In this document: positions 1 through 64,000 of the stretch, one piece after another
Numbering within the stretch: position 1 is the first letter of the stretch
How the letters are laid out: every line of letters starts with the position of its first letter
NCBI GenBank assembly: GCA_030824495.1
Contig: JAVBXP010000012.1
Span: 124,001-188,000, forward strand
Direction: 5' to 3'
DNA: 64,000 nt
From: a bacterium
Lineage (GTDB): Bacteria > Pseudomonadota > Alphaproteobacteria > Caulobacterales > Caulobacteraceae
Program-made: the position numbers and the translations under genes
Notes under the pieces: model-generated
Databases searched by the model: none
Seen by the model: the letters and a program-made list of their open reading frames with translations, nothing else
What the model was told of the DNA's origin: nothing

Positions 1-245
1 CGGAAAGCTACATGCGGTACAACAACGCCTTCTTCGACCGCATCGAGTCCTGGGAAAACATCAACGCCAGCCTGATCTTCGCCAATGCAGACATCGACCT
101 GAACGTCCAGCTGTTCGTGAAAAACCTGATGGATGACAACACCATCGTCGGCTTCGACATCAATGACGAGAACCTGGGCGCGACCCGCAGCGTTTTCCTG
201 CTTGATCCGCGCCTCTACGGCATCGCGATCACCAAAGGTTTCTGA
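1..245 (+). CDS. TonB-dependent receptor, C-terminal fragment
   Basis: The window opens inside this gene; the first whole codon is at position 3 and the stop is TGA at 243-245. The roughly 80 visible residues alternate polar and hydrophobic positions like outer-membrane beta strands. They contain a VKNLMDDN segment typical of the last strands of TonB-dependent receptors and end in ...AITKGF, with the terminal aromatic residue expected of a barrel inserted by the BAM machinery. Substrate and N-terminal plug lie outside the window. Family assignment rests only on this C-terminal pattern. Confidence 0.75.
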   Translation, partial: ESYMRYNNAFFDRIESWENINASLIFANADIDLNVQLFVKNLMDDNTIVGFDINDENLGATRSVFLLDPRLYGIAITKGF

Positions 246-306
246 CCGGGAACCTGATCCAAGGCCGAGCTTTAAATTGGGACCAGCAAACAAGGGAGCC
301 GGGCGT

Positions 307-693
307 ATGGGCATTTTCAGCTCGATCATGGACAAAATTCTCCACCGCAAGAAGCCTGCAGCCGCGCCAGCGGCCCCGGCTCCTGCGCCGACGGCCGCTC
401 CTGCAGCCGCTGCGCCGCCCCCGCCTCCGCCCGAGCCGGTGGATGTCGAGGTCGTGCTTGTTGAACTCGCCGCTCAAAAAGGCGGCGGCGGCAATTGGCG
501 GACCTCTATCGTCGACCTTCTGAAGATGCTGGACCTGGATTCCAGCCTCGAGGCTCGCAAGGAACTCGCCGCCGAGCTTGGCGTCGCCGCTGGCCCGCAC
601 GGCAGCGCCGAACAAAACATCGCCCTGCAGAAAGCGGTGTGGGTCGCCCTTGCCAAAAATGGCGGCGTGGTGCCGGCCAGCCTGCGCGACTAA
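307..693 (+). CDS. DUF3597 family protein
   Basis: A 128-residue protein. It begins MGIFSSIMDKIL, followed by a low-complexity Ala/Pro linker (about residues 17-46). A compact C-terminal domain (about 48-128) carries a GGGGNWRTSIVDLLKMLDLD segment and a helical KELAAELG stretch, which fits the DUF3597 family. Function is unknown; the domain looks LysM-adjacent or peptidoglycan-related in some relatives, but nothing here proves that. The ATG at 307 is chosen because AGGGAG lies 8-13 bases upstream. No signal peptide is visible. It is followed by an intrinsic terminator, so it is probably monocistronic. Confidence 0.75.
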   Translation: MGIFSSIMDKILHRKKPAAAPAAPAPAPTAAPAAAAPPPPPPEPVDVEVVLVELAAQKGGGGNWRTSIVDLLKMLDLDSSLEARKELAAELGVAAGPHGSAEQNIALQKAVWVALAKNGGVVPASLRD

Positions 694-712
694 GCCTGCG
701 AAAAGTTCGATG

Positions 713-745
713 GCGCGCCGGTCGCAAGGCCGGCGCGCTTTCTAT
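713..745 (+). terminator. Intrinsic terminator after the DUF3597 gene
   Basis: A perfect 9-bp stem GCGCGCCGG (713-721) / CCGGCGCGC (730-738) with an 8-base loop, followed by TTTCTATT. It sits 20 bases past the DUF3597 stop and just before the end of the convergent methyltransferase gene. Confidence 0.7.
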
Positions 746-752
746 TGGGCGA

Positions 753-1577
753 TCAGTTCGCGGCTTTCCTGCACAGGAACACGCCCACCGACTTGGTCAC
801 CGTCAACGCTCCCCCGTCCCTGGCGAACGCCTCGTCGATCACCTGGCGCAGCGCCGCCTGCTGCTCTGGCGTAGCGGCGTCTCCAGGCGGACTTGAGGTG
901 TGGTAGCCGTAGACATCGGCCGGGTCGGTGATCCGCAGCGTGTCCGGATAGAGCCGAAGCTCCACCTCGACGAACCGCTCGCGCAGGATCAGTTCGGCCT
1001 TCTCCAGGCTGAATGCGTCGATGGTCTCATCCCGCGCGGAGCCGCCGAACACTGCAGCGTTGAGGGCGAACAGTTCCGACATGGTGTCGCGGCCGTTCGT
1101 GGCGATCACCGCCAAGCCACCGGGACGCAACACACGGACGATCTCGTCCACGCCCTTTGCCGGATCGGGCAGGTGGTAGAGCATGTGCAGCGCCTGGACG
1201 ACGTCGTAGCTGGCCGCCGCGAATGGCAGGGCCGAGGCATCGACAGCCGCTCCCTCGACAGCAGCCCAGGTGGAAAGCCCGCGCACGCGCGCCACGGTCT
1301 CAGCCACCATGCCTGGCGACAGGTCAGTGAGCTTCAGCTGCAATCCGGGCGGGACATGCTGGGTGGCGTTCGCCCAGAACCAACCGGCCCCACAGCCAAG
1401 CTCCAGGAGCTGGCCGACCGCCGGCCATGCCGGCTGCTGGGCGACCCAGGCGAACCAGTCGCCGCGTCCGTACTTGGTGTGAAGGTTCGCCCGCGCCGCG
1501 AGGTTCGATGAGTCTCGGTACTGCTGCGCCCGCAGGTACTCGGGATCGTTCCAGACCTTCTGAGTCTGCAGCGTCAT
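753..1577 (-). CDS. Class I SAM-dependent methyltransferase
   Basis: About 274 residues. The SAM-binding motif LELGCGAGW (near residue 58), an acidic LTDLSPGM strand end, and VQALHMLYHLPDP plus the RVLRPGGLAVIATNG strand are the signature of the methyltransferase type 11/25 fold. The substrate is not evident; such proteins methylate small molecules. A longer start at 1637 is possible, but GGGGAGG lies five bases upstream of the ATG at 1577, which also begins the conserved-looking MTLQTQKVWND segment. No signal peptide, so cytoplasmic. It runs convergent to the DUF3597 gene and the amidohydrolase lies upstream on the same strand. Confidence 0.85.
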   Translation of the reverse strand: MTLQTQKVWNDPEYLRAQQYRDSSNLAARANLHTKYGRGDWFAWVAQQPAWPAVGQLLELGCGAGWFWANATQHVPPGLQLKLTDLSPGMVAETVARVRGLSTWAAVEGAAVDASALPFAAASYDVVQALHMLYHLPDPAKGVDEIVRVLRPGGLAVIATNGRDTMSELFALNAAVFGGSARDETIDAFSLEKAELILRERFVEVELRLYPDTLRITDPADVYGYHTSSPPGDAATPEQQAALRQVIDEAFARDGGALTVTKSVGVFLCRKAAN

Positions 1578-1679
1578 CATCGCCTCCCCACGAGCAAAAT
1601 CGGGCGGCAGAAGAGCTGGGATGGCGTTCGCTGACAAGCCCCGCCCCTGGGCGAGGCCTGCCCGCGAAAAGCCGGAAGG

Positions 1680-3083
1680 TCAGTTCAGCGCGTTCTTGTA
1701 GATCTTGCCGTCCTTCATGATGATCAGGAAATTCTTCGCCGGATCCGCGACCAGCTTGATGTCCTCAAGCGGGTTGCCATCGACCAGCAACAGGTCGGCG
1801 AACGCGCCCTCTTCCACGACACCGAGCCTGCCGGGATAGGGGTTGCGCAGGCCAGTCATGGCGAAGAGCTCAGCGTTGGTGGAGGTCGCCATGATCAGAG
1901 CTTCGGCCGGCGTATACCAGCGGGTCAGATCAACAAGGCCCTGGCCCTGGCGTTCGGCCAGCGCTTGCGAGAACAGGATGTCGGTCCCGAACGCGGTCTT
2001 GATCTTGTACTTCCGGGCCAAGTTGTAGACCCGGTCGGTGCCCGCCACCACCTGGCGCATCTGGGCTTGTTCGGCCGGCCCCAGCGCGGCTGCGCCCCCG
2101 ATGTCCACAAAGGGCTGGGTGCTGAGCCAAACGCCTTTTTCGGCGATCAGGCGGGCCGTAGGCTCGTCGATCAGGTGCGCATGCTCGATGCACTTCACAC
2201 CGGCGGCTATGGACCGCTGCACCGAGATCGACGTGTAGGCGTGGGTGCAGACAAAGGTGCCCCAGTTGGCCGCCGCCGCGACCGCGGCGTGAAGCTCGTC
2301 CTCGTTGAAGGTGGCGACGTCCAGCGGGCTGTGGGGAGAAGCCACGCCGCCGCCGGCCGTGAGCTTGATCTGCGAGGCGCCCAGCATCAGTTGTTCGCGC
2401 GTGCGCAGCCGCACTTCATCGGGGCTGTCGGCGATCGCCGCGCCACCAAGCTCTTCCACCCGGCTGTGTTCGCCCATCGCCCGGGGCAGATCGATAAGCT
2501 GTCGGAAATCGCCATGGCCGCTGGTGACGGTGATCATCGCGCCTGAGGGGTAGATGCGTGGACCGGGCAGCGCGCCTTCGTCGATCGCGCGCTTAAGCGA
2601 GAAAGATGGGCCGCCCATATCCCGCACAGTGGTAAAGCCGCGCATCAGCGTGGCTGTCGCCTCGCCCGCCGCCAACAGCGTCGTGTACCCAACGTCGCTT
2701 CCCAACAGCAAAGCCGGGGTCGCGCGGATCATCATGGCGTGCCAGTGGGCGTCGGTCAGTCCCGGCATCAGCACGCGCCCGCCACCGGCGATGACACGCA
2801 CATTCGGATCGGCGGCTATCGGGCTTGTCGAGACGCGCTCGATCAGATTGCCCCTGACCAGCACATTGGACGGCGCGGAGAGCGTGGCGCTCTTGCCGTT
2901 GAAGACGCGGACATTCTGAAAGAGGGTGGCGCCGCCATCAGCGGCCGGCGTAGCCGCACGGCTAGCTTGAAAAAGGCCCAGCGCGAGGGCGACGCCCAGG
3001 GCCAGCGAGGTCAGCCAAGCTTGTTTGGCCGGCCGGCGCGTTGAAAATTGTGACTCTGAAATCGACTTACTAATTGAAACCAC
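1680..3083 (-). CDS. Secreted amidohydrolase family protein (imidazolonepropionase/Xaa-Pro-dipeptidase-like)
   Basis: A 467-residue metal-dependent hydrolase with a TIM-barrel amidohydrolase core. The metal motif DAHWH is at residues 111-115; a lysine in SQIKLTAGGG, the histidines in CTHAYTS and EHAHLID, and the aspartate in FGTDILF are the remaining expected ligands. The N terminus is basic and followed by a hydrophobic stretch (about 23-43, ending in SRAAT), consistent with export. Relatives cleave cyclic amides or dipeptides; the substrate here is unknown. The GTG start at 3083 has GGGAG eight bases upstream and no internal Met gives a better signal peptide. Confidence 0.85.
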   Translation of the reverse strand: MVSISKSISESQFSTRRPAKQAWLTSLALGVALALGLFQASRAATPAADGGATLFQNVRVFNGKSATLSAPSNVLVRGNLIERVSTSPIAADPNVRVIAGGGRVLMPGLTDAHWHAMMIRATPALLLGSDVGYTTLLAAGEATATLMRGFTTVRDMGGPSFSLKRAIDEGALPGPRIYPSGAMITVTSGHGDFRQLIDLPRAMGEHSRVEELGGAAIADSPDEVRLRTREQLMLGASQIKLTAGGGVASPHSPLDVATFNEDELHAAVAAAANWGTFVCTHAYTSISVQRSIAAGVKCIEHAHLIDEPTARLIAEKGVWLSTQPFVDIGGAAALGPAEQAQMRQVVAGTDRVYNLARKYKIKTAFGTDILFSQALAERQGQGLVDLTRWYTPAEALIMATSTNAELFAMTGLRNPYPGRLGVVEEGAFADLLLVDGNPLEDIKLVADPAKNFLIIMKDGKIYKNALN

Positions 3084-3261
3084 AGGCGAACTCCCATTTC
3101 CCTTGGTACGATTTGGATGTCATCGACGAGTGGGAACCGCGCTGTTCCAAGCGAACAGCGAGGGACGCATCCTGATCTGGCCCGCCATCACAGCCGATGG
3201 CAAGCGCTCAGGGCGTAACTAGGAGTTGCTCACCTATCGGGCGAGCAGGACGGGTCGAGCG

Positions 3262-3411
3262 TCAGTCTCGACCATCGCCAGGGGCTGCATGGTCAGGTTC
3301 GGCCAATTCAGGCTTGGCGCGCCCGCCCCGCTTTCTTAGCGCCAGGAACAGCCCAACCCCTCCGAGGCCGATGAGGAGGATGCCAAGCGGGGCCAGGATG
3401 AAGTTCAGCAT
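3262..3411 (-). CDS. Small predicted membrane protein, 49 residues
   Basis: A short reading frame: ATG at 3411 and TGA ending at 3262. The product begins MLNFILAPLGILLIGLGG, one hydrophobic segment (residues 3-24), followed by LRKRGGR and an acidic, Pro-rich tail ending GDGRD. An AGGTGA Shine-Dalgarno sequence lies about seven bases before the ATG. The hydrophobic segment followed by a basic cluster resembles a single-pass N-out/C-in anchor. It occupies the otherwise empty stretch between the amidohydrolase and the LptC-like gene. No family recognised; coding status is inferred from start, ribosome site and composition. Confidence 0.45.
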   Translation of the reverse strand: MLNFILAPLGILLIGLGGVGLFLALRKRGGRAKPELAEPDHAAPGDGRD

Positions 3412-3617
3412 TGAACATCACCTGCAGGCCGAACGGTGGAGTTGGAAAATAATGCCCTCATCTCTGATCGACCTGTTGTTTCTATCCCTGGCGGCTAATG
3501 ACGCTTGTGAGATAGTGCCGAAGACGCCCGCCGCTAGACCCTATATGTGGCCCATGAGCCTAAGGGCGCTTTGAGTCCTGGGCTGCTGAGCCAGGATGGG
3601 TGAGGAGATCGAGATCA

Positions 3618-4229
3618 ATGTTGCTTCGATCCGTGAGCGTCCCGGGGACCCCGCGCCAGCGCGAGCGTCGCCTGGAAAACGTCAAGATTCTCCGCTGGGC
3701 CCTGCCTGTGGCGGCCGGCGCTCTGTTGATCCTCTGCATCGTTCAAGTCGCCCTGAGCATGATGTCGGCGCCGACGCAGGAGGCTGAACCTGCCCAAGTG
3801 TCCAGGATGCTGAAGCCGCATTTCTCGGGCACGAACCCTGACGGCCGGACCTTCAGCATCACTGGCCGCGAAGGCGTGCGAGACGAAAAGCACGCGGGGC
3901 GCATCGTCATCGCCGACCCCGTCATCGTGCTCCGCACCGCCGACGGCGGTATGAAACAGGCCACCGCGAAGTCCGGCGTCTATGACGAACCTGACCACAC
4001 CCTGGTCCTGACTGGCGAGGTGAAGATGGACAACGGGGCAGGCTCGCGCTTCACCGCTCAGGAAGCCCATATCGACACCCGGACGGGCGTAGTCAGCGGC
4101 CAAACCGGCCTGCAGATCGCGCGGGACGACGCACAGGTCCAATCGGGATCCTACACGGTGGAGAACAAGGGCGATCGCCTGATCCTCAAGGGCGGCGTCA
4201 GCGGACGCCTGACCCCGCCGCCACGCTAG
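3618..4229 (+). CDS. LptC-like periplasmic lipid-transport protein
   Basis: A 203-residue protein with a basic N terminus, one membrane segment (about residues 27-48) and a periplasmic beta-rich domain. The domain has repeated glycine/aspartate-bounded strands (DGRTFSITGREG, KSGVYDEPDHTLVLTGEV), as in LptC/OstA-like beta-jellyroll proteins that pass lipid A from LptFG to LptA. It begins the sphingolipid island and is followed at 76 bases by the glycerophosphotransferase-like gene, while lptF and lptG lie 12 kb downstream without an LptA or LptB. It may be a second LptC dedicated to sphingolipid; that is inference. The ATG at 3618 is preferred over a GTG at 3600 because GAGGAGA lies upstream. 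Confidence 0.75.
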   Translation: MLLRSVSVPGTPRQRERRLENVKILRWALPVAAGALLILCIVQVALSMMSAPTQEAEPAQVSRMLKPHFSGTNPDGRTFSITGREGVRDEKHAGRIVIADPVIVLRTADGGMKQATAKSGVYDEPDHTLVLTGEVKMDNGAGSRFTAQEAHIDTRTGVVSGQTGLQIARDDAQVQSGSYTVENKGDRLILKGGVSGRLTPPPR

Positions 4230-4305
4230 ACGAAGCCGTCATGGCTTTGCCGGGCACGAAAGATCCGTTGCGGTCGTGCGAAGACTGCGCCAATCGGCAC
4301 ACGTC

Positions 4306-5448
4306 ATGAACGCGCCCGCGCCCAAGGTCTGTTTTCTCTATATCGCGCAGACGCACCAGATACTGCACAGCCTGCCGATCGCCATCGAACTGGCCCGCAA
4401 CTGGCCGCAGTTCGATGTCCACCTCGCCGCGACCTCGCAGGCCCACCTGGACTATATCGACGAGGCGCTGGCGCAGTTGGGCGACGCGCCGCTGACCACC
4501 ACGCTGCTGGGTCCAAAGTGGCTGCGCGACATCCGGCCTGGCCGGGCCACGACGCCGCCCAAGGCCGCGATGCTGGTCGCCAATGCGCGGCTGCTGGCCG
4601 GTTACGACGCGGTCGTCACGCCGGAACGCACCACGGCCCTGTTGCGGCGACTGGGCGTGAAGCGGACCAAGCTCGTCTATACCCAGCACGGCGCCGGTGA
4701 TCGCGGCGGCCCCTTCGAGCCCCGACTTGGCCTTTTCGATCTGGTGATGGCGGCGGGTCCCAAGCAACGCGACCGCATGATCGACAGCGGCCTGGTGGCG
4801 CCGGAAAACTGCGCGATGGTCGGCTATCCGAAGTTCGACATCGTCGAGGCCCTGTCACCGAAGCCGAAGAACCCCTTCACCGACCAGCGGCCGATCGTCC
4901 TCTACAATCCGCACTTCGACCCGAAACTGAGTTCATGGCCGCGATGGGGAGCTCAGGTGTTGGAGCGGTTCGCCGCCGACGACCGATACAATCTGATTTT
5001 CGCCCCACATGTCAGACTGTTCGACCAGGCCGACGCCCCCGACATGGGGCCGGTAAACCGTTTCGCGGGCCATCCACGCATCCATATCGACCTGGGCGGA
5101 CCGGCCGCCATCGACATGACCTATACCCGCGTGGCCGATGTCTATCTTGGCGACGTCAGCAGCCAGATCTACGAGTTCCTGCGCACGCCAAAGCCGGCGA
5201 TCTTCCTCAACGCCCATGATGTCGACTGGGCTGGCGAAGAAAGCTATCGGCATTGGCGATACGGCCCGGTGCTGAACAATATCGAGGCCCTGCCGGACGC
5301 CGTCGCCACCGCGATCGCCAGCCATGGCGATTATCTGGCCGAGCAGCAGGCCGGATTCGCATCGAGCTTCGACCTGCAGCCGCGCTCCTCTTCGCTAAGA
5401 GCGGCTGAAGCCATCGCTGTCCGGCTGGGCGGGCGCCCGATCCCATGA
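4306..5448 (+). CDS. CDP-glycerol glycerophosphotransferase (TagB/TagF)-like protein
   Basis: A 380-residue GT-B type protein. The motifs YTQHGAG (about residue 125), a following VGYPKFD and, near the C terminus, VYLGDVSSQIYEFLRTPKPAIF match the HG, GYPR and TDYSS...F elements of the teichoic-acid glycerophosphotransferase family. Known members move glycerol-phosphate from CDP-glycerol to a lipid-linked acceptor on the cytoplasmic face of the membrane. Its place next to the ceramide genes makes a sphingolipid phosphoglycerate headgroup a plausible acceptor or product (inference). The stop overlaps the ATG of the flippase (ATGA), so the two are translationally coupled. No signal peptide. Confidence 0.75.
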   Translation: MNAPAPKVCFLYIAQTHQILHSLPIAIELARNWPQFDVHLAATSQAHLDYIDEALAQLGDAPLTTTLLGPKWLRDIRPGRATTPPKAAMLVANARLLAGYDAVVTPERTTALLRRLGVKRTKLVYTQHGAGDRGGPFEPRLGLFDLVMAAGPKQRDRMIDSGLVAPENCAMVGYPKFDIVEALSPKPKNPFTDQRPIVLYNPHFDPKLSSWPRWGAQVLERFAADDRYNLIFAPHVRLFDQADAPDMGPVNRFAGHPRIHIDLGGPAAIDMTYTRVADVYLGDVSSQIYEFLRTPKPAIFLNAHDVDWAGEESYRHWRYGPVLNNIEALPDAVATAIASHGDYLAEQQAGFASSFDLQPRSSSLRAAEAIAVRLGGRPIP

Positions 5449-6770
5449 TCGCGACCTCCCCGGCCAAGGACGGCCTGCTTGGCCGGGTGCTGGCCAATGC
5501 CGGGATGCTGCTCGGCGGGCGCACGCTCAACGCGGTGATCAGCCTGGGTTACATGGCGCTCGCCGCCCGTAGCCTGGGGGTCGCGAACTTCGGCGTTCTG
5601 GTGCTGATCAACACCTTCGCCCAATTCATCGGCGACGTGGCGCGGTTCCAATCGTGGCAAACCGTGCTGCAGTTCGGTCCAGCCCCACTGGCCGAGGGCC
5701 GGCGCGCCGACTTCCAGCGCGTCATTCGTTTCGGCCTGGTCCTGGACGTCGTCAGCGCGGTCGGCGGCGTGGTTATCGGCGTGGTGGGGGTGCTGCTGTT
5801 CGGATCGCTGCTCGGCATGCCGCAAGGCATGGCCGGCCCGGCCGCGCTCTATGCGATCACCATCGCCTTCATGGTTCCCGCAACCCAGATCGGGCTGCTG
5901 CGCCTGTTCGACCGCTTTGGCCTGCTGTCGGTGCAGGCCGCGATCAGCTCACTGATCAGGCTGATCGGCGGCGCCGTTGGGTTCGTCATCGACGCGCCGG
6001 TTTCCTTCTTCCTGCTGGTGTGGGGCGCCGGCACCCTGGCCGGCTTCATCTATGTCAGCGTCATCGCCTGGCAAGAGCTGCGTCGCCGCGATCTGATCTC
6101 AGGCTTCTCCTGGTCAGGGCCGCTAACGGCCGGCATGCCCGGCGCCTGGCGCTTCGCCGTCGCGACCAACGCCAGCGCCAGCGTCGAGGTGGCCTTCACC
6201 CACGTCGCCACCCTGGCGGTCGGCGCCCTGCTAGGTCCGACCGAGGCCGGGCTGTGGCGGGTGGCGCGCCAGATCGCCGACGCCATGGCCAAGCCGGCGC
6301 GGCTGCTCATTCCGGCGATGTATCCAGAGCTCGCCAAGTTACGCGCCTCGGGCGGCGAGGCGGTCATGCAGCGCCTGGCGGTTCGCGTCGGCGTGATCGG
6401 CGGCGGGTTCGCCACCCTGCTGCTGCTCGTGGCGATCTTCGCCGGAGAACCGCTGCTGGCCCTGGTGATGGGCAAGGACTTCGCCAACGCCTCGAACACC
6501 ATGGTCTGGCAGGTCGGGGCTGCGGTCATCGGGGTCTGGGCCCTACCGCTGGAGCCGATGCTGGTCTCGTTGGGCAGGCCCGGCGCGGTGCTTCAGGTCC
6601 GTCTGGTCGTGGCGGCAGTCTTCCTGGCGGCCCTCTCGCCAATCGTGAACACATATGGGCTTGCGGGCGCCGGCGCGGCCCTGGTGGGCGCCTCCCTGGC
6701 CACGGCGCTCGGAATGTTCTGGAGCCTGTGGCGAGTGATGCGGCCTAAAGACCCATCGCGCGGCGCGTAG
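5445..6770 (+). CDS. Polysaccharide/lipid flippase of the MOP superfamily (Wzx-like)
   Basis: A 441-residue integral membrane protein with about 12 hydrophobic helices through its length. The N-terminal NAGMLLGGRTLNAVISLGYMALAARSLG is the usual first helix of Wzx/MurJ-type oligosaccharide flippases, followed by a loop with GVANFGVLVLI. Such proteins flip lipid-linked sugars or lipids to the periplasmic side. It overlaps the glycerophosphotransferase-like gene by four bases and precedes aasR by 46 bases. This suggests a role in moving a modified lipid or its headgroup across the inner membrane; the substrate cannot be read from the sequence. Confidence 0.8.
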   Translation: MIATSPAKDGLLGRVLANAGMLLGGRTLNAVISLGYMALAARSLGVANFGVLVLINTFAQFIGDVARFQSWQTVLQFGPAPLAEGRRADFQRVIRFGLVLDVVSAVGGVVIGVVGVLLFGSLLGMPQGMAGPAALYAITIAFMVPATQIGLLRLFDRFGLLSVQAAISSLIRLIGGAVGFVIDAPVSFFLLVWGAGTLAGFIYVSVIAWQELRRRDLISGFSWSGPLTAGMPGAWRFAVATNASASVEVAFTHVATLAVGALLGPTEAGLWRVARQIADAMAKPARLLIPAMYPELAKLRASGGEAVMQRLAVRVGVIGGGFATLLLLVAIFAGEPLLALVMGKDFANASNTMVWQVGAAVIGVWALPLEPMLVSLGRPGAVLQVRLVVAAVFLAALSPIVNTYGLAGAGAALVGASLATALGMFWSLWRVMRPKDPSRGA

Positions 6771-6816
6771 TAAACTCTTGCGTTACCAGCCGGAAGCGGG
6801 CGAAAGCCGACCTGTC

Positions 6817-8526
6817 ATGATTACGCCCACCGCGCCCGACCGCGCCATTCGATTGGCCGACTTCTCCACACTAGTGGAGGCGCTGGATTTCGCCGCCCAG
6901 GGCGAGACGGGCGTCAATCTCTACGGGCTGCGCGGCGAACTCGCCGAAGCCTTGCCTTACCGCGAGTTGCGGGTCGCCGCCCGTGAGATCGCCGAGCGTC
7001 TGCTGGCCGCCGGCCTGTCGCCTGGCGACCGGGTCGGGCTGATCGCCGAAACCGACGCCGACTTCGTTCGGGCCTTCTTCGCCTGCCAGTATGCAGGCCT
7101 CACCCCAGCGCCCTTGCCTCTGCCCGCGCCGCTCGGCGGCCGCGCCGTCTATCTCGATCAGATCCGCCGCATGTTGCAGTCGGCCAAGGCCAGCGCCCTG
7201 CTGGGCCCGGCCTCGATGGACGCCTGGCTGAAGGAGATCGCCGAAGGCCAAGACCTCTCCTTCGCCGGCCCCCTGGCTGAGCTTCCGGCCTCCCAGGGCC
7301 AGGACCTGCCGGTCATCGCGCCGGATGGCCCCTGCTATCTGCAGTTTTCCTCGGGCAGCACGCGCTTCCCGACCGGCGTGCTGGTCACCCACCGCGCCCT
7401 GATGGCCAACGCCACAGCGATCACCCGCGACGGCCTGCAGGTGCGCCCGCAAGACCGCGCCATTTCGTGGCTGCCGCTCTATCACGACATGGGTCTCGTC
7501 GGTTTCCTGCTCAGCCCGCTGGCCGCGCAGATGTCCGTCGACTTGATGCCGACCGGCGCCTTCGTCCGGCGTCCGCTGCTCTGGCTCGACCTGATCGGCC
7601 GGAACGGGGCGACGATCTCCTACAGCCCGACCTTCGGCTATGAGCTCTGCGCCCGGCGCGGTGAGAACGCAGCGCTCGACCACCTCGACCTCTCGGGCTG
7701 GCGTATCGCCGGGCTTGGCGGCGACATGATCCGCACCAAGCCGCTCAAGGACTTCGCCGAGCGGTTCGCCGCCGCCGGCTTTTCCCCCAGCGCCTTCGTC
7801 GCCAGCTACGGCATGGCCGAGGCGACGCTCGCACTCGCCATGGCCCCGCTGGGTGAGGGCCTGATATCGGAGACCCTGGACGTCGAGCGCCTGGAGAAGG
7901 ACGGTCTGGCGGTCGAAGCTCCCCAGTCGCCCCGCACCCGCGATTTCGCCCGCAACGGCCCGCCCCTCCCCGGCCACGAACTGCAGATCCGCGACGACCG
8001 CGGCGATGTCCTGCCTGAACGCCAGGTCGGCCGGGTTTTCGCCCGCGGCCCCAGCCTGATGGTCGGCTATTTCGATCAGCCTGAGGCGACCAGCCACGTG
8101 CTGTCGGCCGACGGTTGGCTGGACACCGGCGACATCGGCTACCTCTCGGACGGCCAGATCGTCCTGACCGGTCGCAGCAAGGACCTGATCATCCTGAACG
8201 GCCGAAATATCTGGCCGCAGGACCTGGAATGGACGGCCGAGGCCGAGATCGCAGGCCTGCGCAGCGGTGACGTCGCGGCTTTCTCCGCGCCGACCGATGG
8301 CGAGGAAGCGGTTATCGTCCTGGTCCAGTGCCGCAGCAGCGACCCAGAAGTCCGCCAGCGCCTCATCCAGGAAGTGACCGACCTGCTGCGGCTGCGCCAC
8401 AGCGTCGAGCCTCAAGTGAATCTGGTCGGCGGCCACGCCCTGCCCCAAACCTCGTCGGGAAAGCTCAGCCGCTCGCGGGCCAAGGCCGCCTATCTCGCCG
8501 AGCTGGGCGAGAGGGCGACCGTCTAA
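6817..8526 (+). CDS. aasR: Fatty acyl-AMP ligase / acyl-ACP synthetase for sphingolipid synthesis
   Basis: A 569-residue adenylate-forming enzyme. It shows the nucleotide motif LQFSSGSTRFPTGV, the YGMAEATLA motif and GDIGYLSDGQIVLTGRSKDLI of the ANL superfamily, with the overall pattern of fatty acyl-AMP ligases. In Caulobacter the matching gene activates a fatty acid and loads it onto the dedicated acyl carrier protein encoded two genes downstream. It is cytoplasmic. cerR follows after two bases, acpR after that, so aasR-cerR-acpR-spt form one operon. The ATG at 6817 is chosen over a TTG at 6778 because it begins the conserved adenylation domain. Confidence 0.85.
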   Translation: MITPTAPDRAIRLADFSTLVEALDFAAQGETGVNLYGLRGELAEALPYRELRVAAREIAERLLAAGLSPGDRVGLIAETDADFVRAFFACQYAGLTPAPLPLPAPLGGRAVYLDQIRRMLQSAKASALLGPASMDAWLKEIAEGQDLSFAGPLAELPASQGQDLPVIAPDGPCYLQFSSGSTRFPTGVLVTHRALMANATAITRDGLQVRPQDRAISWLPLYHDMGLVGFLLSPLAAQMSVDLMPTGAFVRRPLLWLDLIGRNGATISYSPTFGYELCARRGENAALDHLDLSGWRIAGLGGDMIRTKPLKDFAERFAAAGFSPSAFVASYGMAEATLALAMAPLGEGLISETLDVERLEKDGLAVEAPQSPRTRDFARNGPPLPGHELQIRDDRGDVLPERQVGRVFARGPSLMVGYFDQPEATSHVLSADGWLDTGDIGYLSDGQIVLTGRSKDLIILNGRNIWPQDLEWTAEAEIAGLRSGDVAAFSAPTDGEEAVIVLVQCRSSDPEVRQRLIQEVTDLLRLRHSVEPQVNLVGGHALPQTSSGKLSRSRAKAAYLAELGERATV

Positions 8527-8528
8527 GC

Positions 8529-9554
8529 ATGGCCGCCGGCTTGGTGGCGGTGACGGGGGCCACCGGCTTCCTGGGTCGCCATCTCGTTCGCGAACTCGCC
8601 GCCAGCGGGTGGCAGGTTCGAATTCTCGCAAGGCGAGATGTCATTCACCCGCTCTGGCGCAATTTTGAGGTCGAGGCCGTTCTGGGCGATCTCGCCGACG
8701 CTGGCGCACTAGATCGGTTGTGCCGCGACGCCGATCTTGTCGTCCACTGCGCCGGCCTGACCAAGGCTTGGACCGCCGAGGCGTTCAACGCCGTCAATGT
8801 CGAGGGCGCGCGCCGGGTCGCTGAACGGACCACCGGACGCATGCTGCTGGTCTCCAGCTTGACTGCGCGCGAACCGACCCTTTCGGACTACGCGGCGAGC
8901 AAACACGGCGGCGAAGACGCGGCCCGCGCCGTGCTGGGCGACCGAATCACTGTTGTCCGGCCACCGGCCCTCTACGGTCCGGACGACCCCGAGACGCTGC
9001 CGCTATTCAAGCTCGCCGCTTCAAGCCCGGTGCTCCCCGTGCTCGATCCAAGGGCGCGAATCGCCATGATGCATGTGCAGGACGCGGCGCGGCAGATCGC
9101 CGCTATGGCCCAGCTGAAAGCGCCGCTCACGGTCAGTCTTTCGGACCAGAGGCCGGGCGGATACGGCTGGCGCGAGGTCATGAAGACCGCGGCTGGCGTG
9201 TTCGGAAGATCGCCGCTACTCCTTGAAATTCCAGGGTTTGCGCTCTCGATAGCCGCGGCCGCGGCTCAACTGGCGCCCCGTTCAGGCCCCGCTCCGATGA
9301 TCACGTCCGCCAAGGTGCGAGAGATAACCCATGCGGACTGGTCGATCGCGCCGCACGAGCAACCTATTGAACTTCCAGCCGCCAGCTACGATCTCGCAGA
9401 CGGCTTCCTACACAGCGCCCTGGGCTATAGGTCCGGTGGCGTCAACTTTGGCAACTCAACGATAATCAGCGAAAAGATGCAGCTGACCTACTCGGCGGAC
9501 GACGCCAAATATGCGACGTTCGCGGATGATCGTTCGAGGGGGACGTATCGCTAA
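8529..9554 (+). CDS. cerR: NAD-dependent epimerase/dehydratase, ceramide reductase
   Basis: A 341-residue extended short-chain dehydrogenase. It has the Rossmann motif GATGFLG near residue 10, DLVVHCAGLTK, and the catalytic YAASK. In Caulobacter the gene at this position between aasR and acpR reduces the 3-keto group of the oxidised ceramide. The start lies two bases after the aasR stop and the stop two bases before acpR. The last 40 residues (after LGYRSGG) are polar and look less conserved than the core. Function is assigned mainly from family plus gene order. Confidence 0.82.
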   Translation: MAAGLVAVTGATGFLGRHLVRELAASGWQVRILARRDVIHPLWRNFEVEAVLGDLADAGALDRLCRDADLVVHCAGLTKAWTAEAFNAVNVEGARRVAERTTGRMLLVSSLTAREPTLSDYAASKHGGEDAARAVLGDRITVVRPPALYGPDDPETLPLFKLAASSPVLPVLDPRARIAMMHVQDAARQIAAMAQLKAPLTVSLSDQRPGGYGWREVMKTAAGVFGRSPLLLEIPGFALSIAAAAAQLAPRSGPAPMITSAKVREITHADWSIAPHEQPIELPAASYDLADGFLHSALGYRSGGVNFGNSTIISEKMQLTYSADDAKYATFADDRSRGTYR

Positions 9555-9556
9555 TC

Positions 9557-9808
9557 ATGGACTTGATCACCAACCCAACCGTGCTCGAAGTCGCGCGCGC
9601 CGCTGAGGTGGTTCTTGGCCGCAGCGTTCACGTGACCGCCGCCTCGGACATTTCCCGCGATCTCGCGGTCGATTCACTCGCCCTGATGAACATCGTCATG
9701 GAGCTGGAAGATCGGTTCGACATTTCGATCCCGATCGACCGACTCAGCGAAGTTCAAACGGTGGGCGACCTGTCGTCCCTGATCGACAACATTCGAAACA
9801 AGGCTTGA
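9557..9808 (+). CDS. acpR: Acyl carrier protein dedicated to sphingolipid synthesis
   Basis: An 83-residue acyl carrier protein with the phosphopantetheine attachment motif DSL (Ser40) in DLAVDSLALMNIVMELEDRF. It is acidic and helical along its length. It lies between cerR and spt with two-base spacing to both, as in Caulobacter, where it presents the acyl chain to Spt. Its separation from any fatty-acid synthesis cluster and its tight coupling to spt argue against it being the housekeeping AcpP. Confidence 0.88.
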   Translation: MDLITNPTVLEVARAAEVVLGRSVHVTAASDISRDLAVDSLALMNIVMELEDRFDISIPIDRLSEVQTVGDLSSLIDNIRNKA

Positions 9809-9810
9809 GC

Positions 9811-11028
9811 ATGGCTCTGCTCGATAGACACGCAGCGTCCCGCGACGCCTACCAAGCGATCCGGCAGGCTTCGGCCGATCCGTTCAGCGTCCGCTTCGAC
9901 TCGGTGATTTCGCCGACCGAAGGGGTCATCGACGGGCAAAGGACGATCCTGCTCGGCACCAATAACTACTTGGGGCTGACCTTCGATCCCGATTGCATCG
10001 AAGATTCCGTCCGCGCCGTGCGCGAAGGCGGCACGGGCACGACCGGCTCGCGGATCGCCAACGGCAGCTATGACGGCCACGTCACGCTCGAGACGGCGTT
10101 GAAGGCCTATTACAACCGCCGCCACGCCATGGTGTTCACCACCGGCTATCAGGCCAATCTGGGGGTCCTCTCCAGCCTGGTCGGCCGCGATGACCACCTG
10201 CTGCTCGACGCCGACAGCCACGCCAGCATCTATGACGGCGCCCGCATGGGCCACGCAGAGGTCACCCGCTTCCGCCACAACGATCCGGAAGACCTCTACA
10301 AGCGCCTGCGCCGTCTGAAAGACGCGCCCGGCGAGAAGCTGATCGTGGTCGAAGGCATCTATTCGATGGTCGGCGACGTCGCCCCGTTGAAAGAGATCGT
10401 CGCGGTGAAGCGCGAAATGGGCGCCTACCTGCTGGTCGACGAGGCCCATTCGATGGGCGTGCTCGGCGCCAACGGCCGCGGCCTGGCCGAGGAAGCCGGC
10501 GTTGAAGCCGATGTCGACGTCATCGTCGGCACCTTCTCCAAGAGCCTGGGTTCGGTCGGCGGCTTCGTCGTTTCCGACATGGAAGGCTTCGACGTCATGC
10601 GCGTCGTCTGCCGCCCGTACATGTTCACCGCCTCGCTGCCGCCGGCGGTGGTCGCCTCGACCGTCACCGCCCTTCGCAAGGTCCAGGAAACCCCTGCTCT
10701 GCGCCATAAGCTGCACGCGAACGCCAAGCATCTCTATGACGGCCTGACCAATCTGGGCCTGGCCACCGGCCCGAACTGCAGCCCGATCGTGGCGGTCACC
10801 ATGCCCGACCAGGCTGTGGCCATCGGCATGTGGAACACCTTGCTGCAGAACGGGGTCTATCTGAACCTCGCCCTGCCGCCAGCCACGCCCGACAACCGTC
10901 CGCTGCTCCGCAGCAGCGTCAGCGCCGCGCACACGCCCGAGCAGATCGAACGCGTGCTCGAAGTGATGGAAAAGGTCTCGCGCGAGTTCGGCCTGCTGAA
11001 GGACGAACCCAAGCGCGCCCTGGCCTAG
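9811..11028 (+). CDS. spt: Serine palmitoyltransferase
   Basis: A 405-residue PLP enzyme of the alpha-oxoamine synthase family. It condenses L-serine with an acyl thioester to give 3-ketosphinganine, the first committed step of sphingolipid synthesis. The PLP lysine is Lys244 in GTFSKSLGSVGG; His137 in DADSHASIYDG stacks on the cofactor ring; Asp210 and His213 lie in VDEAHSMG. It follows acpR by two bases. An in-frame TTG at 9805 overlaps acpR, but the ATG at 9811 is the simpler start. Family relatives KBL and BioF have the same fold; gene context decides for Spt. Its end overlaps cpgC on the other strand by four bases. Confidence 0.93.
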   Translation: MALLDRHAASRDAYQAIRQASADPFSVRFDSVISPTEGVIDGQRTILLGTNNYLGLTFDPDCIEDSVRAVREGGTGTTGSRIANGSYDGHVTLETALKAYYNRRHAMVFTTGYQANLGVLSSLVGRDDHLLLDADSHASIYDGARMGHAEVTRFRHNDPEDLYKRLRRLKDAPGEKLIVVEGIYSMVGDVAPLKEIVAVKREMGAYLLVDEAHSMGVLGANGRGLAEEAGVEADVDVIVGTFSKSLGSVGGFVVSDMEGFDVMRVVCRPYMFTASLPPAVVASTVTALRKVQETPALRHKLHANAKHLYDGLTNLGLATGPNCSPIVAVTMPDQAVAIGMWNTLLQNGVYLNLALPPATPDNRPLLRSSVSAAHTPEQIERVLEVMEKVSREFGLLKDEPKRALA

Positions 11029-11939
11029 GCCTTCCGCCTAGCCTTCCAGAGCTGCCAGAACACCCCCGGGGACGCCAAGATCAAATGGCGTTCCCGCCAA
11101 GGGGTCACTGTTATGGCCACGCCTGTGTGTCGCTCGATCTTCCACGCTGCATAGCGCCCAGCGCCTTCGAAGGTGAAGGCCGCCTTGACCAGCCGCGCCA
11201 GGTTCAGCGGTTTGCCTAGGGTGCGTCGCAACCGCCAAGCGCGCAGCAGACGCGACCGTTCGGCCTCGCCGAGCATTGGGCGCAATTGGCCCGCATCGCT
11301 TTCATAGGGGACATCGCCCGCCTCCCAGGCGGCCGGCAGGATGGCGTCATAGCGTTCTGGCGCATTGGCGATGATCTGCGCCTCGCGCCCCGTGGCCTCC
11401 ACCCGGAACTCGGCGGCGTAGGTCTGGCGAAACAGCGCGGTCCAATAGGCCTGGGGCGCGCCTTGGGCAGGCCCCACAACGGCGGCGAAACGGGCGGCGG
11501 TGATTGCGGCCTGCGCCACGGCCAGACGCACCTGGCCTGCTATCTCCGCATTGAGCGACCACACCAGGGCGGATGGCTGGACGAAGCGAGTCCAGATGGT
11601 GGTGTCCAGGCCCTTGCCCGTCACCGCTCGGCTGAACTGCGCCACCGTCATCGAGGCGACCTTGGCGCGGTAGACCCGGCCATCGGCCTCGAACTCGTGA
11701 TAGCTGACGTCGGGCCAGAGCACCCGGCCGGCCAGCCCGCGCAGCCCCGGACGCGGAGCCGTCGTCAGGACGTAGAAGTCCATCACGCCCTCGACATCGC
11801 CGGTACGCAGCACTGAGCCGTAGAACAAGACCGCGCCCGAATTCGCGAACCGCCGCGTCAGATCAGCGCCCATCGCCGCGGCGTGGGCGGGTGGAACCGC
11901 GTCCAGCTCGGCCGTGATCAGGGCGTCGAGACTCGTCAT
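11025..11939 (-). CDS. cpgC: Nucleotidyltransferase-like protein of the ceramide phosphoglycerate cluster
   Basis: A 304-residue soluble protein. FYGSVLRTGDVEGVMDFYVL (about residues 39-58) has the GS...D-x-[FD]-x pattern of the polymerase-beta-like nucleotidyltransferases, close in style to Tam41-type phosphatidate cytidylyltransferases. It is the last gene of a three-gene operon and overlaps cpgB by four bases. The symbol follows gene order in Caulobacter, recalled from the literature, where this position is cpgC. An attractive role is transfer of CMP to ceramide-phosphate or to a headgroup precursor; that is inference. Confidence 0.65.
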   Translation of the reverse strand: MTSLDALITAELDAVPPAHAAAMGADLTRRFANSGAVLFYGSVLRTGDVEGVMDFYVLTTAPRPGLRGLAGRVLWPDVSYHEFEADGRVYRAKVASMTVAQFSRAVTGKGLDTTIWTRFVQPSALVWSLNAEIAGQVRLAVAQAAITAARFAAVVGPAQGAPQAYWTALFRQTYAAEFRVEATGREAQIIANAPERYDAILPAAWEAGDVPYESDAGQLRPMLGEAERSRLLRAWRLRRTLGKPLNLARLVKAAFTFEGAGRYAAWKIERHTGVAITVTPWRERHLILASPGVFWQLWKARRKA

Positions 11940-12865
11940 GGCGCCAGGAACCGCATCGGCGCGCCCCGACGAACGAGGATCTCGCCGCCAGGAAACACCT
12001 CGCCATCGACGATCACCGCCTCGGGGACCGAGACGGTCAGCCGCTCCGCCTGCTGCCGGCGATAGCCGTTGCGGCCGAGCCAGGGCGCAGCACGCCCGGC
12101 CAGCAAGGTCGGAAGCGCCGCAAGCAGCAGCCGCGGAGGGCTATCGACGTCCAGCACCTTCATGGCGTCCGTAGGCGGGCCGAACGGTTTGAGACCAAAG
12201 GGCAGGCGCTTGAGCGTGGTCGCCATCAACACGAACCGCTCGCCGATCGGCAAGGGCTGGTCGTCCACCTGGCCGGTCAGGCGCACGCCCTGCCGCCACT
12301 GGTCGCGCCGTCCCCCGAAGAGGGTCCCGAACGCCGCGCCCGCGAGGGTCAGCGCCACAGACAGGCTGTGATAGGCACCCATCTTGTGCACCGACTGGGA
12401 CATCTGGGTCGCGCGCACAAAAGCGCCCAGGCCAAAGACGAAGCCGCGCACGGGGTGGCGCGCGGCGTCCGTCCAGCTGACTTCCAGCGGCGTGCGGGTC
12501 TTGTAGAAGGGCTGGGCCTGGGCCGCTCGGCTCAGGATCGCGTCAAGATCCCAGCCGCGCCGCGCGCCAAGATCCAGGGCCAGGATGTTGGTCTTTCCCG
12601 AGGCCAGAATCGCCAGCACCGGCGGCTGGTCGCCATAGGCGTCGGGTAGGACGGTTAGGACCTCGCGGACCGTGCCGTCCCCACCGTCGATAACCACCAG
12701 GCCCACGCCGTCGGCGGCGAACCGGCGCATGTCGTCGGCCAAGGCCTGCGGCGTCGCCGGCTCGACCCAGAGCACGCCCTCTGGTCGGGTTCCGGCGGCT
12801 TGCTGACGATTGGCGTGGCTCCGTGGATTATGGACCACGCCGACCTTGGTCAGCGCGACAGCCAC
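11936..12865 (-). CDS. cpgB: Ceramide kinase-type lipid kinase (DAGK family)
   Basis: A 309-residue kinase of the diacylglycerol kinase catalytic-domain family. The nucleotide motif GGDGT is in VIDGGDGTVREVLTVLP (about residues 61-77). Other hallmarks are the N-terminal NPRSHANR and the C-terminal beta domain ending in VPEAVIVDGEVFPGGEILVR. In Caulobacter the middle gene of this cluster phosphorylates ceramide to ceramide-1-phosphate. It starts with GTG at 12865, overlapping the end of cpgA by 16 bases, and its stop overlaps the cpgC start (ATGA), so the three are translationally linked. YegS/DgkB-like activity on diacylglycerol is the alternative. Confidence 0.8.
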   Translation of the reverse strand: MAVALTKVGVVHNPRSHANRQQAAGTRPEGVLWVEPATPQALADDMRRFAADGVGLVVIDGGDGTVREVLTVLPDAYGDQPPVLAILASGKTNILALDLGARRGWDLDAILSRAAQAQPFYKTRTPLEVSWTDAARHPVRGFVFGLGAFVRATQMSQSVHKMGAYHSLSVALTLAGAAFGTLFGGRRDQWRQGVRLTGQVDDQPLPIGERFVLMATTLKRLPFGLKPFGPPTDAMKVLDVDSPPRLLLAALPTLLAGRAAPWLGRNGYRRQQAERLTVSVPEAVIVDGEVFPGGEILVRRGAPMRFLAP

Positions 12866-13992
12866 GACGTCACCTGGCCACGCGGCGTGATGAGCCCCTG
12901 CAGCACCTGGACCAGGTGGACCAGCAGCGACAGCGCCGTCCAGATCGCGACCAGCAGCAGGCCGATGTCCGGCCGTCCGACCAAACTCGCTCCGGTCAGC
13001 ATGATCAGGTTCGGGTTACGGCGCGCGGTGATGAGCCGGAAGAAACTGTCGAACGGACGCCAAGCGTGCATCTCGACCTTGAACAGGCCCAGGAACACGC
13101 CTTCCAGCATGCGCTGCACCACATAGCCGCCGACGATGACCGCGAGGATCAGTTCGGCATGGCCGAGCGGATGGGGTCCCGCCTGGACGCCGATCAACCA
13201 GGCCCACCACCAGAACGGCGGATGGATCAGGTCAATGCCGTGGTCGAAGACGTTGCCCATCTTCGAGGAGGTCAGGGTGACACGCGCCAGCTTGCCGTCG
13301 ACTGTGTCCAGGAAGGTCATGCCCCAGGCTGCGACCAGGCCCCACCCGAAGTGCCCGGTCCAGAACAGCGCGAACGCGGCTAGCACCAGAAGGAAGCTGG
13401 CGAAGGTCACCTGGTTCGGCGTCACGCCCGCCAGGGCGCACCAGCGCGTCACCACCCGGGCCGGCGCCGGCCAGACGTACTTGGTGACCAGGTCGGTGAC
13501 GCCCTTGTAGGAACCCTGGAACAACCGCTTTTCGACCTCTCGGACATTGGCGGTCGTCAGGCGACGAAGGATTGGCGGCTCCTTCTTGCGAAGCTCGCTG
13601 TTGTAAGTCGATCCGACCTCGAGCGCGGTCAGTCGGGGATAGTCGGGGGCGACTGTTGCGAGATCCTCTCCCGCAGCCAGACGCTCTAGGGCGGCGCGCA
13701 TGGCCTCGCCCTGCCCGTGGATCGCGGCGGGGACGCCGTCGTCATCGACCAGGATCACATTGGGCTGTTGCGCCAGGGCGCGGATCAGGGCCTCGTCGAA
13801 CACCCAGCGTGCATCGACGGCGAGCACAGCCTGGGTGGCGGATGCAGCCGCGCCATTTTCCTGGAGACCCAACCGGCGAAAGATGCGCTGTAGGCGCTCA
13901 GCCGAACTCATCCCCCAGATGCGGCCCTCGGCGAGCCCGACCACGATGGCGGCGGGGCCGGCCTTGCCGGTAGCTTCTGATGATTTCGTCAA
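12850..13992 (-). CDS. cpgA: CDP-alcohol phosphatidyltransferase with degenerate nucleotidyltransferase N-domain
   Basis: About 380 residues. The C-terminal half is polytopic and carries the complete CDP-alcohol signature D-x2-DG-x2-AR-x8-G-x3-D-x3-D, read as DTVDGKLAR...GNVFDHGID. The N-terminal 130 residues resemble the nucleotidyltransferase half of inositol-phosphate transferase fusions (WGMSSAERLQRIFRRLGL, LVDDDG) but lack the Gly-rich NTP loop. It would join a CDP-activated lipid or alcohol to its partner at the inner membrane. First gene of the cpgABC operon. The start is uncertain: TTG codons at 13992 and 14001 are the best candidates, just downstream of a TATAAT box; there is no nearby in-frame ATG. 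Confidence 0.72.
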   Translation of the reverse strand: MTKSSEATGKAGPAAIVVGLAEGRIWGMSSAERLQRIFRRLGLQENGAAASATQAVLAVDARWVFDEALIRALAQQPNVILVDDDGVPAAIHGQGEAMRAALERLAAGEDLATVAPDYPRLTALEVGSTYNSELRKKEPPILRRLTTANVREVEKRLFQGSYKGVTDLVTKYVWPAPARVVTRWCALAGVTPNQVTFASFLLVLAAFALFWTGHFGWGLVAAWGMTFLDTVDGKLARVTLTSSKMGNVFDHGIDLIHPPFWWWAWLIGVQAGPHPLGHAELILAVIVGGYVVQRMLEGVFLGLFKVEMHAWRPFDSFFRLITARRNPNLIMLTGASLVGRPDIGLLLVAIWTALSLLVHLVQVLQGLITPRGQVTSWLSR

Positions 13993-14004
13993 TGCCGCCA
14001 ACCG

Positions 14005-14017
14005 ACCTGTGATTATA
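14005..14017 (-). promoter_or_regulatory. Possible -10 element of the cpgABC operon
   Basis: A perfect TATAAT (minus strand, 14017-14012) lies 11-20 bases upstream of the TTG start candidates of cpgA, in the short gap to the divergent phosphoesterase. No convincing -35 is seen, so this is a weak call. If used, the messenger would have a very short leader. Confidence 0.35.
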
Positions 14018-14066
14018 GAGAACTGATAATCAGCTTCGCCGCCGCCTGACCAGAAACCATCTTCCG

Positions 14067-14960
14067 TTGCAACCGTTTCGCCTCGCCCATCTGTCCGATC
14101 CGCATCTACAGCCGCCCGCCGGCGCGCTGGCGCCTGGCGACTTCGTATCAAAGCGGCTGCTCAGCGCGATCGCCTGGCGCCGCAAGGGGCGCGAGCATCA
14201 GCCGCGCGTGCTGGATGCGCTCACCGCCGATATCGCCGCCTATGGTCCTGATCATATCGCCCTGACCGGCGATCTGACGAACTTCTCGACTCAGGGCGAG
14301 TTCGCGGCCGCGCAAGCCTGGCTCCGGACCCTGGGACCGGCCGCCAACCTCACCCTCAGCCCGGGCAACCACGACGCCCTGGTGGCGAAGAACGCGCCCG
14401 ACAGTTTCGCCCCGTGGCGGGAGTGGCTGGAAGATCCCGGCGACACGGCGTTTCCGGCAGTTCGGCGGCGCGGCCCGGTCGCCCTGGTCAATCTCTGCTC
14501 GGCGACGCCCACCGCGCCCTGGCTGGCGACCGGACGTTTGGGCGATGTCCAATTGGCGCGGCTGGCGACCATCCTGGACCAACTTCATCAGGATGGCCTG
14601 TTCCGCGTGCTCCTGATCCACCACCCGCCGACCGGCGGGATCGTCTCCAAACGCAAATCGCTGGAGGACGCCCCCGCCCTGCGCGCCCTGCTGCAGGCGA
14701 AGGGCGCTGAACTGATCCTGCACGGCCACGCCCATGAGGCGGCGGTAAGCACGCTGCCCGGTCTCGGCGGCGCCATTCCGGTGCTGGGCGTGCCTTCAGC
14801 CTCGGCGGTCGGCCACGGAAAGCACCCGCCGGCTCGGTGGCACGGCATTGAGATCGCCCCGGACCAGCGCAAGATCCGGGTCGTCGCACGCGGCCTGTCG
14901 TCAGAGACCGGCGCGTTCGAACCGCTTGGAAGCTACCTGCTCGATACGGCTCAGGGATAG
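14067..14960 (+). CDS. Metallophosphoesterase (calcineurin-like)
   Basis: A 297-residue phosphoesterase with all five metal motifs in order: LSDPHL (residues 9-14), LTGDLTN, SPGNHD, LIHHPP and LHGHAHE. This is the Icc/CpdA-like branch of binuclear metal phosphoesterases. It has no signal peptide, so it acts in the cytoplasm. Divergent from cpgA and inside the sphingolipid island, it may cleave a nucleotide-linked or phospholipid intermediate, but the substrate is not shown by sequence. The best start is TTG at 14067, giving the usual MQPFRLAHLSDPHL beginning. Its end overlaps the DUF2141 gene by ten bases. Confidence 0.82.
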   Translation: MQPFRLAHLSDPHLQPPAGALAPGDFVSKRLLSAIAWRRKGREHQPRVLDALTADIAAYGPDHIALTGDLTNFSTQGEFAAAQAWLRTLGPAANLTLSPGNHDALVAKNAPDSFAPWREWLEDPGDTAFPAVRRRGPVALVNLCSATPTAPWLATGRLGDVQLARLATILDQLHQDGLFRVLLIHHPPTGGIVSKRKSLEDAPALRALLQAKGAELILHGHAHEAAVSTLPGLGGAIPVLGVPSASAVGHGKHPPARWHGIEIAPDQRKIRVVARGLSSETGAFEPLGSYLLDTAQG

Positions 14961-15421
14961 CGCATGCGCAGGGCCGTCCGACTAGCCCCGGCCGGCACGC
15001 GGAAACGGACGGCGTTGTACGCCGGCAGGCCGACCGTGGTCGGCGCGTCGTTCGAGAAGCCATATCCTTCGGTCGGCATGCCCACGAGGCTCCGGTTGAA
15101 GTCACGATCGGCGTTGATGTCGTGATAGACCGCGATGGCGTAGAAGCCCGGCCCCGGCAGGAAAAAGCACGTGGTGGTGGTCGGCGTCCTGGCCGGTACC
15201 CGTTGGCGCGCCAACTTACCCTTTGGCGCCAGGAAGCGCTTGGCGTCGTCCGGATAGATGGTGATCGCCACCTCGCCCTTCGCGGAGCGGATGTTGCTGA
15301 CACTCACAGTCAGACGATGCTCGCTCGGCTTGCCGGCGCACTCCTCGGCCGCCAGGGCCGGCGTCGCCGCCAAGGCGAGAAATGCGAAGACCGAGGCCGT
15401 CGGACCGGTTCGGACTTTCAT
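14951..15421 (-). CDS. Secreted DUF2141 family protein
   Basis: A 156-residue protein with a clear signal peptide (hydrophobic stretch about residues 9-21, cleavage near TPALAAEE). The mature part has the DUF2141 pattern: VSNIRSAKGEVAITIYPD, a FYAIAVYHDINADRDFNRSLVGMPTEGYGFSND core and a final strand. Proteins of this family are periplasmic or outer-membrane associated beta-sandwiches of unknown role. Cysteines at about residues 28 and 85 could form a disulfide. It lies within the sphingolipid island between the phosphoesterase and the HIT gene, transcribed on its own. Confidence 0.8.
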   Translation of the reverse strand: MKVRTGPTASVFAFLALAATPALAAEECAGKPSEHRLTVSVSNIRSAKGEVAITIYPDDAKRFLAPKGKLARQRVPARTPTTTTCFFLPGPGFYAIAVYHDINADRDFNRSLVGMPTEGYGFSNDAPTTVGLPAYNAVRFRVPAGASRTALRMRYP

Positions 15422-15483
15422 GAAAATCGACGACTCCCTATGGTGCGCCACACGGCGGCTGACGCCAGACAAGCAGGCTGCTC

Positions 15484-15921
15484 ATGAGTAACCAGACCGC
15501 CGTTAACTTCGGCTTCCCCAGGACGATGGTGGCCGAAACCAGCCATTGGCTGGTGCTCGTGCGTCCCAAGCAGCCCACATTTGGGTCTCTGGTCTTGGTA
15601 TGCAAGGAGCCGGTCCAAGCGTTCTCCAATGTCAGTCCCGAGGCTTTCGCCGATCTGCAGGTCGCCATCAAGGGTATCGAGCGACTCCTGCAGGACAAGG
15701 TGAAGTACGAGAAGATCAACTATCTGATGTTGATGATGGTCGATCCCGACGTCCACTTCCATGTGATCCCGCGCTACGCCGGGGTTCGCGACCACGCGGG
15801 CATGAGCTTCCCAGATGCGGGTTGGCCAGGTCCGCCGGCGCTCGGAACCGCCGTGGACCTCAGCGACGACACGCTTGAGGCCTTGGCCCAGGCCTGGCGC
15901 CGCGAATGGCGCACGGCGTGA
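15484..15921 (+). CDS. HIT family nucleotide-binding protein
   Basis: A 145-residue histidine-triad protein; the motif VHFHVIPRY (H-x-H-x-x-P variant of HxHxHxx) is at about residues 96-104. HIT proteins hydrolyse or transfer nucleoside monophosphates from phosphoramidates or dinucleotides. The third histidine of the triad is replaced by a proline-containing segment, as in several galT/HIT-like branches. It directly precedes lptF, with its stop inside or just before the lptF start region, so the two are likely co-transcribed. Confidence 0.82.
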   Translation: MSNQTAVNFGFPRTMVAETSHWLVLVRPKQPTFGSLVLVCKEPVQAFSNVSPEAFADLQVAIKGIERLLQDKVKYEKINYLMLMMVDPDVHFHVIPRYAGVRDHAGMSFPDAGWPGPPALGTAVDLSDDTLEALAQAWRREWRTA

Positions 15922-15941
15922 CCGCGGCCGGAACACGACCC

Positions 15942-17147
15942 ATGCGGCCCCGTTTCGGGCTGTCGCTCATCGACCGCTACGTGCTGCGCCTGACGACCGG
16001 CCCGATGCTGGCTTGCTTGGCCGTCACGCTGGTCGCCCTGCTGCTGGAACGCGCCCTGCGGCTGCTGGACCTGTTGTCGCAAAGCAGCGACCGCTTCGGA
16101 TATGTCGTCCAACTCACCGGCCAGTTGGTGCCGCACTATTTCGGCCTGGCCCTGCCGGTGGCGTTCTTCGTGGCGCTGTTCATCGTCATCACCAAGCTGA
16201 GCGACGGATCGGAAATCGACGCCCTGCTGGCCAGCGGCTTTTCGCTGACGCGCCTGGCGGCGCCCTTCGTCGGCCTCGGCGTCCTGCTGGCGATCGTCAG
16301 CATCATCGTGTTCGGCTACGCCCAGCCCTATAGCCGCTACGCCTATCGCGCGGTCATGCACGCCGCCGCAACGGCCGGCTGGAACGGTCAGCTCCAGGCG
16401 GGCGCATTCGTAACCGACGACAAGCTGATCATGACCGCCGACCAGGCAGACCCGAAGGGGCAGAGGCTGGAACGGCTGTTCATCCGCCGAATGAACCCTG
16501 AAGGCCGCGAGGAGGTGATCACCGCCGAGTCCGCCGACCTCCATGTCGCCGACGATGGCGCCACCGTGACGCTGATCCTGCGAAACGGACGGCGCATCCT
16601 CCAATCGGCGACTGGCGACTTCAGCATCCTGCAGTTCGAGACCTTCACGACCAAGGCGCCGCTGGCCGGGTCCAGCGCCCTGCTACGCGCACGCGGCGGT
16701 GACGAACGCGAACTCACCCTCGGCGAATTGGCCGAACGGGCGAAGTCCCACAACAGCATCCTGCCGCGCGCGACGGTCTTGGCTGAGCTCTATGCCCGCC
16801 TCGCACGGGCTATCTTCCTGCCATTCCTGCCGCTGATCGCCTTCCCGCTCGGATTGGCCGCCAAGCGCGGTCGCCGCGCGCCGGGCCTCATATTCGCCGG
16901 ACTGCTGCTGCTCGCCTTCCAACACTCGCTGCAGCTCGGGCAGAGCCTGGCGGAGGCGGGGCGCCTGCCGGCCTTCGCCGCGATCGGTACGCCGTTGCTG
17001 CTGTTCACCGGCTTTGGCGTCTGGATGTTCGCCGGCAGCCGCAATCGCCCGGGTGAGACCCCTATCAGCCTGTTCATCGCCTCCATCACCGATGGCTGCG
17101 GCCGGGTGCTTGGCGCCTTCCGCCTCAGGCGAGCGGCCTCGGCATGA
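15942..17147 (+). CDS. lptF: LPS export ABC transporter permease LptF
   Basis: About 401 residues of the LptF/LptG (YjgP/YjgQ) family. It has two N-terminal and one following helix (LSLIDRYVLRLTTGPMLACL; VPHYFGLALPVAFFVALFIVI), a large periplasmic jellyroll (about 130-270), then three C-terminal helices. The A-specific LSDGSEIDALLASG coupling segment follows helix 2. It forms the inner-membrane half of the LptB2FG extractor that feeds lipid to LptC. The lptG start overlaps its stop (ATGA). An upstream ATG at 15906 within the HIT gene is also possible. Confidence 0.88.
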   Translation: MRPRFGLSLIDRYVLRLTTGPMLACLAVTLVALLLERALRLLDLLSQSSDRFGYVVQLTGQLVPHYFGLALPVAFFVALFIVITKLSDGSEIDALLASGFSLTRLAAPFVGLGVLLAIVSIIVFGYAQPYSRYAYRAVMHAAATAGWNGQLQAGAFVTDDKLIMTADQADPKGQRLERLFIRRMNPEGREEVITAESADLHVADDGATVTLILRNGRRILQSATGDFSILQFETFTTKAPLAGSSALLRARGGDERELTLGELAERAKSHNSILPRATVLAELYARLARAIFLPFLPLIAFPLGLAAKRGRRAPGLIFAGLLLLAFQHSLQLGQSLAEAGRLPAFAAIGTPLLLFTGFGVWMFAGSRNRPGETPISLFIASITDGCGRVLGAFRLRRAASA

Positions 17148-18202
17148 CCCTCTCCAAATTCGTCCGGCGCACCGTCGCTCTGCGTATTCTCGCCGCCGCA
17201 GCCATCCTGCTCAGCGTGCTGCAGATCCTCGACCTGCTGGACGTCACCACTGAGATCCTCGATCGCGGGCTCGGCGTCAGCGGCGTCGCCTACTATGCGG
17301 CGCTGCGGTTCCCCCGTCTGATCGAGCAGGTCGCGCCGCTCAGCGTTCTGGCGGGCGGCCTGTTCGCCTTCGCCCAGCTGGCCCGCGAAAGCGCGGTGAT
17401 CGCCATGCGCGCCACCGGCGTCTCGGTCTATCGGCTGATCGGCATGGCGGCCCCCGCCGCCTTCCTCGTGATGATCGTCGATTACGTCACCGTCGAGGTG
17501 ATCGCGCCCCGGACCGACCCGATCCTGGAAGCCTGGTGGAGCGACACCGCGCCGAAGAGCGACACGGTCCCCGGCCCCCGCCCGTTCCGCTCCGGCGCGG
17601 ACATCGTCGTGGCCCAGCCCGGCGACGTCGCCGGCGCGCGTCTCACTGACATAAAGATCTACCGCCGCAACCCAGCCGGCGCCGTGGCCGAGCGTATCGA
17701 AGCGCCTCTGGCGACCTATGGCGAAGGCGGCTGGAAGCTGCATGATCCCAAGATGGTCCGCTTCACGCAGGACGAGGCTATGCGCTCGACCGCCGCCGAG
17801 TTGATCTGGAACACCAACCTCCAGCCGGCCGACGTGCAGGTCTTGCTGTCGCCGCAACAGACCCCCAACGCCGCCAGCGCCCGGCGCGCCCTGAAGGGCG
17901 GCGGCTCGGAGCGACCGGCCAGCTACTACGCCGTACGGCTCCAACAGGCGTTTGCTGGACCGGTCGGCATCCTGGTCATGCTGCTGCTCTCTGCGCCGGT
18001 GGCGCTCGGCAACTTCCGTAATCGCGAGGGCGCCGTGCTGACGGCCGCGAGCGTCGGCGCCGGGTTGCTGTTCCTGGTGACCGACGGGCTGTTGAACGCG
18101 CTGGGCGAAGGGGCGGCGCTATCTCCGGTGCTGGCCGCCTGGACCGCGCCTCTGGTCTTCGCCGCGCTCGCGACGACAGTCCTGCTCAGGATGGAAGGAT
18201 AA
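17144..18202 (+). CDS. lptG: LPS export ABC transporter permease LptG
   Basis: A 352-residue partner of LptF with the same plan: N-terminal helices, the coupling segment LARESAVIAMRATGVSVYRLIGM, a periplasmic domain (about 125-270) and C-terminal helices from about residue 270. LptG and LptF extract lipopolysaccharide from the inner membrane. Immediately downstream (four bases) lies cerS, so a lipid export subunit and a ceramide synthase gene share one transcript. lptB and lptA are not in the window. Confidence 0.88.
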   Translation: MTLSKFVRRTVALRILAAAAILLSVLQILDLLDVTTEILDRGLGVSGVAYYAALRFPRLIEQVAPLSVLAGGLFAFAQLARESAVIAMRATGVSVYRLIGMAAPAAFLVMIVDYVTVEVIAPRTDPILEAWWSDTAPKSDTVPGPRPFRSGADIVVAQPGDVAGARLTDIKIYRRNPAGAVAERIEAPLATYGEGGWKLHDPKMVRFTQDEAMRSTAAELIWNTNLQPADVQVLLSPQQTPNAASARRALKGGGSERPASYYAVRLQQAFAGPVGILVMLLLSAPVALGNFRNREGAVLTAASVGAGLLFLVTDGLLNALGEGAALSPVLAAWTAPLVFAALATTVLLRMEG

Positions 18203-18206
18203 GGCC

Positions 18207-19358
18207 TTGAGTTCCGGCCCCCATGGCCCCCTGAGCATTACCGAGGTCACGTCGAAGGCGCAGATGGCGCGGTTCATCCGCCTGCCAATGACGCTGAACG
18301 CCGCCGATCCCGCCTGGATCCCGCCGCTGATCAGCGAGCGTCAGGCCGCCTTGAGCGCGAAGTCCAATCCGTTCTTCGAGCATGCCGAGGTGCAGTTCTG
18401 GATCGCCAGCCGCGACGGGCGCGACGTCGGCCGGATCAGCGCCCAGATCGACGCACTGTCGCCGACCGATCCGCAGGCGCCGGCCGGCAATTTCGGAATG
18501 ATCGCGGCCGAGGATGACGCCGAGGTGTTCGCCGCCCTCCTGGCGACCGCGGAGGCCTGGCTAAAGGCGCGCGGCTGCGTCACCGCGCTGGGCCCGTTCA
18601 ACCTCTCGATCAACGAGGAGGTCGGACTGCTGGTGGACGGGTTCGACACGCCGCCCATGGTGATGATGGGCCACGACCCGGCCTATGTCGGCGGCCAGAT
18701 CGAAGCCCAGGGCTACGCCAAGGCCAAGGACATCTACGCCTATCTCTCCAAGATGAGTGACGACATGCCCCCGGCCGTGCTGCGTCGTGTCCGAAGGGGG
18801 CCGGCGCCGGGGGTCACCCTGCGGATGCTGGACATGAAGCGGTACGACGCCGAAGTCGCGGCCCTGACCGACATTCTCAACGACGCCTGGAGCGGCAACT
18901 GGGGTTTCACCCCCACCACCGAGGCTGAGACCCGGCAACTCGCCAAGTCCCTGCGCGCGGTGATCGACCATCGCATGGTCTGGTTCGCCGAGATCGACGG
19001 GGAGACGGCTGGCTTTGTCGCGGCGCTGCCCAACCTGAACGAGGCCATCGCCGATCTCGGCGGCAAGCTGGCCCCGTTCGGCTGGGCCAAGCTGCTCTGG
19101 CGGTTGAAGGTGGCCCGGGTGAAGTCGATCCGCGTGCCGTTGATGGGCGTGAAGCGGAAGTTCGCCAGCACGCACCGCGGTCAGGTCCTGCCCTTCCAGC
19201 TGATCGACGCCGCCGCGACCCAGGCCCGGGCTCTGGGCTATGAATGGTGCGAAATGTCCTGGATTCTGGAGGACAACGTGGCCATGCGGAACATCTGCGA
19301 ACGGGCCGGCGCGAGGGTCTACAAGACCTATCGCATCTACCAGAAGGCGCTGGTTTGA
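18207..19358 (+). CDS. cerS: Bacterial ceramide synthase (GNAT-fold N-acyltransferase)
   Basis: A 383-residue protein with an N-terminal GNAT domain (WIPPLISERQAALSAKSNPFFEHAEVQFWIA, then DGRDVGRISAQID) and a second acyltransferase-like domain (about 200-380, VWFAEIDGETAGFVAALPNLNEA). Bacterial ceramide synthases of this type N-acylate the sphingoid base; the Caulobacter gene lies at the same place after the lpt genes. The start is TTG at 18207 with AGGATAAGG just upstream; no in-frame ATG exists before residue 21. The stop overlaps the start of the next gene (TTGA), so the two are coupled. Confidence 0.83.
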   Translation: MSSGPHGPLSITEVTSKAQMARFIRLPMTLNAADPAWIPPLISERQAALSAKSNPFFEHAEVQFWIASRDGRDVGRISAQIDALSPTDPQAPAGNFGMIAAEDDAEVFAALLATAEAWLKARGCVTALGPFNLSINEEVGLLVDGFDTPPMVMMGHDPAYVGGQIEAQGYAKAKDIYAYLSKMSDDMPPAVLRRVRRGPAPGVTLRMLDMKRYDAEVAALTDILNDAWSGNWGFTPTTEAETRQLAKSLRAVIDHRMVWFAEIDGETAGFVAALPNLNEAIADLGGKLAPFGWAKLLWRLKVARVKSIRVPLMGVKRKFASTHRGQVLPFQLIDAAATQARALGYEWCEMSWILEDNVAMRNICERAGARVYKTYRIYQKALV

Positions 19359-20116
19359 CCCCGTTCACCGCCCTGGTCCTGGCCGGTTCGCGCGGCGAAC
19401 CCGACGCGCTGTCAGCCTATGCCGGCGTATCCCACAAGGGCCTGATCCAGCTTGGGGGCCAGACCCTGCTGGAGCGGGTGATCAGGGCGCTCGACGCCGC
19501 CGGGGCGAGTCACATCGGCGTCTCGACCTCGGATGGGGGCGTCATCACGGCCCTGGGGAGCCTCAAGACCAAGGCGCATCTGGAGGCCCTGCCCGCCTCC
19601 ACGAGCCCAAGTCTGAGCGTCGGACAAGGCGCGCGCGCGCTTGGACTGCCGGTGCTGGTCACCACGGTGGACCACGCGCTGCTGCAGCCGGAGTGGGTTC
19701 AGCAGTTCCTGGGCGACATTCCAGCGGGCGCCGACGTCGCAGCCTTGCTGGCGCCGGAGGCGGCGGTCCGCGCCGCGGCGCCGGACACGATCCGCAGTTA
19801 CATGAAGTTCCGGGACGGCCGATATTCCGGCTGCAACCTGTTCTATCTGCGCAACGAGCGCGCGCTGGCGGTCATCGATCTCTGGCGACAGGTAGAGGCG
19901 CACCGCAAGCAGCCCTGGAAGATCGCGGCCATGCTGGGTCCGGCGATGCTGGTTGGTTACTTGCTGGGCCGCCTGACGCTGGACGAGGCTGTCCAGCGCT
20001 TGGGTCGCAAGGCTGGTGTCGAGGCGGCCGCCGTCCGCACGCCTTACGGCTTGGCGGCCGTCGACGTCGACAAGCCCGCCGATCTGGACCTCGTGCGCCG
20101 CTTGGTCGAAGCCTAG
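19355..20116 (+). CDS. MobA-like NTP transferase
   Basis: A 253-residue protein with the nucleotidyltransferase N terminus TALVLAGSRGEPDALSAYAG...KGLIQLGGQTLLERVIRAL, in which the usual Gly-rich loop is LAGSRG and the following Lys is present; a TVDHALL segment stands where the metal-binding Asp lies. Such enzymes make NDP-sugars, CDP-alcohols or molybdopterin dinucleotides. Translation begins at a TTG overlapping the cerS stop, so it belongs to the lptF-lptG-cerS operon and may make an activated headgroup donor (inference). Its end overlaps the convergent nucleotidyltransferase gene by four bases. Confidence 0.7.
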   Translation: MTPFTALVLAGSRGEPDALSAYAGVSHKGLIQLGGQTLLERVIRALDAAGASHIGVSTSDGGVITALGSLKTKAHLEALPASTSPSLSVGQGARALGLPVLVTTVDHALLQPEWVQQFLGDIPAGADVAALLAPEAAVRAAAPDTIRSYMKFRDGRYSGCNLFYLRNERALAVIDLWRQVEAHRKQPWKIAAMLGPAMLVGYLLGRLTLDEAVQRLGRKAGVEAAAVRTPYGLAAVDVDKPADLDLVRRLVEA

Positions 20117-20874
20117 ACGGCGACCGGCTGGCGCGACCAGCTCTCGGTCAGTTCGAGATTGCGCGCCACGTCCTCGGGGAAATCCATCTCGGCCCAGTCC
20201 AGGCCCTGGATGGAGACCACCGAAACTTCGTCGCCGCCTTGAGCCATTTCGTTGATGACGCTGAGGTACCAGCGCTTCAGGCCTTCGGGGGAACGCATGA
20301 TCTGCTCCACCGTGCGCACGAACGCCGCCGCGCCCTCCGGCGAAAAGCGCAGGAAGCCAATCGATTCGGCATCGAATTCGGTGATGGTCTTGCCGATTGA
20401 CCGCAGCCGGGAGCCTTCGGTCAGCACCTTCATGTCGTCAGCGTCGTAGCTGCCTTTGCGATCGACGGTCACGGTGACGGCAGATGCGGCCGCATCCAGC
20501 AGGCGCGAGGCGATGGCCGGCTCGAACAGGGTGTCGCCGTTGAGCAGCAGGAACGCGCCCTTCATCTCCTCGCGGGCAAGCCAGCAGGTCGCGAGGTTGT
20601 CGGTCAGGCCATAGAACGGGTTGAACAACGTGCGGACCTTCAGGTCCGGTAGGGCCAGCTTGGCGATCTCGTCCTCGACGGCGTCGGCGCCGAACCCGGT
20701 CACCACCACGACTTCCTTCAGGCCGGCGGCCTTCAGGTGCAGCAGTTGCCAGTGCAACACGCTCTTGCCCGACAGTTCGATCAGGCATTTCGGCCGGGTG
20801 TCGGTCAGGGGCGAAAGACGACGGCCCTGGCCTGCGCTCAGGATGATGGCCTTGCCGATGTTCATCTTGGACAT
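20113..20874 (-). CDS. Sugar/choline-phosphate nucleotidyltransferase family protein
   Basis: A 253-residue nucleotidyltransferase with the complete signature ILSAGQGRRLSPLTDTRPKCLIEL, then LLLNGDTLFEP for the metal site. The overall pattern is that of the LicC-like phosphocholine cytidylyltransferase branch. It produces an NDP- or CDP-activated small molecule; which one is unknown. It ends the sphingolipid island, convergent with the MobA-like gene. The start at 20874 (MSKMNIGKAIIL) is followed closely by a second ATG at 20865. Confidence 0.78.
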   Translation of the reverse strand: MSKMNIGKAIILSAGQGRRLSPLTDTRPKCLIELSGKSVLHWQLLHLKAAGLKEVVVVTGFGADAVEDEIAKLALPDLKVRTLFNPFYGLTDNLATCWLAREEMKGAFLLLNGDTLFEPAIASRLLDAAASAVTVTVDRKGSYDADDMKVLTEGSRLRSIGKTITEFDAESIGFLRFSPEGAAAFVRTVEQIMRSPEGLKRWYLSVINEMAQGGDEVSVVSIQGLDWAEMDFPEDVARNLELTESWSRQPVAV

Positions 20875-21012
20875 AGTCGCTTCTTGATTCCTCGGCGCCC
20901 GGGGACGCTCTGGCCCCGTGTATCAGTCGCTGTCGCACGACGCACCTAGGCGCTATCGCCACACACGCAATGCCGACGTCGAAGATGTCGCGGCCAAGGC
21001 AGGTGAGGCTGC

Positions 21013-21088
21013 TGGTGGGCCCGGTAGGACTCGAACCTACAACCAGACCGTTATGAGCGGTCGGCTCTAACCATTGAGCTACAGGCCC
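21013..21088 (-). tRNA. tRNA with CAU anticodon, probably tRNA-Ile2
   Basis: A 76-base cloverleaf on the minus strand with encoded CCA (21015-21013). The acceptor GGGCCUG pairs with CGGGCCC, the D-arm reads AGCUC...GAGC, the anticodon stem GACCG/CGGUC encloses loop CUCAUAA, and the T-arm contains GGUUCGAGUCC. The CAU anticodon could be elongator Met or the lysidine-modified Ile2 that reads AUA. The short D-loop (AAUGGUUA) and the GG-C-rich acceptor resemble Ile2 of other proteobacteria, so Ile2 is favoured but not proven. Confidence 0.9.
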
Positions 21089-21225
21089 CTGCAGCAGCCA
21101 GTGCGGGTTACCACGACCTGCACGCGCCTTAAAGCTGCCGTTCAGCTTCGCTTTGTCAGAAGGACAACTCCGTTCATCATCCGATGCATGGGACGCCCGG
21201 AAAACGGGTGATTTTGGAGATCCTG

Positions 21226-21966
21226 ATGAAAACCCTCGTTCGCGCCGGCGCTATGGCTCTTCTTCTTGCGACCGCCGCCGCGCCCGCCGCTTTCGCCCAG
21301 ACCCCTCCGCCTTCGGCAGATTCGATGTTCAAAGCCACGACCCTCAACCTCTCGGCCTATGGCGACACGCGGATCGCGCCGGACAAGGCGACGATCAATC
21401 TGGGCGTGCAGACCGAGGCGCCGACCGCCGCGGCCGCCCTGACCGCCAACAACGTGCAGATGACCTCGATGATCGCCGCCCTGCGCAAGGCCGGCATCGC
21501 CGACAAGGAAATCCAGACCTCGGGCCTGAACCTCAGCCCGCAGTATGACTATGTCCAGAACGAACCGCCGAAGCTGCGCGGCTACCAGGCGTCCAACCAG
21601 GTGACGATCACCGTCAACGACCTGAACAAGCTGGGCCAGGCGGTCGACGCCACGGTGAAGGCCGGCGCCAACCAGGTGAACGGTATCTCCTTCGGCATCA
21701 AGGATCCGAGCGCCGCTGAGGACGCAGCCCGTCACGCCGCCGTGAAGGCTCTGGCCGCGAAGGCCGACCTCTACGCCAAGGCGACCGGCCACCGCGTCGG
21801 ACGCCTGGTGACGCTGAGCGAAAGCGGCGGCTATTCGGGCGGCCCGCCGCCCGTGCCGATGATGGCCTATGCCCGCATGGAGAAGGCTGGGGACAGCGTG
21901 CCAGTGTCAGCCGGCGAACTGAGCGTTCGCATCGACATCAACGGTCTCTATGAACTGACGAAATAG
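21226..21966 (+). CDS. Secreted SIMPL domain (DUF541) protein
   Basis: A 246-residue protein with a signal peptide (MKTLVRAGAMALLLATAAAP, cleavage near AFAQT). The mature domain shows the DUF541/SIMPL pattern: LNLSAYGDTRIAPDKATINLGVQTEA, the AAALTANNVQMTSMIAALRKAGI helix, IQTSGLNLSPQYDY and the final VRIDINGLYELTK strand. These periplasmic or outer-membrane proteins bind kinase-like partners in eukaryotes and have poorly known roles in bacteria. The start at 21226 gives the signal peptide; an upstream ATG at 21184 would add a non-signal extension. Confidence 0.85.
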   Translation: MKTLVRAGAMALLLATAAAPAAFAQTPPPSADSMFKATTLNLSAYGDTRIAPDKATINLGVQTEAPTAAAALTANNVQMTSMIAALRKAGIADKEIQTSGLNLSPQYDYVQNEPPKLRGYQASNQVTITVNDLNKLGQAVDATVKAGANQVNGISFGIKDPSAAEDAARHAAVKALAAKADLYAKATGHRVGRLVTLSESGGYSGGPPPVPMMAYARMEKAGDSVPVSAGELSVRIDINGLYELTK

Positions 21967-21980
21967 GCGCTATGCGCCGG

Positions 21981-22005
21981 CCCTTCTCCCCTCGCGGGAG
22001 GAGGG
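21981..22005. repeat. REP-like hairpin between convergent genes
   Basis: CCCTTCTCCC (21981-21990) and GGGAGGAGGG (21996-22005) form a 10-bp stem with one G-U pair and a five-base loop. It starts 15 bases after the SIMPL stop and abuts the stop of the convergent lipoprotein gene. CCCTTCTCCC-type palindromes of this kind recur between genes in many G+C-rich genomes. It may serve as a bidirectional terminator, although no U-tract follows. Confidence 0.6.
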
Positions 22006-22461
22006 CTACTTCGCGCCGACGCCGGCGCGGGCGAAGGCGGTCTTGAGCTTGTCGGCGATGATCACGCCAGGCGGAACCTCGTTCCCCTCCATCACCGCGG
22101 CGAAGACCAGGCTGGAGCCCTCGATGGGGCCGGCAGCCCAGGCCACGATGCGGGTGCCTTCGGGGTTGCTGCGGCAGCTCGCGGTTTTCGGCAATCCCGA
22201 GGTCGGCGCCAACGCCAACAGGTCGGAAAGCGTCTGGACGGCCTGCCCTTCGCACGTCGGCAGCTTGCGGCCGCAAATGACGTTGGTGCCGTAGCGATAG
22301 ACGACCTTGCCGCCATCTCCGATCAGAACGCAGGTGCCGGGGTCGCCAATGGCGCGCGACACCGCGTCGTCGAGCTTGGCCTTATCCACCCCCGCCGGCG
22401 CGCCTGGAGCGCAGGCCGACAGGGTCGCCGCCAAAACACCGATGGCGACGGCGCGGATCAT
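22006..22461 (-). CDS. Small lipoprotein of unknown function
   Basis: A 151-residue protein that begins [17 protein letters not shown], a lipoprotein signal with the lipobox LSAC (Cys17). The mature part has cysteines in pairs (GTCVLI, NVICGRK, PTCEGQ, SCRSN) and a YRYGTNVICGR segment; no family is recognised. The ATG overlaps the last base of the panD stop (TGATG), so it is translated from the panD message. Membrane-anchored in the periplasm by prediction. Confidence 0.7.
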   Translation of the reverse strand: MIRAVAIGVLAATLSACAPGAPAGVDKAKLDDAVSRAIGDPGTCVLIGDGGKVVYRYGTNVICGRKLPTCEGQAVQTLSDLLALAPTSGLPKTASCRSNPEGTRIVAWAAGPIEGSSLVFAAVMEGNEVPPGVIIADKLKTAFARAGVGAK

Positions 22462-22817
22462 CAGGCCGCGTGCTTTACGTGGTTGCCGTCGTCCAGCAGG
22501 ACGACATTCGGCGAATAATTGCGGGCTTCTTCTTCCGGCAGCATGCCGTAGGTCACGACAATGACCTTGTCGCCCTTCTGGACGAGGCGAGCGGCGGCGC
22601 CGTTGACGCCGATCACCTTGGAGCCACGGGGAGCTTCGATGGCGTAGGTGGTGAAGCGCGCGCCGGTGGTGATGTTCAGCACGTCGACCTGTTCGTGCGG
22701 AAGGATGCCCGAAGCGTCCAGCAGGTCGCGGTCGATCGCGATCGAGCCTTCATATTCGAGATCGGCCTGCGTCACCGTTGCGCGATGCAGCTTGGCCTTC
22801 ATCAAGGTCACCAGCAT
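22461..22817 (-). CDS. panD: Aspartate 1-decarboxylase
   Basis: A 118-residue pyruvoyl enzyme that converts L-aspartate to beta-alanine for pantothenate and CoA synthesis. It shows [20 protein letters not shown], where self-cleavage between Gly24 and Ser25 makes the pyruvoyl group; Lys9 and the [12 protein letters not shown] strand, [16 protein letters not shown] and Asn/Tyr in [12 protein letters not shown] are all present. Length is normal for the family. A short hydrophobic extension (MLVTL) precedes the usual Met; Met6 is an alternative start. It is the first gene of a two-gene operon with the lipoprotein. Confidence 0.95.
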
Positions 22818-22841
22818 GGGCGGTCCTTCTAAGTGCGATGC

Positions 22842-22866
22842 ACAAAAGCCCCGGAAACCGGGGGCC
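22842..22866 (-). terminator. GC-rich hairpin with T-run in the panD leader
   Basis: On the minus strand a CCCCGG/CCGGGG hairpin (22863-22858 and 22854-22849, three-base loop, with flanking G-C pairs) is followed by TTTTGTG (22847-22841). It has the form of a weak intrinsic terminator or a 5' protective stem, about 25 bases before the panD start. It is not the TonB receptor terminator, which lies at 23042-23080. Confidence 0.4.
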
Positions 22867-22871
22867 GTCGG

Positions 22872-22899
22872 ATATAACCTCGAACCGCCCCCTGCACAA
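22872..22899 (-). promoter_or_regulatory. Candidate sigma-70 promoter of panD
   Basis: On the minus strand TTGTGC (22899-22894), 16 bases, then TTATAT (22877-22872). Transcription would start near 22865, just at the hairpin, giving a leader of about 48 bases. Confidence 0.4.
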
Positions 22900-22917
22900 T
22901 TGCCGCACCGCAGCGAG

Positions 22918-22934
22918 ATTGACGTAACGTCAAT
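22918..22934. promoter_or_regulatory. 17-bp palindromic operator candidate upstream of panD
   Basis: ATTGACGTAACGTCAAT is a perfect inverted repeat of eight bases around one central base. It lies about 55 bases upstream of the panD -10 candidate and is not part of a terminator. Its form is typical of a dimeric regulator's binding site; the regulator is unknown. Confidence 0.5.
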
Positions 22935-23041
22935 ATGTCGCGCCGAGCCGATGCCGAGGCAGCGTTCAAGACCTCATATTTTTGAGAGGGATAGCGGGCC
23001 GCCGGACCGATCTGGCAATCTTGTGGGCCGCTGAGAGCGCC

Positions 23042-23080
23042 CAAAAGAAATGGCCGCCGACGCAGGTGCGTCGACGGCCA
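23042..23080 (-). terminator. Intrinsic terminator after the TonB-dependent receptor
   Basis: TGGCCG-CGACGCA (23051-23064, one bulge) pairs with TGCGTCG-CGGCCA (23067-23080) around a two-base turn. On the minus strand it is followed by TTTCTTTT (23050-23043). It starts 34 bases after the receptor stop. Confidence 0.75.
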
Positions 23081-23113
23081 TCCTTGAACCTGGGGCGAAG
23101 GACGCCCGAAGTT

Positions 23114-26056
23114 TTAGTAACGCAGGGTCGCGCCCACGAAGAAGAAGCGACCACGGTTGTCGAAGCTCGACGAACCAACGCTCGTGCCGGTGTAGGTTTC
23201 CGGCAGGTACGGAGGCGTCTCGTCGGTCAGGTTCTGGATGCCGCCGCGCAGGACGACTTGATCGTTGAGTTCGTAGCGAACGCGCAGATCGTGGAGGTAG
23301 TAGTCACCCGTGTAGAAGGGATCGAGAGCCGACGGCTGGAAGGACGTCGTCGAGATCATCGAGCCGATGTAGTGGGTGGTCCAGGTCACGCCGACGTTCT
23401 GGAAGTTCCACTGGACCGAAGCCTGGCCCTTCCACTCCGGGGTCGCGTTGGTGATGGTGTTGGCGAGCTGGGTGTAGTCTTCACCCGGCAGGCCCTGCAG
23501 GGCCCAACGGTACATCCAGGTGGCGTCGACGCGGAACGCGAAGTCACCAAAGTCGCGGTTGAACATCTCGGCCGAGCGGAAGCCGTACTGGATCGAGGCG
23601 TCGTAGCCTTCAACCTTCACCTTGGCCACGTTCTGGTCGAGCAGGATGATCTCGCTCACGCCGCCGGGGATGCCGCCGCCGTTCGCGCCCGTCGGGTCAC
23701 GCTTGATCTGAGCGCAGAACGGGTTGGAGGCGTAGGCCGCCGACGAGTCGTAGCACAGGTCGGTCAGCAGCGTGTTGACCGGCACGGTGTCGATTTGGTT
23801 CGACAGGTTGTACTTGAAGAAGTCGAGCGACATCTGGAGGTTTGGGATCCAACGCGGTTGGATCACGACGCCCAGGTTGTAGGTGTCAGCTTCTTCCGGA
23901 CCGAGGTCCGGGTTGCCGCCCTGCAGCAGGGCCAGCGACGAGCGACCGGTGCCGAAGTTCGACTGGAAGGTGGCCGGATCGTAGTTGGCGATCGCCGCGG
24001 CGCAGGTGACGCGACGGGCGGCCTTCTGGTCGGCCGTGGCCGCCGCGAAGTTCGCGCTGTCGCAGGGGTCTTGCGCGGTGCTGTTGAAGTTACGGCTTTG
24101 CGGCGCGTAGAGCTCGACGATGTTCGGGGCGCGAACCGCGGTGCCTTGGCTGGCGCGGAAGCGGATGTCTTCCACCGGAGCCCACTCGATCAGCACGCGG
24201 TACTGTTCGGTGCGGCCGATCGAGGAGTAGTCGGCCAGACGGCCGGCCAGTTCGACCGACAGCTCCTTGGCGAACGGGACGTCCTTCAGCAGCGGCAGGC
24301 GGACTTCGCCGTAGCCTTCAACCACGTCGTACTCGCCCTGACGGGTGCCGATCGGGTTGATGTAGAGCGCGCCGGAAGCGCCGAGCTCGTCCTGAGCGAA
24401 GAAGCTCTCTTCCTTGCGGTATTCGCCGCCGATCGCCACGCCGACGGGGCCGGCCGGCAGTTCGAACAGGTCGCTGGTGATGTTGGCCGCGACGACCGTT
24501 TCCTTGACTTCCTGGTCGGTGGTCGAGTTGGCGTTGGCCCAGGCCACGGCCGCTTGGTTCGGACCGTCGACGAGGTTCCACGGCACGCAGCCGTTGGCGC
24601 GGGCGTTCACGTCGCGGCAAACGATCTGGCCGTTCACGAGCACGGCGTCGGTCGCCTGCTTGATGCGGTTCAGGTTCGGTTGGTTGTACGAGGTGGTAGT
24701 GCCGTTGGTCTCGCCATACTGAGCGTACCAATCCCAGTTGAACTTGCGTTCGAAGGCCTCGAAGTCGCCTTGCATGCCGCCGACGAGACGCAGGGTCTCG
24801 CGCTCGGTCTTCACATCGCGGCCGCCGAATTCATTGAAGAACTTGCCGACGTTGGCGGACGAGCCTTGGGTGAAGGTCTTGCCGGCCGCGAGCCATTCGG
24901 CGCGCAGTTGCGAGGCCGCTTGCGAGGAGCCTTGCAGGAAGGCGTTGTCGCCGCGGAAGGGCAACGGCAGGGTGCCGCTGCCGAGCGCGGTGGTGAAGGC
25001 GGGCTGGAAGTAGCCGTAGCCGTCGACGCGCGAATAGAGAACGTCGCCGAAGACCTTGATGTTGTCGGTCAGCTGGTAGTCGGCGAAGGTCCGGAAGGTG
25101 CCGCGCGACGACTTGGCCTGCAGGGCCAGGTAGCTGTTCGAGTAGATCAGCGCTTCGTCTTGGCAGTCCGCCTGGACTGTCGGCGTCGAGCACGCGTTGC
25201 TCAACCGAACGATCTGGCTGGGGTTCCGAGCGTCGATGGCGACGGCGCGCGCGGTGCCGAGCGGACCGGTCGTCAGCTGGAACGTCGCGAAGGGCGAGCT
25301 GTTCGAGCGGCTGTTCGGGATGATCGGCTGCGGCGACTTGCGGTTGTCACGACGGATGCCCGGGAAGGCCCAGTCGCGGTCGCGCTGCATCACCGGCTCT
25401 TGGCGGGACACTTCACCGCCGACCAGCAGGTTCAGGCGATCGTCCAGCAGCTTGGTGCCGTACAGGGCGCCGATGCGGAACTCAGCGCCGTCGCCTTCTT
25501 GCGACACGCCGGTCTGAACGTCGAATTCGAGCCCGTCGAATTCCTTCTTCATGATGATGTTGACGACACCGGCGATGGCTTCCGAGCCATAGACGGCCGA
25601 GGCGCCGCCGGCGACGGTCTCGATGCGGTCAACCATCAGCGACGGGATCATGTTGAGGTCGACGCCCGGCGAAGAGGCGTCGGAGAACACGATGCGGCGG
25701 CCGTCCATCAGCACCAGGGTGCGCTCGGCGCCCAGGCCGCGGATGTCGGCGCGAGCCTGACCGGCCAGGAACAGCGTGCTGGACGAGTTCTGGCTGTTGG
25801 TGTTGGCGCTGATCGTCGGAATTTCGAGCATGGCTTCGGCCAGCGACACGTTGCCGGAGGCGCGGATTTGCTCGCTGCTCAGCACGGAAACGGGGACCGG
25901 AGCCGTGAAGGTGTCGCGACGAATGCGCGAACCGGTGACGACCAGTTCTTCGACGTCGACCTCTTGGGCGTAGACGAAGGAAGGCGCGGCCACGCTGGCC
26001 GCGGCCACTGACCCAAGCAGCAGGGTGCGGAGAGTGTTTTTCATGTCAATCTTCAT
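23114..26056 (-). CDS. TonB-dependent receptor
   Basis: About 980 residues. A signal peptide (MKNTLRTLLLGSVAAASVAAPSF, ending FVYAQE) is followed by the plug start VEELVVTGSRIRRDTFTAPVPVSVL. It has the long RADIRGLGAERTLVLMDGRR and YGSEAIAGVVNIIMKKEF plug segments and a barrel ending in ATLRY. These outer-membrane gates import siderophores, vitamins or oligosaccharides by TonB energy. No substrate is evident; no Fur-type box was recognised upstream. The ATG at 26056 (or 26044) is preferred to 26161 because only these give a normal signal peptide. A 377-base gap lies upstream. Confidence 0.92.
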   Translation of the reverse strand: MKIDMKNTLRTLLLGSVAAASVAAPSFVYAQEVDVEELVVTGSRIRRDTFTAPVPVSVLSSEQIRASGNVSLAEAMLEIPTISANTNSQNSSSTLFLAGQARADIRGLGAERTLVLMDGRRIVFSDASSPGVDLNMIPSLMVDRIETVAGGASAVYGSEAIAGVVNIIMKKEFDGLEFDVQTGVSQEGDGAEFRIGALYGTKLLDDRLNLLVGGEVSRQEPVMQRDRDWAFPGIRRDNRKSPQPIIPNSRSNSSPFATFQLTTGPLGTARAVAIDARNPSQIVRLSNACSTPTVQADCQDEALIYSNSYLALQAKSSRGTFRTFADYQLTDNIKVFGDVLYSRVDGYGYFQPAFTTALGSGTLPLPFRGDNAFLQGSSQAASQLRAEWLAAGKTFTQGSSANVGKFFNEFGGRDVKTERETLRLVGGMQGDFEAFERKFNWDWYAQYGETNGTTTSYNQPNLNRIKQATDAVLVNGQIVCRDVNARANGCVPWNLVDGPNQAAVAWANANSTTDQEVKETVVAANITSDLFELPAGPVGVAIGGEYRKEESFFAQDELGASGALYINPIGTRQGEYDVVEGYGEVRLPLLKDVPFAKELSVELAGRLADYSSIGRTEQYRVLIEWAPVEDIRFRASQGTAVRAPNIVELYAPQSRNFNSTAQDPCDSANFAAATADQKAARRVTCAAAIANYDPATFQSNFGTGRSSLALLQGGNPDLGPEEADTYNLGVVIQPRWIPNLQMSLDFFKYNLSNQIDTVPVNTLLTDLCYDSSAAYASNPFCAQIKRDPTGANGGGIPGGVSEIILLDQNVAKVKVEGYDASIQYGFRSAEMFNRDFGDFAFRVDATWMYRWALQGLPGEDYTQLANTITNATPEWKGQASVQWNFQNVGVTWTTHYIGSMISTTSFQPSALDPFYTGDYYLHDLRVRYELNDQVVLRGGIQNLTDETPPYLPETYTGTSVGSSSFDNRGRFFFVGATLRY

Positions 26057-26433
26057 ATGGCCCCCCGGCCTCAACGGTTTGATCAGACGCGTCGGGTGGG
26101 AACTCCGAGCCGCCTGCCGGCTCCTGGCGAAGGTCGCTAGAAGCGATTCCATCCATGACAACGGCGTAACGTAACTGTCACGCGGCCGTTACGCATGCAA
26201 ACGCCAGGGTGGGATTTGCCGGTGCTTGAGGCGGCGCAATCACTGATTGCCCGCATGATGCGTTATCCATGCAACAGTCATGCGTCATAACGCCCCATAG
26301 TGGATGTCCCCGCCCATGAGATGTATCGGAGATATGTAACAGCGTTCGGTGAGTGACGGGCGCTGGACCTCGGCCGCGCGCAAATGACGGCGCCATGTTC
26401 CAGCCCGGCGGCTGCTCGTGTTACACGCCCCGG
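26057..26433. other. Intergenic region between divergent TonB receptor and glycosyltransferase-like genes
   Basis: No gene seen. It holds two inverted repeats of octamer-like arms: GCGTAAC (26164-26170) with GTTACGC (26188-26194), and GCGTTAT (26260-26266) with ATAACGC (26287-26293). The arms share the GCGTWA core, so they may be a repeated operator, but no regulator is known. Clear -35/-10 pairs were not found. An upstream ATG at 26395 in frame with the glycosyltransferase-like gene is a less likely start. Confidence 0.4.
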
Positions 26434-27138
26434 ATGAAGATCCTCGTGGGCACCCCGACCTATAACGGCCAGGTCACCGGCCAATACACGCGCTCTCTGC
26501 TGAGCCTGTTCCAGGCCTATGGACCGGAGTTGAGCTGGGAAACCACCAAGGCGGTCATGATCACCTGGGCTCGCAACTACCTCGCGAGCGCCACCTTGGC
26601 GGGCGACTACACCCACCTCCTCTTCATCGACGCCGATGTCGAATTCGACGTCAGCTTGATCGAGAGGATGCTGGAGTTCGACCAACCGCTGGTGGCCGCC
26701 GCCTATCCAATGCGCTCACTCAACATCCCGGCGTTCCACGCCGCGGCCCAACGGTACACCAACCCCAACGTAGCCTTCGCCGCCGCCCTCAACTTCCCCA
26801 TCGAGTTGGAAGAACCCCGGGTCGAGCGCAACGAGTTCTACCGGGCGACCTTCGCCCCCACGGGGCTGATGCTGATCAAGCGCGAGGTCCTGGAGAAGCT
26901 CAAGGCCGCGCACCCCGAACTGAACTGCAACGCCGCCGGCAGCTACTACGGGCAGGAGGGGCTCAAAGAAGTCTTCCAGTGCTTCGAGGCCCTGCCCAAT
27001 CCGAACGGCGTCATGATGGGCGAGGATTTTTCCTTCTGCCAACGCTGGCGCGCCCTCGGCGGGGAAATCTGGGTCACGTTCGATGAATCGCTCGGCCACA
27101 CGGGCCCCTACACATTCCGAGCCGCGCCCAACGGCTGA
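26434..27138 (+). CDS. Glycosyltransferase-like protein (GT-A fold)
   Basis: A 234-residue protein beginning MKILVGTPTYNGQVTGQY, the Rossmann-like start of GT-A enzymes. The DxD motif is in LLFIDADVEFD (about residues 65-75). A second acidic pair is in MMGEDFSFCQRWRALGG, which resembles the ED...FC motif of family 2 transferases. The donor and acceptor are unknown. No membrane segment. It stands alone between divergent and convergent neighbours. Family placement is by fold motifs only. Confidence 0.6.
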   Translation: MKILVGTPTYNGQVTGQYTRSLLSLFQAYGPELSWETTKAVMITWARNYLASATLAGDYTHLLFIDADVEFDVSLIERMLEFDQPLVAAAYPMRSLNIPAFHAAAQRYTNPNVAFAAALNFPIELEEPRVERNEFYRATFAPTGLMLIKREVLEKLKAAHPELNCNAAGSYYGQEGLKEVFQCFEALPNPNGVMMGEDFSFCQRWRALGGEIWVTFDESLGHTGPYTFRAAPNG

Positions 27139-27176
27139 GAGGGCGTGACCTTGCGCCAAGCCTGTTGGTGGGGCGA

Positions 27177-28055
27177 TCAGTCGGTCTCGCGTCTCAGGAA
27201 TTCGGTGATGTCGCTTAGGACCGAGGCGCGGTCACGGAACGGGCGTGACAGGGCGGCCATGATCTCGTTGTGGCCGACGCCGGGATAGTGCTCCTCCTGC
27301 ACCGGCGCGCCGGCCGAGCGCAGGGCCGCTGCCAGGACCGTGGTGTTCAACGGCTCCACCACCGCATCGGCGTCGCCGGTCACCAGCAACATCGGCGGTA
27401 CGCCCGGGCGCACGAAGTGCAGCGGCTGGGTCTTGGCGATGTCCGCGGCCTGGCCGAACACCCGGTCCATCTCAGGCGTCAGCGGCAGGAAGTCGTAGGG
27501 GCCGGCGATACCGGCCACGGCGCGGATATGGGACGGGTCAACGCCTGCGGCCTCCAGATAGCTGGGGTCGAGGCCGAGCATCACGGCGTTATAGGCCCCG
27601 GCGGAGTGCCCGAGCAGCACGATACGGCTGGGATCGCCGCCATAGGCGCCGGCATGATCCACCGCCCAACGAACCGCCTTGGCGTTGTCCCTCAAGAAGG
27701 CAGGGAATTGGACGTCGGGATAGAGCCGATAGTCCGGTAGGACGACGACGAAGCCCCTCGCCGCGAGGGCTTGGGCCACCCAGCCATAGTCCCACTTGCG
27801 CCCCTTCTCCCAACCACCGCCATAGAGGAAGACGGCGACGGGTTGCGCGGCGGTCATCTGGCGCGGCGCGTAGACGTCGAGGGTCTGTCGGGGCTGGTCG
27901 CCATATGATTGATCGACGGCCGCGCGCAGGGCCGGATCGCGGGACGTGAAGGTCGCGAAAACCCCCAGCGGCGTGCAGGCGGCCGCCGAAATCGCCAGGG
28001 CCGCAACGGCCAGCGGACGCAACAGGCGAGCCAGATTTCCGTTCAGCCAGGACAT
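27177..28055 (-). CDS. Alpha/beta hydrolase (esterase/lipase family), lipoprotein-like
   Basis: A 292-residue secreted or membrane-anchored hydrolase. The oxyanion segment is VAVFLYGGGWEKG, the nucleophile elbow is GHSAGAY (Ser near residue 150), the acid is in GDADAVVEPL and the catalytic His in GVGHNEIM. This is the arylformamidase/carboxylesterase-like branch. The N terminus (RPLAVAALAISAAACTPLG) looks like a signal with a Cys that could be lipidated, although the -3 residue is Ala rather than Leu. Convergent with the glycosyltransferase-like gene. Confidence 0.82.
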   Translation of the reverse strand: MSWLNGNLARLLRPLAVAALAISAAACTPLGVFATFTSRDPALRAAVDQSYGDQPRQTLDVYAPRQMTAAQPVAVFLYGGGWEKGRKWDYGWVAQALAARGFVVVLPDYRLYPDVQFPAFLRDNAKAVRWAVDHAGAYGGDPSRIVLLGHSAGAYNAVMLGLDPSYLEAAGVDPSHIRAVAGIAGPYDFLPLTPEMDRVFGQAADIAKTQPLHFVRPGVPPMLLVTGDADAVVEPLNTTVLAAALRSAGAPVQEEHYPGVGHNEIMAALSRPFRDRASVLSDITEFLRRETD

Positions 28056-28137
28056 AACCTTGAGCTAGGGGCAATTGCCCAGGCGCGCAACCAAGCCCGG
28101 TTCAAACAAGTTGTCGTCGTTCACAGGAGACAACTCC

Positions 28138-28680
28138 ATGAGCACCCCGGCCCACTCCGGCGAAACCATCACCATTTTCAAGGTCGAGCCCCGCAACGAG
28201 AGCGGGATCGTCGTCATGTCCCCATCGCAAGAGCCAGATGGGCGGCTGGCCGACCGCCATTCGGCCTATCATGAGAACATCTCGCCGCCGCTGATCTGGA
28301 CCGATATCGAGGGGGCCCAGAGCTACGCGGTCATCGTTGAGGACCCGGACGCGCCGCAGGAGAAGCCCTACATCCACTGGATGATCTGGAACATCCCGCC
28401 AGAGGCCGGCGGCCTGCCGGAGGGGGTTCCTCTGGCCCAACAGATCGACCCGCCCCATCCGATCATCCAGGGCCGCAACGACAACGGCGACTACGGCTGG
28501 TTCGGGCCGCGCCCTCCCCAGGGTCACGGGGTTCACCGCTACTACTTCCAGGTTTTCGCCCTGGACCAACTGGTCGAGGTGGGTCCCGACACTCCGCTCG
28601 CCGAACTGCTGAATATCCTCAAGGGTCACACCATCGCCCAGGGGGAAATGATGGCCACCTACGAAGCCCCGACCAGCTAG
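28138..28680 (+). CDS. YbhB/YbcL family phosphatidylethanolamine-binding protein
   Basis: A 180-residue PEBP-fold protein. It has the ligand-site motif VIVEDPDAPQEKPYIHWMIWNIP and the second motif GRNDNGDYGWFGPRPPQGHGVHRYYF. Such proteins bind anionic ligands; in bacteria they are often of unknown role and sometimes inhibit serine proteases. No signal peptide, so cytoplasmic. The ATG at 28138 has AGGAGA eight bases upstream. Confidence 0.88.
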   Translation: MSTPAHSGETITIFKVEPRNESGIVVMSPSQEPDGRLADRHSAYHENISPPLIWTDIEGAQSYAVIVEDPDAPQEKPYIHWMIWNIPPEAGGLPEGVPLAQQIDPPHPIIQGRNDNGDYGWFGPRPPQGHGVHRYYFQVFALDQLVEVGPDTPLAELLNILKGHTIAQGEMMATYEAPTS

Positions 28681-28795
28681 CAGGCGGCGCGCAATTCGAA
28701 GACAAAGTACGCTTGACGAGCCCAACGTCAGCCCGCCCATATCCTCGTGCAAGGTTGGGCCGCGGCGGACCCGACGCAGGGATGGGCGAAGCGAC

Positions 28796-30052
28796 ATGGA
28801 CGGCGATCAGGCTCTGGGCGGTTTTTCTTCCGACGGCTTGGCGGCGATCCCCGCCGCCCTGAAGCCCGTGATCGAGGCCGGCGACCTGTCCGGCTTCGTC
28901 ACCCTGCTATGGCGCAAGGGCGAGGTCGCCCAGGTCAACACCATCGGGCATCGCGACGTGGCCGGCAGCTTGCCGATGACCCGCGACACGATGTTCCGCA
29001 TCGCCTCGATGACCAAACCGATCACCTCCATCGCCGCCCTGATGCTGATGGAGGAAGGCAAACTCAAGCTGGACGACCCGATCACCAAGTGGATGCCGGA
29101 ATTCAAGGACATGAAGGTCCTGAAGTCCGCCACCGGCCCGCTCGACGAAACCTACCCCGCGCCTCGCGACATCACCGTCAACGACCTGATGACCCACCGC
29201 TCGGGTCTCGCCTATGGCTTCACCTCGGTCGGCCCGATCGCCCACGCCCACGAGGAGGTGTTGGGCTCGCCCCTGCTGGTGCTCCATAGCTCCGACGAGT
29301 GGCTGAAGCGCCTGGCCTCCCTGCCGCTATCGTATCCGCCGGGTGAGCGCTTCCACTACAGCCACGCCACCGACGTGCTGGGCTTCCTGGTCGGCCGCGT
29401 CGCGGGCGTGCCCTACCGCGACTTCATCATGGAACGGATCCTTCAGCCGCTGGGCATGAACGACACCGACTTCTGGTGCCCGCCGGAGAAGCGCGACCGG
29501 ATGGCCAAGCTCTACCGGATCGATCCGGCGACCGACCAGATGCAGGACATTTCGTTCCCGCATACCGACGCCGCGCCAGTGTTCTGCGCTGGCGGCGGAG
29601 GGCTGATCTCGACCGCCGACGATTATCTGAAGTTCGCGCGCATGATGCTGGCGGGCGGCGAACTGGACGGCGTGCGCTATGTGAAGCGCGAAACTCTGGA
29701 CCTGATGCTGACCAATCAGCTCACCCCAGAGCAGCGGGCCATCCCGTTCATGGGCATCCCGTTCTGGCTGGGCCAAGGCTTTGGCCTGGGCGCATCGGTC
29801 ATCACCGACCCCGAAAAGCAGGCCTGGATGGGCGCTGGCTCAGAGGGCTCGTTCGGCTGGCCCGGCGCCTTCGGCACCTGGTGGCAGGCCGATCCGGTCG
29901 AGGACATGGTGATGATCTATCTGATCCAGAACTCCATGCCGCTGGGACCGGAAGCAGCGTCCCAGCTCGCCACCGGCCAGCGCATGGGCGGCCGCGCGGC
30001 GCTGCCGGTGTTCCAGAAGCTGACCTACGCCGCGCTGGGCAAGGCCCTCTAG
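28796..30052 (+). CDS. Serine hydrolase of the beta-lactamase class C/EstB family
   Basis: A 418-residue protein with the nucleophile motif SMTK (Ser71, Lys74) in FRIASMTKPIT and the second motif YSH (Tyr188) in ERFHYSHATDVLGFLVGRV. A typical C-terminal GWPGAFGTWWQADP region replaces the KTG box, as in EstB-like esterases. These enzymes hydrolyse esters or amides; beta-lactam cleavage is not implied. No signal peptide is seen, so it would act in the cytoplasm unless exported otherwise. Its end overlaps the convergent small secreted gene by four bases. Confidence 0.88.
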   Translation: MDGDQALGGFSSDGLAAIPAALKPVIEAGDLSGFVTLLWRKGEVAQVNTIGHRDVAGSLPMTRDTMFRIASMTKPITSIAALMLMEEGKLKLDDPITKWMPEFKDMKVLKSATGPLDETYPAPRDITVNDLMTHRSGLAYGFTSVGPIAHAHEEVLGSPLLVLHSSDEWLKRLASLPLSYPPGERFHYSHATDVLGFLVGRVAGVPYRDFIMERILQPLGMNDTDFWCPPEKRDRMAKLYRIDPATDQMQDISFPHTDAAPVFCAGGGGLISTADDYLKFARMMLAGGELDGVRYVKRETLDLMLTNQLTPEQRAIPFMGIPFWLGQGFGLGASVITDPEKQAWMGAGSEGSFGWPGAFGTWWQADPVEDMVMIYLIQNSMPLGPEAASQLATGQRMGGRAALPVFQKLTYAALGKAL

Positions 30053-30405
30053 GGGTTGCGGCCTTCAACGCACATCGGCCGACCTTCGAAAAGGTCGCCG
30101 ATGAGGCTGCCGTCCCTGCCCGCCTCGCGACGGGCGCGGTTAAGGGCGACGTTCTCGGGCGGGGAGCGCACGCCCGGAGCGCAGATCGGCACATCGACCC
30201 GCATGCCGGCGTGGCACATGCAGATGTCCTCGCGCTTATCGAGGCGGCTGGCGGGCACCCGGCAGGAGACCGGCAAGGTCGCGCCGCTGACATCCAGGCA
30301 AATGACGGTCTGGGTGGGTGGGTTTTGCGACAGCGGGGCCTGAGCCGACGCCAGGCCCGCTGACCCGGCAAGCGCCATCAGGGCGACTAGGGTTGAGCGT
30401 ATCAT
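30049..30405 (-). CDS. Small secreted cysteine-containing protein of unknown function
   Basis: A 118-residue protein with a clear signal peptide (MIRSTLVALMALAGSAGLASA, cleavage before QAPLS). The mature part has several cysteines (VICLDV, VSCRVP, DICMCHAGM, PICAPG, PMCVEG), suggesting disulfides in the periplasm. The start at 30405 has AGGAG nine bases upstream; a longer start at 30453 would hide the signal peptide. No family recognised. Convergent with the serine hydrolase. Confidence 0.65.
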   Translation of the reverse strand: MIRSTLVALMALAGSAGLASAQAPLSQNPPTQTVICLDVSGATLPVSCRVPASRLDKREDICMCHAGMRVDVPICAPGVRSPPENVALNRARREAGRDGSLIGDLFEGRPMCVEGRNP

Positions 30406-30545
30406 CGGCAATACTCCTGTTTCGACCAATATAGCACCGTCAGCACGGCGCATTTCAGGCGAGCCATGCTTAGCGTGTCGTTCACCACGCCCCTGCGCGA
30501 AAGCTTAACCGCAAGGCGCGCATGCTGAACGTAGGAGGGCCCGTC

Positions 30546-30767
30546 ATGGATCCGATCGCCACCGCTCAATATGGAATGCTGGCGGCCAGCCGCCGGTTCG
30601 AAGCCTCGGCCAGCCGCGTCGCCCAGATGGGCGCGCCGGGGGCGGAGGTTGATCTGGCCGCCGAGGTCGTCTCGCAGATCACCGCCAAGCATGAGTTCTC
30701 GGCGAACGCCTCTGTGATCCGCACGGCCCAGGACATGGTCGGCGACCTGCTCGACATCGTCGCCTAA
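30546..30767 (+). CDS. Miniature flagellar rod-like protein
   Basis: A 73-residue protein. Its N-terminal IATAQYGMLAASRRFEASASRVAQMG resembles the N-terminal rod motif of FlgB/C/F/G, and its C-terminal VDLAAEVVSQITAKHEFSANASVIRTAQDMVGDLLDIV matches the C-terminal motif in which FlgC/FlgG/FlgE helices pack. The large middle domain of those proteins is absent. It could be a very small axial protein or a regulator that mimics one. There are no flagellar genes beside it. An AGGAGGG Shine-Dalgarno lies 9 bases upstream of the ATG. Confidence 0.65.
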   Translation: MDPIATAQYGMLAASRRFEASASRVAQMGAPGAEVDLAAEVVSQITAKHEFSANASVIRTAQDMVGDLLDIVA

Positions 30768-30816
30768 GCCGTCTCAGCCTTTGACAAGCGCCGCCAGGCC
30801 CGGTAGCGGCCGGGGC

Positions 30817-31437
30817 ATGGCGCTGCGCCCCCTATTCGTCACCCAGATCTACGAAGCCTCCCTCGCCGGCGAACGCGACTTCGCCGCGTTCAACGAGGAA
30901 CTCGAAGACGCCTGCCGGATGCTGGCCGACGAGGACATGGCCGGCCGTGCCTGGTGCAAGGAGCACCGCTATGGCGGCTACACCTCCTACGCCTCGCTCG
31001 ACGACCTGCCGATGCGCGCGAGCATCTTCGATGATCTGAAACGCAAGCTGGATCGCCATGCAGCGGCCTACGCCAAGGATCTCGAGCTCGACCTGGGCCG
31101 CCGCCGGCTGAAGCTCGACAGCCTTTGGGTCAACATCCTGAAGCCCGGGGCCGCCCACTCGGGCCATATCCACCCGCACAGCGTGCTGTCGGGCACGGTC
31201 TATATCGCGACCCCGCCAGGCGCGAGCGCCCTGAAGCTGGAAGACCCGCGCCTGCCGCTGATGATGGCCGCCCCGCCCCGCAAGGCCGACGCCAGCGAAG
31301 GCGCCCGCAGCTTCATCTACCTGCAGCCCGAGCCCGGCACGGTGCTGATGTGGGAAAGCTGGCTGCGCCACGAGGTCCCGGCCAACGCCGCCAAGAAAGA
31401 GCGGATCTCGGTCAGCTTCAACTACGCCTGGCGTTAG
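30817..31437 (+). CDS. Putative 2OG-Fe(II) oxygenase (TIGR02466-type)
   Basis: A 206-residue protein with a cupin-like fold. The iron ligands are likely in HSGHIHPHSVLSGTVYI and in WLRHEVPAN, with the 2-oxoglutarate Arg in KKERISVSFNY. The spacing and the PLFVTQIYEASL start match a family of predicted oxygenases found beside protein-hydroxylation genes. Substrate unknown; cytoplasmic. A TTG at 30781 is an alternative start; the ATG at 30817 begins the conserved part. Confidence 0.75.
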   Translation: MALRPLFVTQIYEASLAGERDFAAFNEELEDACRMLADEDMAGRAWCKEHRYGGYTSYASLDDLPMRASIFDDLKRKLDRHAAAYAKDLELDLGRRRLKLDSLWVNILKPGAAHSGHIHPHSVLSGTVYIATPPGASALKLEDPRLPLMMAAPPRKADASEGARSFIYLQPEPGTVLMWESWLRHEVPANAAKKERISVSFNYAWR

Positions 31438-31486
31438 GCGCGCCTAGCGCTTCCCGCCTGATCGCGTCGAGTTCGGCGGCGACGTT

Positions 31487-32374
31487 CTACCTACGCGCGC
31501 AAGCCCCTGGCTGATACTCCTTCTGGCGGTTCAGGGCGTAGGTCTTGCCGTCATAGCGCACGATCGGGAAGCAGAAGCCCGGACCGCCGACCTCGATGTC
31601 CGCCCAACCGCCCACGCCCTTGGTGGTCTGGATCTCTGGAATGCCACGGCTCTGATAGACCGTCCGCCAAGCGCCGGCCGGGGTTTTGGTCATCAGATAG
31701 AAGCCCTGGCCGGTGTTGCCGTAGCAGTAGGTCCCGCTCTCGGTGACCAGGATCTCCGGCTTGCCGTCGCCATTCAGGTCGCGGACGCCCTCCGGCTCGA
31801 TGAATGCCTCGCACTCGCCTTCGCCGTTCATCCACTTGGCCCCGCGTTGGGCGAAGCCGGCGGCGCGCAGGGCCGCGGTCTTGTCGGCGGCGGTGACGCT
31901 CCCAGCCGCGACCACCTTGCCGGCCGGCTCGGCGGCGCAGGCGTTGGGCCGCACATAGCCGTCGCCGGCGTATTTCCAGATACGCGGGCAGTTGCTGACG
32001 ACGCGGGCGTCCAGCCATCCAGCGGTGCGGGTCGGCTCCCAACTCAAGGCGCCGGTGTCTCGCGCGATCGCGCGCCAACGGCCATCGCGGCCCTTGGCCA
32101 GGACCGTGAACCACTCTCCGGCCCCGCCATAGCAGGAGACATTCTTATCGACGACGAAGGCCTCCGGCGATCCGTCGCCATTCAAGTCCAGATAAGTGAA
32201 CTTCGGCGTCGACGGTGTGCCGCAGACATTGATCGCCTTGCCGCCGGCGAACTTGAAGCCCCCGGCTTCGAAGAGCTGCATGCCCTCGGCCTGGCTCATC
32301 TTCGGCCCCTGGGCGGCAGCTGGCGACGCGCCCAGCAAAACCGTCACCGCGGCGACGAAAGCGATTTTCAGCAT
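31487..32374 (-). CDS. Secreted protein with two calcium-binding-like FG-GAP/VCBS-style repeats
   Basis: A 295-residue protein with a signal peptide (MLKIAFVAAVTVLLGASPAAA). It has two matching blocks, each with a LDLNGDGSPEAFVVD or RDLNGDGKPEILVTE motif of the kind seen in FG-GAP/VCBS repeats, followed by a CYGG or CYGN turn, a WRAI/WRTV strand and a WLD/WAD segment. The two blocks suggest internal duplication (about 40-150 and 175-290). Probably periplasmic and calcium-binding; function unknown. The ATG at 32374 is preferred to 32383 for the signal peptide. Confidence 0.7.
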   Translation of the reverse strand: MLKIAFVAAVTVLLGASPAAAQGPKMSQAEGMQLFEAGGFKFAGGKAINVCGTPSTPKFTYLDLNGDGSPEAFVVDKNVSCYGGAGEWFTVLAKGRDGRWRAIARDTGALSWEPTRTAGWLDARVVSNCPRIWKYAGDGYVRPNACAAEPAGKVVAAGSVTAADKTAALRAAGFAQRGAKWMNGEGECEAFIEPEGVRDLNGDGKPEILVTESGTYCYGNTGQGFYLMTKTPAGAWRTVYQSRGIPEIQTTKGVGGWADIEVGGPGFCFPIVRYDGKTYALNRQKEYQPGACARR

Positions 32375-32446
32375 GATGGTCACCTGGATCCTGACAGCCC
32401 AGCCTGATCCAAGAACGCCGTTCTGTCACTTGCCGTCTAGACGTAC

Positions 32447-34063
32447 CTACGGCTTCTTGGCGAACAGGGTCCCGAAGAAGTCGCCCTTGTTCCAGCTTGG
32501 CGTCTTGTCGGCGTCGGCCAGCTCACGCGTGATCTCGTAGTTGATCGCCGCGAACTTGGCGCCGGCGGCGTAGTTGATCGGCTGGTTCAGGTCGTCGCTG
32601 GGCTTGTGATAGTGCTCCTTCAGGAAGCTGGTGAACGCCTCCTCTCCGCCATTGGCGAAGCCGGTCATCAGGAAGACCGAGGGCACGCCCTGCTCCACGA
32701 AGCGGAAGTGATCGCTGCGGGTGAACAAGCCCTCCTGCGGCATCGGATCGGCCGATAGCGTCACGCCCTGACGCGCCGCCGCCCTCTTCACCGCCGGGCC
32801 CAGCGTCGAACGCTCGGCCCCGAACGCCACCACGTCGGTGAAGTCGTAGGTCAGGACCGGCATGTCCAGATTGACATTGGCGACGATGGGCCGGGTCGTG
32901 GTGGGATTGCGCGCGAAATAGTCCGAGCCGATCAGCCCTTTTTCCTCGGCCGTGTTCAGCAGGAAGATCAGGGTGCGGCGCGGCGGCTTGCCCTCGGCGA
33001 AGGCGCGCGCCACCTCCAGCGTCGTAGCCACGCCGCTGGCGTTGTCCAAGGCGCCGTTGTTGATGCTGTCGCCCTTCACCGGCGCGGTGACGCCCACATG
33101 GTCCAGGTGAGCGGAAAGAACGATCACCTCGTTCTTGAGCTTGGGGTCGGAACCCTCGATCACGCCGACGACATTGGCGCTTTCGACGTCCTTCGTCTCG
33201 GTGTTCAGCGTGACGTCGATGGTCGAGGGCAGCACGAAGCCCTGAGCGCCGCCGGCCTCGGCGGCTTTCACGACCTCGGCGAAGCTGGAGGGCGCGCCGG
33301 CGAAGAGCTTGGCCGCTCCGTCGACGCTGATGGTTCCAAGGTCAGGTGTCGAACCGCCCGGCGTATGGGGTTGCCCGCTCGCATCGCGCCAAGTCATCCC
33401 CCAGTTCTGCCAATTACGCACCGAGCCGTCGAACGGCCGGCGCGCCTGGTCGGCCGGGGTGTTGACGGTGATGAAGCCGACCGCGCCGCGCGCCTCGGCC
33501 GCCTGCCGCTTGGTGCGGCCGCTGGCGTAATAGGCGCGCTCTTCGGTCTGCAGGGAGGCAGGGGCGCCGGACAACGCCACGACGATCTTGCCCTTCACGT
33601 CCAGGCCGGCATAGGCGTCCAACCCGTCAGCGACCACGCCATAGCCTACGAAGACCATCGGCGCGTTGACATGGGTGGCCTTTGCGCGGGGATCGCGCCC
33701 CGGAACATAGTCTTCGCCGAACACCAGGGCCGTGGTCTTGCCGTCACGGCTCAGAACCAACTTGCCCTGATCGGCCGCCCGGAACCCCATCATCGGCACA
33801 GCTTGGAAGTAAGAGCCGCTCGCCGCGCCCGGCTTCACACCGAGTTGGGCGAGTTGCGAGGCGACATAGGCCGCCGCGATATCGAACCCTGGCGAGCCGG
33901 CCTCGCGGCCTTGCAGCAGGTCGTCGGCGAGGAAGGTGACGTGAGCCTTGATCCGTTCGGCTGAACGCGCGTCCGGGGCCGGGGCGGCCGAAGCCGAACC
34001 TGCGATCACCGCTACAGCGGCCGCGCCGACGAACATCCGCGCCAGTTTTGTGGAAAGACTCAT
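32447..34063 (-). CDS. M28 family zinc peptidase (secreted aminopeptidase-like)
   Basis: A 538-residue protein with a signal peptide (MFVGAAAVAVIAGSASA region), a PA-type insert (about 130-280) and an M28 metallopeptidase domain. The zinc ligands are His in SAHLDHVG, Asp in NNGALDNASG, Glu in NTAEEKGL, Asp in NLDMPVL and His in TRSDHF. M28 enzymes remove N-terminal amino acids or process dipeptides in the periplasm. The ATG at 34063 directly follows the T-run of a hairpin lying between this gene and rpoD. Confidence 0.88.
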   Translation of the reverse strand: MSLSTKLARMFVGAAAVAVIAGSASAAPAPDARSAERIKAHVTFLADDLLQGREAGSPGFDIAAAYVASQLAQLGVKPGAASGSYFQAVPMMGFRAADQGKLVLSRDGKTTALVFGEDYVPGRDPRAKATHVNAPMVFVGYGVVADGLDAYAGLDVKGKIVVALSGAPASLQTEERAYYASGRTKRQAAEARGAVGFITVNTPADQARRPFDGSVRNWQNWGMTWRDASGQPHTPGGSTPDLGTISVDGAAKLFAGAPSSFAEVVKAAEAGGAQGFVLPSTIDVTLNTETKDVESANVVGVIEGSDPKLKNEVIVLSAHLDHVGVTAPVKGDSINNGALDNASGVATTLEVARAFAEGKPPRRTLIFLLNTAEEKGLIGSDYFARNPTTTRPIVANVNLDMPVLTYDFTDVVAFGAERSTLGPAVKRAAARQGVTLSADPMPQEGLFTRSDHFRFVEQGVPSVFLMTGFANGGEEAFTSFLKEHYHKPSDDLNQPINYAAGAKFAAINYEITRELADADKTPSWNKGDFFGTLFAKKP

Positions 34064-34108
34064 AAAAACGCCCTCGACCAAGTCTGGAGAGACCTTAGTC
34101 GAGGGCGT
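34064..34108 (-). terminator. Hairpin with T-run between rpoD and the M28 peptidase gene
   Basis: An 11-bp stem (34098-34108 with 34068-34078) encloses an internal GTCT/AGAC mini-hairpin. On the minus strand it is followed by TTTTT (34068-34064), then at once the ATG of the peptidase at 34063. It has the form of an intrinsic terminator for rpoD or an attenuator for the peptidase. Confidence 0.65.
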
Positions 34109-34160
34109 AACGGCGCGACCAGGGCGCCGGTGTTACATTCCCGTAATCCGGGAGTCTTCG

Positions 34161-36107
<1,947 letters not shown>

Positions 36108-36191
36108 CTACGTCTCCGGATTTCGGCTGCCGACCCCTTTTAGCGAGGGCCGGGCCGAAGATGGTGAATAGCGAATAGACGGTCGTATTCT

Positions 36192-38096
36192 TTACGACCC
36201 GTCACCCGCCCAAATCGTTCCCGTTCTGATCGCGCGTTTCAGTGCGTCGCGCTCACCTTTTAGACGCTCGAGGGCTTCCATGTCGGATCGACCGCTCAGG
36301 TTGCCCTTTGCAGACGTAATAGCCTCGTCGAGCGCCGCGAGCCTGGAAAGGCCCGCGAAAGCTTGCGACCACTGGGATCTAGCGACGTCGAGGGAGACAT
36401 CCGGTTTCATGATGGGCGCGCCCGATTTCGCAGCGGCCCGGTCGATGTCTGTCAGCAGCGCATTAAACCCGCAAGACGCCAGATGGCGTGCGAGGACCCC
36501 GGTGTCAAGGTGATCAGTATCCAAACGGAATCGGATGATTTCGGCCGTCAAGTCGACAAGGCCCGGATCGCCGAAGCCTCGGGCCACGAAGCGATCCTCA
36601 AGATACTCATCGAGGACGGCGGGATCGGCCAGCGCATACATGGCCATGGCGGCGGCCACCGGGTCCAGCGACCGGGCCAATCGCTGGGCCGCAGCCTTGC
36701 CGGCCGCGGTGGGCGCGGGATCGACCCAGGCCTTGGTCTGACCACGCCAACCCTTTGATTGTCCAAAGCCTCCGCGCTGCGCGCGGGCGCCGGAGTCGTC
36801 TCCGCCCTGACGTTTTTGCGGCGAGCTTTCATCGAAACGCTGCATCAGGGCTTCGCGATAGGCCTGTTGTAGATCCTTGTCGGCGATAGTTGCGGCGGCG
36901 TTGCGCAGGCGGTTCTTGAAGCCGGCCCGGCGCTCGGGGGTGTCCAGCGGTTCGAGGGCGTGTTCGCGGGTGAAAAGCGCGTTCACAAAAGGTGTGGTCT
37001 GCGACAACTGGGCGCGGAGAGCCGGCGCGCCCTGCTCGCGCAACACCTCATCTGGGTCCTTGCCGCCCTCGACAATGGCGAATCGGAAGCTCTTGCCGGG
37101 CTTCAGCAGCGGCAGAGCCCGGTCGATGGAACGCGAAGCGGCTTGGCGTCCAGCCCGGTCGCCGTCGAAACACAGCGTCGGCTCGGGATGCAGGCGCCAG
37201 AGCACTTCCATCTGCTCTTCGGTCAGAGCCGTCCCCATCGGGGCCACGGCGGCGATCCCGGCGCGCTGGCAGGCGATGGCGTCCATGTAGCCCTCGACCA
37301 CCACCAGCGGCGGCGTCTCGGCGCCGGGCGCGGCGGCCAGGATCTTCCGAGCCTCGCCGATGCCGTAGAGCGTGCGCCCCTTGTGGAAGAGCGGGCTTTC
37401 CGGACCGTTCAGGTACTTGGCGCGCGCCTGCGGATCCATCGCCCGGCCGCCGAACGACAGGACCCGGCCGCGAGCGTCGGTGATCGGAAAGATGATGCGG
37501 TCGCGGAACCGGTCATAGGGCGCCCCGCCCTCCTCCGGCGCGATCAGCATGCCGGACTCGACCAGCTCGGCCGGCCTTGCGCCCTTGGTGACTAGATAGT
37601 CCTTCAGAGCCGTGCGGCTGGCCGGCGAAAAGCCCAGCCGGAACCGCGCCCATTCGCTCTCGGGCAGGCCGCGACGTTCCAGATAGGCCCGCGCCTCCTT
37701 GCCCTCAGGACGTAGCAGCGCTGCCTCGAACCACTGGGCGGCAAGCTCCATCCAGTCCGAGAGCCCCTGGCGCTGGCGCTCCTGTTCGGCGGCGCGTGGA
37801 TCGGCGACCGGCATGGGGAGCCCGGCCTCGGCGGCCAGACGCTCGACCGCTTCCATGAAGGAAAGCCGCTGGGTTTCCTGCAGGAACGAGATCAGGTCGC
37901 CGTTCTTGCCGGACGAAAAATCGAAGAACTGCCCCTTCTCGTCGTTCACGTAGAACGAGGGGGTCTTTTCCTTGTTGAAGGGCGACAAGCCGACGAATTC
38001 ACGGCCCTGCTTGCGCAGTTTCACCGTCCGCCCGATCACGTCGGAGGGGCGGAGGCGGGATTTGATCTCATCAAGGAAGTGTTCGTCGACGCGCAC
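36192..38096 (-). CDS. dnaG: DNA primase
   Basis: A 634-residue primase that makes RNA primers at the replication fork. The RNA polymerase core has the TOPRIM motifs VVEGYMDAIAC and LCFDGDRAGRQAA; the C-terminal helicase-binding domain follows. In the N-terminal domain the usual C-x2-H...C-x2-C zinc ligands are replaced: the segment reads GLSPFNKEKTPSF and later FFDFSSGKNGD. The rest of the CHC2 fold is kept, and I recall the same substitution in other alphaproteobacterial primases. It starts with GTG at 38096. It is upstream of rpoD. Confidence 0.95.
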   Translation of the reverse strand: MRVDEHFLDEIKSRLRPSDVIGRTVKLRKQGREFVGLSPFNKEKTPSFYVNDEKGQFFDFSSGKNGDLISFLQETQRLSFMEAVERLAAEAGLPMPVADPRAAEQERQRQGLSDWMELAAQWFEAALLRPEGKEARAYLERRGLPESEWARFRLGFSPASRTALKDYLVTKGARPAELVESGMLIAPEEGGAPYDRFRDRIIFPITDARGRVLSFGGRAMDPQARAKYLNGPESPLFHKGRTLYGIGEARKILAAAPGAETPPLVVVEGYMDAIACQRAGIAAVAPMGTALTEEQMEVLWRLHPEPTLCFDGDRAGRQAASRSIDRALPLLKPGKSFRFAIVEGGKDPDEVLREQGAPALRAQLSQTTPFVNALFTREHALEPLDTPERRAGFKNRLRNAAATIADKDLQQAYREALMQRFDESSPQKRQGGDDSGARAQRGGFGQSKGWRGQTKAWVDPAPTAAGKAAAQRLARSLDPVAAAMAMYALADPAVLDEYLEDRFVARGFGDPGLVDLTAEIIRFRLDTDHLDTGVLARHLASCGFNALLTDIDRAAAKSGAPIMKPDVSLDVARSQWSQAFAGLSRLAALDEAITSAKGNLSGRSDMEALERLKGERDALKRAIRTGTIWAGDGS

Positions 38097-38215
38097 GCCG
38101 TCACCATACCCGCTGGATCGTGTTTTGTCCGGCGCGAGACAATCGCCTTTACGCCTTCAACGGCAGACCGTACCGACGATAAGGCGTTTGCACATCGTCG
38201 GTTTGGGGTTCCCAC

Positions 38216-39151
38216 ATGGCTTCGGGTCTTGTCGCGCTGCTCGATGATGTTGCTGGCATCGCCAAGATCGCGGCCGCCTCGCTGGACGACGTCGCCGGCG
38301 CGGCGGGCAAGGCCGGGACCAAGGCGGTCGGGGTGGTGGTGGACGACACCGCGGTGACCCCCGGCTACGCGATGGGTTTCACACCCGACCGCGAACTGCC
38401 GATCGTGCTCAAGATCGCCATCGGCTCACTGCGCAACAAGCTGATCTTCCTGCTACCCGGCGCCCTGCTGCTCAGCGCCTTCGCGCCCTGGGCGGTGACG
38501 CCCCTGCTGATGATGGGCGGGGCCTATCTATGCTTCGAGGCCACCGAGAAGATCATCGAGGCGTTCAATCCGCACGATGACGCGGACGCCAGCGACGAAC
38601 TGGCGCTTAGCGGCGCGGACCTGGAAAAGCAGAAGGTCTCCGGCGCGATCCGCACCGACCTGATCCTCTCGGCCGAGATCATGGCCATCGCCCTGGCCGA
38701 TGTCGCCGACCGGCCGCTGGGCATTCAGGCCGCGGCCCTGGCCCTGGTGGGCGTGGCGATCACCATCCTGGTCTACGGCGTCGTCGGGCTGATCGTGAAG
38801 ATGGACGACATCGGCCTGCACCTGGCCAAGCGGAAGAGCCGGGCCGTCAGGGGGCTGGGCCGCGGCATGGTCAAGGCGATGCCGGTGATCATGGAATGGC
38901 TGACGGTGATCGGCACCGCCGCCATGCTCTGGGTCGGCGGTGGGATCATCGTCCACGGCCTGGAACACTTCCACCTCACCCCGATCCCGCTGTGGGTCGA
39001 GGGCGGATCGCATTGGGCGCGCCGGATCCCCGGGGTCGGCAGCTTCACCGGCTGGATGGCGATGGCCGCGGGCTCGGCCGTGGTCGGCTTCATCGTCGGG
39101 GCGGTGATCGCCGGCGTGATCCACCTGCTGCCCAAGCGCGCCAAGCGCTAG
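38216..39151 (+). CDS. DUF808 (YedI-like) inner-membrane protein
   Basis: A 311-residue membrane protein with the family start MASGLVALLDDVAGIAKIAAASLDDV, the conserved VVVDDTAVTPGYAMG segment, then several hydrophobic helices (about 90-115, 160-200, 225-250 and 280-305). Function of the family is unknown. Preceded by ACAT spacing without a strong ribosome site. Its stop overlaps the convergent ECF sigma gene by four bases. Confidence 0.88.
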   Translation: MASGLVALLDDVAGIAKIAAASLDDVAGAAGKAGTKAVGVVVDDTAVTPGYAMGFTPDRELPIVLKIAIGSLRNKLIFLLPGALLLSAFAPWAVTPLLMMGGAYLCFEATEKIIEAFNPHDDADASDELALSGADLEKQKVSGAIRTDLILSAEIMAIALADVADRPLGIQAAALALVGVAITILVYGVVGLIVKMDDIGLHLAKRKSRAVRGLGRGMVKAMPVIMEWLTVIGTAAMLWVGGGIIVHGLEHFHLTPIPLWVEGGSHWARRIPGVGSFTGWMAMAAGSAVVGFIVGAVIAGVIHLLPKRAKR

Positions 39152-40020
39152 TCGGCCGACACATGCCCCAGCTTGTCGGGGTTGCGGACCATGTAGATGG
39201 CGGCCAGCTTGCCGTCCTCGCCCGGCTGGAAGGCTACGGTCATTGGTCCGTCGCTTCGCTCCATGACGATGCCGGGATAGCCGTTGATCCGCACGGCCCG
39301 GAAGGTAAGCGGCCAAGCCTCCTCATCGCCGCCTGTCCGCCAGGCGATGCCCTCCAGCAGCCGAATAATGTCCTCGCGCCCGATCAACGGCCGGAGCGAG
39401 GCCTTCCGCTTGCCGCCGCCGTCGGAAACCATCACCGCGTCATGCGCCAACACGGCCGAGAGGGCGACCATGTCGCCCTGGGAAGCGGCCGTCATGAAGG
39501 CCGCCGCCAACTTGGCGGCGTCCTCCTGGCTGACGTTGAAGCGCGGACGATTGTCCCGAACGTGAGCGCGAGCGCGCGTCGCAAGCTGGCGCACGGCCGC
39601 CTCGTTGCGTCCGAGGGTTTCGGCCACCGAGCCGTAGTCCTCGTCGAACACGTCGTGCAGCAGGAACACCGCGCGCTCGAGCGGTGAAAGCCGCTCCAAG
39701 GCCAGCAGGAAGGCGACGGAGACGTCCTCGGCCCGCTCGACCGGATCGACGTTCAGCTCCTCGATCAGCGGCTCTGGCAGCCAGGGGCCGCGATAGGCTT
39801 GCCGCTGCGCCTTGGCCGAGCGCATCCGGTCGATACAGATGCGGCTGGTGACCCGGACCAACCACCCGGCTGGATCGAGCACCTCGTCCCCGCTCCGCGT
39901 CCACCGCAGCCAGGCGTCCTGCACCACGTCCTCGGCCTCGGCGACCGAGCCGAGCATGCGGTAGGCCAGCCGCGTCAGGCGGGGGCGCTCAGCTTCGAAA
40001 GCTTCAGTGTCGGCGGCCAC
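39148..40020 (-). CDS. ECF41-type RNA polymerase sigma factor with SnoaL-like C-terminal domain
   Basis: A 290-residue sigma factor. Region 2 carries AEDVVQDAWLRW, region 4 follows to about residue 155, then a C-terminal SnoaL/NTF2-like domain. The linker motif WLPEP (residues 80-84) and DGGGK (200-204) are the named hallmarks of group ECF41, where the C-terminal extension regulates the sigma factor in cis. ECF41 genes are usually linked to a carboxymuconolactone decarboxylase, oxidoreductase or epimerase; here an AhpD-like gene lies just upstream in the same operon. A matching ECF41 promoter lies upstream at 40987-41013. Confidence 0.88.
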   Translation of the reverse strand: MAADTEAFEAERPRLTRLAYRMLGSVAEAEDVVQDAWLRWTRSGDEVLDPAGWLVRVTSRICIDRMRSAKAQRQAYRGPWLPEPLIEELNVDPVERAEDVSVAFLLALERLSPLERAVFLLHDVFDEDYGSVAETLGRNEAAVRQLATRARAHVRDNRPRFNVSQEDAAKLAAAFMTAASQGDMVALSAVLAHDAVMVSDGGGKRKASLRPLIGREDIIRLLEGIAWRTGGDEEAWPLTFRAVRINGYPGIVMERSDGPMTVAFQPGEDGKLAAIYMVRNPDKLGHVSAD

Positions 40021-40032
40021 GCTGCATCTCCC

Positions 40033-40577
40033 TCAGGCGGCGATTGAGATGTGGTCGACCGGGGCGCCGGCGACGGTGAGCTTCGAGCAGGCCCGGCCAT
40101 AGCCGAGCGCATACTTCAATGTGGGATACATTCGCGCCGCTGTCAGGGACATGCTGAGCGCGACGAGGCCCGCCTCGCCCCAGCGGTGGACGATTTGGTC
40201 ACGCCCCTGATCGGCGGCGACCAAGTCCCGCGCCAGACTGGCCCGGGCGAAACGCCAGCCGACGGCCGCGACCTCGCCCATCCCAGCCTCGTCACCGGCC
40301 AGTATCGCGCGCAGGACCTCGGGCGAGACGCCTTCGGCCGCCGCCATGTCCACGGCGATCTGCACGCAGGGACCGCAATCCTCGGCCAGGGTTCCGGCGA
40401 TCTTGACCGCGGCGATCGCCTCGGCCGGAGCGGCGCGCTGATCGGCCATCTGGCTGAAGAAGCCGAACTTCAGGGCGCTCATCGGGTTCACGCGCAGAAC
40501 CAGGCGCAGGTAGCTGGCGTCGTAGCCCAGCGGCGTTCAAACTTGTCTATCTGGCGGGCGATCATGGACTTCAGCAT
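40033..40577 (-). pseudogene. AhpD/carboxymuconolactone-decarboxylase-like gene with one-base frameshift
   Basis: The intact C-terminal part (40033-40491) contains the CGPC redox motif in AEDCGPCVQIAVD, as in AhpD-like reductases. The true N-terminal part reads MLKSMIARQIDKFERRW from an ATG at 40577, two bases after the upstream stop. At the G run at 40526-40528 (GGG on the minus strand) the frame must shift by one base to continue GYDASYLRLVLRVNPMSALKF; a GGGG would restore it. Without the shift the upstream frame stops at a TGA that overlaps an in-frame GTG. This is either a real mutation, programmed slippage or a sequencing error. Confidence 0.7.
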
Positions 40578-40579
40578 GG

Positions 40580-40960
40580 TCAGGCTCCCGGACGACGAAG
40601 GATCGCCAGCGCGGCCGCCAGCGCGGCCGGCAGATAAACGCCGGGCAGATCGCGGATCAGGTCGCTCATCGGGTTGGACGAGCAACTGGCGTCGAAGACG
40701 TGGATCGCGGCGTGCAGCACCAGGAAGGCGGCGGCGGCCGCCAGCGCGGGCCAGCCCTGCACCGGCCGCCAGGCGAACCAGACGAGCCCACCGGCCGCGA
40801 CCAGAAAAGCCGCCCCGATATCGCGGACGAAATGCGGATTATAGGCGCCCGTGGCGGTGACGCCTGGCACGGCGTTGTACCACCAGAATGAGCCAAACAG
40901 CATGGCCAGGGCGTTGATCCCAAGGACCAGTGCGAGCCCGCCAGCGAGTATGCGCGACAT
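40580..40960 (-). CDS. Small four-helix membrane protein in the ECF41 operon
   Basis: A 126-residue hydrophobic protein with about four helices (residues 3-25, 45-65, 68-90, 102-122) and a central HIHVFDA-like loop (AAIHVFDASCSSNP). No family is securely recognised; it looks like small DoxX-type or unknown membrane proteins. It is the first gene of the ECF41 operon: the AhpD-like ATG lies two bases past its stop (TGACCATG). It is 27 bases downstream of the -10-type CGTC of the ECF41 promoter, so it is directly under that promoter. Confidence 0.75.
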   Translation of the reverse strand: MSRILAGGLALVLGINALAMLFGSFWWYNAVPGVTATGAYNPHFVRDIGAAFLVAAGGLVWFAWRPVQGWPALAAAAAFLVLHAAIHVFDASCSSNPMSDLIRDLPGVYLPAALAAALAILRRPGA

Positions 40961-40986
40961 GTGACTTCCTCCGACCTCGCCTCAAG

Positions 40987-41013
40987 GACGGATCGGAAGG
41001 ACCGGTTGTGACA
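40987..41013 (-). promoter_or_regulatory. ECF41-type promoter, TGTCACA-N16-CGTC
   Basis: On the minus strand TGTCACA (41013-41007), 16 bases, then CGTC (40990-40987). This equals the ECF41 consensus as I know it, at the right distance (27 bases) from the first gene of the sigma operon. It is strong support for autoregulation of the ECF41 locus. Confidence 0.8.
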
Positions 41014-41020
41014 CGAGAGC

Positions 41021-41152
41021 CCCCAACACTCGTCATCCTCCGGGCTCGCGAAGCGAGATCCGGGGGACCCAAGCCGAAGTGCAAACCTAGAGCCGCCGCT
41101 TGGGTCCCCCGGATCGTCTTTCAGACGACCGGAGGATGACGAAGGGTTGGGG
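41021..41152. repeat. Large cruciform-type intergenic palindrome
   Basis: An outer stem (CGTCATCCTCCGG at 41031-41043 with CCGGAGGATGACG at 41129-41141, flanked by CCCCAAC/GTTGGGG) and an inner stem (GATCCGGGGGACCCAAGC with GCTTGGGTCCCCCGGATC) are separated on each arm by a mini-hairpin (CTCGC-GAA-GCGAG; CGTCT-TTC-AGACG). The apical loop is about 23 bases. The overall shape is a four-armed fold. It is typical of dispersed repeats in G+C-rich alphaproteobacteria. No reading frame. Confidence 0.75.
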
Positions 41153-41168
41153 TAAAGGTGGCCCGCCC

Positions 41169-41864
41169 CTAGCCTAGCCCGGCGATCCAGGCCGGCAGGT
41201 CGCGGATCGAGGAGAGCTCGGCGAAGCGCGGATGCCCCGTCGGCGCCTCGGCCATCTCGTGAGCCCAGATCAGCGGATAGGGAACGTAGGCGCCATAGGC
41301 GCCGGCCTCCACGGCCGGAAGGATATCGGAGCGCATAGAGTTTCCGCACATCACCGCCTGCTCCGCGCCGGTGCCGTGGCGGGCGAACACCCGGCTGTAG
41401 GTCGAGGCGTCTTTCTCGCTGACGATCTCCACCGCGGCGAAGAGATCGCCAAGCCCGGAAGCGGCCAGCTTCTGCTCCTGATGCAACAGGTCGCCCTTGG
41501 TGATCAACACCAGGCGATAGAGCTTGGAAAGTTCAGCCAGGGTGTCGTCGACGCCGGGCAACGGTTCGACCGGCTCGCTCAGCATCTCGCGGCCCACCGC
41601 CAGGATTTCGCGGATCACATGGCCGGGGGGCTCCCCGCCGGTCATTTCCATCGCCGTCTCGATCATCGAGAGCGTGAAGCCCTTCACCCCATAGCCATAG
41701 AGCCGAAGGTTGCGCTGCTCCACAGCCGCCAGGCGCTGCTCCAACTCCCCCTTGTCGGCGACGTCGGCCAACAACTCGGTGAACCTGTCATGGGTCAGGC
41801 GGAAGATGGTTTCGTTGTGCCAAAGCGTGTCGTCGGCATCGAGGCCAACTGTCGTAATCGTCAC
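41169..41864 (-). CDS. HAD family hydrolase
   Basis: A 231-residue phosphatase with the four HAD motifs: LDADDTLW (motif I), LITKGD (motif II), a following Lys region and MCGNSMRSDI (motif IV). The cap insert contains YGYGVKGFTLSMIETAME. Substrate unknown; relatives dephosphorylate sugars or nucleotides. The start is GTG at 41864 (VTITTVGLDADD); a longer frame to 42086 lacks homology. It faces away from the palindrome. Confidence 0.85.
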   Translation of the reverse strand: MTITTVGLDADDTLWHNETIFRLTHDRFTELLADVADKGELEQRLAAVEQRNLRLYGYGVKGFTLSMIETAMEMTGGEPPGHVIREILAVGREMLSEPVEPLPGVDDTLAELSKLYRLVLITKGDLLHQEQKLAASGLGDLFAAVEIVSEKDASTYSRVFARHGTGAEQAVMCGNSMRSDILPAVEAGAYGAYVPYPLIWAHEMAEAPTGHPRFAELSSIRDLPAWIAGLG

Positions 41865-42125
41865 TTGCGCGCCTCTTGCGCTGGAGAAGCTGGGGCATCT
41901 AGCAGACCCGGACCCGTTGGCGAAGACGGCGCGGCGATAAGCGCGACGAAGCAGCGGGGGGCCAGAGCCGATGAAATAGCCGCCTTCACCACAGGCGGCG
42001 GCTCGAGCGCCTATTTTCTGGGCGCCTTTCGCTTTGCGCGGCCCAACCCGATCGTGGAAACTTCGAGGCAAGCACAAGCAGTCCATGTGGTCGCCAGTTG
42101 AACGAGCAGTTCACTGGGGTGGGGC

Positions 42126-43262
42126 ATGCCGAAGTCAGGACTTCGGGACTGGGGCGGCGCGTTTGCGCGCGGCCTCGGTCGACTATTGGGCGGCCGGGCG
42201 CTGGCCGATGCCGAGGCGCAAGCGCGCACGGCCGGCGACCGGCTGCGAGAAGCCATTGATCTGCTGCCGGAAGGCGTCGTCTTTCTGGACGCCGAGGGCC
42301 GCTACATCCTCTGGAACAAGCGCTACGCCGAGATCTACCATCGGTCGGCCGACCTCTTCAGTTCCGAGGCCAGGCTGAGCGACACTCTGCGCGAGGGGGT
42401 CGCGCGGGGAGACTATCCCGACGCCATCGGCCGCGAGGAGGAATGGCTCGCCGCGCGCCTGGACAAGCTGCTCAACCCGACTGGCGAGCGACATGAGCAA
42501 CGGCTGGCCGATGGGCGCTGGCTGATGATCGAGGAGCGGCGCACCAGCGACGGTGGGGTCATCGGCTTGCGCGTCGACATCACCCAGATGAAGCGGCAGG
42601 CCGCCGCGCTGGAGGACGCCCTGCACCGAGCCGAGGTCGCCAGCCGGGCCAAGAGTGAGTTCGTCGCCGATATGAGCCATGAACTGCGCACGCCATTGAA
42701 CGGGGTCACCGGGCTGGTGCAGGTGCTGGAAAAGACCGCTCTCACCAAGACCCAGAGCGCCCTGCTGCAAGACATCGCGGCCTCCGCAGCTCAGCTTGAA
42801 AAACTGGTGAGCGGATTGCTCGACTATGGCGATGCGGCGCGTGAGACCGACATCTCGCCCCCCTCCCCAGTCAGCCATGACACCGAGGGCCCGCCGCTGC
42901 GGGTGCTGGCCGCCGACGACAATCCGACCAACCGCAAGGTGCTGGAACTGATGCTGGGCGCGGCAGGCGCCGAAGTGATCAGCGTAGAAAATGGCCAGCA
43001 AGCGGTGGAAGCCTGGCGCGCCGGGGCGTTCGATGTCGTCCTGATGGACCTGCGCATGCCGGTGATGGATGGGCTCGACGCCATCCGGGCGATCCGCAAG
43101 GCTGAGGCGCCCGGCCTGCCCCGCGCGCCGATCATCGTGATCAGCGCCAACACCTCGCCCGACGACCTGCGGGCGTCCGACGCCGCCGGCGCCGACCGCC
43201 ACATCGGCAAGCCGATCCGGGCCGAGGCGCTGTTCGACGCCATCTCCGGAGTGCTGGCCTAG
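42126..43262 (+). CDS. PAS-HisKA-receiver protein lacking the histidine-kinase ATPase domain
   Basis: A 378-residue protein. A PAS domain (about 40-155) is followed by a complete dimerisation/phosphoacceptor helix with FVADMSHELRTPLNG (His185), then a linker (LLDYGDAARETDISPPSP, about 231-248), and at once a receiver domain (about 258-378) with Asp264/Asp265, phosphoacceptor Asp308 in LMDLRMP and Lys362. The CA/HATPase_c domain that should lie between is wholly absent. It could be a phosphotransfer or receiver protein that accepts phosphate from another kinase. No membrane segment, so cytoplasmic. The frame is intact across the junction. Confidence 0.85.
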   Translation: MPKSGLRDWGGAFARGLGRLLGGRALADAEAQARTAGDRLREAIDLLPEGVVFLDAEGRYILWNKRYAEIYHRSADLFSSEARLSDTLREGVARGDYPDAIGREEEWLAARLDKLLNPTGERHEQRLADGRWLMIEERRTSDGGVIGLRVDITQMKRQAAALEDALHRAEVASRAKSEFVADMSHELRTPLNGVTGLVQVLEKTALTKTQSALLQDIAASAAQLEKLVSGLLDYGDAARETDISPPSPVSHDTEGPPLRVLAADDNPTNRKVLELMLGAAGAEVISVENGQQAVEAWRAGAFDVVLMDLRMPVMDGLDAIRAIRKAEAPGLPRAPIIVISANTSPDDLRASDAAGADRHIGKPIRAEALFDAISGVLA

Positions 43263-43783
43263 GAGGGGCCGAGCTGCTTCCAGTAGATCATCGTCCCGGT
43301 CAGGCCGCCGTGCGGCTTGAACGCATAGTCCGGGATCGTTCCGGCGAGGACATATCCCAGGCCCTCATAGAGACCCGAGGCCCCGCCCTCGGTCGCCGTA
43401 TCCAGCACCAGCAATGTGCGGCCGTGCTTCACCGCCACGGCCTCGGCCGCGCGCATCAAGGCCGCCGCCACGCCGCGTCCTCGGTGGCTTACCCTGGTCA
43501 TCAACTTGGCGATCTCTGCGCGATGCGGCTGGTTCGGGGGGCAGTCCAGCAGCAATGTCACTGTTCCTACGAGGATCTCGCCGTCCCAGGCGCCCAGCAC
43601 AACCCGTTCGTCGCGCCCGGCCGCAGCCAGCGCGCCATCCCAGAACGCCCGCGCCGCTTCGGGCGCCAACGGATGCATGAAACCGACCGAACCGCCGTTC
43701 GCGACGACCTCCACTAGGATCTCGCTGAGGTTCGATACGGTGGCGGTCGAGGCGGCCAAGGGCCTGATGTCGAAATCGGGCAT
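43259..43783 (-). CDS. GNAT family N-acetyltransferase
   Basis: A 174-residue acetyltransferase with the GNAT acetyl-CoA site SHRGRGVAAALMRAAEAVA and the following LLVLDTATEGGASGLYEGLGYVLAG strand-helix. Substrate unknown. The ATG at 43783 (MPDFDIRPL) lies five bases after the XRE regulator stop, so the pair is probably one operon: the regulator first, the acetyltransferase second. Its end overlaps the PAS-HisKA-REC gene by four bases on the other strand. Confidence 0.85.
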   Translation of the reverse strand: MPDFDIRPLAASTATVSNLSEILVEVVANGGSVGFMHPLAPEAARAFWDGALAAAGRDERVVLGAWDGEILVGTVTLLLDCPPNQPHRAEIAKLMTRVSHRGRGVAAALMRAAEAVAVKHGRTLLVLDTATEGGASGLYEGLGYVLAGTIPDYAFKPHGGLTGTMIYWKQLGPS

Positions 43784-43788
43784 GGCTG

Positions 43789-44355
43789 TTAGCTCCGAGC
43801 CAGGACGACGAGATAGGTGCAAGGCGTGGCGGTCTCATTGGCCAGGGTCACTTCCGACGGAGGGCCAAAGCCCAGGCAATCGCCGCTCGCCAGTTCGTGG
43901 CGGTCTCCGCCCTCCAGGACGACCAGATCTCCGGCCATCACCCAGATCGCCTGGCGAATGCGCGCGTAGGACGACGCCGGCAGCACAACGCTCTGACCGG
44001 GGGGCATCTCCACGCTCACCACCTCCAGCGGATGATCTGCCCGGCTGAAGACCTGCTTGCGGACATAGCCGGTCGCCGGATCGCGCCAGATCGGCTGGTC
44101 GGCGGCGCGGGACAGCCGCTCCCCTGTCCCCTCCGCCCTCAGCAACAGCCCCGCCAAGGTCAGGTCGAAGGCGCCCGCCAACCGCACCAGCATGACCGCG
44201 GTGGGGCTGGTTTCCTCGCGCTCGATCTTGCTGATCGCGGCCTTTGAGACGCCGGCGCGCTCGGCCAGGTCGGCCAGCGACCAGCCACGCGCCTCGCGTT
44301 CCGAGCGCAGCAGCCGGGCGATCTGAGCGCCCGTATCGTCTACTATAGTATTCAT
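43789..44355 (-). CDS. XRE-family transcriptional regulator with cupin domain
   Basis: A 188-residue regulator. An N-terminal helix-turn-helix (ARGWSLADLAERAGVSKAAISKIERE, about 22-47) is followed by a cupin sensor (about 110-185). This is the sugar/amine-responsive HTH_XRE-cupin family, which often controls the adjacent gene, here the GNAT. The ATG at 44355 is in an unusually A+T-rich stretch holding a TATAAT and a palindrome; longer starts to 44718 would cross the carA leader. Confidence 0.88.
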   Translation of the reverse strand: MNTIVDDTGAQIARLLRSEREARGWSLADLAERAGVSKAAISKIEREETSPTAVMLVRLAGAFDLTLAGLLLRAEGTGERLSRAADQPIWRDPATGYVRKQVFSRADHPLEVVSVEMPPGQSVVLPASSYARIRQAIWVMAGDLVVLEGGDRHELASGDCLGFGPPSEVTLANETATPCTYLVVLARS

Positions 44356-44385
44356 TCGTATATTATTATAGACGCTCTCGACCTT
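44341..44385 (-). promoter_or_regulatory. A+T-rich promoter/operator at the XRE-cupin gene start
   Basis: TACTATAGTA (44341-44350) is a perfect palindrome lying inside the first codons. A second block on the minus strand reads TATAATAATATAC just upstream of the ATG. TATAAT there sits about ten bases before the start codon, so a leaderless or near-leaderless messenger is possible. The clustering suggests autoregulation. Confidence 0.45.
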
Positions 44386-44475
44386 CACAAGCCCCCACCC
44401 CGCCGGCGGCCTGATGAATCTGGGTTTGGGGGATCGCGCTGGGCGAAAGTGCGTTAGAGACCCGCATTGACCCAG

Positions 44476-44560
44476 CGGCCGCGAGTCAGTACCTACGCGG
44501 CCGTTTGCCGACACAAGCGGACAGATTGAACGGGCGGGGTTCACCCTGACCCGCCTTTTT
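44476..44560 (+). promoter_or_regulatory. Candidate transcription attenuator in the carA leader
   Basis: Hairpin 1: CGGCCGCG (44476-44483) with CGCGGCCG (44496-44503), 12-base loop. Hairpin 2: GGCGGG (44533-44538) with CCCGCC (44550-44555), 11-base loop, followed by TTTTT (44556-44560). This is a full intrinsic terminator 33 bases before the carA start. The two hairpins do not share bases; an alternative fold is not evident by eye. Confidence 0.55.
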
Positions 44561-44593
44561 GCGAGCATGCGGCCCATCCAAGGAGACGCCGAG

Positions 44594-45763
44594 ATGACTG
44601 TTGAACTCCTCCCAGGTGTCACCGGCGTTCTGGTCCTGGCGGACGGGACCGTCCTGCAAGGCGTCGGTGTCGGCGCGACCGGCGATGCGGTCGGCGAGGT
44701 CTGCTTCAACACAGCCATGACCGGCTATCAGGAAATCCTGACCGACCCCTCGTACATGGCCCAGATTGTGGCCTTCACCTTCCCGCATGTCGGCAATGTC
44801 GGCGTGAACATCGAGGACATCGAGCAGATGTCCGGCTCGGCCGAGACCGCCGCGCGCGGCGCGATCTTCCGCGACGTGCCCACCCCGCCGGCCAACTGGC
44901 GCTCGCAAGGCGATCTCGACACCTGGATGAAGCGCCGCGGCGTCGTTGGCCTGGCGGGCGTCGACACCCGCGCCCTGACCCGCGCCATCCGTGAGAACGG
45001 CATGCCGCACGGCGTCATCGCCCATTCGCCGGACGGTCAGTTCGACATCGCCGCCCTGACCGAAAAGGCCAAGGCCTGGGCCGGGCTGGAAGGTCTGGAC
45101 CTCGCCAAGGACGCCTCCTGCCTGCAGCCGTTCGTCTATGACGAGGGCCTGTGGACCTGGCCGGAAGGCTACGCCAAGGCCGGCGAGCCCAAGTACGAAG
45201 TCGTGGTTCTGGACTACGGCGTAAAGCGCAACATCCTGCGCGCCCTCACCTCGATCGGCGCCCGCGTCACCGTGGTGCCGGCCAAGACCACCGCCGAAGA
45301 AGTCCTGGCCCGCAAGCCTGACGGCGTCCTGCTGTCCAACGGCCCGGGCGACCCGGCCGCCACCGGCGAATATGCAGTTCCCGAAATCAAGAAGCTGGTC
45401 GAAAGCGGCGTGCCGATCTTCGGCATCTGCCTGGGCCACCAGATGATGGCCCGCGCCCTGGGCGCCAGCACCGTGAAGATGGAACAGGGCCACCACGGCG
45501 CGAACCACCCGGTGAAGGACATCACCACCGGCAAGGTGGAGATCGTTTCGATGAACCACGGCTTCACTGTCGATCGCGACAGCCTGCCCGGCCCGGTGAT
45601 CGAGACCCATGTCTCGCTGTTCGACGGCACCAACGCCGGGATCGCCCTCAAGGACCGTCCGGTCTTCTCGGTCCAGCACCACCCGGAGGCCTCACCCGGC
45701 CCGACGGATTCGCTTTACCTGTTCGAGCGTTTCGCCGGCCTGATGGACGCAGCCCAGAAATAA
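44594..45763 (+). CDS. carA: Carbamoyl-phosphate synthase small (glutamine amidotransferase) subunit
   Basis: A 389-residue subunit that hydrolyses glutamine and passes ammonia to CarB for arginine and pyrimidine synthesis. The catalytic Cys279 is in [15 protein letters not shown], the His/Glu pair in [11 protein letters not shown]. The N-terminal domain has [27 protein letters not shown]. Length is normal. AAGGAGA lies seven bases before the ATG at 44594. carB is 6.5 kb away on the same strand, with unrelated genes between. A terminator-like leader precedes the gene. Confidence 0.97.
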
Positions 45764-45772
45764 GCCCCAGCG

Positions 45773-45798
45773 CGCGCCCCTCCATTGAGAGGGGCGCG
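45773..45798. terminator. GC-rich hairpin between convergent carA and fasciclin genes
   Basis: CGCGCCCCTC (45773-45782) pairs with GAGGGGCGCG (45789-45798), six-base loop. There is no T-run. Its place between two gene ends suggests bidirectional termination. Confidence 0.55.
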
Positions 45799-45805
45799 AT
45801 CGGTC

Positions 45806-46387
45806 CTAGGGCATCAAGACCGTATCGACGACGTGGATCACGCCGTTGGATTGGCTCACATCGGCGACAGTCACCTTTGACGCGCCGTTCTTGGCGTCAT
45901 GGACCACTAAGCCCCCGCCCATAGCCATCACCGTCAGGCTCTCGCCTTCAACGGTCTTCAGCATCGCCTTGCCGCCGCCGGCCTTGACCTTGGCGGCCAA
46001 GTCCGCGGCGGTCAGCCTGCCGGGGACGACATGGTAGGTCAGCACCTTGGTCAGAGTCGCCTTGCTCTCCGGCTTCAACAGAGTGTCGACCGTGCCGGCG
46101 GGGAGCTTTGCAAACGCTTCGTTGGTCGGTGCGAACACCGTGAAGGGACCCGCGCCGGAGAGGGTGTCGACTAGGCCCGCAGCCTTAACCGCCGCGACCA
46201 GGGTGGTGTGATCCTTAGAATTGACTGCGTTCTCGACAATATTCCGGGACGGATACATCGGCGCACCGCCGACCGTGACAGTTTTCTCGCTCGCCATCGG
46301 GCCGGCCATCTGAGCAAAAGCGCCGCCAGAGAAGAGGCAAGCCGCAGCAACGCCGGCGACGAGCGCCGGAATGAGCTTGGAACGCAT
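45806..46387 (-). CDS. Secreted fasciclin (FAS1) domain protein
   Basis: A 193-residue protein with a signal peptide ([26 protein letters not shown]) and one FAS1 domain. Hallmarks are [32 protein letters not shown] (about 82-113), TYHVVPGRL and the final [16 protein letters not shown]1 proteins are secreted or surface adhesion modules. It is close to an ECF sigma/RskA-like anti-sigma pair (47031-48298); a comparable link exists in mycobacteria, where SigK controls the FAS1 proteins Mpt70/Mpt83. Confidence 0.9.
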
Positions 46388-46493
46388 TCCTGGTATCCTT
46401 GTTTTTCCACCGCTGTAGCCGCGGCCTGAAGGATACGAGGCCGATACTCAGTAGGATGCGATCACGGCCAGAATACTTCGGCCGATCGCGAGG

Positions 46494-46964
46494 CTACCAG
46501 CCAGCCAGCTCCTTCATATCGGGCAGGAAGCTCAGCCAGACGGCGAAGTCATCGTCCAAAGCCTCGCGGCTGCCACCCGGGCTAAGGTTCAGATCGTAGG
46601 TGAACCAGGGGTCGCCTTCTTCGTCGATGAAGCCGTCCACGTAGCGCTTGTCGCTGTTCCACTCGTTGATCTTGGCCAGTTCCAGCTTTGCGTCCATGTC
46701 AAAGCCGGCGATGAACTGCATCGAGGCGCAGCGCTCCTTCTTGCAGTCATAGAGGTGCGCGTCGAAGTTCACGCCGTCCGAGGCGCTCTTCACATAGGTG
46801 TCGCCCTCATCGTCCTTGGCGAGTTCGGCGCGATAGCCGCTCTCGGAAAGCCACGCCTGGACCTCCTTGGCGGTCATGCCGTCCTTGTGAAACTCGGCGG
46901 CCTGAACTCCGCCTCCCAGACAAACCAAGGCCGCAACGCTCGCCACGAACAGGTGTGCTTTCAT
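46494..46964 (-). CDS. Secreted YbjN-domain protein
   Basis: A 156-residue protein with a signal peptide (MKAHLFVASVAALVCLGGGVQA). The mature part has MTAKEVQAWLSESGYRAELAKDDEGDTYVKS and a LAKINEWNSDKRYVDGFIDEEGDPWFTYDLNL segment, which is the YbjN (type III secretion chaperone-like) fold. A pair of cysteines (YDCKKERC) could form a disulfide. Function unknown. It lies between the FAS1 gene and the anti-sigma gene on the same strand. Confidence 0.82.
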   Translation of the reverse strand: MKAHLFVASVAALVCLGGGVQAAEFHKDGMTAKEVQAWLSESGYRAELAKDDEGDTYVKSASDGVNFDAHLYDCKKERCASMQFIAGFDMDAKLELAKINEWNSDKRYVDGFIDEEGDPWFTYDLNLSPGGSREALDDDFAVWLSFLPDMKELAGW

Positions 46965-47030
46965 CTTCGCTCCTCTAGCTCTGGCTTAGAGCATAGGGCG
47001 CTTCGAAGCTTCAGGGCCAGCGGCCGAACG

Positions 47031-47747
47031 TCAGATCCTGGCGAGCTTGCCCACAGCGGCGACCGGGCCGGACGGGCCGTCCAACAGCGAGCCGCCGGCG
47101 GGCTCGACCGTGACCGCCATGGAGGCCCCCTCCGTCGCCATCGCCGCCATCTCGTCGGAAATCGGCATGGACTTAGACGCGCCCGGCTCCACGAGCCCAA
47201 GAGAACGCGGCTTGCCGTCGGCGGGGATCAGCCAGAGCTCATGGCTGTGGTTGGGATCGGTTCCGGGCGGGACGAGCGAGGCGACCAGCACCGATTTGCG
47301 CTCGGGATCATAGGCCGCCAGGAACAGCGGCTGACCGCCATTGGTCATCAGCCGCGCGTTCATCATCGGCGCCGGGACCGGCGAGATCACCTGTGGCGGG
47401 CGCGTCGCCAGCACGGCGACCATGGCCAGGCTGGCCACAGCCAGGCTGAGCGAACCCATGGTCGCACCGCGCCAGAATTTCATCCGTCGCAGTACGCCGA
47501 CCTGATTGTCGTTCGCCGGCAGGCTGCGCACGATGCGCGGCCACAAGCCAGCAGGAGCCGCGACCGGTGCAACGCCCTCTGCGAGCGGCGCGAGCCGCTC
47601 CCGCCAAGCCTCGACCTTGGCTGCGAAATCGGGCTCGCGGGCCATGCGCAGCTCGGCGGCCGCACGCTCGCGGGCAGTCAGCACGCCCAGCGCATGTTCC
47701 GCGGCCAGGGCGTCGTCCTCGGGCATTTCGGGGCCGATGTCGCTCAT
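47031..47747 (-). CDS. RskA-like anti-sigma factor
   Basis: A 238-residue protein. The N-terminal cytoplasmic domain (AAEHALGVLTARERAAAELRMAREPDF) resembles the anti-sigma-K/ZAS-like fold but without the zinc-binding HxxxCxxC. One membrane helix follows (GSLSLAVASLAMVAVLA, about residues 98-114), then a periplasmic RskA domain with SLVPPGTDPNHSHELWLIPADG. The ATG at 47747 overlaps the sigma factor stop (ATGA), so sigma and anti-sigma are coupled. Confidence 0.85.
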   Translation of the reverse strand: MSDIGPEMPEDDALAAEHALGVLTARERAAAELRMAREPDFAAKVEAWRERLAPLAEGVAPVAAPAGLWPRIVRSLPANDNQVGVLRRMKFWRGATMGSLSLAVASLAMVAVLATRPPQVISPVPAPMMNARLMTNGGQPLFLAAYDPERKSVLVASLVPPGTDPNHSHELWLIPADGKPRSLGLVEPGASKSMPISDEMAAMATEGASMAVTVEPAGGSLLDGPSGPVAAVGKLARI

Positions 47748-48298
47748 CGCTCCAGACACCCCTTCAGCTTGAGAAGGCCGCGTCGGATCCAGCTCTTGAC
47801 GGTGCCGAGCGGGGTGTCCAGACGCTTGGCGAGCGCCTCATAGGTGACGCCCTCATAAAACGCGGTGCGGATGACGCCGGCCGTGCGCTCATCCAGCTCC
47901 GAGAGGCACTGGTTCAACGCCGCGCTATCCTGCGAGGCTTCCAGTAAGGCCTCGGCGCGCGGTGCGCCGTCCTCGATCTCCATCTCGTCGATCTGGTCGG
48001 CATAGGCCAGCGGCCCCCGGGCGCGCAGCCGGTCGATGGCGCGGTTGCGGGCGATGGTCGAAATCCAAGTCATGACGCTGGCCCGGCCCGCATCGAAGCG
48101 GTCGGCCCTACGCCAGATCGTCAGATAGACCTCCTGCAACACGTCCTCGCTCTCTTCCCTGTCGGAAAGGATACGCAGGCAGACTCCGAAAAGCTTCGCG
48201 GACGACGCTTCATAGAGCTGCTGCAAAGCGTCGCGGTCACCGGACGCTATGCGTGGCAACAGTTCGGCGAGCGGATCGTGGGCGGAAATCGCGGGCAA
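47744..48298 (-). CDS. ECF sigma factor partnered with an RskA-like anti-sigma factor
   Basis: A 184-residue ECF sigma. Region 2 is LYEASSAKLFGVCLRILSDREESEDVLQEVYLTIW, and region 4 is TAFYEGVTYEALAKRLDTPLGTVKSWIRRGLLKL. The partner anti-sigma gene follows directly. Such pairs (ECF19/SigK-like) respond to periplasmic signals. The TonB receptor gene upstream (48410-51481) and the FAS1 gene downstream are possible targets; no matching promoter motif was found by eye. Confidence 0.9.
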   Translation of the reverse strand: MPAISAHDPLAELLPRIASGDRDALQQLYEASSAKLFGVCLRILSDREESEDVLQEVYLTIWRRADRFDAGRASVMTWISTIARNRAIDRLRARGPLAYADQIDEMEIEDGAPRAEALLEASQDSAALNQCLSELDERTAGVIRTAFYEGVTYEALAKRLDTPLGTVKSWIRRGLLKLKGCLER

Positions 48299-48409
48299 GA
48301 GAGCTTTCTGTAGAAAGATTCGGCGAAGAAGCTGCCCTAGCCCGCCGCCGATGGGAAGAGCCCGCGGATCGGGTCAGAACGTTTCCGCCCCGCCCGAGCC
48401 GCCATGACC

Positions 48410-51400
48410 TCAGAAATTCGCCTTGAGGCCTAAATAGAAGAACCGCCCCAAGGGCCCCACCGGCGTCGCGCCCTCGGTGAAGGCGCCGGCCGTCGTCGAC
48501 GCCAGACCGGTGGTGCCGCGATCGGGCTGTTGGTCGGTGAAGTTGTTGATCCCGCCGTACAGCGAATAGTGATCCATCAGGTCGTACTGGGCCTGGATGT
48601 CATGGGTCGCGCGGGCCTTATAGCGCCAGTAGCGGTCCTCGACATAGGTCGGGTTCGAGGCGCGGCGCTCGTCGCTGAAGCGCTTGGTCTCGTCGAACCA
48701 GTTGAAGCCGTAGTTCACCATCAGGTGCTTCCACTGCCAGGTGACGTCGAAATTGGCCTGCCACTTCGGGGCGCCCGCATAGCCGACCTCGCTGGAGACT
48801 TCAGCGCCTGCGACCTCCACGAACTCCAGAGTTTCGAGCTTGTTGGCCAGCAGCGAGATCTGGAACGTGCCGATGTCCTGTTCGACGCCAAAGCGGGTTG
48901 GGTCCAGATTGTACTGGATCGACATGTCCCAGCCTGCGGTCTTGTACTCCGAAACGTTGATGCCGAATTCCTGGAACGAATTGACGAATTTGCTGCTCGG
49001 ATCGCGCGTGAACAGGCCGCAGAATTCGTTGGGTTGCTCCAGGTCGTAGCAACTCTCCAGAATGGTGTCGGCCTCGAAGAAGTTGATCGCGTCGCGCAGG
49101 CGGATTTTATAGTAGTCCAGCGAGACTGAGAGCCCGGGCGCGAAGCTTGGCGTGAACACCACGCCGTAGGTTTCGGTGTCGCCCTTCTCTGGCTTCAGCT
49201 CCCGATTGCCGCCGATGACGCCCTCGACCGAAGACGACGTGGTGTCGATAAACTCCTGGTTCACGGGGTTGAAGCCGAGCGCCGCGGTGCAGTTGGCGAC
49301 GCGGAACTGGGTTCCCGCCTCGACATTGGTGGTCTCGCAAGGATCGGTCAGGGTCTTGAAGGTCTGGGTCTGGGGCAGGAACAGTTCAGTGATGTTCGGC
49401 GCCCGAACGGCGCGAGCCCGCGTGGCCCGGAACATCAGGTCGTCATAGACCCTCCACTGCCCGCCGACGCTCCAGGTGCTGGTCGTCCCGCTCGTGGAAT
49501 AGTCCGAGAAGCGATAGGCGAGGTTCAAGTTCAGCGACTTCACGAAGCGTACGTCGCGCAGCAGCGGGACGCCCAATTCACCATAGAGCTCGGCGACGCT
49601 GTACTCCCCGTCCGAGACTACGCCCTGGCCAAGCCAAGTGATGTCATAGCCGAGCTCTGCGCCCAGCAGCTCATCGTCGGACGGCGTCGATTTGCTGATT
49701 TCCTTGCGATACTCGGTCCCCAGCACGAAGCTCACCGCGCCGGCTGGCAGCTCGAAAGCCTGGGAGCTGTCGCCTGAGATATAGGCGCTGACCACGTGCT
49801 GCTCGATCTTGGCGCTGGAGCGGGCGACGTTGTTAATCCAGGCCCGCGCGGCGTCGGACACGGTGTTCTCGCCGAAGATATTGACCGGGACGCAGCCGCT
49901 CCCGGGGCCCGGCCTGAAGGTAGTCCCCCAACTGTCGGGATCGGTCTGGCGGCCGAAAAGGTCGCCAGGGGGGATAGCGGAGGGATCGAGGTCGGATCGG
50001 CAGACGATCTGGCCGTTGGCCGGATTGCGCACCGCGTCGATCGCCGCGAACCACCGCTCATTGTTGCGGTTGTTCAGTTCGCGGTTGTCTTCCTTGGTCT
50101 GGCCGTAGGTGTAGGAGAAATTGTAGGCGACCGAGGGGCTGAAATCGCCCTCCAGCCCGATCACCGCCCGGAAGGTCTCGCGCTCGATATCGCGGCGCAC
50201 CTTGCCCAGGTCGAAGTTGTCGCGCGCCACCAGGACCCCCGGCGCCGGCAACCCAAATTCGTCAGCCCCCTCCTGGGTGGCCAACCCGCCTGGGGCTTGG
50301 GCGTCGGCGAGGATAGAGGCTGGGATATAAGGATTGTCGGGCGAAACGAAGATGCCGTAGTCGAAGGTCGGCTGCGAGGTGAAGCTCGTCTTGGCGTTGA
50401 CGTACTTCATATCGGCGAACACCCGGTGATTGGGCGCGTATTCGAAACGGGTCGCCCCATAGATGGTCCAGCGCTCGATGCCGGGCGTCAGCTCGGTCTG
50501 GTAGAGGTCGGTCTGGGTGCCCGAGCCGCCGATCATATTGAAACTGCCGGCGTAGATGCCGTCGCGCCACGGCGAGCCATCGCCATAGAAGCCGATGCCA
50601 GAAAGACTTGTGGCGTTGAGATTGGTGTAGACCCCGCCGCCGATCGCGCTGTCGATGTAGCGGACGTTGCGCGCAAAGACCTTGTCGGTGGTCCCCCAGA
50701 TACTGGGGTTGAAGCTGGGGTCGGCCTGGTCGAAGGCGCTCGGGTTATCGACAAGCACCTCGCGGTTTCCCGGCCGCGAGAAGCTGCGATCCTCCGGGTT
50801 CAGGGGATCGGTCTTGGAGTATTCGAAGGCGCCGGTGATGTTCAGCCGGTCGTCCATCAAGTTGCGGCCGCCAACCACGCTGACAAAGGTGTTCTCGCCA
50901 CCGCCGCCGTCCGACCATCCATACTGGGCGCGCATGTCGAGGCCGTCGAAATCGCGCTTGGTGATGAAGTTCACAACGCCCGACACGCCGTCGGCGCCAT
51001 AGATCGCCGAAGCCCCGCCGGTCAGCACCTCGACCCGGTCGATCAGGCCGACGGGGATCGAGTTCGTATCCACCGCGGCGCTGCCGGCCGTGCCCGCGAC
51101 GTGCCGGCGCCCATCGACCAGCACCAGGGTGCGATCGACGCCCAGGTTCCGCAGATTGAGCAGGTTCAGGCCGACAATCCCCCGATTGCCTGCGTCCGAA
51201 AAGGTCTGACTGTCGTTGGACCCGACCAGGGCCGGATAGTCCTTCATCAGGTCGGTGACGTTGGTGATGCCCGACCGCTCGATGGTGTCGCTGGTCACCG
51301 AACTCACCGGATTGGGCGAGACGAAATCCTGGGTGCGCAGGCGCGTGCCCGTGACCACGAACTCCTCCACCGACACCGCGCCCGCGGCGTCGGTCTCCTG

Positions 51401-51481
51401 AGCGATGGCCGGCTGCGCGATCAGCGCCAGGGCCACACTCGACAGTAGCGAACTCGACAGCAGCTTTGACTTGATAGTCAT
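48410..51481 (-). CDS. TonB-dependent receptor
   Basis: A 1023-residue receptor. Signal peptide (MTIKSKLLSSSLLSSVALALIAQPAIA), then EEFVVTGTRLRTQDFVSPNPVSSVTSDTIERSG as the plug start, VDRTLVLVDGRRHV and IYGADGVSGVVNFITKRDF in the plug. The barrel ends FFYLGLKANF with a terminal Phe. Outer-membrane importer of unknown substrate. The ATG at 51481 is preferred to 51664 because it begins the signal peptide. A 372-base gap lies upstream, shared with the divergent cold-shock gene. Confidence 0.92.
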   Translation of the reverse strand: MTIKSKLLSSSLLSSVALALIAQPAIAQETDAAGAVSVEEFVVTGTRLRTQDFVSPNPVSSVTSDTIERSGITNVTDLMKDYPALVGSNDSQTFSDAGNRGIVGLNLLNLRNLGVDRTLVLVDGRRHVAGTAGSAAVDTNSIPVGLIDRVEVLTGGASAIYGADGVSGVVNFITKRDFDGLDMRAQYGWSDGGGGENTFVSVVGGRNLMDDRLNITGAFEYSKTDPLNPEDRSFSRPGNREVLVDNPSAFDQADPSFNPSIWGTTDKVFARNVRYIDSAIGGGVYTNLNATSLSGIGFYGDGSPWRDGIYAGSFNMIGGSGTQTDLYQTELTPGIERWTIYGATRFEYAPNHRVFADMKYVNAKTSFTSQPTFDYGIFVSPDNPYIPASILADAQAPGGLATQEGADEFGLPAPGVLVARDNFDLGKVRRDIERETFRAVIGLEGDFSPSVAYNFSYTYGQTKEDNRELNNRNNERWFAAIDAVRNPANGQIVCRSDLDPSAIPPGDLFGRQTDPDSWGTTFRPGPGSGCVPVNIFGENTVSDAARAWINNVARSSAKIEQHVVSAYISGDSSQAFELPAGAVSFVLGTEYRKEISKSTPSDDELLGAELGYDITWLGQGVVSDGEYSVAELYGELGVPLLRDVRFVKSLNLNLAYRFSDYSTSGTTSTWSVGGQWRVYDDLMFRATRARAVRAPNITELFLPQTQTFKTLTDPCETTNVEAGTQFRVANCTAALGFNPVNQEFIDTTSSSVEGVIGGNRELKPEKGDTETYGVVFTPSFAPGLSVSLDYYKIRLRDAINFFEADTILESCYDLEQPNEFCGLFTRDPSSKFVNSFQEFGINVSEYKTAGWDMSIQYNLDPTRFGVEQDIGTFQISLLANKLETLEFVEVAGAEVSSEVGYAGAPKWQANFDVTWQWKHLMVNYGFNWFDETKRFSDERRASNPTYVEDRYWRYKARATHDIQAQYDLMDHYSLYGGINNFTDQQPDRGTTGLASTTAGAFTEGATPVGPLGRFFYLGLKANF

Positions 51482-51853
51482 GGCGTCACCCCAGCAGGAC
51501 GGCGGGGCCTCGGCCAAACAGTCGTTGGTCACCCCACAAACATGACCACGCAACACGCCGTTCGGTTCCCGCCCGATCAAATCCACGTCAGGAGTGTGAT
51601 GTTCAAAGCACACCCATAAACCGCGTGCCCAATCCGCCGCGTCGGCCCGTTTCGCGCGCCGCAAAGACTCGATCGCCTCGCCTTGCAGAGGCCGCTGAAC
51701 CGCGTTACCGTCGGCGGGTCAAACTCGTATGGTTCGGCTGATTTTCGACGCTCCAAACTCCGGCGCACCGAACCTGCTCCCCGACCCTCCCGAAATTTGA
51801 TGCGCGGCTCAAAGGCTGGGTTGCGGAATTACTATCCCAAGGACGACACTTCT
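51482..51853. other. Intergenic region between divergent TonB receptor and cold-shock genes
   Basis: No gene seen. It must hold promoters for both neighbours and probably a long cold-shock leader, common in csp genes. I found no clear consensus promoter. Short reading frames across it lack ribosome sites and typical composition. Confidence 0.4.
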
Positions 51854-52060
51854 ATGGCTACCGGCACTGTGAAATGGTTCAACGGAACCAAGGGCTACGG
51901 CTTCATTCAACCCGACGATGGCGGCGCTGACGTCTTCGTTCACATTTCGGCCGTCGAGCGCGCAGGCCTCCGCAGCCTGAACGAAGGCCAAAAGGTCACC
52001 TACGAGCTCGAGCAAGACCGTCGCAGCGGCAAGATGTCCGCCGGCAACCTGCAGGTCTAA
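51854..52060 (+). CDS. Cold shock protein of the CspA family
   Basis: A 68-residue OB-fold nucleic-acid-binding protein. RNP1 is KGYGFIQ (residues 13-19) and RNP2 is VFVHIS (27-32), in [18 protein letters not shown]. It binds single-stranded RNA/DNA and can melt RNA hairpins. It is followed by a strong terminator, so it is monocistronic. Confidence 0.95.
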
Positions 52061-52104
52061 AATACCTCGCAAAGGCTTTCGGGCCCTTGCGTTAGAACGA
52101 CTGA

Positions 52105-52131
52105 GGGCCGGCGGAAACGCCGGCCCTTTTT
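52105..52131 (+). terminator. Intrinsic terminator after the cold-shock gene
   Basis: GGGCCGGCG (52105-52113), loop GAAA, CGCCGGCCC (52118-52126), TTTTT (52127-52131). A textbook GNRA-loop terminator, 44 bases past the stop. Confidence 0.9.
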
Positions 52132-52247
52132 GTTTGGGGCAAACCGCGACTTGCGCCCAGGCGACTCCCTCTCTAAACGGCCCGCTTAACCTGCAATATG
52201 ATCGGCCGCAGCGCGCTCTACCGCGCGGCCCATGCGCGCGAGTGGAC

Positions 52248-55541
<3,294 letters not shown>

Positions 55542-55545
55542 CGCT

Positions 55546-56394
55546 TCAGCCCTGGGGCGGCGCGATGGGGATCCATCGCCCGCCCTTGCAGGTGATCGCC
55601 GTGCGCGAAAAGGCCTCCGGGCTCGCCGCCTCATGCCTGGCCATGGCCCAGAAGACAGCCAGCGAGGCCGGCTGATCGTTCGCGGGAATGGCGAAGAAAT
55701 CGCGCGCCAGCACCAGGACGAGTTGCCCTTCGGGCCGCTGGGAGCCAGGACCGCACGGCGGCGTTCCAAGAAGCGCGCTCGGCCCGAGACCGCTCTCGCT
55801 GCCCACACCCAGCAAGCCGTCCACACCCTCCAACGGTATGGCCTCAAGCTTTCCCATGCGCACGGAGAGGTTTGATAGGCCAAGCTTCCAGGCCTCAGCC
55901 TCGCTAAGCTTGAGCTTCACCAGATCGTCCCGGCCTGCGTAGCGGATTGAGGTTTCGCTATCGACGGCGAGAATCTGGATCATGTCGCCAACGAACGGCC
56001 TGCTGAGAGAAATGGCCTGACCGCCACCAAGCTCGACCTTCGCGCCCACAGGACGAACGATAATGACCAAGTTGTCGCGCGACGCTGGCGTCCCCTCGGC
56101 CTCCTCCTGAAGCGTGGCGATGAGGCCCTCGATGATCTCCTCGGATCGCTCCGGATCCTTCTCGTAGTATTCGTAGGAGGTCGTCATCGATAGATTTTTG
56201 CTGGTCCCGTCGGGCCAGGTGATACTCAGCGTCGCCCCATCCAAAGCCTTGACCTTCACGCCCGGCATCGCCTCTTCCGCCCGTTGGGCGAAGGCGTCCC
56301 GGAAGGTTTCGCGCGACCCTGGCGCCGCCTCCGCCGGTGCGCACGCGGCCAAGGTAACCGCGCATATCAGCGCCAGGACCGATCTAGCCGCCAC
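55546..56394 (-). CDS. Lipoprotein with DUF1444 (YtpQ)-like domain
   Basis: A 282-residue protein with the lipobox LAAC (MAARSVLALICAVTLAAC, Cys18). The middle part has LVIIVRPVGAKVE and VGDMIQILAVDSETSIRYAGRDDLVKLKLSEAEAWKLGLSNL, similar to the DUF1444/YtpQ pattern. Function unknown. Probably anchored to the inner or outer membrane. Its end is four bases from the carB stop on the other strand, so the two converge. Confidence 0.7.
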   Translation of the reverse strand: MAARSVLALICAVTLAACAPAEAAPGSRETFRDAFAQRAEEAMPGVKVKALDGATLSITWPDGTSKNLSMTTSYEYYEKDPERSEEIIEGLIATLQEEAEGTPASRDNLVIIVRPVGAKVELGGGQAISLSRPFVGDMIQILAVDSETSIRYAGRDDLVKLKLSEAEAWKLGLSNLSVRMGKLEAIPLEGVDGLLGVGSESGLGPSALLGTPPCGPGSQRPEGQLVLVLARDFFAIPANDQPASLAVFWAMARHEAASPEAFSRTAITCKGGRWIPIAPPQG

Positions 56395-56737
56395 GCTTTC
56401 CTCCGCATGCCACCAAGCTCCAAAAGAACAAACGGTGACCGCTCGTCGTTGTCAATGGCCAAGCTTTGCGAGCCTGCCCCCCGGCCTGGCCGCCATATCG
56501 AAGCAGGACCGACGTGACGCCGAGCGCCTCAAACCCCGCTCTGGGAAGCACTTAACCGTGAATGCTGATTGACCGCCGTTCTTTCAAGGCGCAGGCTTCA
56601 AGCATCGCCTTGCTTCGGCAGGCGCGAAAGTGGGCGAGCTCCGGCGGCCCCTGATGACCAGCCGGAAGGCCCACCTGGGCGCCTGTCGCAGTCTGGCGGA
56701 GGACATGTCCTCTGGAACAGTATGCGAAGGAAAAGCC
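56395..56737. other. Intergenic region upstream of the small His-rich membrane protein gene
   Basis: No gene, RNA or clear repeat seen. Short frames across it lack ribosome sites. It probably carries promoters for the divergent neighbours. Confidence 0.35.
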
Positions 56738-56902
56738 ATGCAATCCGGGCATCATGAAGGTGAGGTCCACCATCACAAGAATAGGCACCTGCTGGAGCGC
56801 TTCGAGGGATACACAGACCTCATCATCGTGGGTCTGATCATCGCCTTGGGCGCGGCCATGCTGGTCGGCCTGCTCACCGCCAACGGGAACGTCACCTGGT
56901 AG
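56738..56902 (+). CDS. Small His-rich membrane protein, 54 residues
   Basis: A 54-residue protein with a His-rich head (MQSGHHEGEVHHHKNRHL) and one membrane helix (YTDLIIVGLIIALGAAMLVGLLTA, about residues 25-48), ending NGNVTW. GAAGGAAA lies 7 bases before the ATG at 56738. It is reminiscent of small cytochrome-oxidase accessory subunits but no family is secure. The His-rich head might bind metal. Confidence 0.6.
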   Translation: MQSGHHEGEVHHHKNRHLLERFEGYTDLIIVGLIIALGAAMLVGLLTANGNVTW

Positions 56903-56920
56903 GCGCCGCCGCCTGACGAC

Positions 56921-57439
56921 CTAAAGAGATCGAGCCAAGACCAGGTCGTCATACTCATTGGCGCCTACACGGAACTTCCGGACGCCCGCCTCGGCGTAGC
57001 CCTGGCGGGCGTAGAAGGCGATTGCGCGCGAATTTCCCCCGAACACGCCGAGCAGCATCCGCGTGAACCCGTCGCTTGATGCGCGCTCCATCGCCGTCGT
57101 CATCAACTTGGCCCCTAGGCCCGTGCCATGGAAGCGGTTGAGGACGTAGATCCTCTTCAGCTCCACGTCGCGCTCGCCCGTCGCCACGGGAAGGTCTGGC
57201 GGGGTCAGGGCCGCATAGCCCACCACAGCCCCGCCCTCGTCCATCTCCGCCGCCCACAGCCGATAGCCCGCCTTGGCCAGCCAATCGGCGTAGAGCGCCT
57301 CGCTATGCTGGGTCTTGCAATGGCTGAGGATGTCGCCGGCCGGCAGGACGCCAGCATAGGTTTCCAGGAAGGTCGCCTGCCCCACCAGCGCTAGCGCGGC
57401 TTCGTCCCCCGCAACGCAGGGCCGGATGGTGACGCTCAT
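56921..57439 (-). CDS. GNAT family N-acetyltransferase
   Basis: A 172-residue acetyltransferase. The acetyl-CoA site is in LNRFHGTGLGAKLMTTAMERA, followed by LLGVFGGNSRAIAFYARQGYAEAGVRKF, the typical GNAT strand-4/helix-4 region. Substrate unknown. Start ATG at 57439. Confidence 0.86.
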   Translation of the reverse strand: MSVTIRPCVAGDEAALALVGQATFLETYAGVLPAGDILSHCKTQHSEALYADWLAKAGYRLWAAEMDEGGAVVGYAALTPPDLPVATGERDVELKRIYVLNRFHGTGLGAKLMTTAMERASSDGFTRMLLGVFGGNSRAIAFYARQGYAEAGVRKFRVGANEYDDLVLARSL

Positions 57440-57562
57440 GGAAAACCTCTCTTGGTCGAGCTAGCGGCTCGAATCCCGACCCGCCGAAAGGCTGGCCCTG
57501 ATTGCAGAGCTAGGCTAGTCGTAGGCTTAACTAAACAATGATTACCAATGGGAGGGATGCTC

Positions 57563-58360
57563 ATGGCCGGACGGGTCGAGGGTAAGGTTGCGCTGATCAC
57601 CGGCGGAGCAAGCGGCATTGGCCGCAGTTGCGCCGAACGCTTGGCGCAAGAAGGCGCGATCGTCGTCGTCACCGACGTTCAGGACGACAAGGGCGCGCAG
57701 ACTGTCGCCGACATCACCGCCGCGGGCGGCAAGGCCAGCTATCTTCCTCACGACGTCACCGGCGAGCAGCCCTGGATCGACGTCGTCGCGGCCATCAAGG
57801 CCCAGCACGGCCGCCTGGACATCCTGGTCAACAACGCCGGCATCGGCCTCAGCGGCTCGGTCCTGACCATGCCCCTGGCCGACTTCCAGAAGCAGACCGC
57901 TGTCAACCTCGACGGCGTCTTCCTTGGCGTGAAGCACTCGATCCCGCTGATGCGTGAGAACGGCGGCGGCTCGATCATCAACATGTCGTCGGTGGCTGGC
58001 CTTAAGGGCTCGGCGATCCTGGCCGGCTACTGCGCCACCAAGGGCGCGGTGCGTCTGTTCACCAAGTCCGTGGCCCTGGAATGCGCGGCCGCCAAGGACG
58101 GGATCCGGGTCAATTCCGTGCACCCTGGCATCATCGAAACCCCGATCTGGGACTCGATCATGGGCACCGGCGACGTTGGCGACAACGCCCGCCCGCCGCG
58201 GCCGGCGGTGCTGGACGCCATGACGCTGGAGGGCGTGCCACTCGGCAAGAAGGGCTTCCCAGAAGACATCGCCAACGGCGTGCTCTGGCTGGCCTCCGAC
58301 GAGAGCCGTTATGTCACCGGCGCCGAGATCGTCATCGATGGCGGGTTCTCGATCAAGTAG
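57563..58360 (+). CDS. Short-chain dehydrogenase/reductase
   Basis: A 265-residue SDR with the cofactor motif TGGASGIG, the NNAG motif (LVNNAGIG), the catalytic YCATK and the C-terminal VIDGGFSIK. Uses NAD(P)(H); the substrate is unknown. GGGAGGG lies 6 bases before the ATG at 57563, which decides this start over ATGs at 57548 and 57557. TTAAC and A+T-rich bases lie upstream. Confidence 0.9.
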   Translation: MAGRVEGKVALITGGASGIGRSCAERLAQEGAIVVVTDVQDDKGAQTVADITAAGGKASYLPHDVTGEQPWIDVVAAIKAQHGRLDILVNNAGIGLSGSVLTMPLADFQKQTAVNLDGVFLGVKHSIPLMRENGGGSIINMSSVAGLKGSAILAGYCATKGAVRLFTKSVALECAAAKDGIRVNSVHPGIIETPIWDSIMGTGDVGDNARPPRPAVLDAMTLEGVPLGKKGFPEDIANGVLWLASDESRYVTGAEIVIDGGFSIK

Positions 58361-58440
58361 CGGCCCCTACGACCGCCTTGCGTCAAAAATAACCGCCCAG
58401 GAGCGTTTCCGATCGACCGGAAATGCTCTACGGGCGGGTC

Positions 58441-58941
58441 ATGACCGCCACGCTTCACGTCGTCTTCGGCCCCTCGGGCGCCGGCAAGTCCACCTACGCC
58501 AAGGAATTCGCGCGCCGCGAACCGGCCGTCCACTTCGCTATCGACGACTGGATGGCCCGGCTGTTCGCCGCCGACATGCCTGAGCCGATCGAGTTCGCCT
58601 GGATGATGGAACGGGTGGAGCGTTGCGAGTCGCAGATCTGGTCGACCGCCGCCGGCGTCATCGCCACCGGAACATCGGTGATCCTCGACCTGGGTCTGAT
58701 GCGCAAGACCGACCGCGCCCGCGTCGCCGAGATCGCCGCGGCGGTCGAGCTGCCGATCCAGTTCCACTTTGTCACCGCCCCCCAGGACGTCCGCCGCGCG
58801 CGCGTTCTGGAACGCAACGAAGTTCGCGGCGAGAGCTTCGCCATGCCGGTCAATCAGGAAATGTTCGACTTCATCGAAGGCGTCTACGAGGCGCCCGACG
58901 AGGCCGAGCTCATCGGCGCGATCATTTCAGAGAGCGACTGA
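58441..58941 (+). CDS. P-loop kinase (zeta-toxin/AAA-like)
   Basis: A 166-residue protein with the Walker A motif GPSGAGKST (about residues 9-17), a DDW switch (FAIDDWMARLF) and the IATGTSVILDLGLMRK segment. These small P-loop kinases phosphorylate nucleotides, sugars or RNA; the target is unknown. No toxin-antitoxin partner is present. The ATG at 58441 is preferred to 58423. Confidence 0.82.
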   Translation: MTATLHVVFGPSGAGKSTYAKEFARREPAVHFAIDDWMARLFAADMPEPIEFAWMMERVERCESQIWSTAAGVIATGTSVILDLGLMRKTDRARVAEIAAAVELPIQFHFVTAPQDVRRARVLERNEVRGESFAMPVNQEMFDFIEGVYEAPDEAELIGAIISESD

Positions 58942-58945
58942 TCGG

Positions 58946-59569
58946 CTAGACAAACAGCCATTCCGGCCAGGTCGCGTCCGCGGCCCGGTGATAGGCGTCG
59001 CGAACCGTCAGGCGAGCATTGTAGTCGAGCAGGGCCGGGGTTTCCGGCAACGTCTTGCGACGCAGCGCGGTCGAGATCGTCGACCCCAGCATGACGTCGG
59101 CCGCCGAGAACCGGTCGCCGAGCAGGTAGTTGCGCCCCTTCACCGCCTTGCCAAGCACCTCGACCATGTCGTCGAAGGCGCCAAAGCCGGTCTCCGCGCC
59201 CGGCAGGTCGATATGCTTGGGGTGCAGGCTGATCAACGGATCGAGCACGGCGGTCGAATAGACCATCCACTTCAGATAGGCGCCGCGATCCACGTCCTCG
59301 ATCTTCGGCGCCAGACCGCCATAGCCGTAGCGATCGGCCAGATAGATGCAGATCGCCGGGTTCTCGCTCACCACGACCTTGCCGTCGGTAAGCGTCGGCA
59401 CCTTCCCTGACGGATTGAGCTTCAGATAGTCCTTCTTCTTCTGGTCGCCCTTGCGGATATCCACATTGACCACCTGGAACGGGACACCCAGTTCTTCGAG
59501 AAGCCAGTAGGCCGTGAAGGCGCGGCTGGCCGGCGAATGGTATAGCGTGATCGCGGGCTTGGTTTTCAT
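58946..59569 (-). CDS. Glutathione S-transferase
   Basis: A 207-residue GST: the N-terminal thioredoxin-like domain has ITLYHSPASRAFTAYWLLEELG, the cis-Pro is in SGKVPTLTDGKVVVSENPAICIYLADRY, and the C-terminal helical domain has GAYLKWMVYSTAV and FSAADVML. It conjugates or transfers glutathione. Substrate unknown. Confidence 0.9.
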   Translation of the reverse strand: MKTKPAITLYHSPASRAFTAYWLLEELGVPFQVVNVDIRKGDQKKKDYLKLNPSGKVPTLTDGKVVVSENPAICIYLADRYGYGGLAPKIEDVDRGAYLKWMVYSTAVLDPLISLHPKHIDLPGAETGFGAFDDMVEVLGKAVKGRNYLLGDRFSAADVMLGSTISTALRRKTLPETPALLDYNARLTVRDAYHRAADATWPEWLFV

Positions 59570-59688
59570 GCTGGGCCTCTGAAGACTACGGTCAATCTAG
59601 GAACCCGGCGGAGACCCCGCTACCCCGTTCCTGGACAGGTTAAACGCTCCCGCGCGCGGCTCGTCATAACACTCGATGGTCGCGGCCC

Positions 59689-59717
59689 TTGAGTTTTTGC
59701 GCTGCCGCATCTATCCT
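59689..59717 (+). promoter_or_regulatory. Candidate sigma-70 promoter of greA
   Basis: TTGAGT (59689-59694), a 17-base spacer, then TATCCT (59712-59717). This matches sigma-70 spacing, about 70 bases upstream of the greA start. Confidence 0.45.
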
Positions 59718-59788
59718 CTACCCCCCCGGACGCCTGCGCCCGCGGCCGGCAACGAACTCCCTTAAAGGCGACCGAGTCCTCACCTATC

Positions 59789-60262
59789 ATGGAAAAAGTC
59801 CCGATGACCGCCGAGGGCTGGCAAGTCCTCGACGATGAATTGAAGCGTTTGAAGACCATCGAGCGTCCCGCCGTGATCGCTGCGATCTCGGAAGCGCGCT
59901 CGCATGGCGATCTCTCCGAGAATGCCGAATATCATGCCGCCAAAGAGCGTCAGGGCTGGATCGAAGGTCAGATCGCCGAGATCGAAGACCGGATGGCCCG
60001 CGCGCAGGTCATCGACGTCTCGAAGCTCTCCGGCAGCCAGGTGAAATTCGGCGCCACGGTCTCCGTGGTCGACGAAGACACCGAGGAAAAGGCTCGCTAC
60101 CAGATCGTCGGCGAGCACGAAGCCGACGTGAAGCAGGGGAAGATCTCGATCATTTCCCCGCTGGCCCGCGCCATGATCGGCAAGGAAATGGGCGACGTCG
60201 TCGAGGTGAACACCCCCGGCGGCGGCAAGGCCTATGAGATCCTCAAGGTCGAGTGGGTCTAG
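59789..60262 (+). CDS. greA: Transcription elongation factor GreA
   Basis: A 157-residue cleavage factor. The N-terminal coiled coil reads [50 protein letters not shown], with the acidic tip Asp/Glu in DLSENAEY. The C-terminal FKBP-like domain follows. It rescues backtracked RNA polymerase by stimulating transcript cleavage. Starts ATG at 59789. Confidence 0.96.
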
Positions 60263-60269
60263 GCCAGAC

Positions 60270-61283
60270 TTGACTGCATCCAATCCGACGTCCTCCGAGA
60301 CCCCGCTCATCATCTGGGCGGTCTCGGATGGGCGCGCGGGCATCGAGGCCCAGGTCGTGGGCCTCGCCAACGCGGTGGCGCGCAAGCGCCCGGCCAGGAT
60401 CATCGTCAAGCGTGTCGGCTGGAAGAGCTGGATAGGGCGTCTGCCCTGGTGGCTCAACCTGGCGCCGCGCAGCTTCCTGACGCCTGAGAGCGACCTGACC
60501 CCGCCCTGGCCCGATCTGTGGATCGCGGCCGGCCGGGCGACCCTGCCCTTGTCCATTCGCGTGAAGGGCTGGTCGAAGAAGAAGACCTATGTGGTCCAGA
60601 TCCAGGACCCGCGCATGCCCACGCGGCTGTTCGACCTGGTCATTCCGCCGAGGCATGACCGCCTCATAGGCGACAACGTCTTCCCGATCACCGGCTCCCC
60701 GGGGCGAGTGAACGCCGACCGCCTCGCGGGCGATCTGGAACATTTCAAAGCCGAGTTAGAGCCCCTGCCCCGCCCGCGGGTCGCGGTGATCATCGGCGGC
60801 AAGTCCAAGGCCCATGACCTGTCAGTCGAGCGCGCCGCCGCCATGGCGCGCGAGATCGAACTGCCGGTCGCCCACGAGGGCGGCTCGGTCATGGTCAGCT
60901 TTACGCGCCGCACCCCCGAGCCTGCCCGCGCGATCCTGGCGGCGCGCCTCAAGCACCTGCCGGGCGTGATCTGGGACGGTGAAGGCGAGAACCCCTACTT
61001 CGCCTATCTGGCGGCGGCCGACTACATCCTGGTCACCGAGGACTCGACCAATCTCGCGACCGACGCCGCCTCGACCGGCAAGCCGGTCTTCGTCCTGAAG
61101 ATGGAGGGCGAGAGCCTGAAGTTCAGGCTGTTCCACGAAGACCTCGAGAGCCTGGGCGCGGCTCGCCCCTTCGGCGGGGCCTTCCATAGCTGGCAGTATC
61201 CACCACTAGCCGAGACTGATCGCGCCGCCGATGAAGTGCTGCGGCGCTACGACGAACGAGGCGGGCGCCCCGTTCCGGGCTAA
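60270..61283 (+). CDS. ELM1/DUF1022-like nucleoside-diphosphate-sugar epimerase-family protein
   Basis: A 337-residue protein of the mitochondrial-fission ELM1 (DUF1022) family. It has VWAVSDGRAGIEAQVVGLANAVA, YVVQIQDPRMPTRLFDLVIPPRHD, a SVMVSFTRRTPE segment and VTEDSTNLATDAASTGKPVFVL. Bacterial members resemble GT-B glycosyltransferases; the role is unknown. Start is TTG at 60270, seven bases past the greA stop; no closer in-frame ATG lies outside greA. It precedes pseG. Confidence 0.78.
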   Translation: MTASNPTSSETPLIIWAVSDGRAGIEAQVVGLANAVARKRPARIIVKRVGWKSWIGRLPWWLNLAPRSFLTPESDLTPPWPDLWIAAGRATLPLSIRVKGWSKKKTYVVQIQDPRMPTRLFDLVIPPRHDRLIGDNVFPITGSPGRVNADRLAGDLEHFKAELEPLPRPRVAVIIGGKSKAHDLSVERAAAMAREIELPVAHEGGSVMVSFTRRTPEPARAILAARLKHLPGVIWDGEGENPYFAYLAAADYILVTEDSTNLATDAASTGKPVFVLKMEGESLKFRLFHEDLESLGAARPFGGAFHSWQYPPLAETDRAADEVLRRYDERGGRPVPG

Positions 61284-61328
61284 CATAGCCTTTCCAAAGT
61301 GTTGGTTTCGGCCTTCCCTGTAGCGGAA

Positions 61329-62369
61329 ATGATTCTCCGCCCGCGCGTCCTCTTCGTCGCCAATGCAGGCCCCTCGGTTGGAGGCGGCCATGTGATGCGT
61401 TCGCTCAGCCTGGCGCGCGCTCTCGAACCACACGGCGCCGATTGCGTGTTCCTCGCCTCGCCACAGGCGGGCGTCATCCTGGACGTTTTCGCGCCCGACA
61501 TGGCCCGCGAGGACACCGACGCCATCGATTCAGATTCGGTGCAGCGCGCCGCAATGGGCATGCGCTTCGACGCCGTGGTCTTCGACCATTACGGCCTTGG
61601 CCGCGCCGATCACGAAGCCGTCGCACAGGGCCGCCCAACGCTGGTGATCGACGATCTCGCCGACCGCCCGCTTGGGGCCAACCTGGTGCTGGATCCGGGC
61701 CCCGCAAGGACCGAGGCCGACTATGCCGCCCTGGCGCCTGGCGCTCGGCTGCTGCTCGGTCCCAACTACGCGCCGGTTCGGCCTGAATTCGCCGCCCTCC
61801 GCGAACAGGCCCTGGCCAGGCGCGGCGGGCCTGTCGCACGCGTGCTGGTCGCACTTGGCCTCACCGACGTCGGCGCCATCACCGCCCGCGTCGTGGATCG
61901 CCTGCGTCAGCGCAACGGCCAACTGGCGTTCGACATCGTCCTGGGCAGCGCTTCGCCGAGCCTGCCGGGGCTGACCCGGATCGCCGCCCACGACCCCCGC
62001 CTGACCTTGCACGTCGACGCCCAGGACATGGCCGACCTGACCCTCAACGCCGACATCGCTGTCGGCGGCGGCGGCTCCACCACCTGGGAGCGCTGCACGC
62101 TCGGGCTGCCCTCGCTGCTGGTCGTCCTTGCCGACAATCAACGCCCCGCCGCCCAGGCGCTGCTCGAACGCGACGCGGTCATGGTGGTGGACGCCCAGGC
62201 GCCCGACTTCGACACAGCTTTCGACCGCGCCGCCGTACGGCTGCTGACCGATCCGGTTACGCGCACGCGGCTGACGGCGGCCAGCCTCGACATCTGCGAC
62301 GGGCTGGGGGCCGACCGGGTCGCCCAGGCGTTCCTGCAGGTCATCGCCGCTCCGCGCGAAACGGCCTGA
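61329..62369 (+). CDS. pseG: PseG-like glycosyltransferase / nucleotide-sugar hydrolase
   Basis: A 346-residue GT-B protein with the PseG start MILRPRVLFVANAGPSVGGGHVMRSLSLARAL (GGGH-x2-R). PseG removes UDP from the altropyranose intermediate of pseudaminic acid, used for flagellin glycosylation; the Caulobacter gene is called flmD. Other pseudaminic acid genes are not visible, so the pathway call rests on this one family. The ATG at 61329 begins the conserved part; an ATG at 61299 would add ten residues. Confidence 0.75.
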   Translation: MILRPRVLFVANAGPSVGGGHVMRSLSLARALEPHGADCVFLASPQAGVILDVFAPDMAREDTDAIDSDSVQRAAMGMRFDAVVFDHYGLGRADHEAVAQGRPTLVIDDLADRPLGANLVLDPGPARTEADYAALAPGARLLLGPNYAPVRPEFAALREQALARRGGPVARVLVALGLTDVGAITARVVDRLRQRNGQLAFDIVLGSASPSLPGLTRIAAHDPRLTLHVDAQDMADLTLNADIAVGGGGSTTWERCTLGLPSLLVVLADNQRPAAQALLERDAVMVVDAQAPDFDTAFDRAAVRLLTDPVTRTRLTAASLDICDGLGADRVAQAFLQVIAAPRETA

Positions 62370-62482
62370 GTCACCCCCGGGAGGGCGTTCGCCCCCAACT
62401 AAATACGTTCTTTGAGACCTGCGTTAAGCGACCACGCCCCGTGCCCGTCGCATCCGGCCAGAATCTCACCTAAATATGCGGC

Positions 62483-63490
62483 ATGTCCGAGAACGCTCCC
62501 CGCACCACACGCTGCCTGATCCTGGGTTCTGGCCCGGCCGGCTACACCGCCGCCATCTATGCCGCGCGCGCCTTGCTCAATCCGGTGCTGATCGCCGGCA
62601 TCCAGCCGGGCGGCCAGCTGACCATCACCACCGACGTGGAAAACTACCCAGGGTTCGCCGACGTCATCCAGGGTCCCTGGCTGATGGAGCAGATGCAGGC
62701 CCAGGCCGCCCATGTCGGCACCGAGATTATCAACGACATCGTCATCAAGGCCGACCTGTCGCAGCGTCCGTTCCGGCTGGAATGCGACAGCGGCGCGGTC
62801 TGGCTAGCCGAGACCCTGGTCATCGCCACGGGAGCCCAGGCCAAGTGGCTCGGCCTTGAGACCGAACAGAAGTTCCAGGGCTTCGGCGTCTCGGCCTGCG
62901 CCACGTGCGACGGCTTCTTCTATCGCGGCAAAGAGGTCGTGGTGGTCGGCGGCGGCAACACCGCGGTCGAGGAGGCCCTGTTCCTCACCAACTTCGCCTC
63001 CAAGGTGACGGTCGTGCACCGCCGCGACGAGTTCCGCGCCGAAAAGATCCTGCAGGAACGCCTGTTCGCCCACCCCAAGATCGAAGTGATCTGGAACAAC
63101 GCCATCGACGAAGTGGTCGGCAGCACCGATCCGATGGGCGTCACCGGCGTCAGGCTGAAGCATACCGAGACCGGCGAGGTCCGGGAGATCCCGGCCGACG
63201 GCGTGTTCATCGCCATCGGTCACGCGCCGGCCTCCGAACTGTTCCGCGGCCAGCTTGAAGCCGACTCCGCCGGCTATCTGAAGGTCGAGCCCGGCAGCGC
63301 CTCGACGGCGATCAAGGGCGTGTTCGCCGCCGGCGACGTCACCGACGACGTCTATCGCCAGGCTGTGACGGCTGCGGGCATGGGCTGCATGGCCGCCCTC
63401 GAAGCCGCGCGCCTGCTGGCTGAGGAAGACCACGAGAAGGCTCACCATCCGATCAGCCACCAGGAAGCCGCGAAGATCGGCGTCTGGTAG
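62483..63490 (+). CDS. trxB: Thioredoxin reductase
   Basis: A 335-residue FAD enzyme that reduces thioredoxin with NADPH. FAD-binding GSGPAGYTAAIYAARA at the N terminus, redox disulfide CATC (Cys139/Cys142) in CATCDGFFYRG, NADPH-binding GGGNTAVEEALFL, and the final FAAGDVTDDVYRQAVTAAGMGC. Length and motifs are normal for low-molecular-weight TrxB. Confidence 0.97.
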   Translation: MSENAPRTTRCLILGSGPAGYTAAIYAARALLNPVLIAGIQPGGQLTITTDVENYPGFADVIQGPWLMEQMQAQAAHVGTEIINDIVIKADLSQRPFRLECDSGAVWLAETLVIATGAQAKWLGLETEQKFQGFGVSACATCDGFFYRGKEVVVVGGGNTAVEEALFLTNFASKVTVVHRRDEFRAEKILQERLFAHPKIEVIWNNAIDEVVGSTDPMGVTGVRLKHTETGEVREIPADGVFIAIGHAPASELFRGQLEADSAGYLKVEPGSASTAIKGVFAAGDVTDDVYRQAVTAAGMGCMAALEAARLLAEEDHEKAHHPISHQEAAKIGVW

Positions 63491-63506
63491 CTCTAGACCT
63501 GCGCTA

Positions 63507-63528
63507 GCCCGGGGAACTTTTCCCGGGC
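63507..63528. terminator. Hairpin after trxB
   Basis: GCCCGGG (63507-63513) with CCCGGGC (63522-63528), eight-base loop GAACTTTT. It lies 17 bases past the trxB stop. No T-run follows; possible terminator. Confidence 0.4.
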
Positions 63529-63574
63529 GGACCACCTCAACCACCCTTTCGAAGAAACGGGGCGCTGCGCCGCC

Positions 63575-64000
63575 ATGACGAACCTGATCGTGCGAGGCGG
63601 ACGCGCCTTACGAGGCGAGATCACGCCTTCGGCCAACAAAAACGCTGTATTGCCGGTGCTTTGCGCGACGCTGCTGAGCGACGAGCCGATCATCCTGCAC
63701 CGCGTCCCGGACATCACCGACGTCCGCAAGCTGCTGGAATTCTTCCGCAATCTCGGCAGTTCGGTCGAGATGGATTTCGAGACCAGCACGCTACGCCTGC
63801 ATCACGGCACGGGCCTCGATCCCAAGGCCGCGCATCTGCCGCTGGGCATGCGCTCCTCGATCATGCTGATCCCGGCCCTGCTGCATCGGTTCGGCCGCGC
63901 CAGCCTGGAAGAAGACGTGACCGGCTGCACGCTCGGCTCACGCGAAATCGACCCGCACATCGACGTGTTCCGCGCGTTCGGCGCCGTCGTGACCAGCGAG
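63575..64000 (+). CDS. UDP-N-acetylglucosamine 1-carboxyvinyltransferase family protein, N-terminal part
   Basis: The first 142 residues of a MurA-type enolpyruvyl transferase; the gene runs past the window end. Conserved features are ITPSANKNAVLPVLCATLL (Lys/Asn of the KN substrate motif) and LEEDVTGCTLGSREIDPHIDVFRAFGA, which holds the Cys that corresponds to Cys115 and the following Arg. The Pro that normally follows that Arg is Glu here. MurA commits UDP-GlcNAc to peptidoglycan; this could be murA or a paralogue. Start ATG at 63575. Confidence 0.8.
   Translation, partial: MTNLIVRGGRALRGEITPSANKNAVLPVLCATLLSDEPIILHRVPDITDVRKLLEFFRNLGSSVEMDFETSTLRLHHGTGLDPKAAHLPLGMRSSIMLIPALLHRFGRASLEEDVTGCTLGSREIDPHIDVFRAFGAVVTSE

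Follow-up and report, generated by a model that had tools for sequence, protein, structure and literature searches.

An extra LptF-LptG pair in a ceramide synthesis island as a candidate sphingolipid exporter

The usual cargo of the Lpt pump is lipopolysaccharide (LPS), which it carries to the cell surface. The window, the whole 64-kb stretch of DNA analysed here, is part of a Phenylobacterium-like genome and carries ceramide genes and an extra LptF-LptG pair in one island, which raises the question of what this pair would transport. As of 2024, it was not known how bacterial sphingolipids move from the inner to the outer membrane, and no transporter had been identified (PMC11324152; PMC11087976; these and the papers below are cited from excerpts). 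LptC2, LptF2 and LptG2 of Caulobacter crescentus had already been named in PMC11324152, where transport of phosphosphingolipids to the outer membrane was proposed and the transport itself was not studied. The consulted parts of that paper contain neither a rule relating spt to these genes across genomes, nor the sole-pair genomes, nor the origin of LptC2, and these are added here.

The island and the Lpt genes of this genome

The genes, gene order and junctions described in an earlier note on this DNA were all recovered from open reading frame coordinates and Pfam profile matches, as follows.

3600..4229, + strand: LptC2 (LptC-like); PF06835, 45.7 bits (cut-off 21); N-terminal membrane helix by eye; CC_1168 counterpart by position
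4276..5448, + strand: GT-B fold protein, 390 aa; model pLDDT 80.5; CC_1167 counterpart by position
5445..6770, + strand: flippase candidate (Polysacc_synt-like); PF01943, 23.1 bits, below the cut-off of 28.2; CC_1166 counterpart by position
6778..8526, + strand: aasR, AMP-binding acyl-ACP synthetase; PF00501; true start may be further in
8529..9554, + strand: cerR, ceramide reductase; PF01370; start picked by eye within ORF 8328-9554
9557..9808, + strand: acpR, acyl carrier protein; PF00550
9805..11028, + strand: spt, serine palmitoyltransferase; PF00155
11025..11939, - strand: cpgC counterpart by position (synteny); no Pfam or NCBIfam match
11936..12865, - strand: cpgB, ceramide kinase (DAGK-like); PF00781
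12850..14151, - strand: cpgA, CDP-alcohol phosphotransferase; PF01066
14067..14960, + strand: metallophosphatase; PF00149, 47.9 bits; CC_1158 counterpart by position
14951..15472, - strand: DUF2141 protein, accessory; PF09912; absent from some related islands
15484..15921, + strand: HIT-domain protein, overlapping lptF2; PF01230
15906..17147, + strand: LptF2, island-type permease; PF03739, 228.7 bits (cut-off 27.9), full length; tree
17144..18202, + strand: LptG2, island-type permease; PF03739, 203.7 bits (cut-off 27.9), full length; trees
18207..19358, + strand: cerS, bacterial ceramide synthase (GNAT-like); PF00583; synteny
19244..20116, + strand: nucleotidyltransferase-like; PF12804; CC_1153 counterpart by position; true start probably near 19358 (by eye)
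20113..20874, - strand: cpgD counterpart, phosphoglycerate cytidylyltransferase; PF12804/PF00483; function from PMC12275187, with CC_1152 equated with ccna_01210 by gene order

LptF and LptG overlap by 4 bases, as do spt and acpR, and LptG and cerS are 4 bases apart. With aasR-cerR-acpR-spt, cpgABC, cerS and cpgD in conserved order, this is a Caulobacter-type ceramide/CPG2 island, and full-length LptF_LptG domains in two adjoining genes identify an Lpt permease. The GT-B, flippase-like, metallophosphatase, DUF2141 and HIT proteins and the two nucleotidyltransferase-like proteins had gone unmentioned, as had the fact that the LptF-LptG pair is the second of this genome; the CC_1166-type protein is called a potential flippase in PMC11324152. 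In the best 80 of 339 CpgA-like loci, 64 offered 6.5 kb or more of sequence on the proper side of cpgA; in these, tblastn found hit in 63, lptF2 in 62, lptG2 in 63 and cerS in 63, so that the grouping of the island genes is beyond chance. By synteny, the linkage of LptFG2 to ceramide genes extends over loci of alpha-, beta- and gammaproteobacteria.

The genome contains two LptF-LptG pairs and two copies of LptC. The canonical pair lies on contig C34, adjoining an LptD-like gene, and LptC1 lies on contig C30, directly ahead of lptA and lptB; these two loci and the island are on three separate contigs. Since the canonical pair is located by lptD on a different contig, the island has its own LptF2-LptG2. 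One LptA and one LptB above the curated cut-off were found, and no LptA or LptB dedicated to the island was detected in this genome. The second lptC expected near lptA/lptB was thus found, on C30, and the island gene is not the only lptC. In contrast, the suggestion that the island LptC-like protein shares LptFG is not supported, because there are two LptF-LptG pairs.

Co-occurrence of LptFG2 with ceramide synthesis

Among 60 genomes of the family, spt was found in 15, each of which has an island-type LptF (LptF only in G013; LptG only partial in G059). At least four PF03739 matches were present in 14 of the 15 genomes with spt and three in the remaining one, G059, whose island lies at a contig end; of the 45 genomes lacking spt, 41 had two matches and four had three. 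The canonical pair is present with or without spt, and 14 of the 15 spt genomes have a single LptB. When 40 of the family genomes were placed on a tree, the association of spt with LptFG2 rested on six independent contrasts (p = 0.031), the second trait being set equal to spt and the four spt-lacking genomes with three matches scored as LptFG2-absent. Across 240 genomes of the class, at least four PF03739 matches were found in 13 of 32 genomes with spt versus 1 of 208 without it. CpgA was detected in 7 of 60 family genomes (among cpgA/B/C, the count is for cpgA) versus 15 of 60 for spt, and the tie of the Lpt system to the anionic headgroup is thus weaker than that to ceramide itself. What is new here is that ceramide synthesis is accompanied more constantly by LptFG2 than by LptC2.

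Furthermore, the sole LptFG pair was island-linked in 13 of 17 single-pair alphaproteobacteria with spt, including two Sphingomonas-like genomes; no location was obtained for the sole pair in the other four (G153, G154, G269 and G307). In G197 the Sphingomonas-like pair type is present alongside a canonical pair. Two genomes with spt, the complete G140 (5.4 Mb) and the 82% complete G145, had no PF03739 match; these two, like the four unplaced sole pairs, count against the export reading given below. In 678 kb searched of G133 (~1.6 Mb), ftsZ and an MsbA-like gene were found and lpxA/B/C/D/K and waaA were not; this search is silent on LPS loss, because bamA, fabZ, rnhB and coaD were likewise not found there and no LPS-making control genome was included.

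Sequence types of the permeases and the role of LptC2

Island and canonical LptG were split with support of 99/96 in the careful tree (71 rows), and island and canonical LptF with an SH-aLRT of 99 (81 rows); the window pair falls outside the canonical LptFG branch. In both the LptF tree and a quick LptG tree, from which identical rows and rows spanning fewer than 300 profile positions had been removed, all 13 island-linked sole pairs group with the island sequences. The careful LptG tree, from which L308, L319, L325 and L335 were removed, retained 11 of these pairs, all on the island side. Two cavity positions of LptF also differ: F26 is Leu in 45 of 53 island rows versus 2 of 27 canonical rows, and R33 is Arg in 49 of 53 versus 11 of 27. 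This separation in sequence argues against LptFG2 moving both lipid classes and serving LPS too in single-pair genomes, which we regard as unlikely, even though the 13 single-pair genomes may make LPS and LptB, and probably LptA/LptD, are common to both pairs.

The ATP-contact arginines LptF R292 and LptG R301 (E. coli numbering; PMC6744409) are both kept in the window; in the wide set, R292 is kept in 52 of 53 island and 27 of 27 canonical rows and R301 in 44 of 49 and 24 of 25. Of the coupling-helix glutamates that face LptB, LptF E84 is Glu in the window (kept in 51 of 53 island rows, wide set) and LptG E88 is Ala. At the E88 position, canonical rows have Glu throughout (40/40 in the near set, 25/25 in the wide set), and island rows have Ala in 52 and Glu in 26 of 78 in the near set and Glu in 40 of 49 in the wide set; from the near set five short pieces were dropped, and it contains the near-twin L143 in place of the window. 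Because the window LptG2 has Ala at E88, the use of LptB by LptFG2 is not certain. At the lipid A phosphate-facing positions LptG K34 and R136, the window has Asp and Trp and its own canonical LptG has Ser and Arg. The change of K34 to Asp was rejected as a mark of a changed substrate, since the canonical LptG of the family has also lost the Lys. Trp at R136 was found in 77 of 78 island rows of the near set and in 30 of 49 of the wide set, window included, and is therefore a lineage mark.

On the NCBIfam models TIGR04407 and TIGR04408, the window pair scored 199.3 and 219.3, below the cut-offs of 230 and 240, and its own canonical pair passed with 252.3 and 249.5. These cut-offs were rejected as a way of telling the two types apart, because the Stella LptF2, the Sphingomonas-like pair and one fused pair also pass. 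Fused LptF-LptG was seen as continuous open reading frames at nine loci, of which we rely on those of five related genomes of the family (L044, L053, L058, L068 and L070); the fusion at L222 may be an indel artefact, because its LptG start carries a Met and its relatives are unfused. The fact that some island-type proteins exceed the NCBI LPS-exporter cut-offs, and the full-length matches to the same protein family, would fit a spare LPS exporter that lies in the ceramide operon by chance, perhaps for the LPS of other conditions. However, LptFG2 co-occurs with spt, its ceramide linkage spans three proteobacterial classes, and two genomes of the Sphingomonas-like group, in which S. koreensis is stated to lack LPS (PMC11324152), have no other pair, making a spare LPS exporter quite improbable.

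LptC2 is a less constant component. It scored 34.7 on TIGR04409, below the cut-off of 38, and the LptC1 of the same genome likewise lacked any NCBIfam match at 1e-8. Among the 60 family genomes, a second, separately located LptC was detected in only 4; outside the family, N. eutropha, A. vinelandii and P. luteola are reported to have no CC_1168 ortholog, yet at least 13 of the 17 region genes (PMC11324152). The earlier note's proposal of the LptC-like protein as an export partner stands in that the gene is not the only lptC, and falls short in that a second LptC is less constant than the second LptFG (4 versus 15/15). That LptC2 is a sphingolipid-specific adaptor on a common LPS-type LptFG is very unlikely: it lies in the island, and in C. 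crescentus CC_1168 shows co-fitness with cpg genes and spt (PMC11324152), but the island has its own LptFG with the LPS-type pair elsewhere, and a second LptC was undetected, with LptFG2 present, in 11 of 15 family genomes with spt and 13 of 16 named island genomes. The earlier reading is thus partly supported overall, and we infer sphingolipid export by the island Lpt system. In a profile-based tree (38 rows; 27 loci without a confident LptC domain omitted and 14 LptC2 rows thinned), the P. deserti LptC2 forms a long branch that groups with Phenylobacterium LptC1 at 99/93, and this small tree tentatively suggests that LptC2 is a later Caulobacteraceae duplicate, apparently made twice.

LptC2 was rejected as a strict partner of the GT-B protein, to which it is linked but not strictly: in 50 loci with at least 3.3 kb past aasR, 24 had both, 4 LptC2 only, 5 the GT-B protein only and 17 neither (Fisher p = 9e-6, uncorrected for kinship). 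The GT-B protein had no Pfam match at 1e-3 and scored 13.3 bits against the TagF family PF04464, under the curated cut-off of 22.1; the top fold matches of its model include TagF/TarL, tied with UDP-GlcNAc 2-epimerases, and it is a candidate TagF-like phosphoglycerate transferase. In PMC11324152, CC_1167 and CC_1157 are treated as probably unrelated. The same paper reports for S. wittichii scattered orthologs of most region genes, which should allow it to make CPG and CPG2, and the case for a different headgroup of the sphingomonad LptFG is therefore weakened.

Proposed export route and comparison with known systems

LptFG2 accompanies spt in every spt genome of the family and the canonical pair is independent of spt, which makes LptFG2 a precise candidate transporter. 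With a probability of about 0.7, the ceramide-lipid exporter consists of LptF2G2 and the shared LptB, probably the shared LptA and LptD, and LptC2 as an optional adaptor. This reading builds on the computed two pairs and one LptB here, the co-occurrence of spt with a second pair, the separate LptFG2 branch and the island-linked sole pairs; what the exporter carries and in which direction, the involvement of LptB, LptA and LptD, lipid flipping and, tentatively, a late and repeated origin of LptC2 are inferred. Published co-fitness values in C. crescentus also speak for it, at 0.78 for CC_1168 with CC_1159 and 0.60 for CC_1156 with CC_1159 (PMC11324152). The island would make ceramide, attach phosphoglycerate headgroups and encode its own lipid extractor, with LptF2 and LptG2 forming the membrane portion of an ABC exporter of the Lpt type. 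With the shared LptB as ATPase, LptF2G2 would extract the completed sphingolipid from the inner membrane's outer leaflet and push it to the outer membrane over a jellyroll bridge of the Lpt kind, formed by the shared LptA and LptD. The duplicated LptC2 of Caulobacter and some Phenylobacterium would be the exporter's own adaptor, and in genomes without a detected second LptC, the single LptC would serve both pairs.

A wider reading, which we advance tentatively and at slightly less than even odds, is that LptFG2 is an ancient, headgroup-independent ceramide-lipid exporter on a shared LptB and a general proteobacterial route, with LptC2 as a late, repeatedly acquired specialist adaptor. LptFG2 would then replace the LPS-type LptFG in Sphingomonas-like and several other alphaproteobacterial lineages, whose LPS-exporter-scoring proteins would be sphingolipid exporters. 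If LptFG2 does export ceramide lipids, Lpt machines are not restricted to LPS, one LptB can power two pairs of permeases, and a named exporter would exist for the surface lipids of sphingomonads that lack LPS.

The headgroup part of the island resembles the TagD-TagF route of wall teichoic acid, in that CpgD makes CDP-glycerate as TagD makes CDP-glycerol (an analogy from PMC12275187) and the protein at 4276-5448 has a predicted GT-B fold, as TagF does; it differs from TagF in its below-cut-off sequence match and in that other GT-B families fit the fold equally. With the E. coli-type LptB2FGC LPS exporter, LptFG2 shares the permease family, the operon pairing, the ATP-contact arginines and, as predicted from the model of a fused relative, the fold. 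In contrast to that exporter, LptFG2 forms a separate branch, is ceramide-linked, has no detected LptB/LptA of its own and often has Trp at R136. The closest likeness is to the ceramide/CPG2 region CC_1168-CC_1152 of C. crescentus (Olea-Ozuna 2024, PMC11324152), which has the same genes in the same order; the present island differs in belonging to a Phenylobacterium-like organism.

The island and the Lpt genes of its genome

Caulobacter-type genes for ceramide and CPG2, with island copies of LptC, LptF and LptG (LptC2 and the LptFG2 pair), span 3600-20874, and the ceramide, headgroup and Lpt-type island claimed by the earlier note is thus present. The extra LptC which it proposed as a possible partner in the export of anionic sphingolipid is real: the genome has two, one in the window and one on another contig, C30, directly before LptA and LptB. 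Its suggestion that this protein shares LptFG was not borne out, because the island encodes its own pair, the other two of the genome's four LptF/LptG genes forming a pair on contig C34 that adjoins an LptD-like gene. Identity between the pair types is about 23% (LptF) and 27% (LptG) over the aligned part, for locus L077 against the window. The closest named relative of the window is Phenylobacterium, with a 99% identical CpgA in L143 (among the best 80 of 339 CpgA-like loci).

LptFG2 and the ceramide core

When 60 genomes of the family were surveyed, spt (called at E up to 1e-80) was found in 15, which had 3 to 8 matches to the LptF/LptG family PF03739, with 3 in G059 alone, whose island reaches a contig end; 41 of the 45 spt-free genomes had two matches and four had three. 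Island-type LptF was found in all 15 spt genomes (G013 yielded LptF only). On a tree of canonical LptF and LptG from 40 family genomes (15 with spt), with LptFG2 scored as present exactly where spt is and as lacking in the four three-match genomes, the association of spt with LptFG2 comprised six independent contrasts (p 0.031). LptB above the cut-off occurred once in 58 of the 60 genomes (twice in G046, not in G036) and is therefore single in 14 of the 15 spt genomes. In the G059 stretch aasR is cut down, with a transposase-like ORF nearby by eye, and cpgA, the flippase, the GT-B gene and LptC2 were not found there. G035 has an extra island-type LptF away from its island (L062), whose LptG partner was not found in the fetched stretch.

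CpgA was present in 7 of the 60 genomes. Minimal islands (aasR-cerR-acpR-spt-lptF2-lptG2-cerS) were found at L053, L058, L068, L070 and L044, with cpgABC absent within the stretch, and CpgA was not found genome-wide in their genomes (G021, G034, G046, G055 and G008). LptFG2 therefore tracks the ceramide core more closely than it tracks CpgA, which suggests independence of the headgroup, with CpgA alone scored genome-wide and cpgB and cpgC within stretches. In addition, cpgA, cpgB and cpgC were not found within 19 kb in a Sphingomonas-like stretch (L305), but orthologs of most region genes are scattered in S. wittichii, according to PMC11324152. LptF2 and LptG2 are joined into one continuous protein of 763-780 aa in all five genomes with a minimal island:

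L053:4575-6896, fused LptF2-LptG2, continuous ORF
L058:4920-7229, fused LptF2-LptG2, continuous ORF
L044:3208-5499, fused LptF2-LptG2, continuous ORF
L068:2970-5264, fused LptF2-LptG2, continuous ORF
L070:12248-14590, fused LptF2-LptG2, continuous ORF

One of these, when modelled (pLDDT 74.7, pTM 0.63), matched LptG and LptF chains taken from LptB2FG complexes of known structure.

Across 240 alphaproteobacteria, spt was found in 32, and at least four LptF/G matches occurred in 13 of these versus 1 of 208 without spt (Fisher p 4e-12, uncorrected for kinship). Of the other 19, 17 had two matches and two (G140 and G145) had none; G140, a complete genome of 5.4 Mb, carries spt (at L322), cerS and cerR. 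Fetching the spt or LptFG region of each of the 17 single-pair genomes placed the pair within the ceramide island or beside cerS in 13; in G153, G154, G269 and G307 it was not located. All 13 sole pairs fell on the island side of the LptF tree (54 rows including four orphan copies, SH-aLRT 99) and likewise of a quick LptG tree; a more careful LptG tree, which left out four long or odd rows, two of them from the 13, separated 45 island from 26 canonical rows (99/96). The SPTs of G087 and G219 closely match two SPTs of known structure, 2jg2 (E 6e-211) and 2x8u (E 3e-202), which we take to be Sphingomonas enzymes. The pair in G087 and G219 clusters with the island copy of G197, a genome retaining a canonical pair as well, and therefore appears to be the copy of sphingolipid type, with the LPS-type one missing. 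LPS is absent from some bacteria that form sphingolipids, Sphingomonas koreensis being one example (PMC11324152). In 678 kb of G133, one of the 13 genomes with an island-linked sole pair, lpxA, B, C, D, K and waaA were not found, in a search that also missed bamA, fabZ, rnhB and coaD and had no LPS-making control; the stretch did contain ftsZ, a protein resembling MsbA and a weak KdsB-like match.

LptC2 and residues of LptFG2

Both LptFG pairs were found in 15 of 16 named island genomes, and a second LptC in two Caulobacter and P. deserti; the MAG G070 had the island pair only, with LptC not detected. Among the 60 family genomes, a second LptC occurred at a separate place in G000, G018, G035 and G056, and as a weak stretch adjoining the first in G002, G032 and G037. 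That LptC2 can be missing from beta- and gammaproteobacterial clusters is already in print (PMC11324152). In an LptC tree, whose alignment was short and thinned, 19 LptC2 rows grouped together (94/91), adjoining Caulobacter LptC1 (the first copy), and P. deserti LptC2 grouped with Phenylobacterium LptC1. Given this tree and the patchy distribution, LptC2 looks like a late addition, apparently made twice, to a much older LptFG2, and that of P. deserti may be an independent duplicate. P. deserti LptC2 lies at the opposite island end, left of the cpgD counterpart (L184).

Residue roles were taken from PMC6744409 and PMC5548808, in which LptF R33 bonds the lipid A 1'-phosphate in a Shigella structure and LptG E88 sits on the LptB-facing helix. 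The ATP-contact arginines are kept in 52 of 53 LptF and 44 of 49 LptG island rows. The R33 position is Arg in 49 of 53 island versus 11 of 27 canonical rows, LptG R136 is replaced by Trp in 30 of 49 island rows, and LptG K34 is lost in both types. The E88 position is Ala in the window and 52 of 78 near-set rows, and Glu in 40 of 49 wide-set rows. Judged from these alignments, cavity and coupling appear to differ in places between the LptFG types, and the residues name no substrate.

Published counterparts

With counterparts assigned by position, the island is the same as the 17-gene C. crescentus region of PMC11324152, whose Fig 4 legend identifies CC_1168, CC_1156 and CC_1155 as additional copies of LptC, LptF and LptG with a probable role in phosphosphingolipid transport, which that paper did not investigate. 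The basic idea of a second Lpt set for sphingolipid is therefore already published, and the window is one more member. Among the open PMC papers searched, no other such proposal was found, nor any experiment asking whether an Lpt exporter carries sphingolipids.

Two further genes of the island were considered:

15484-15921, gene encoding a HIT-domain protein, in overlap with lptF2
4276-5448, protein with a predicted GT-B fold, next to lptC2; counterpart of CC_1167 by position

PMC11324152 calls the HIT gene unrelated, its mutants being without high co-fitness, and CC_1167 probably unrelated. The HIT gene precedes lptF2 in 63 of 64 islands (those of the best 80 of 339 CpgA-like loci with at least 6.5 kb beyond cpgA). 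Relatives of the GT-B protein occur in Nevskia, Stella, Aureimonas and Burkholderiales islands. PF04464, a TagF-related family, was weakly seen in three of four members of the GT-B protein's group. We tentatively guess that the GT-B protein could be a second CDP-glycerate-using (TagF-like phosphoglycerate) transferase in the island. In PMC12275187, CpgD makes CDP-glycerate in a reaction likened to the TagD/TagF route, and the transfer is ascribed to CpgA; for the predicted GT-B fold of the 4276-5448 protein, the top structural matches include TagF and TarL, at a level shared by epimerases.
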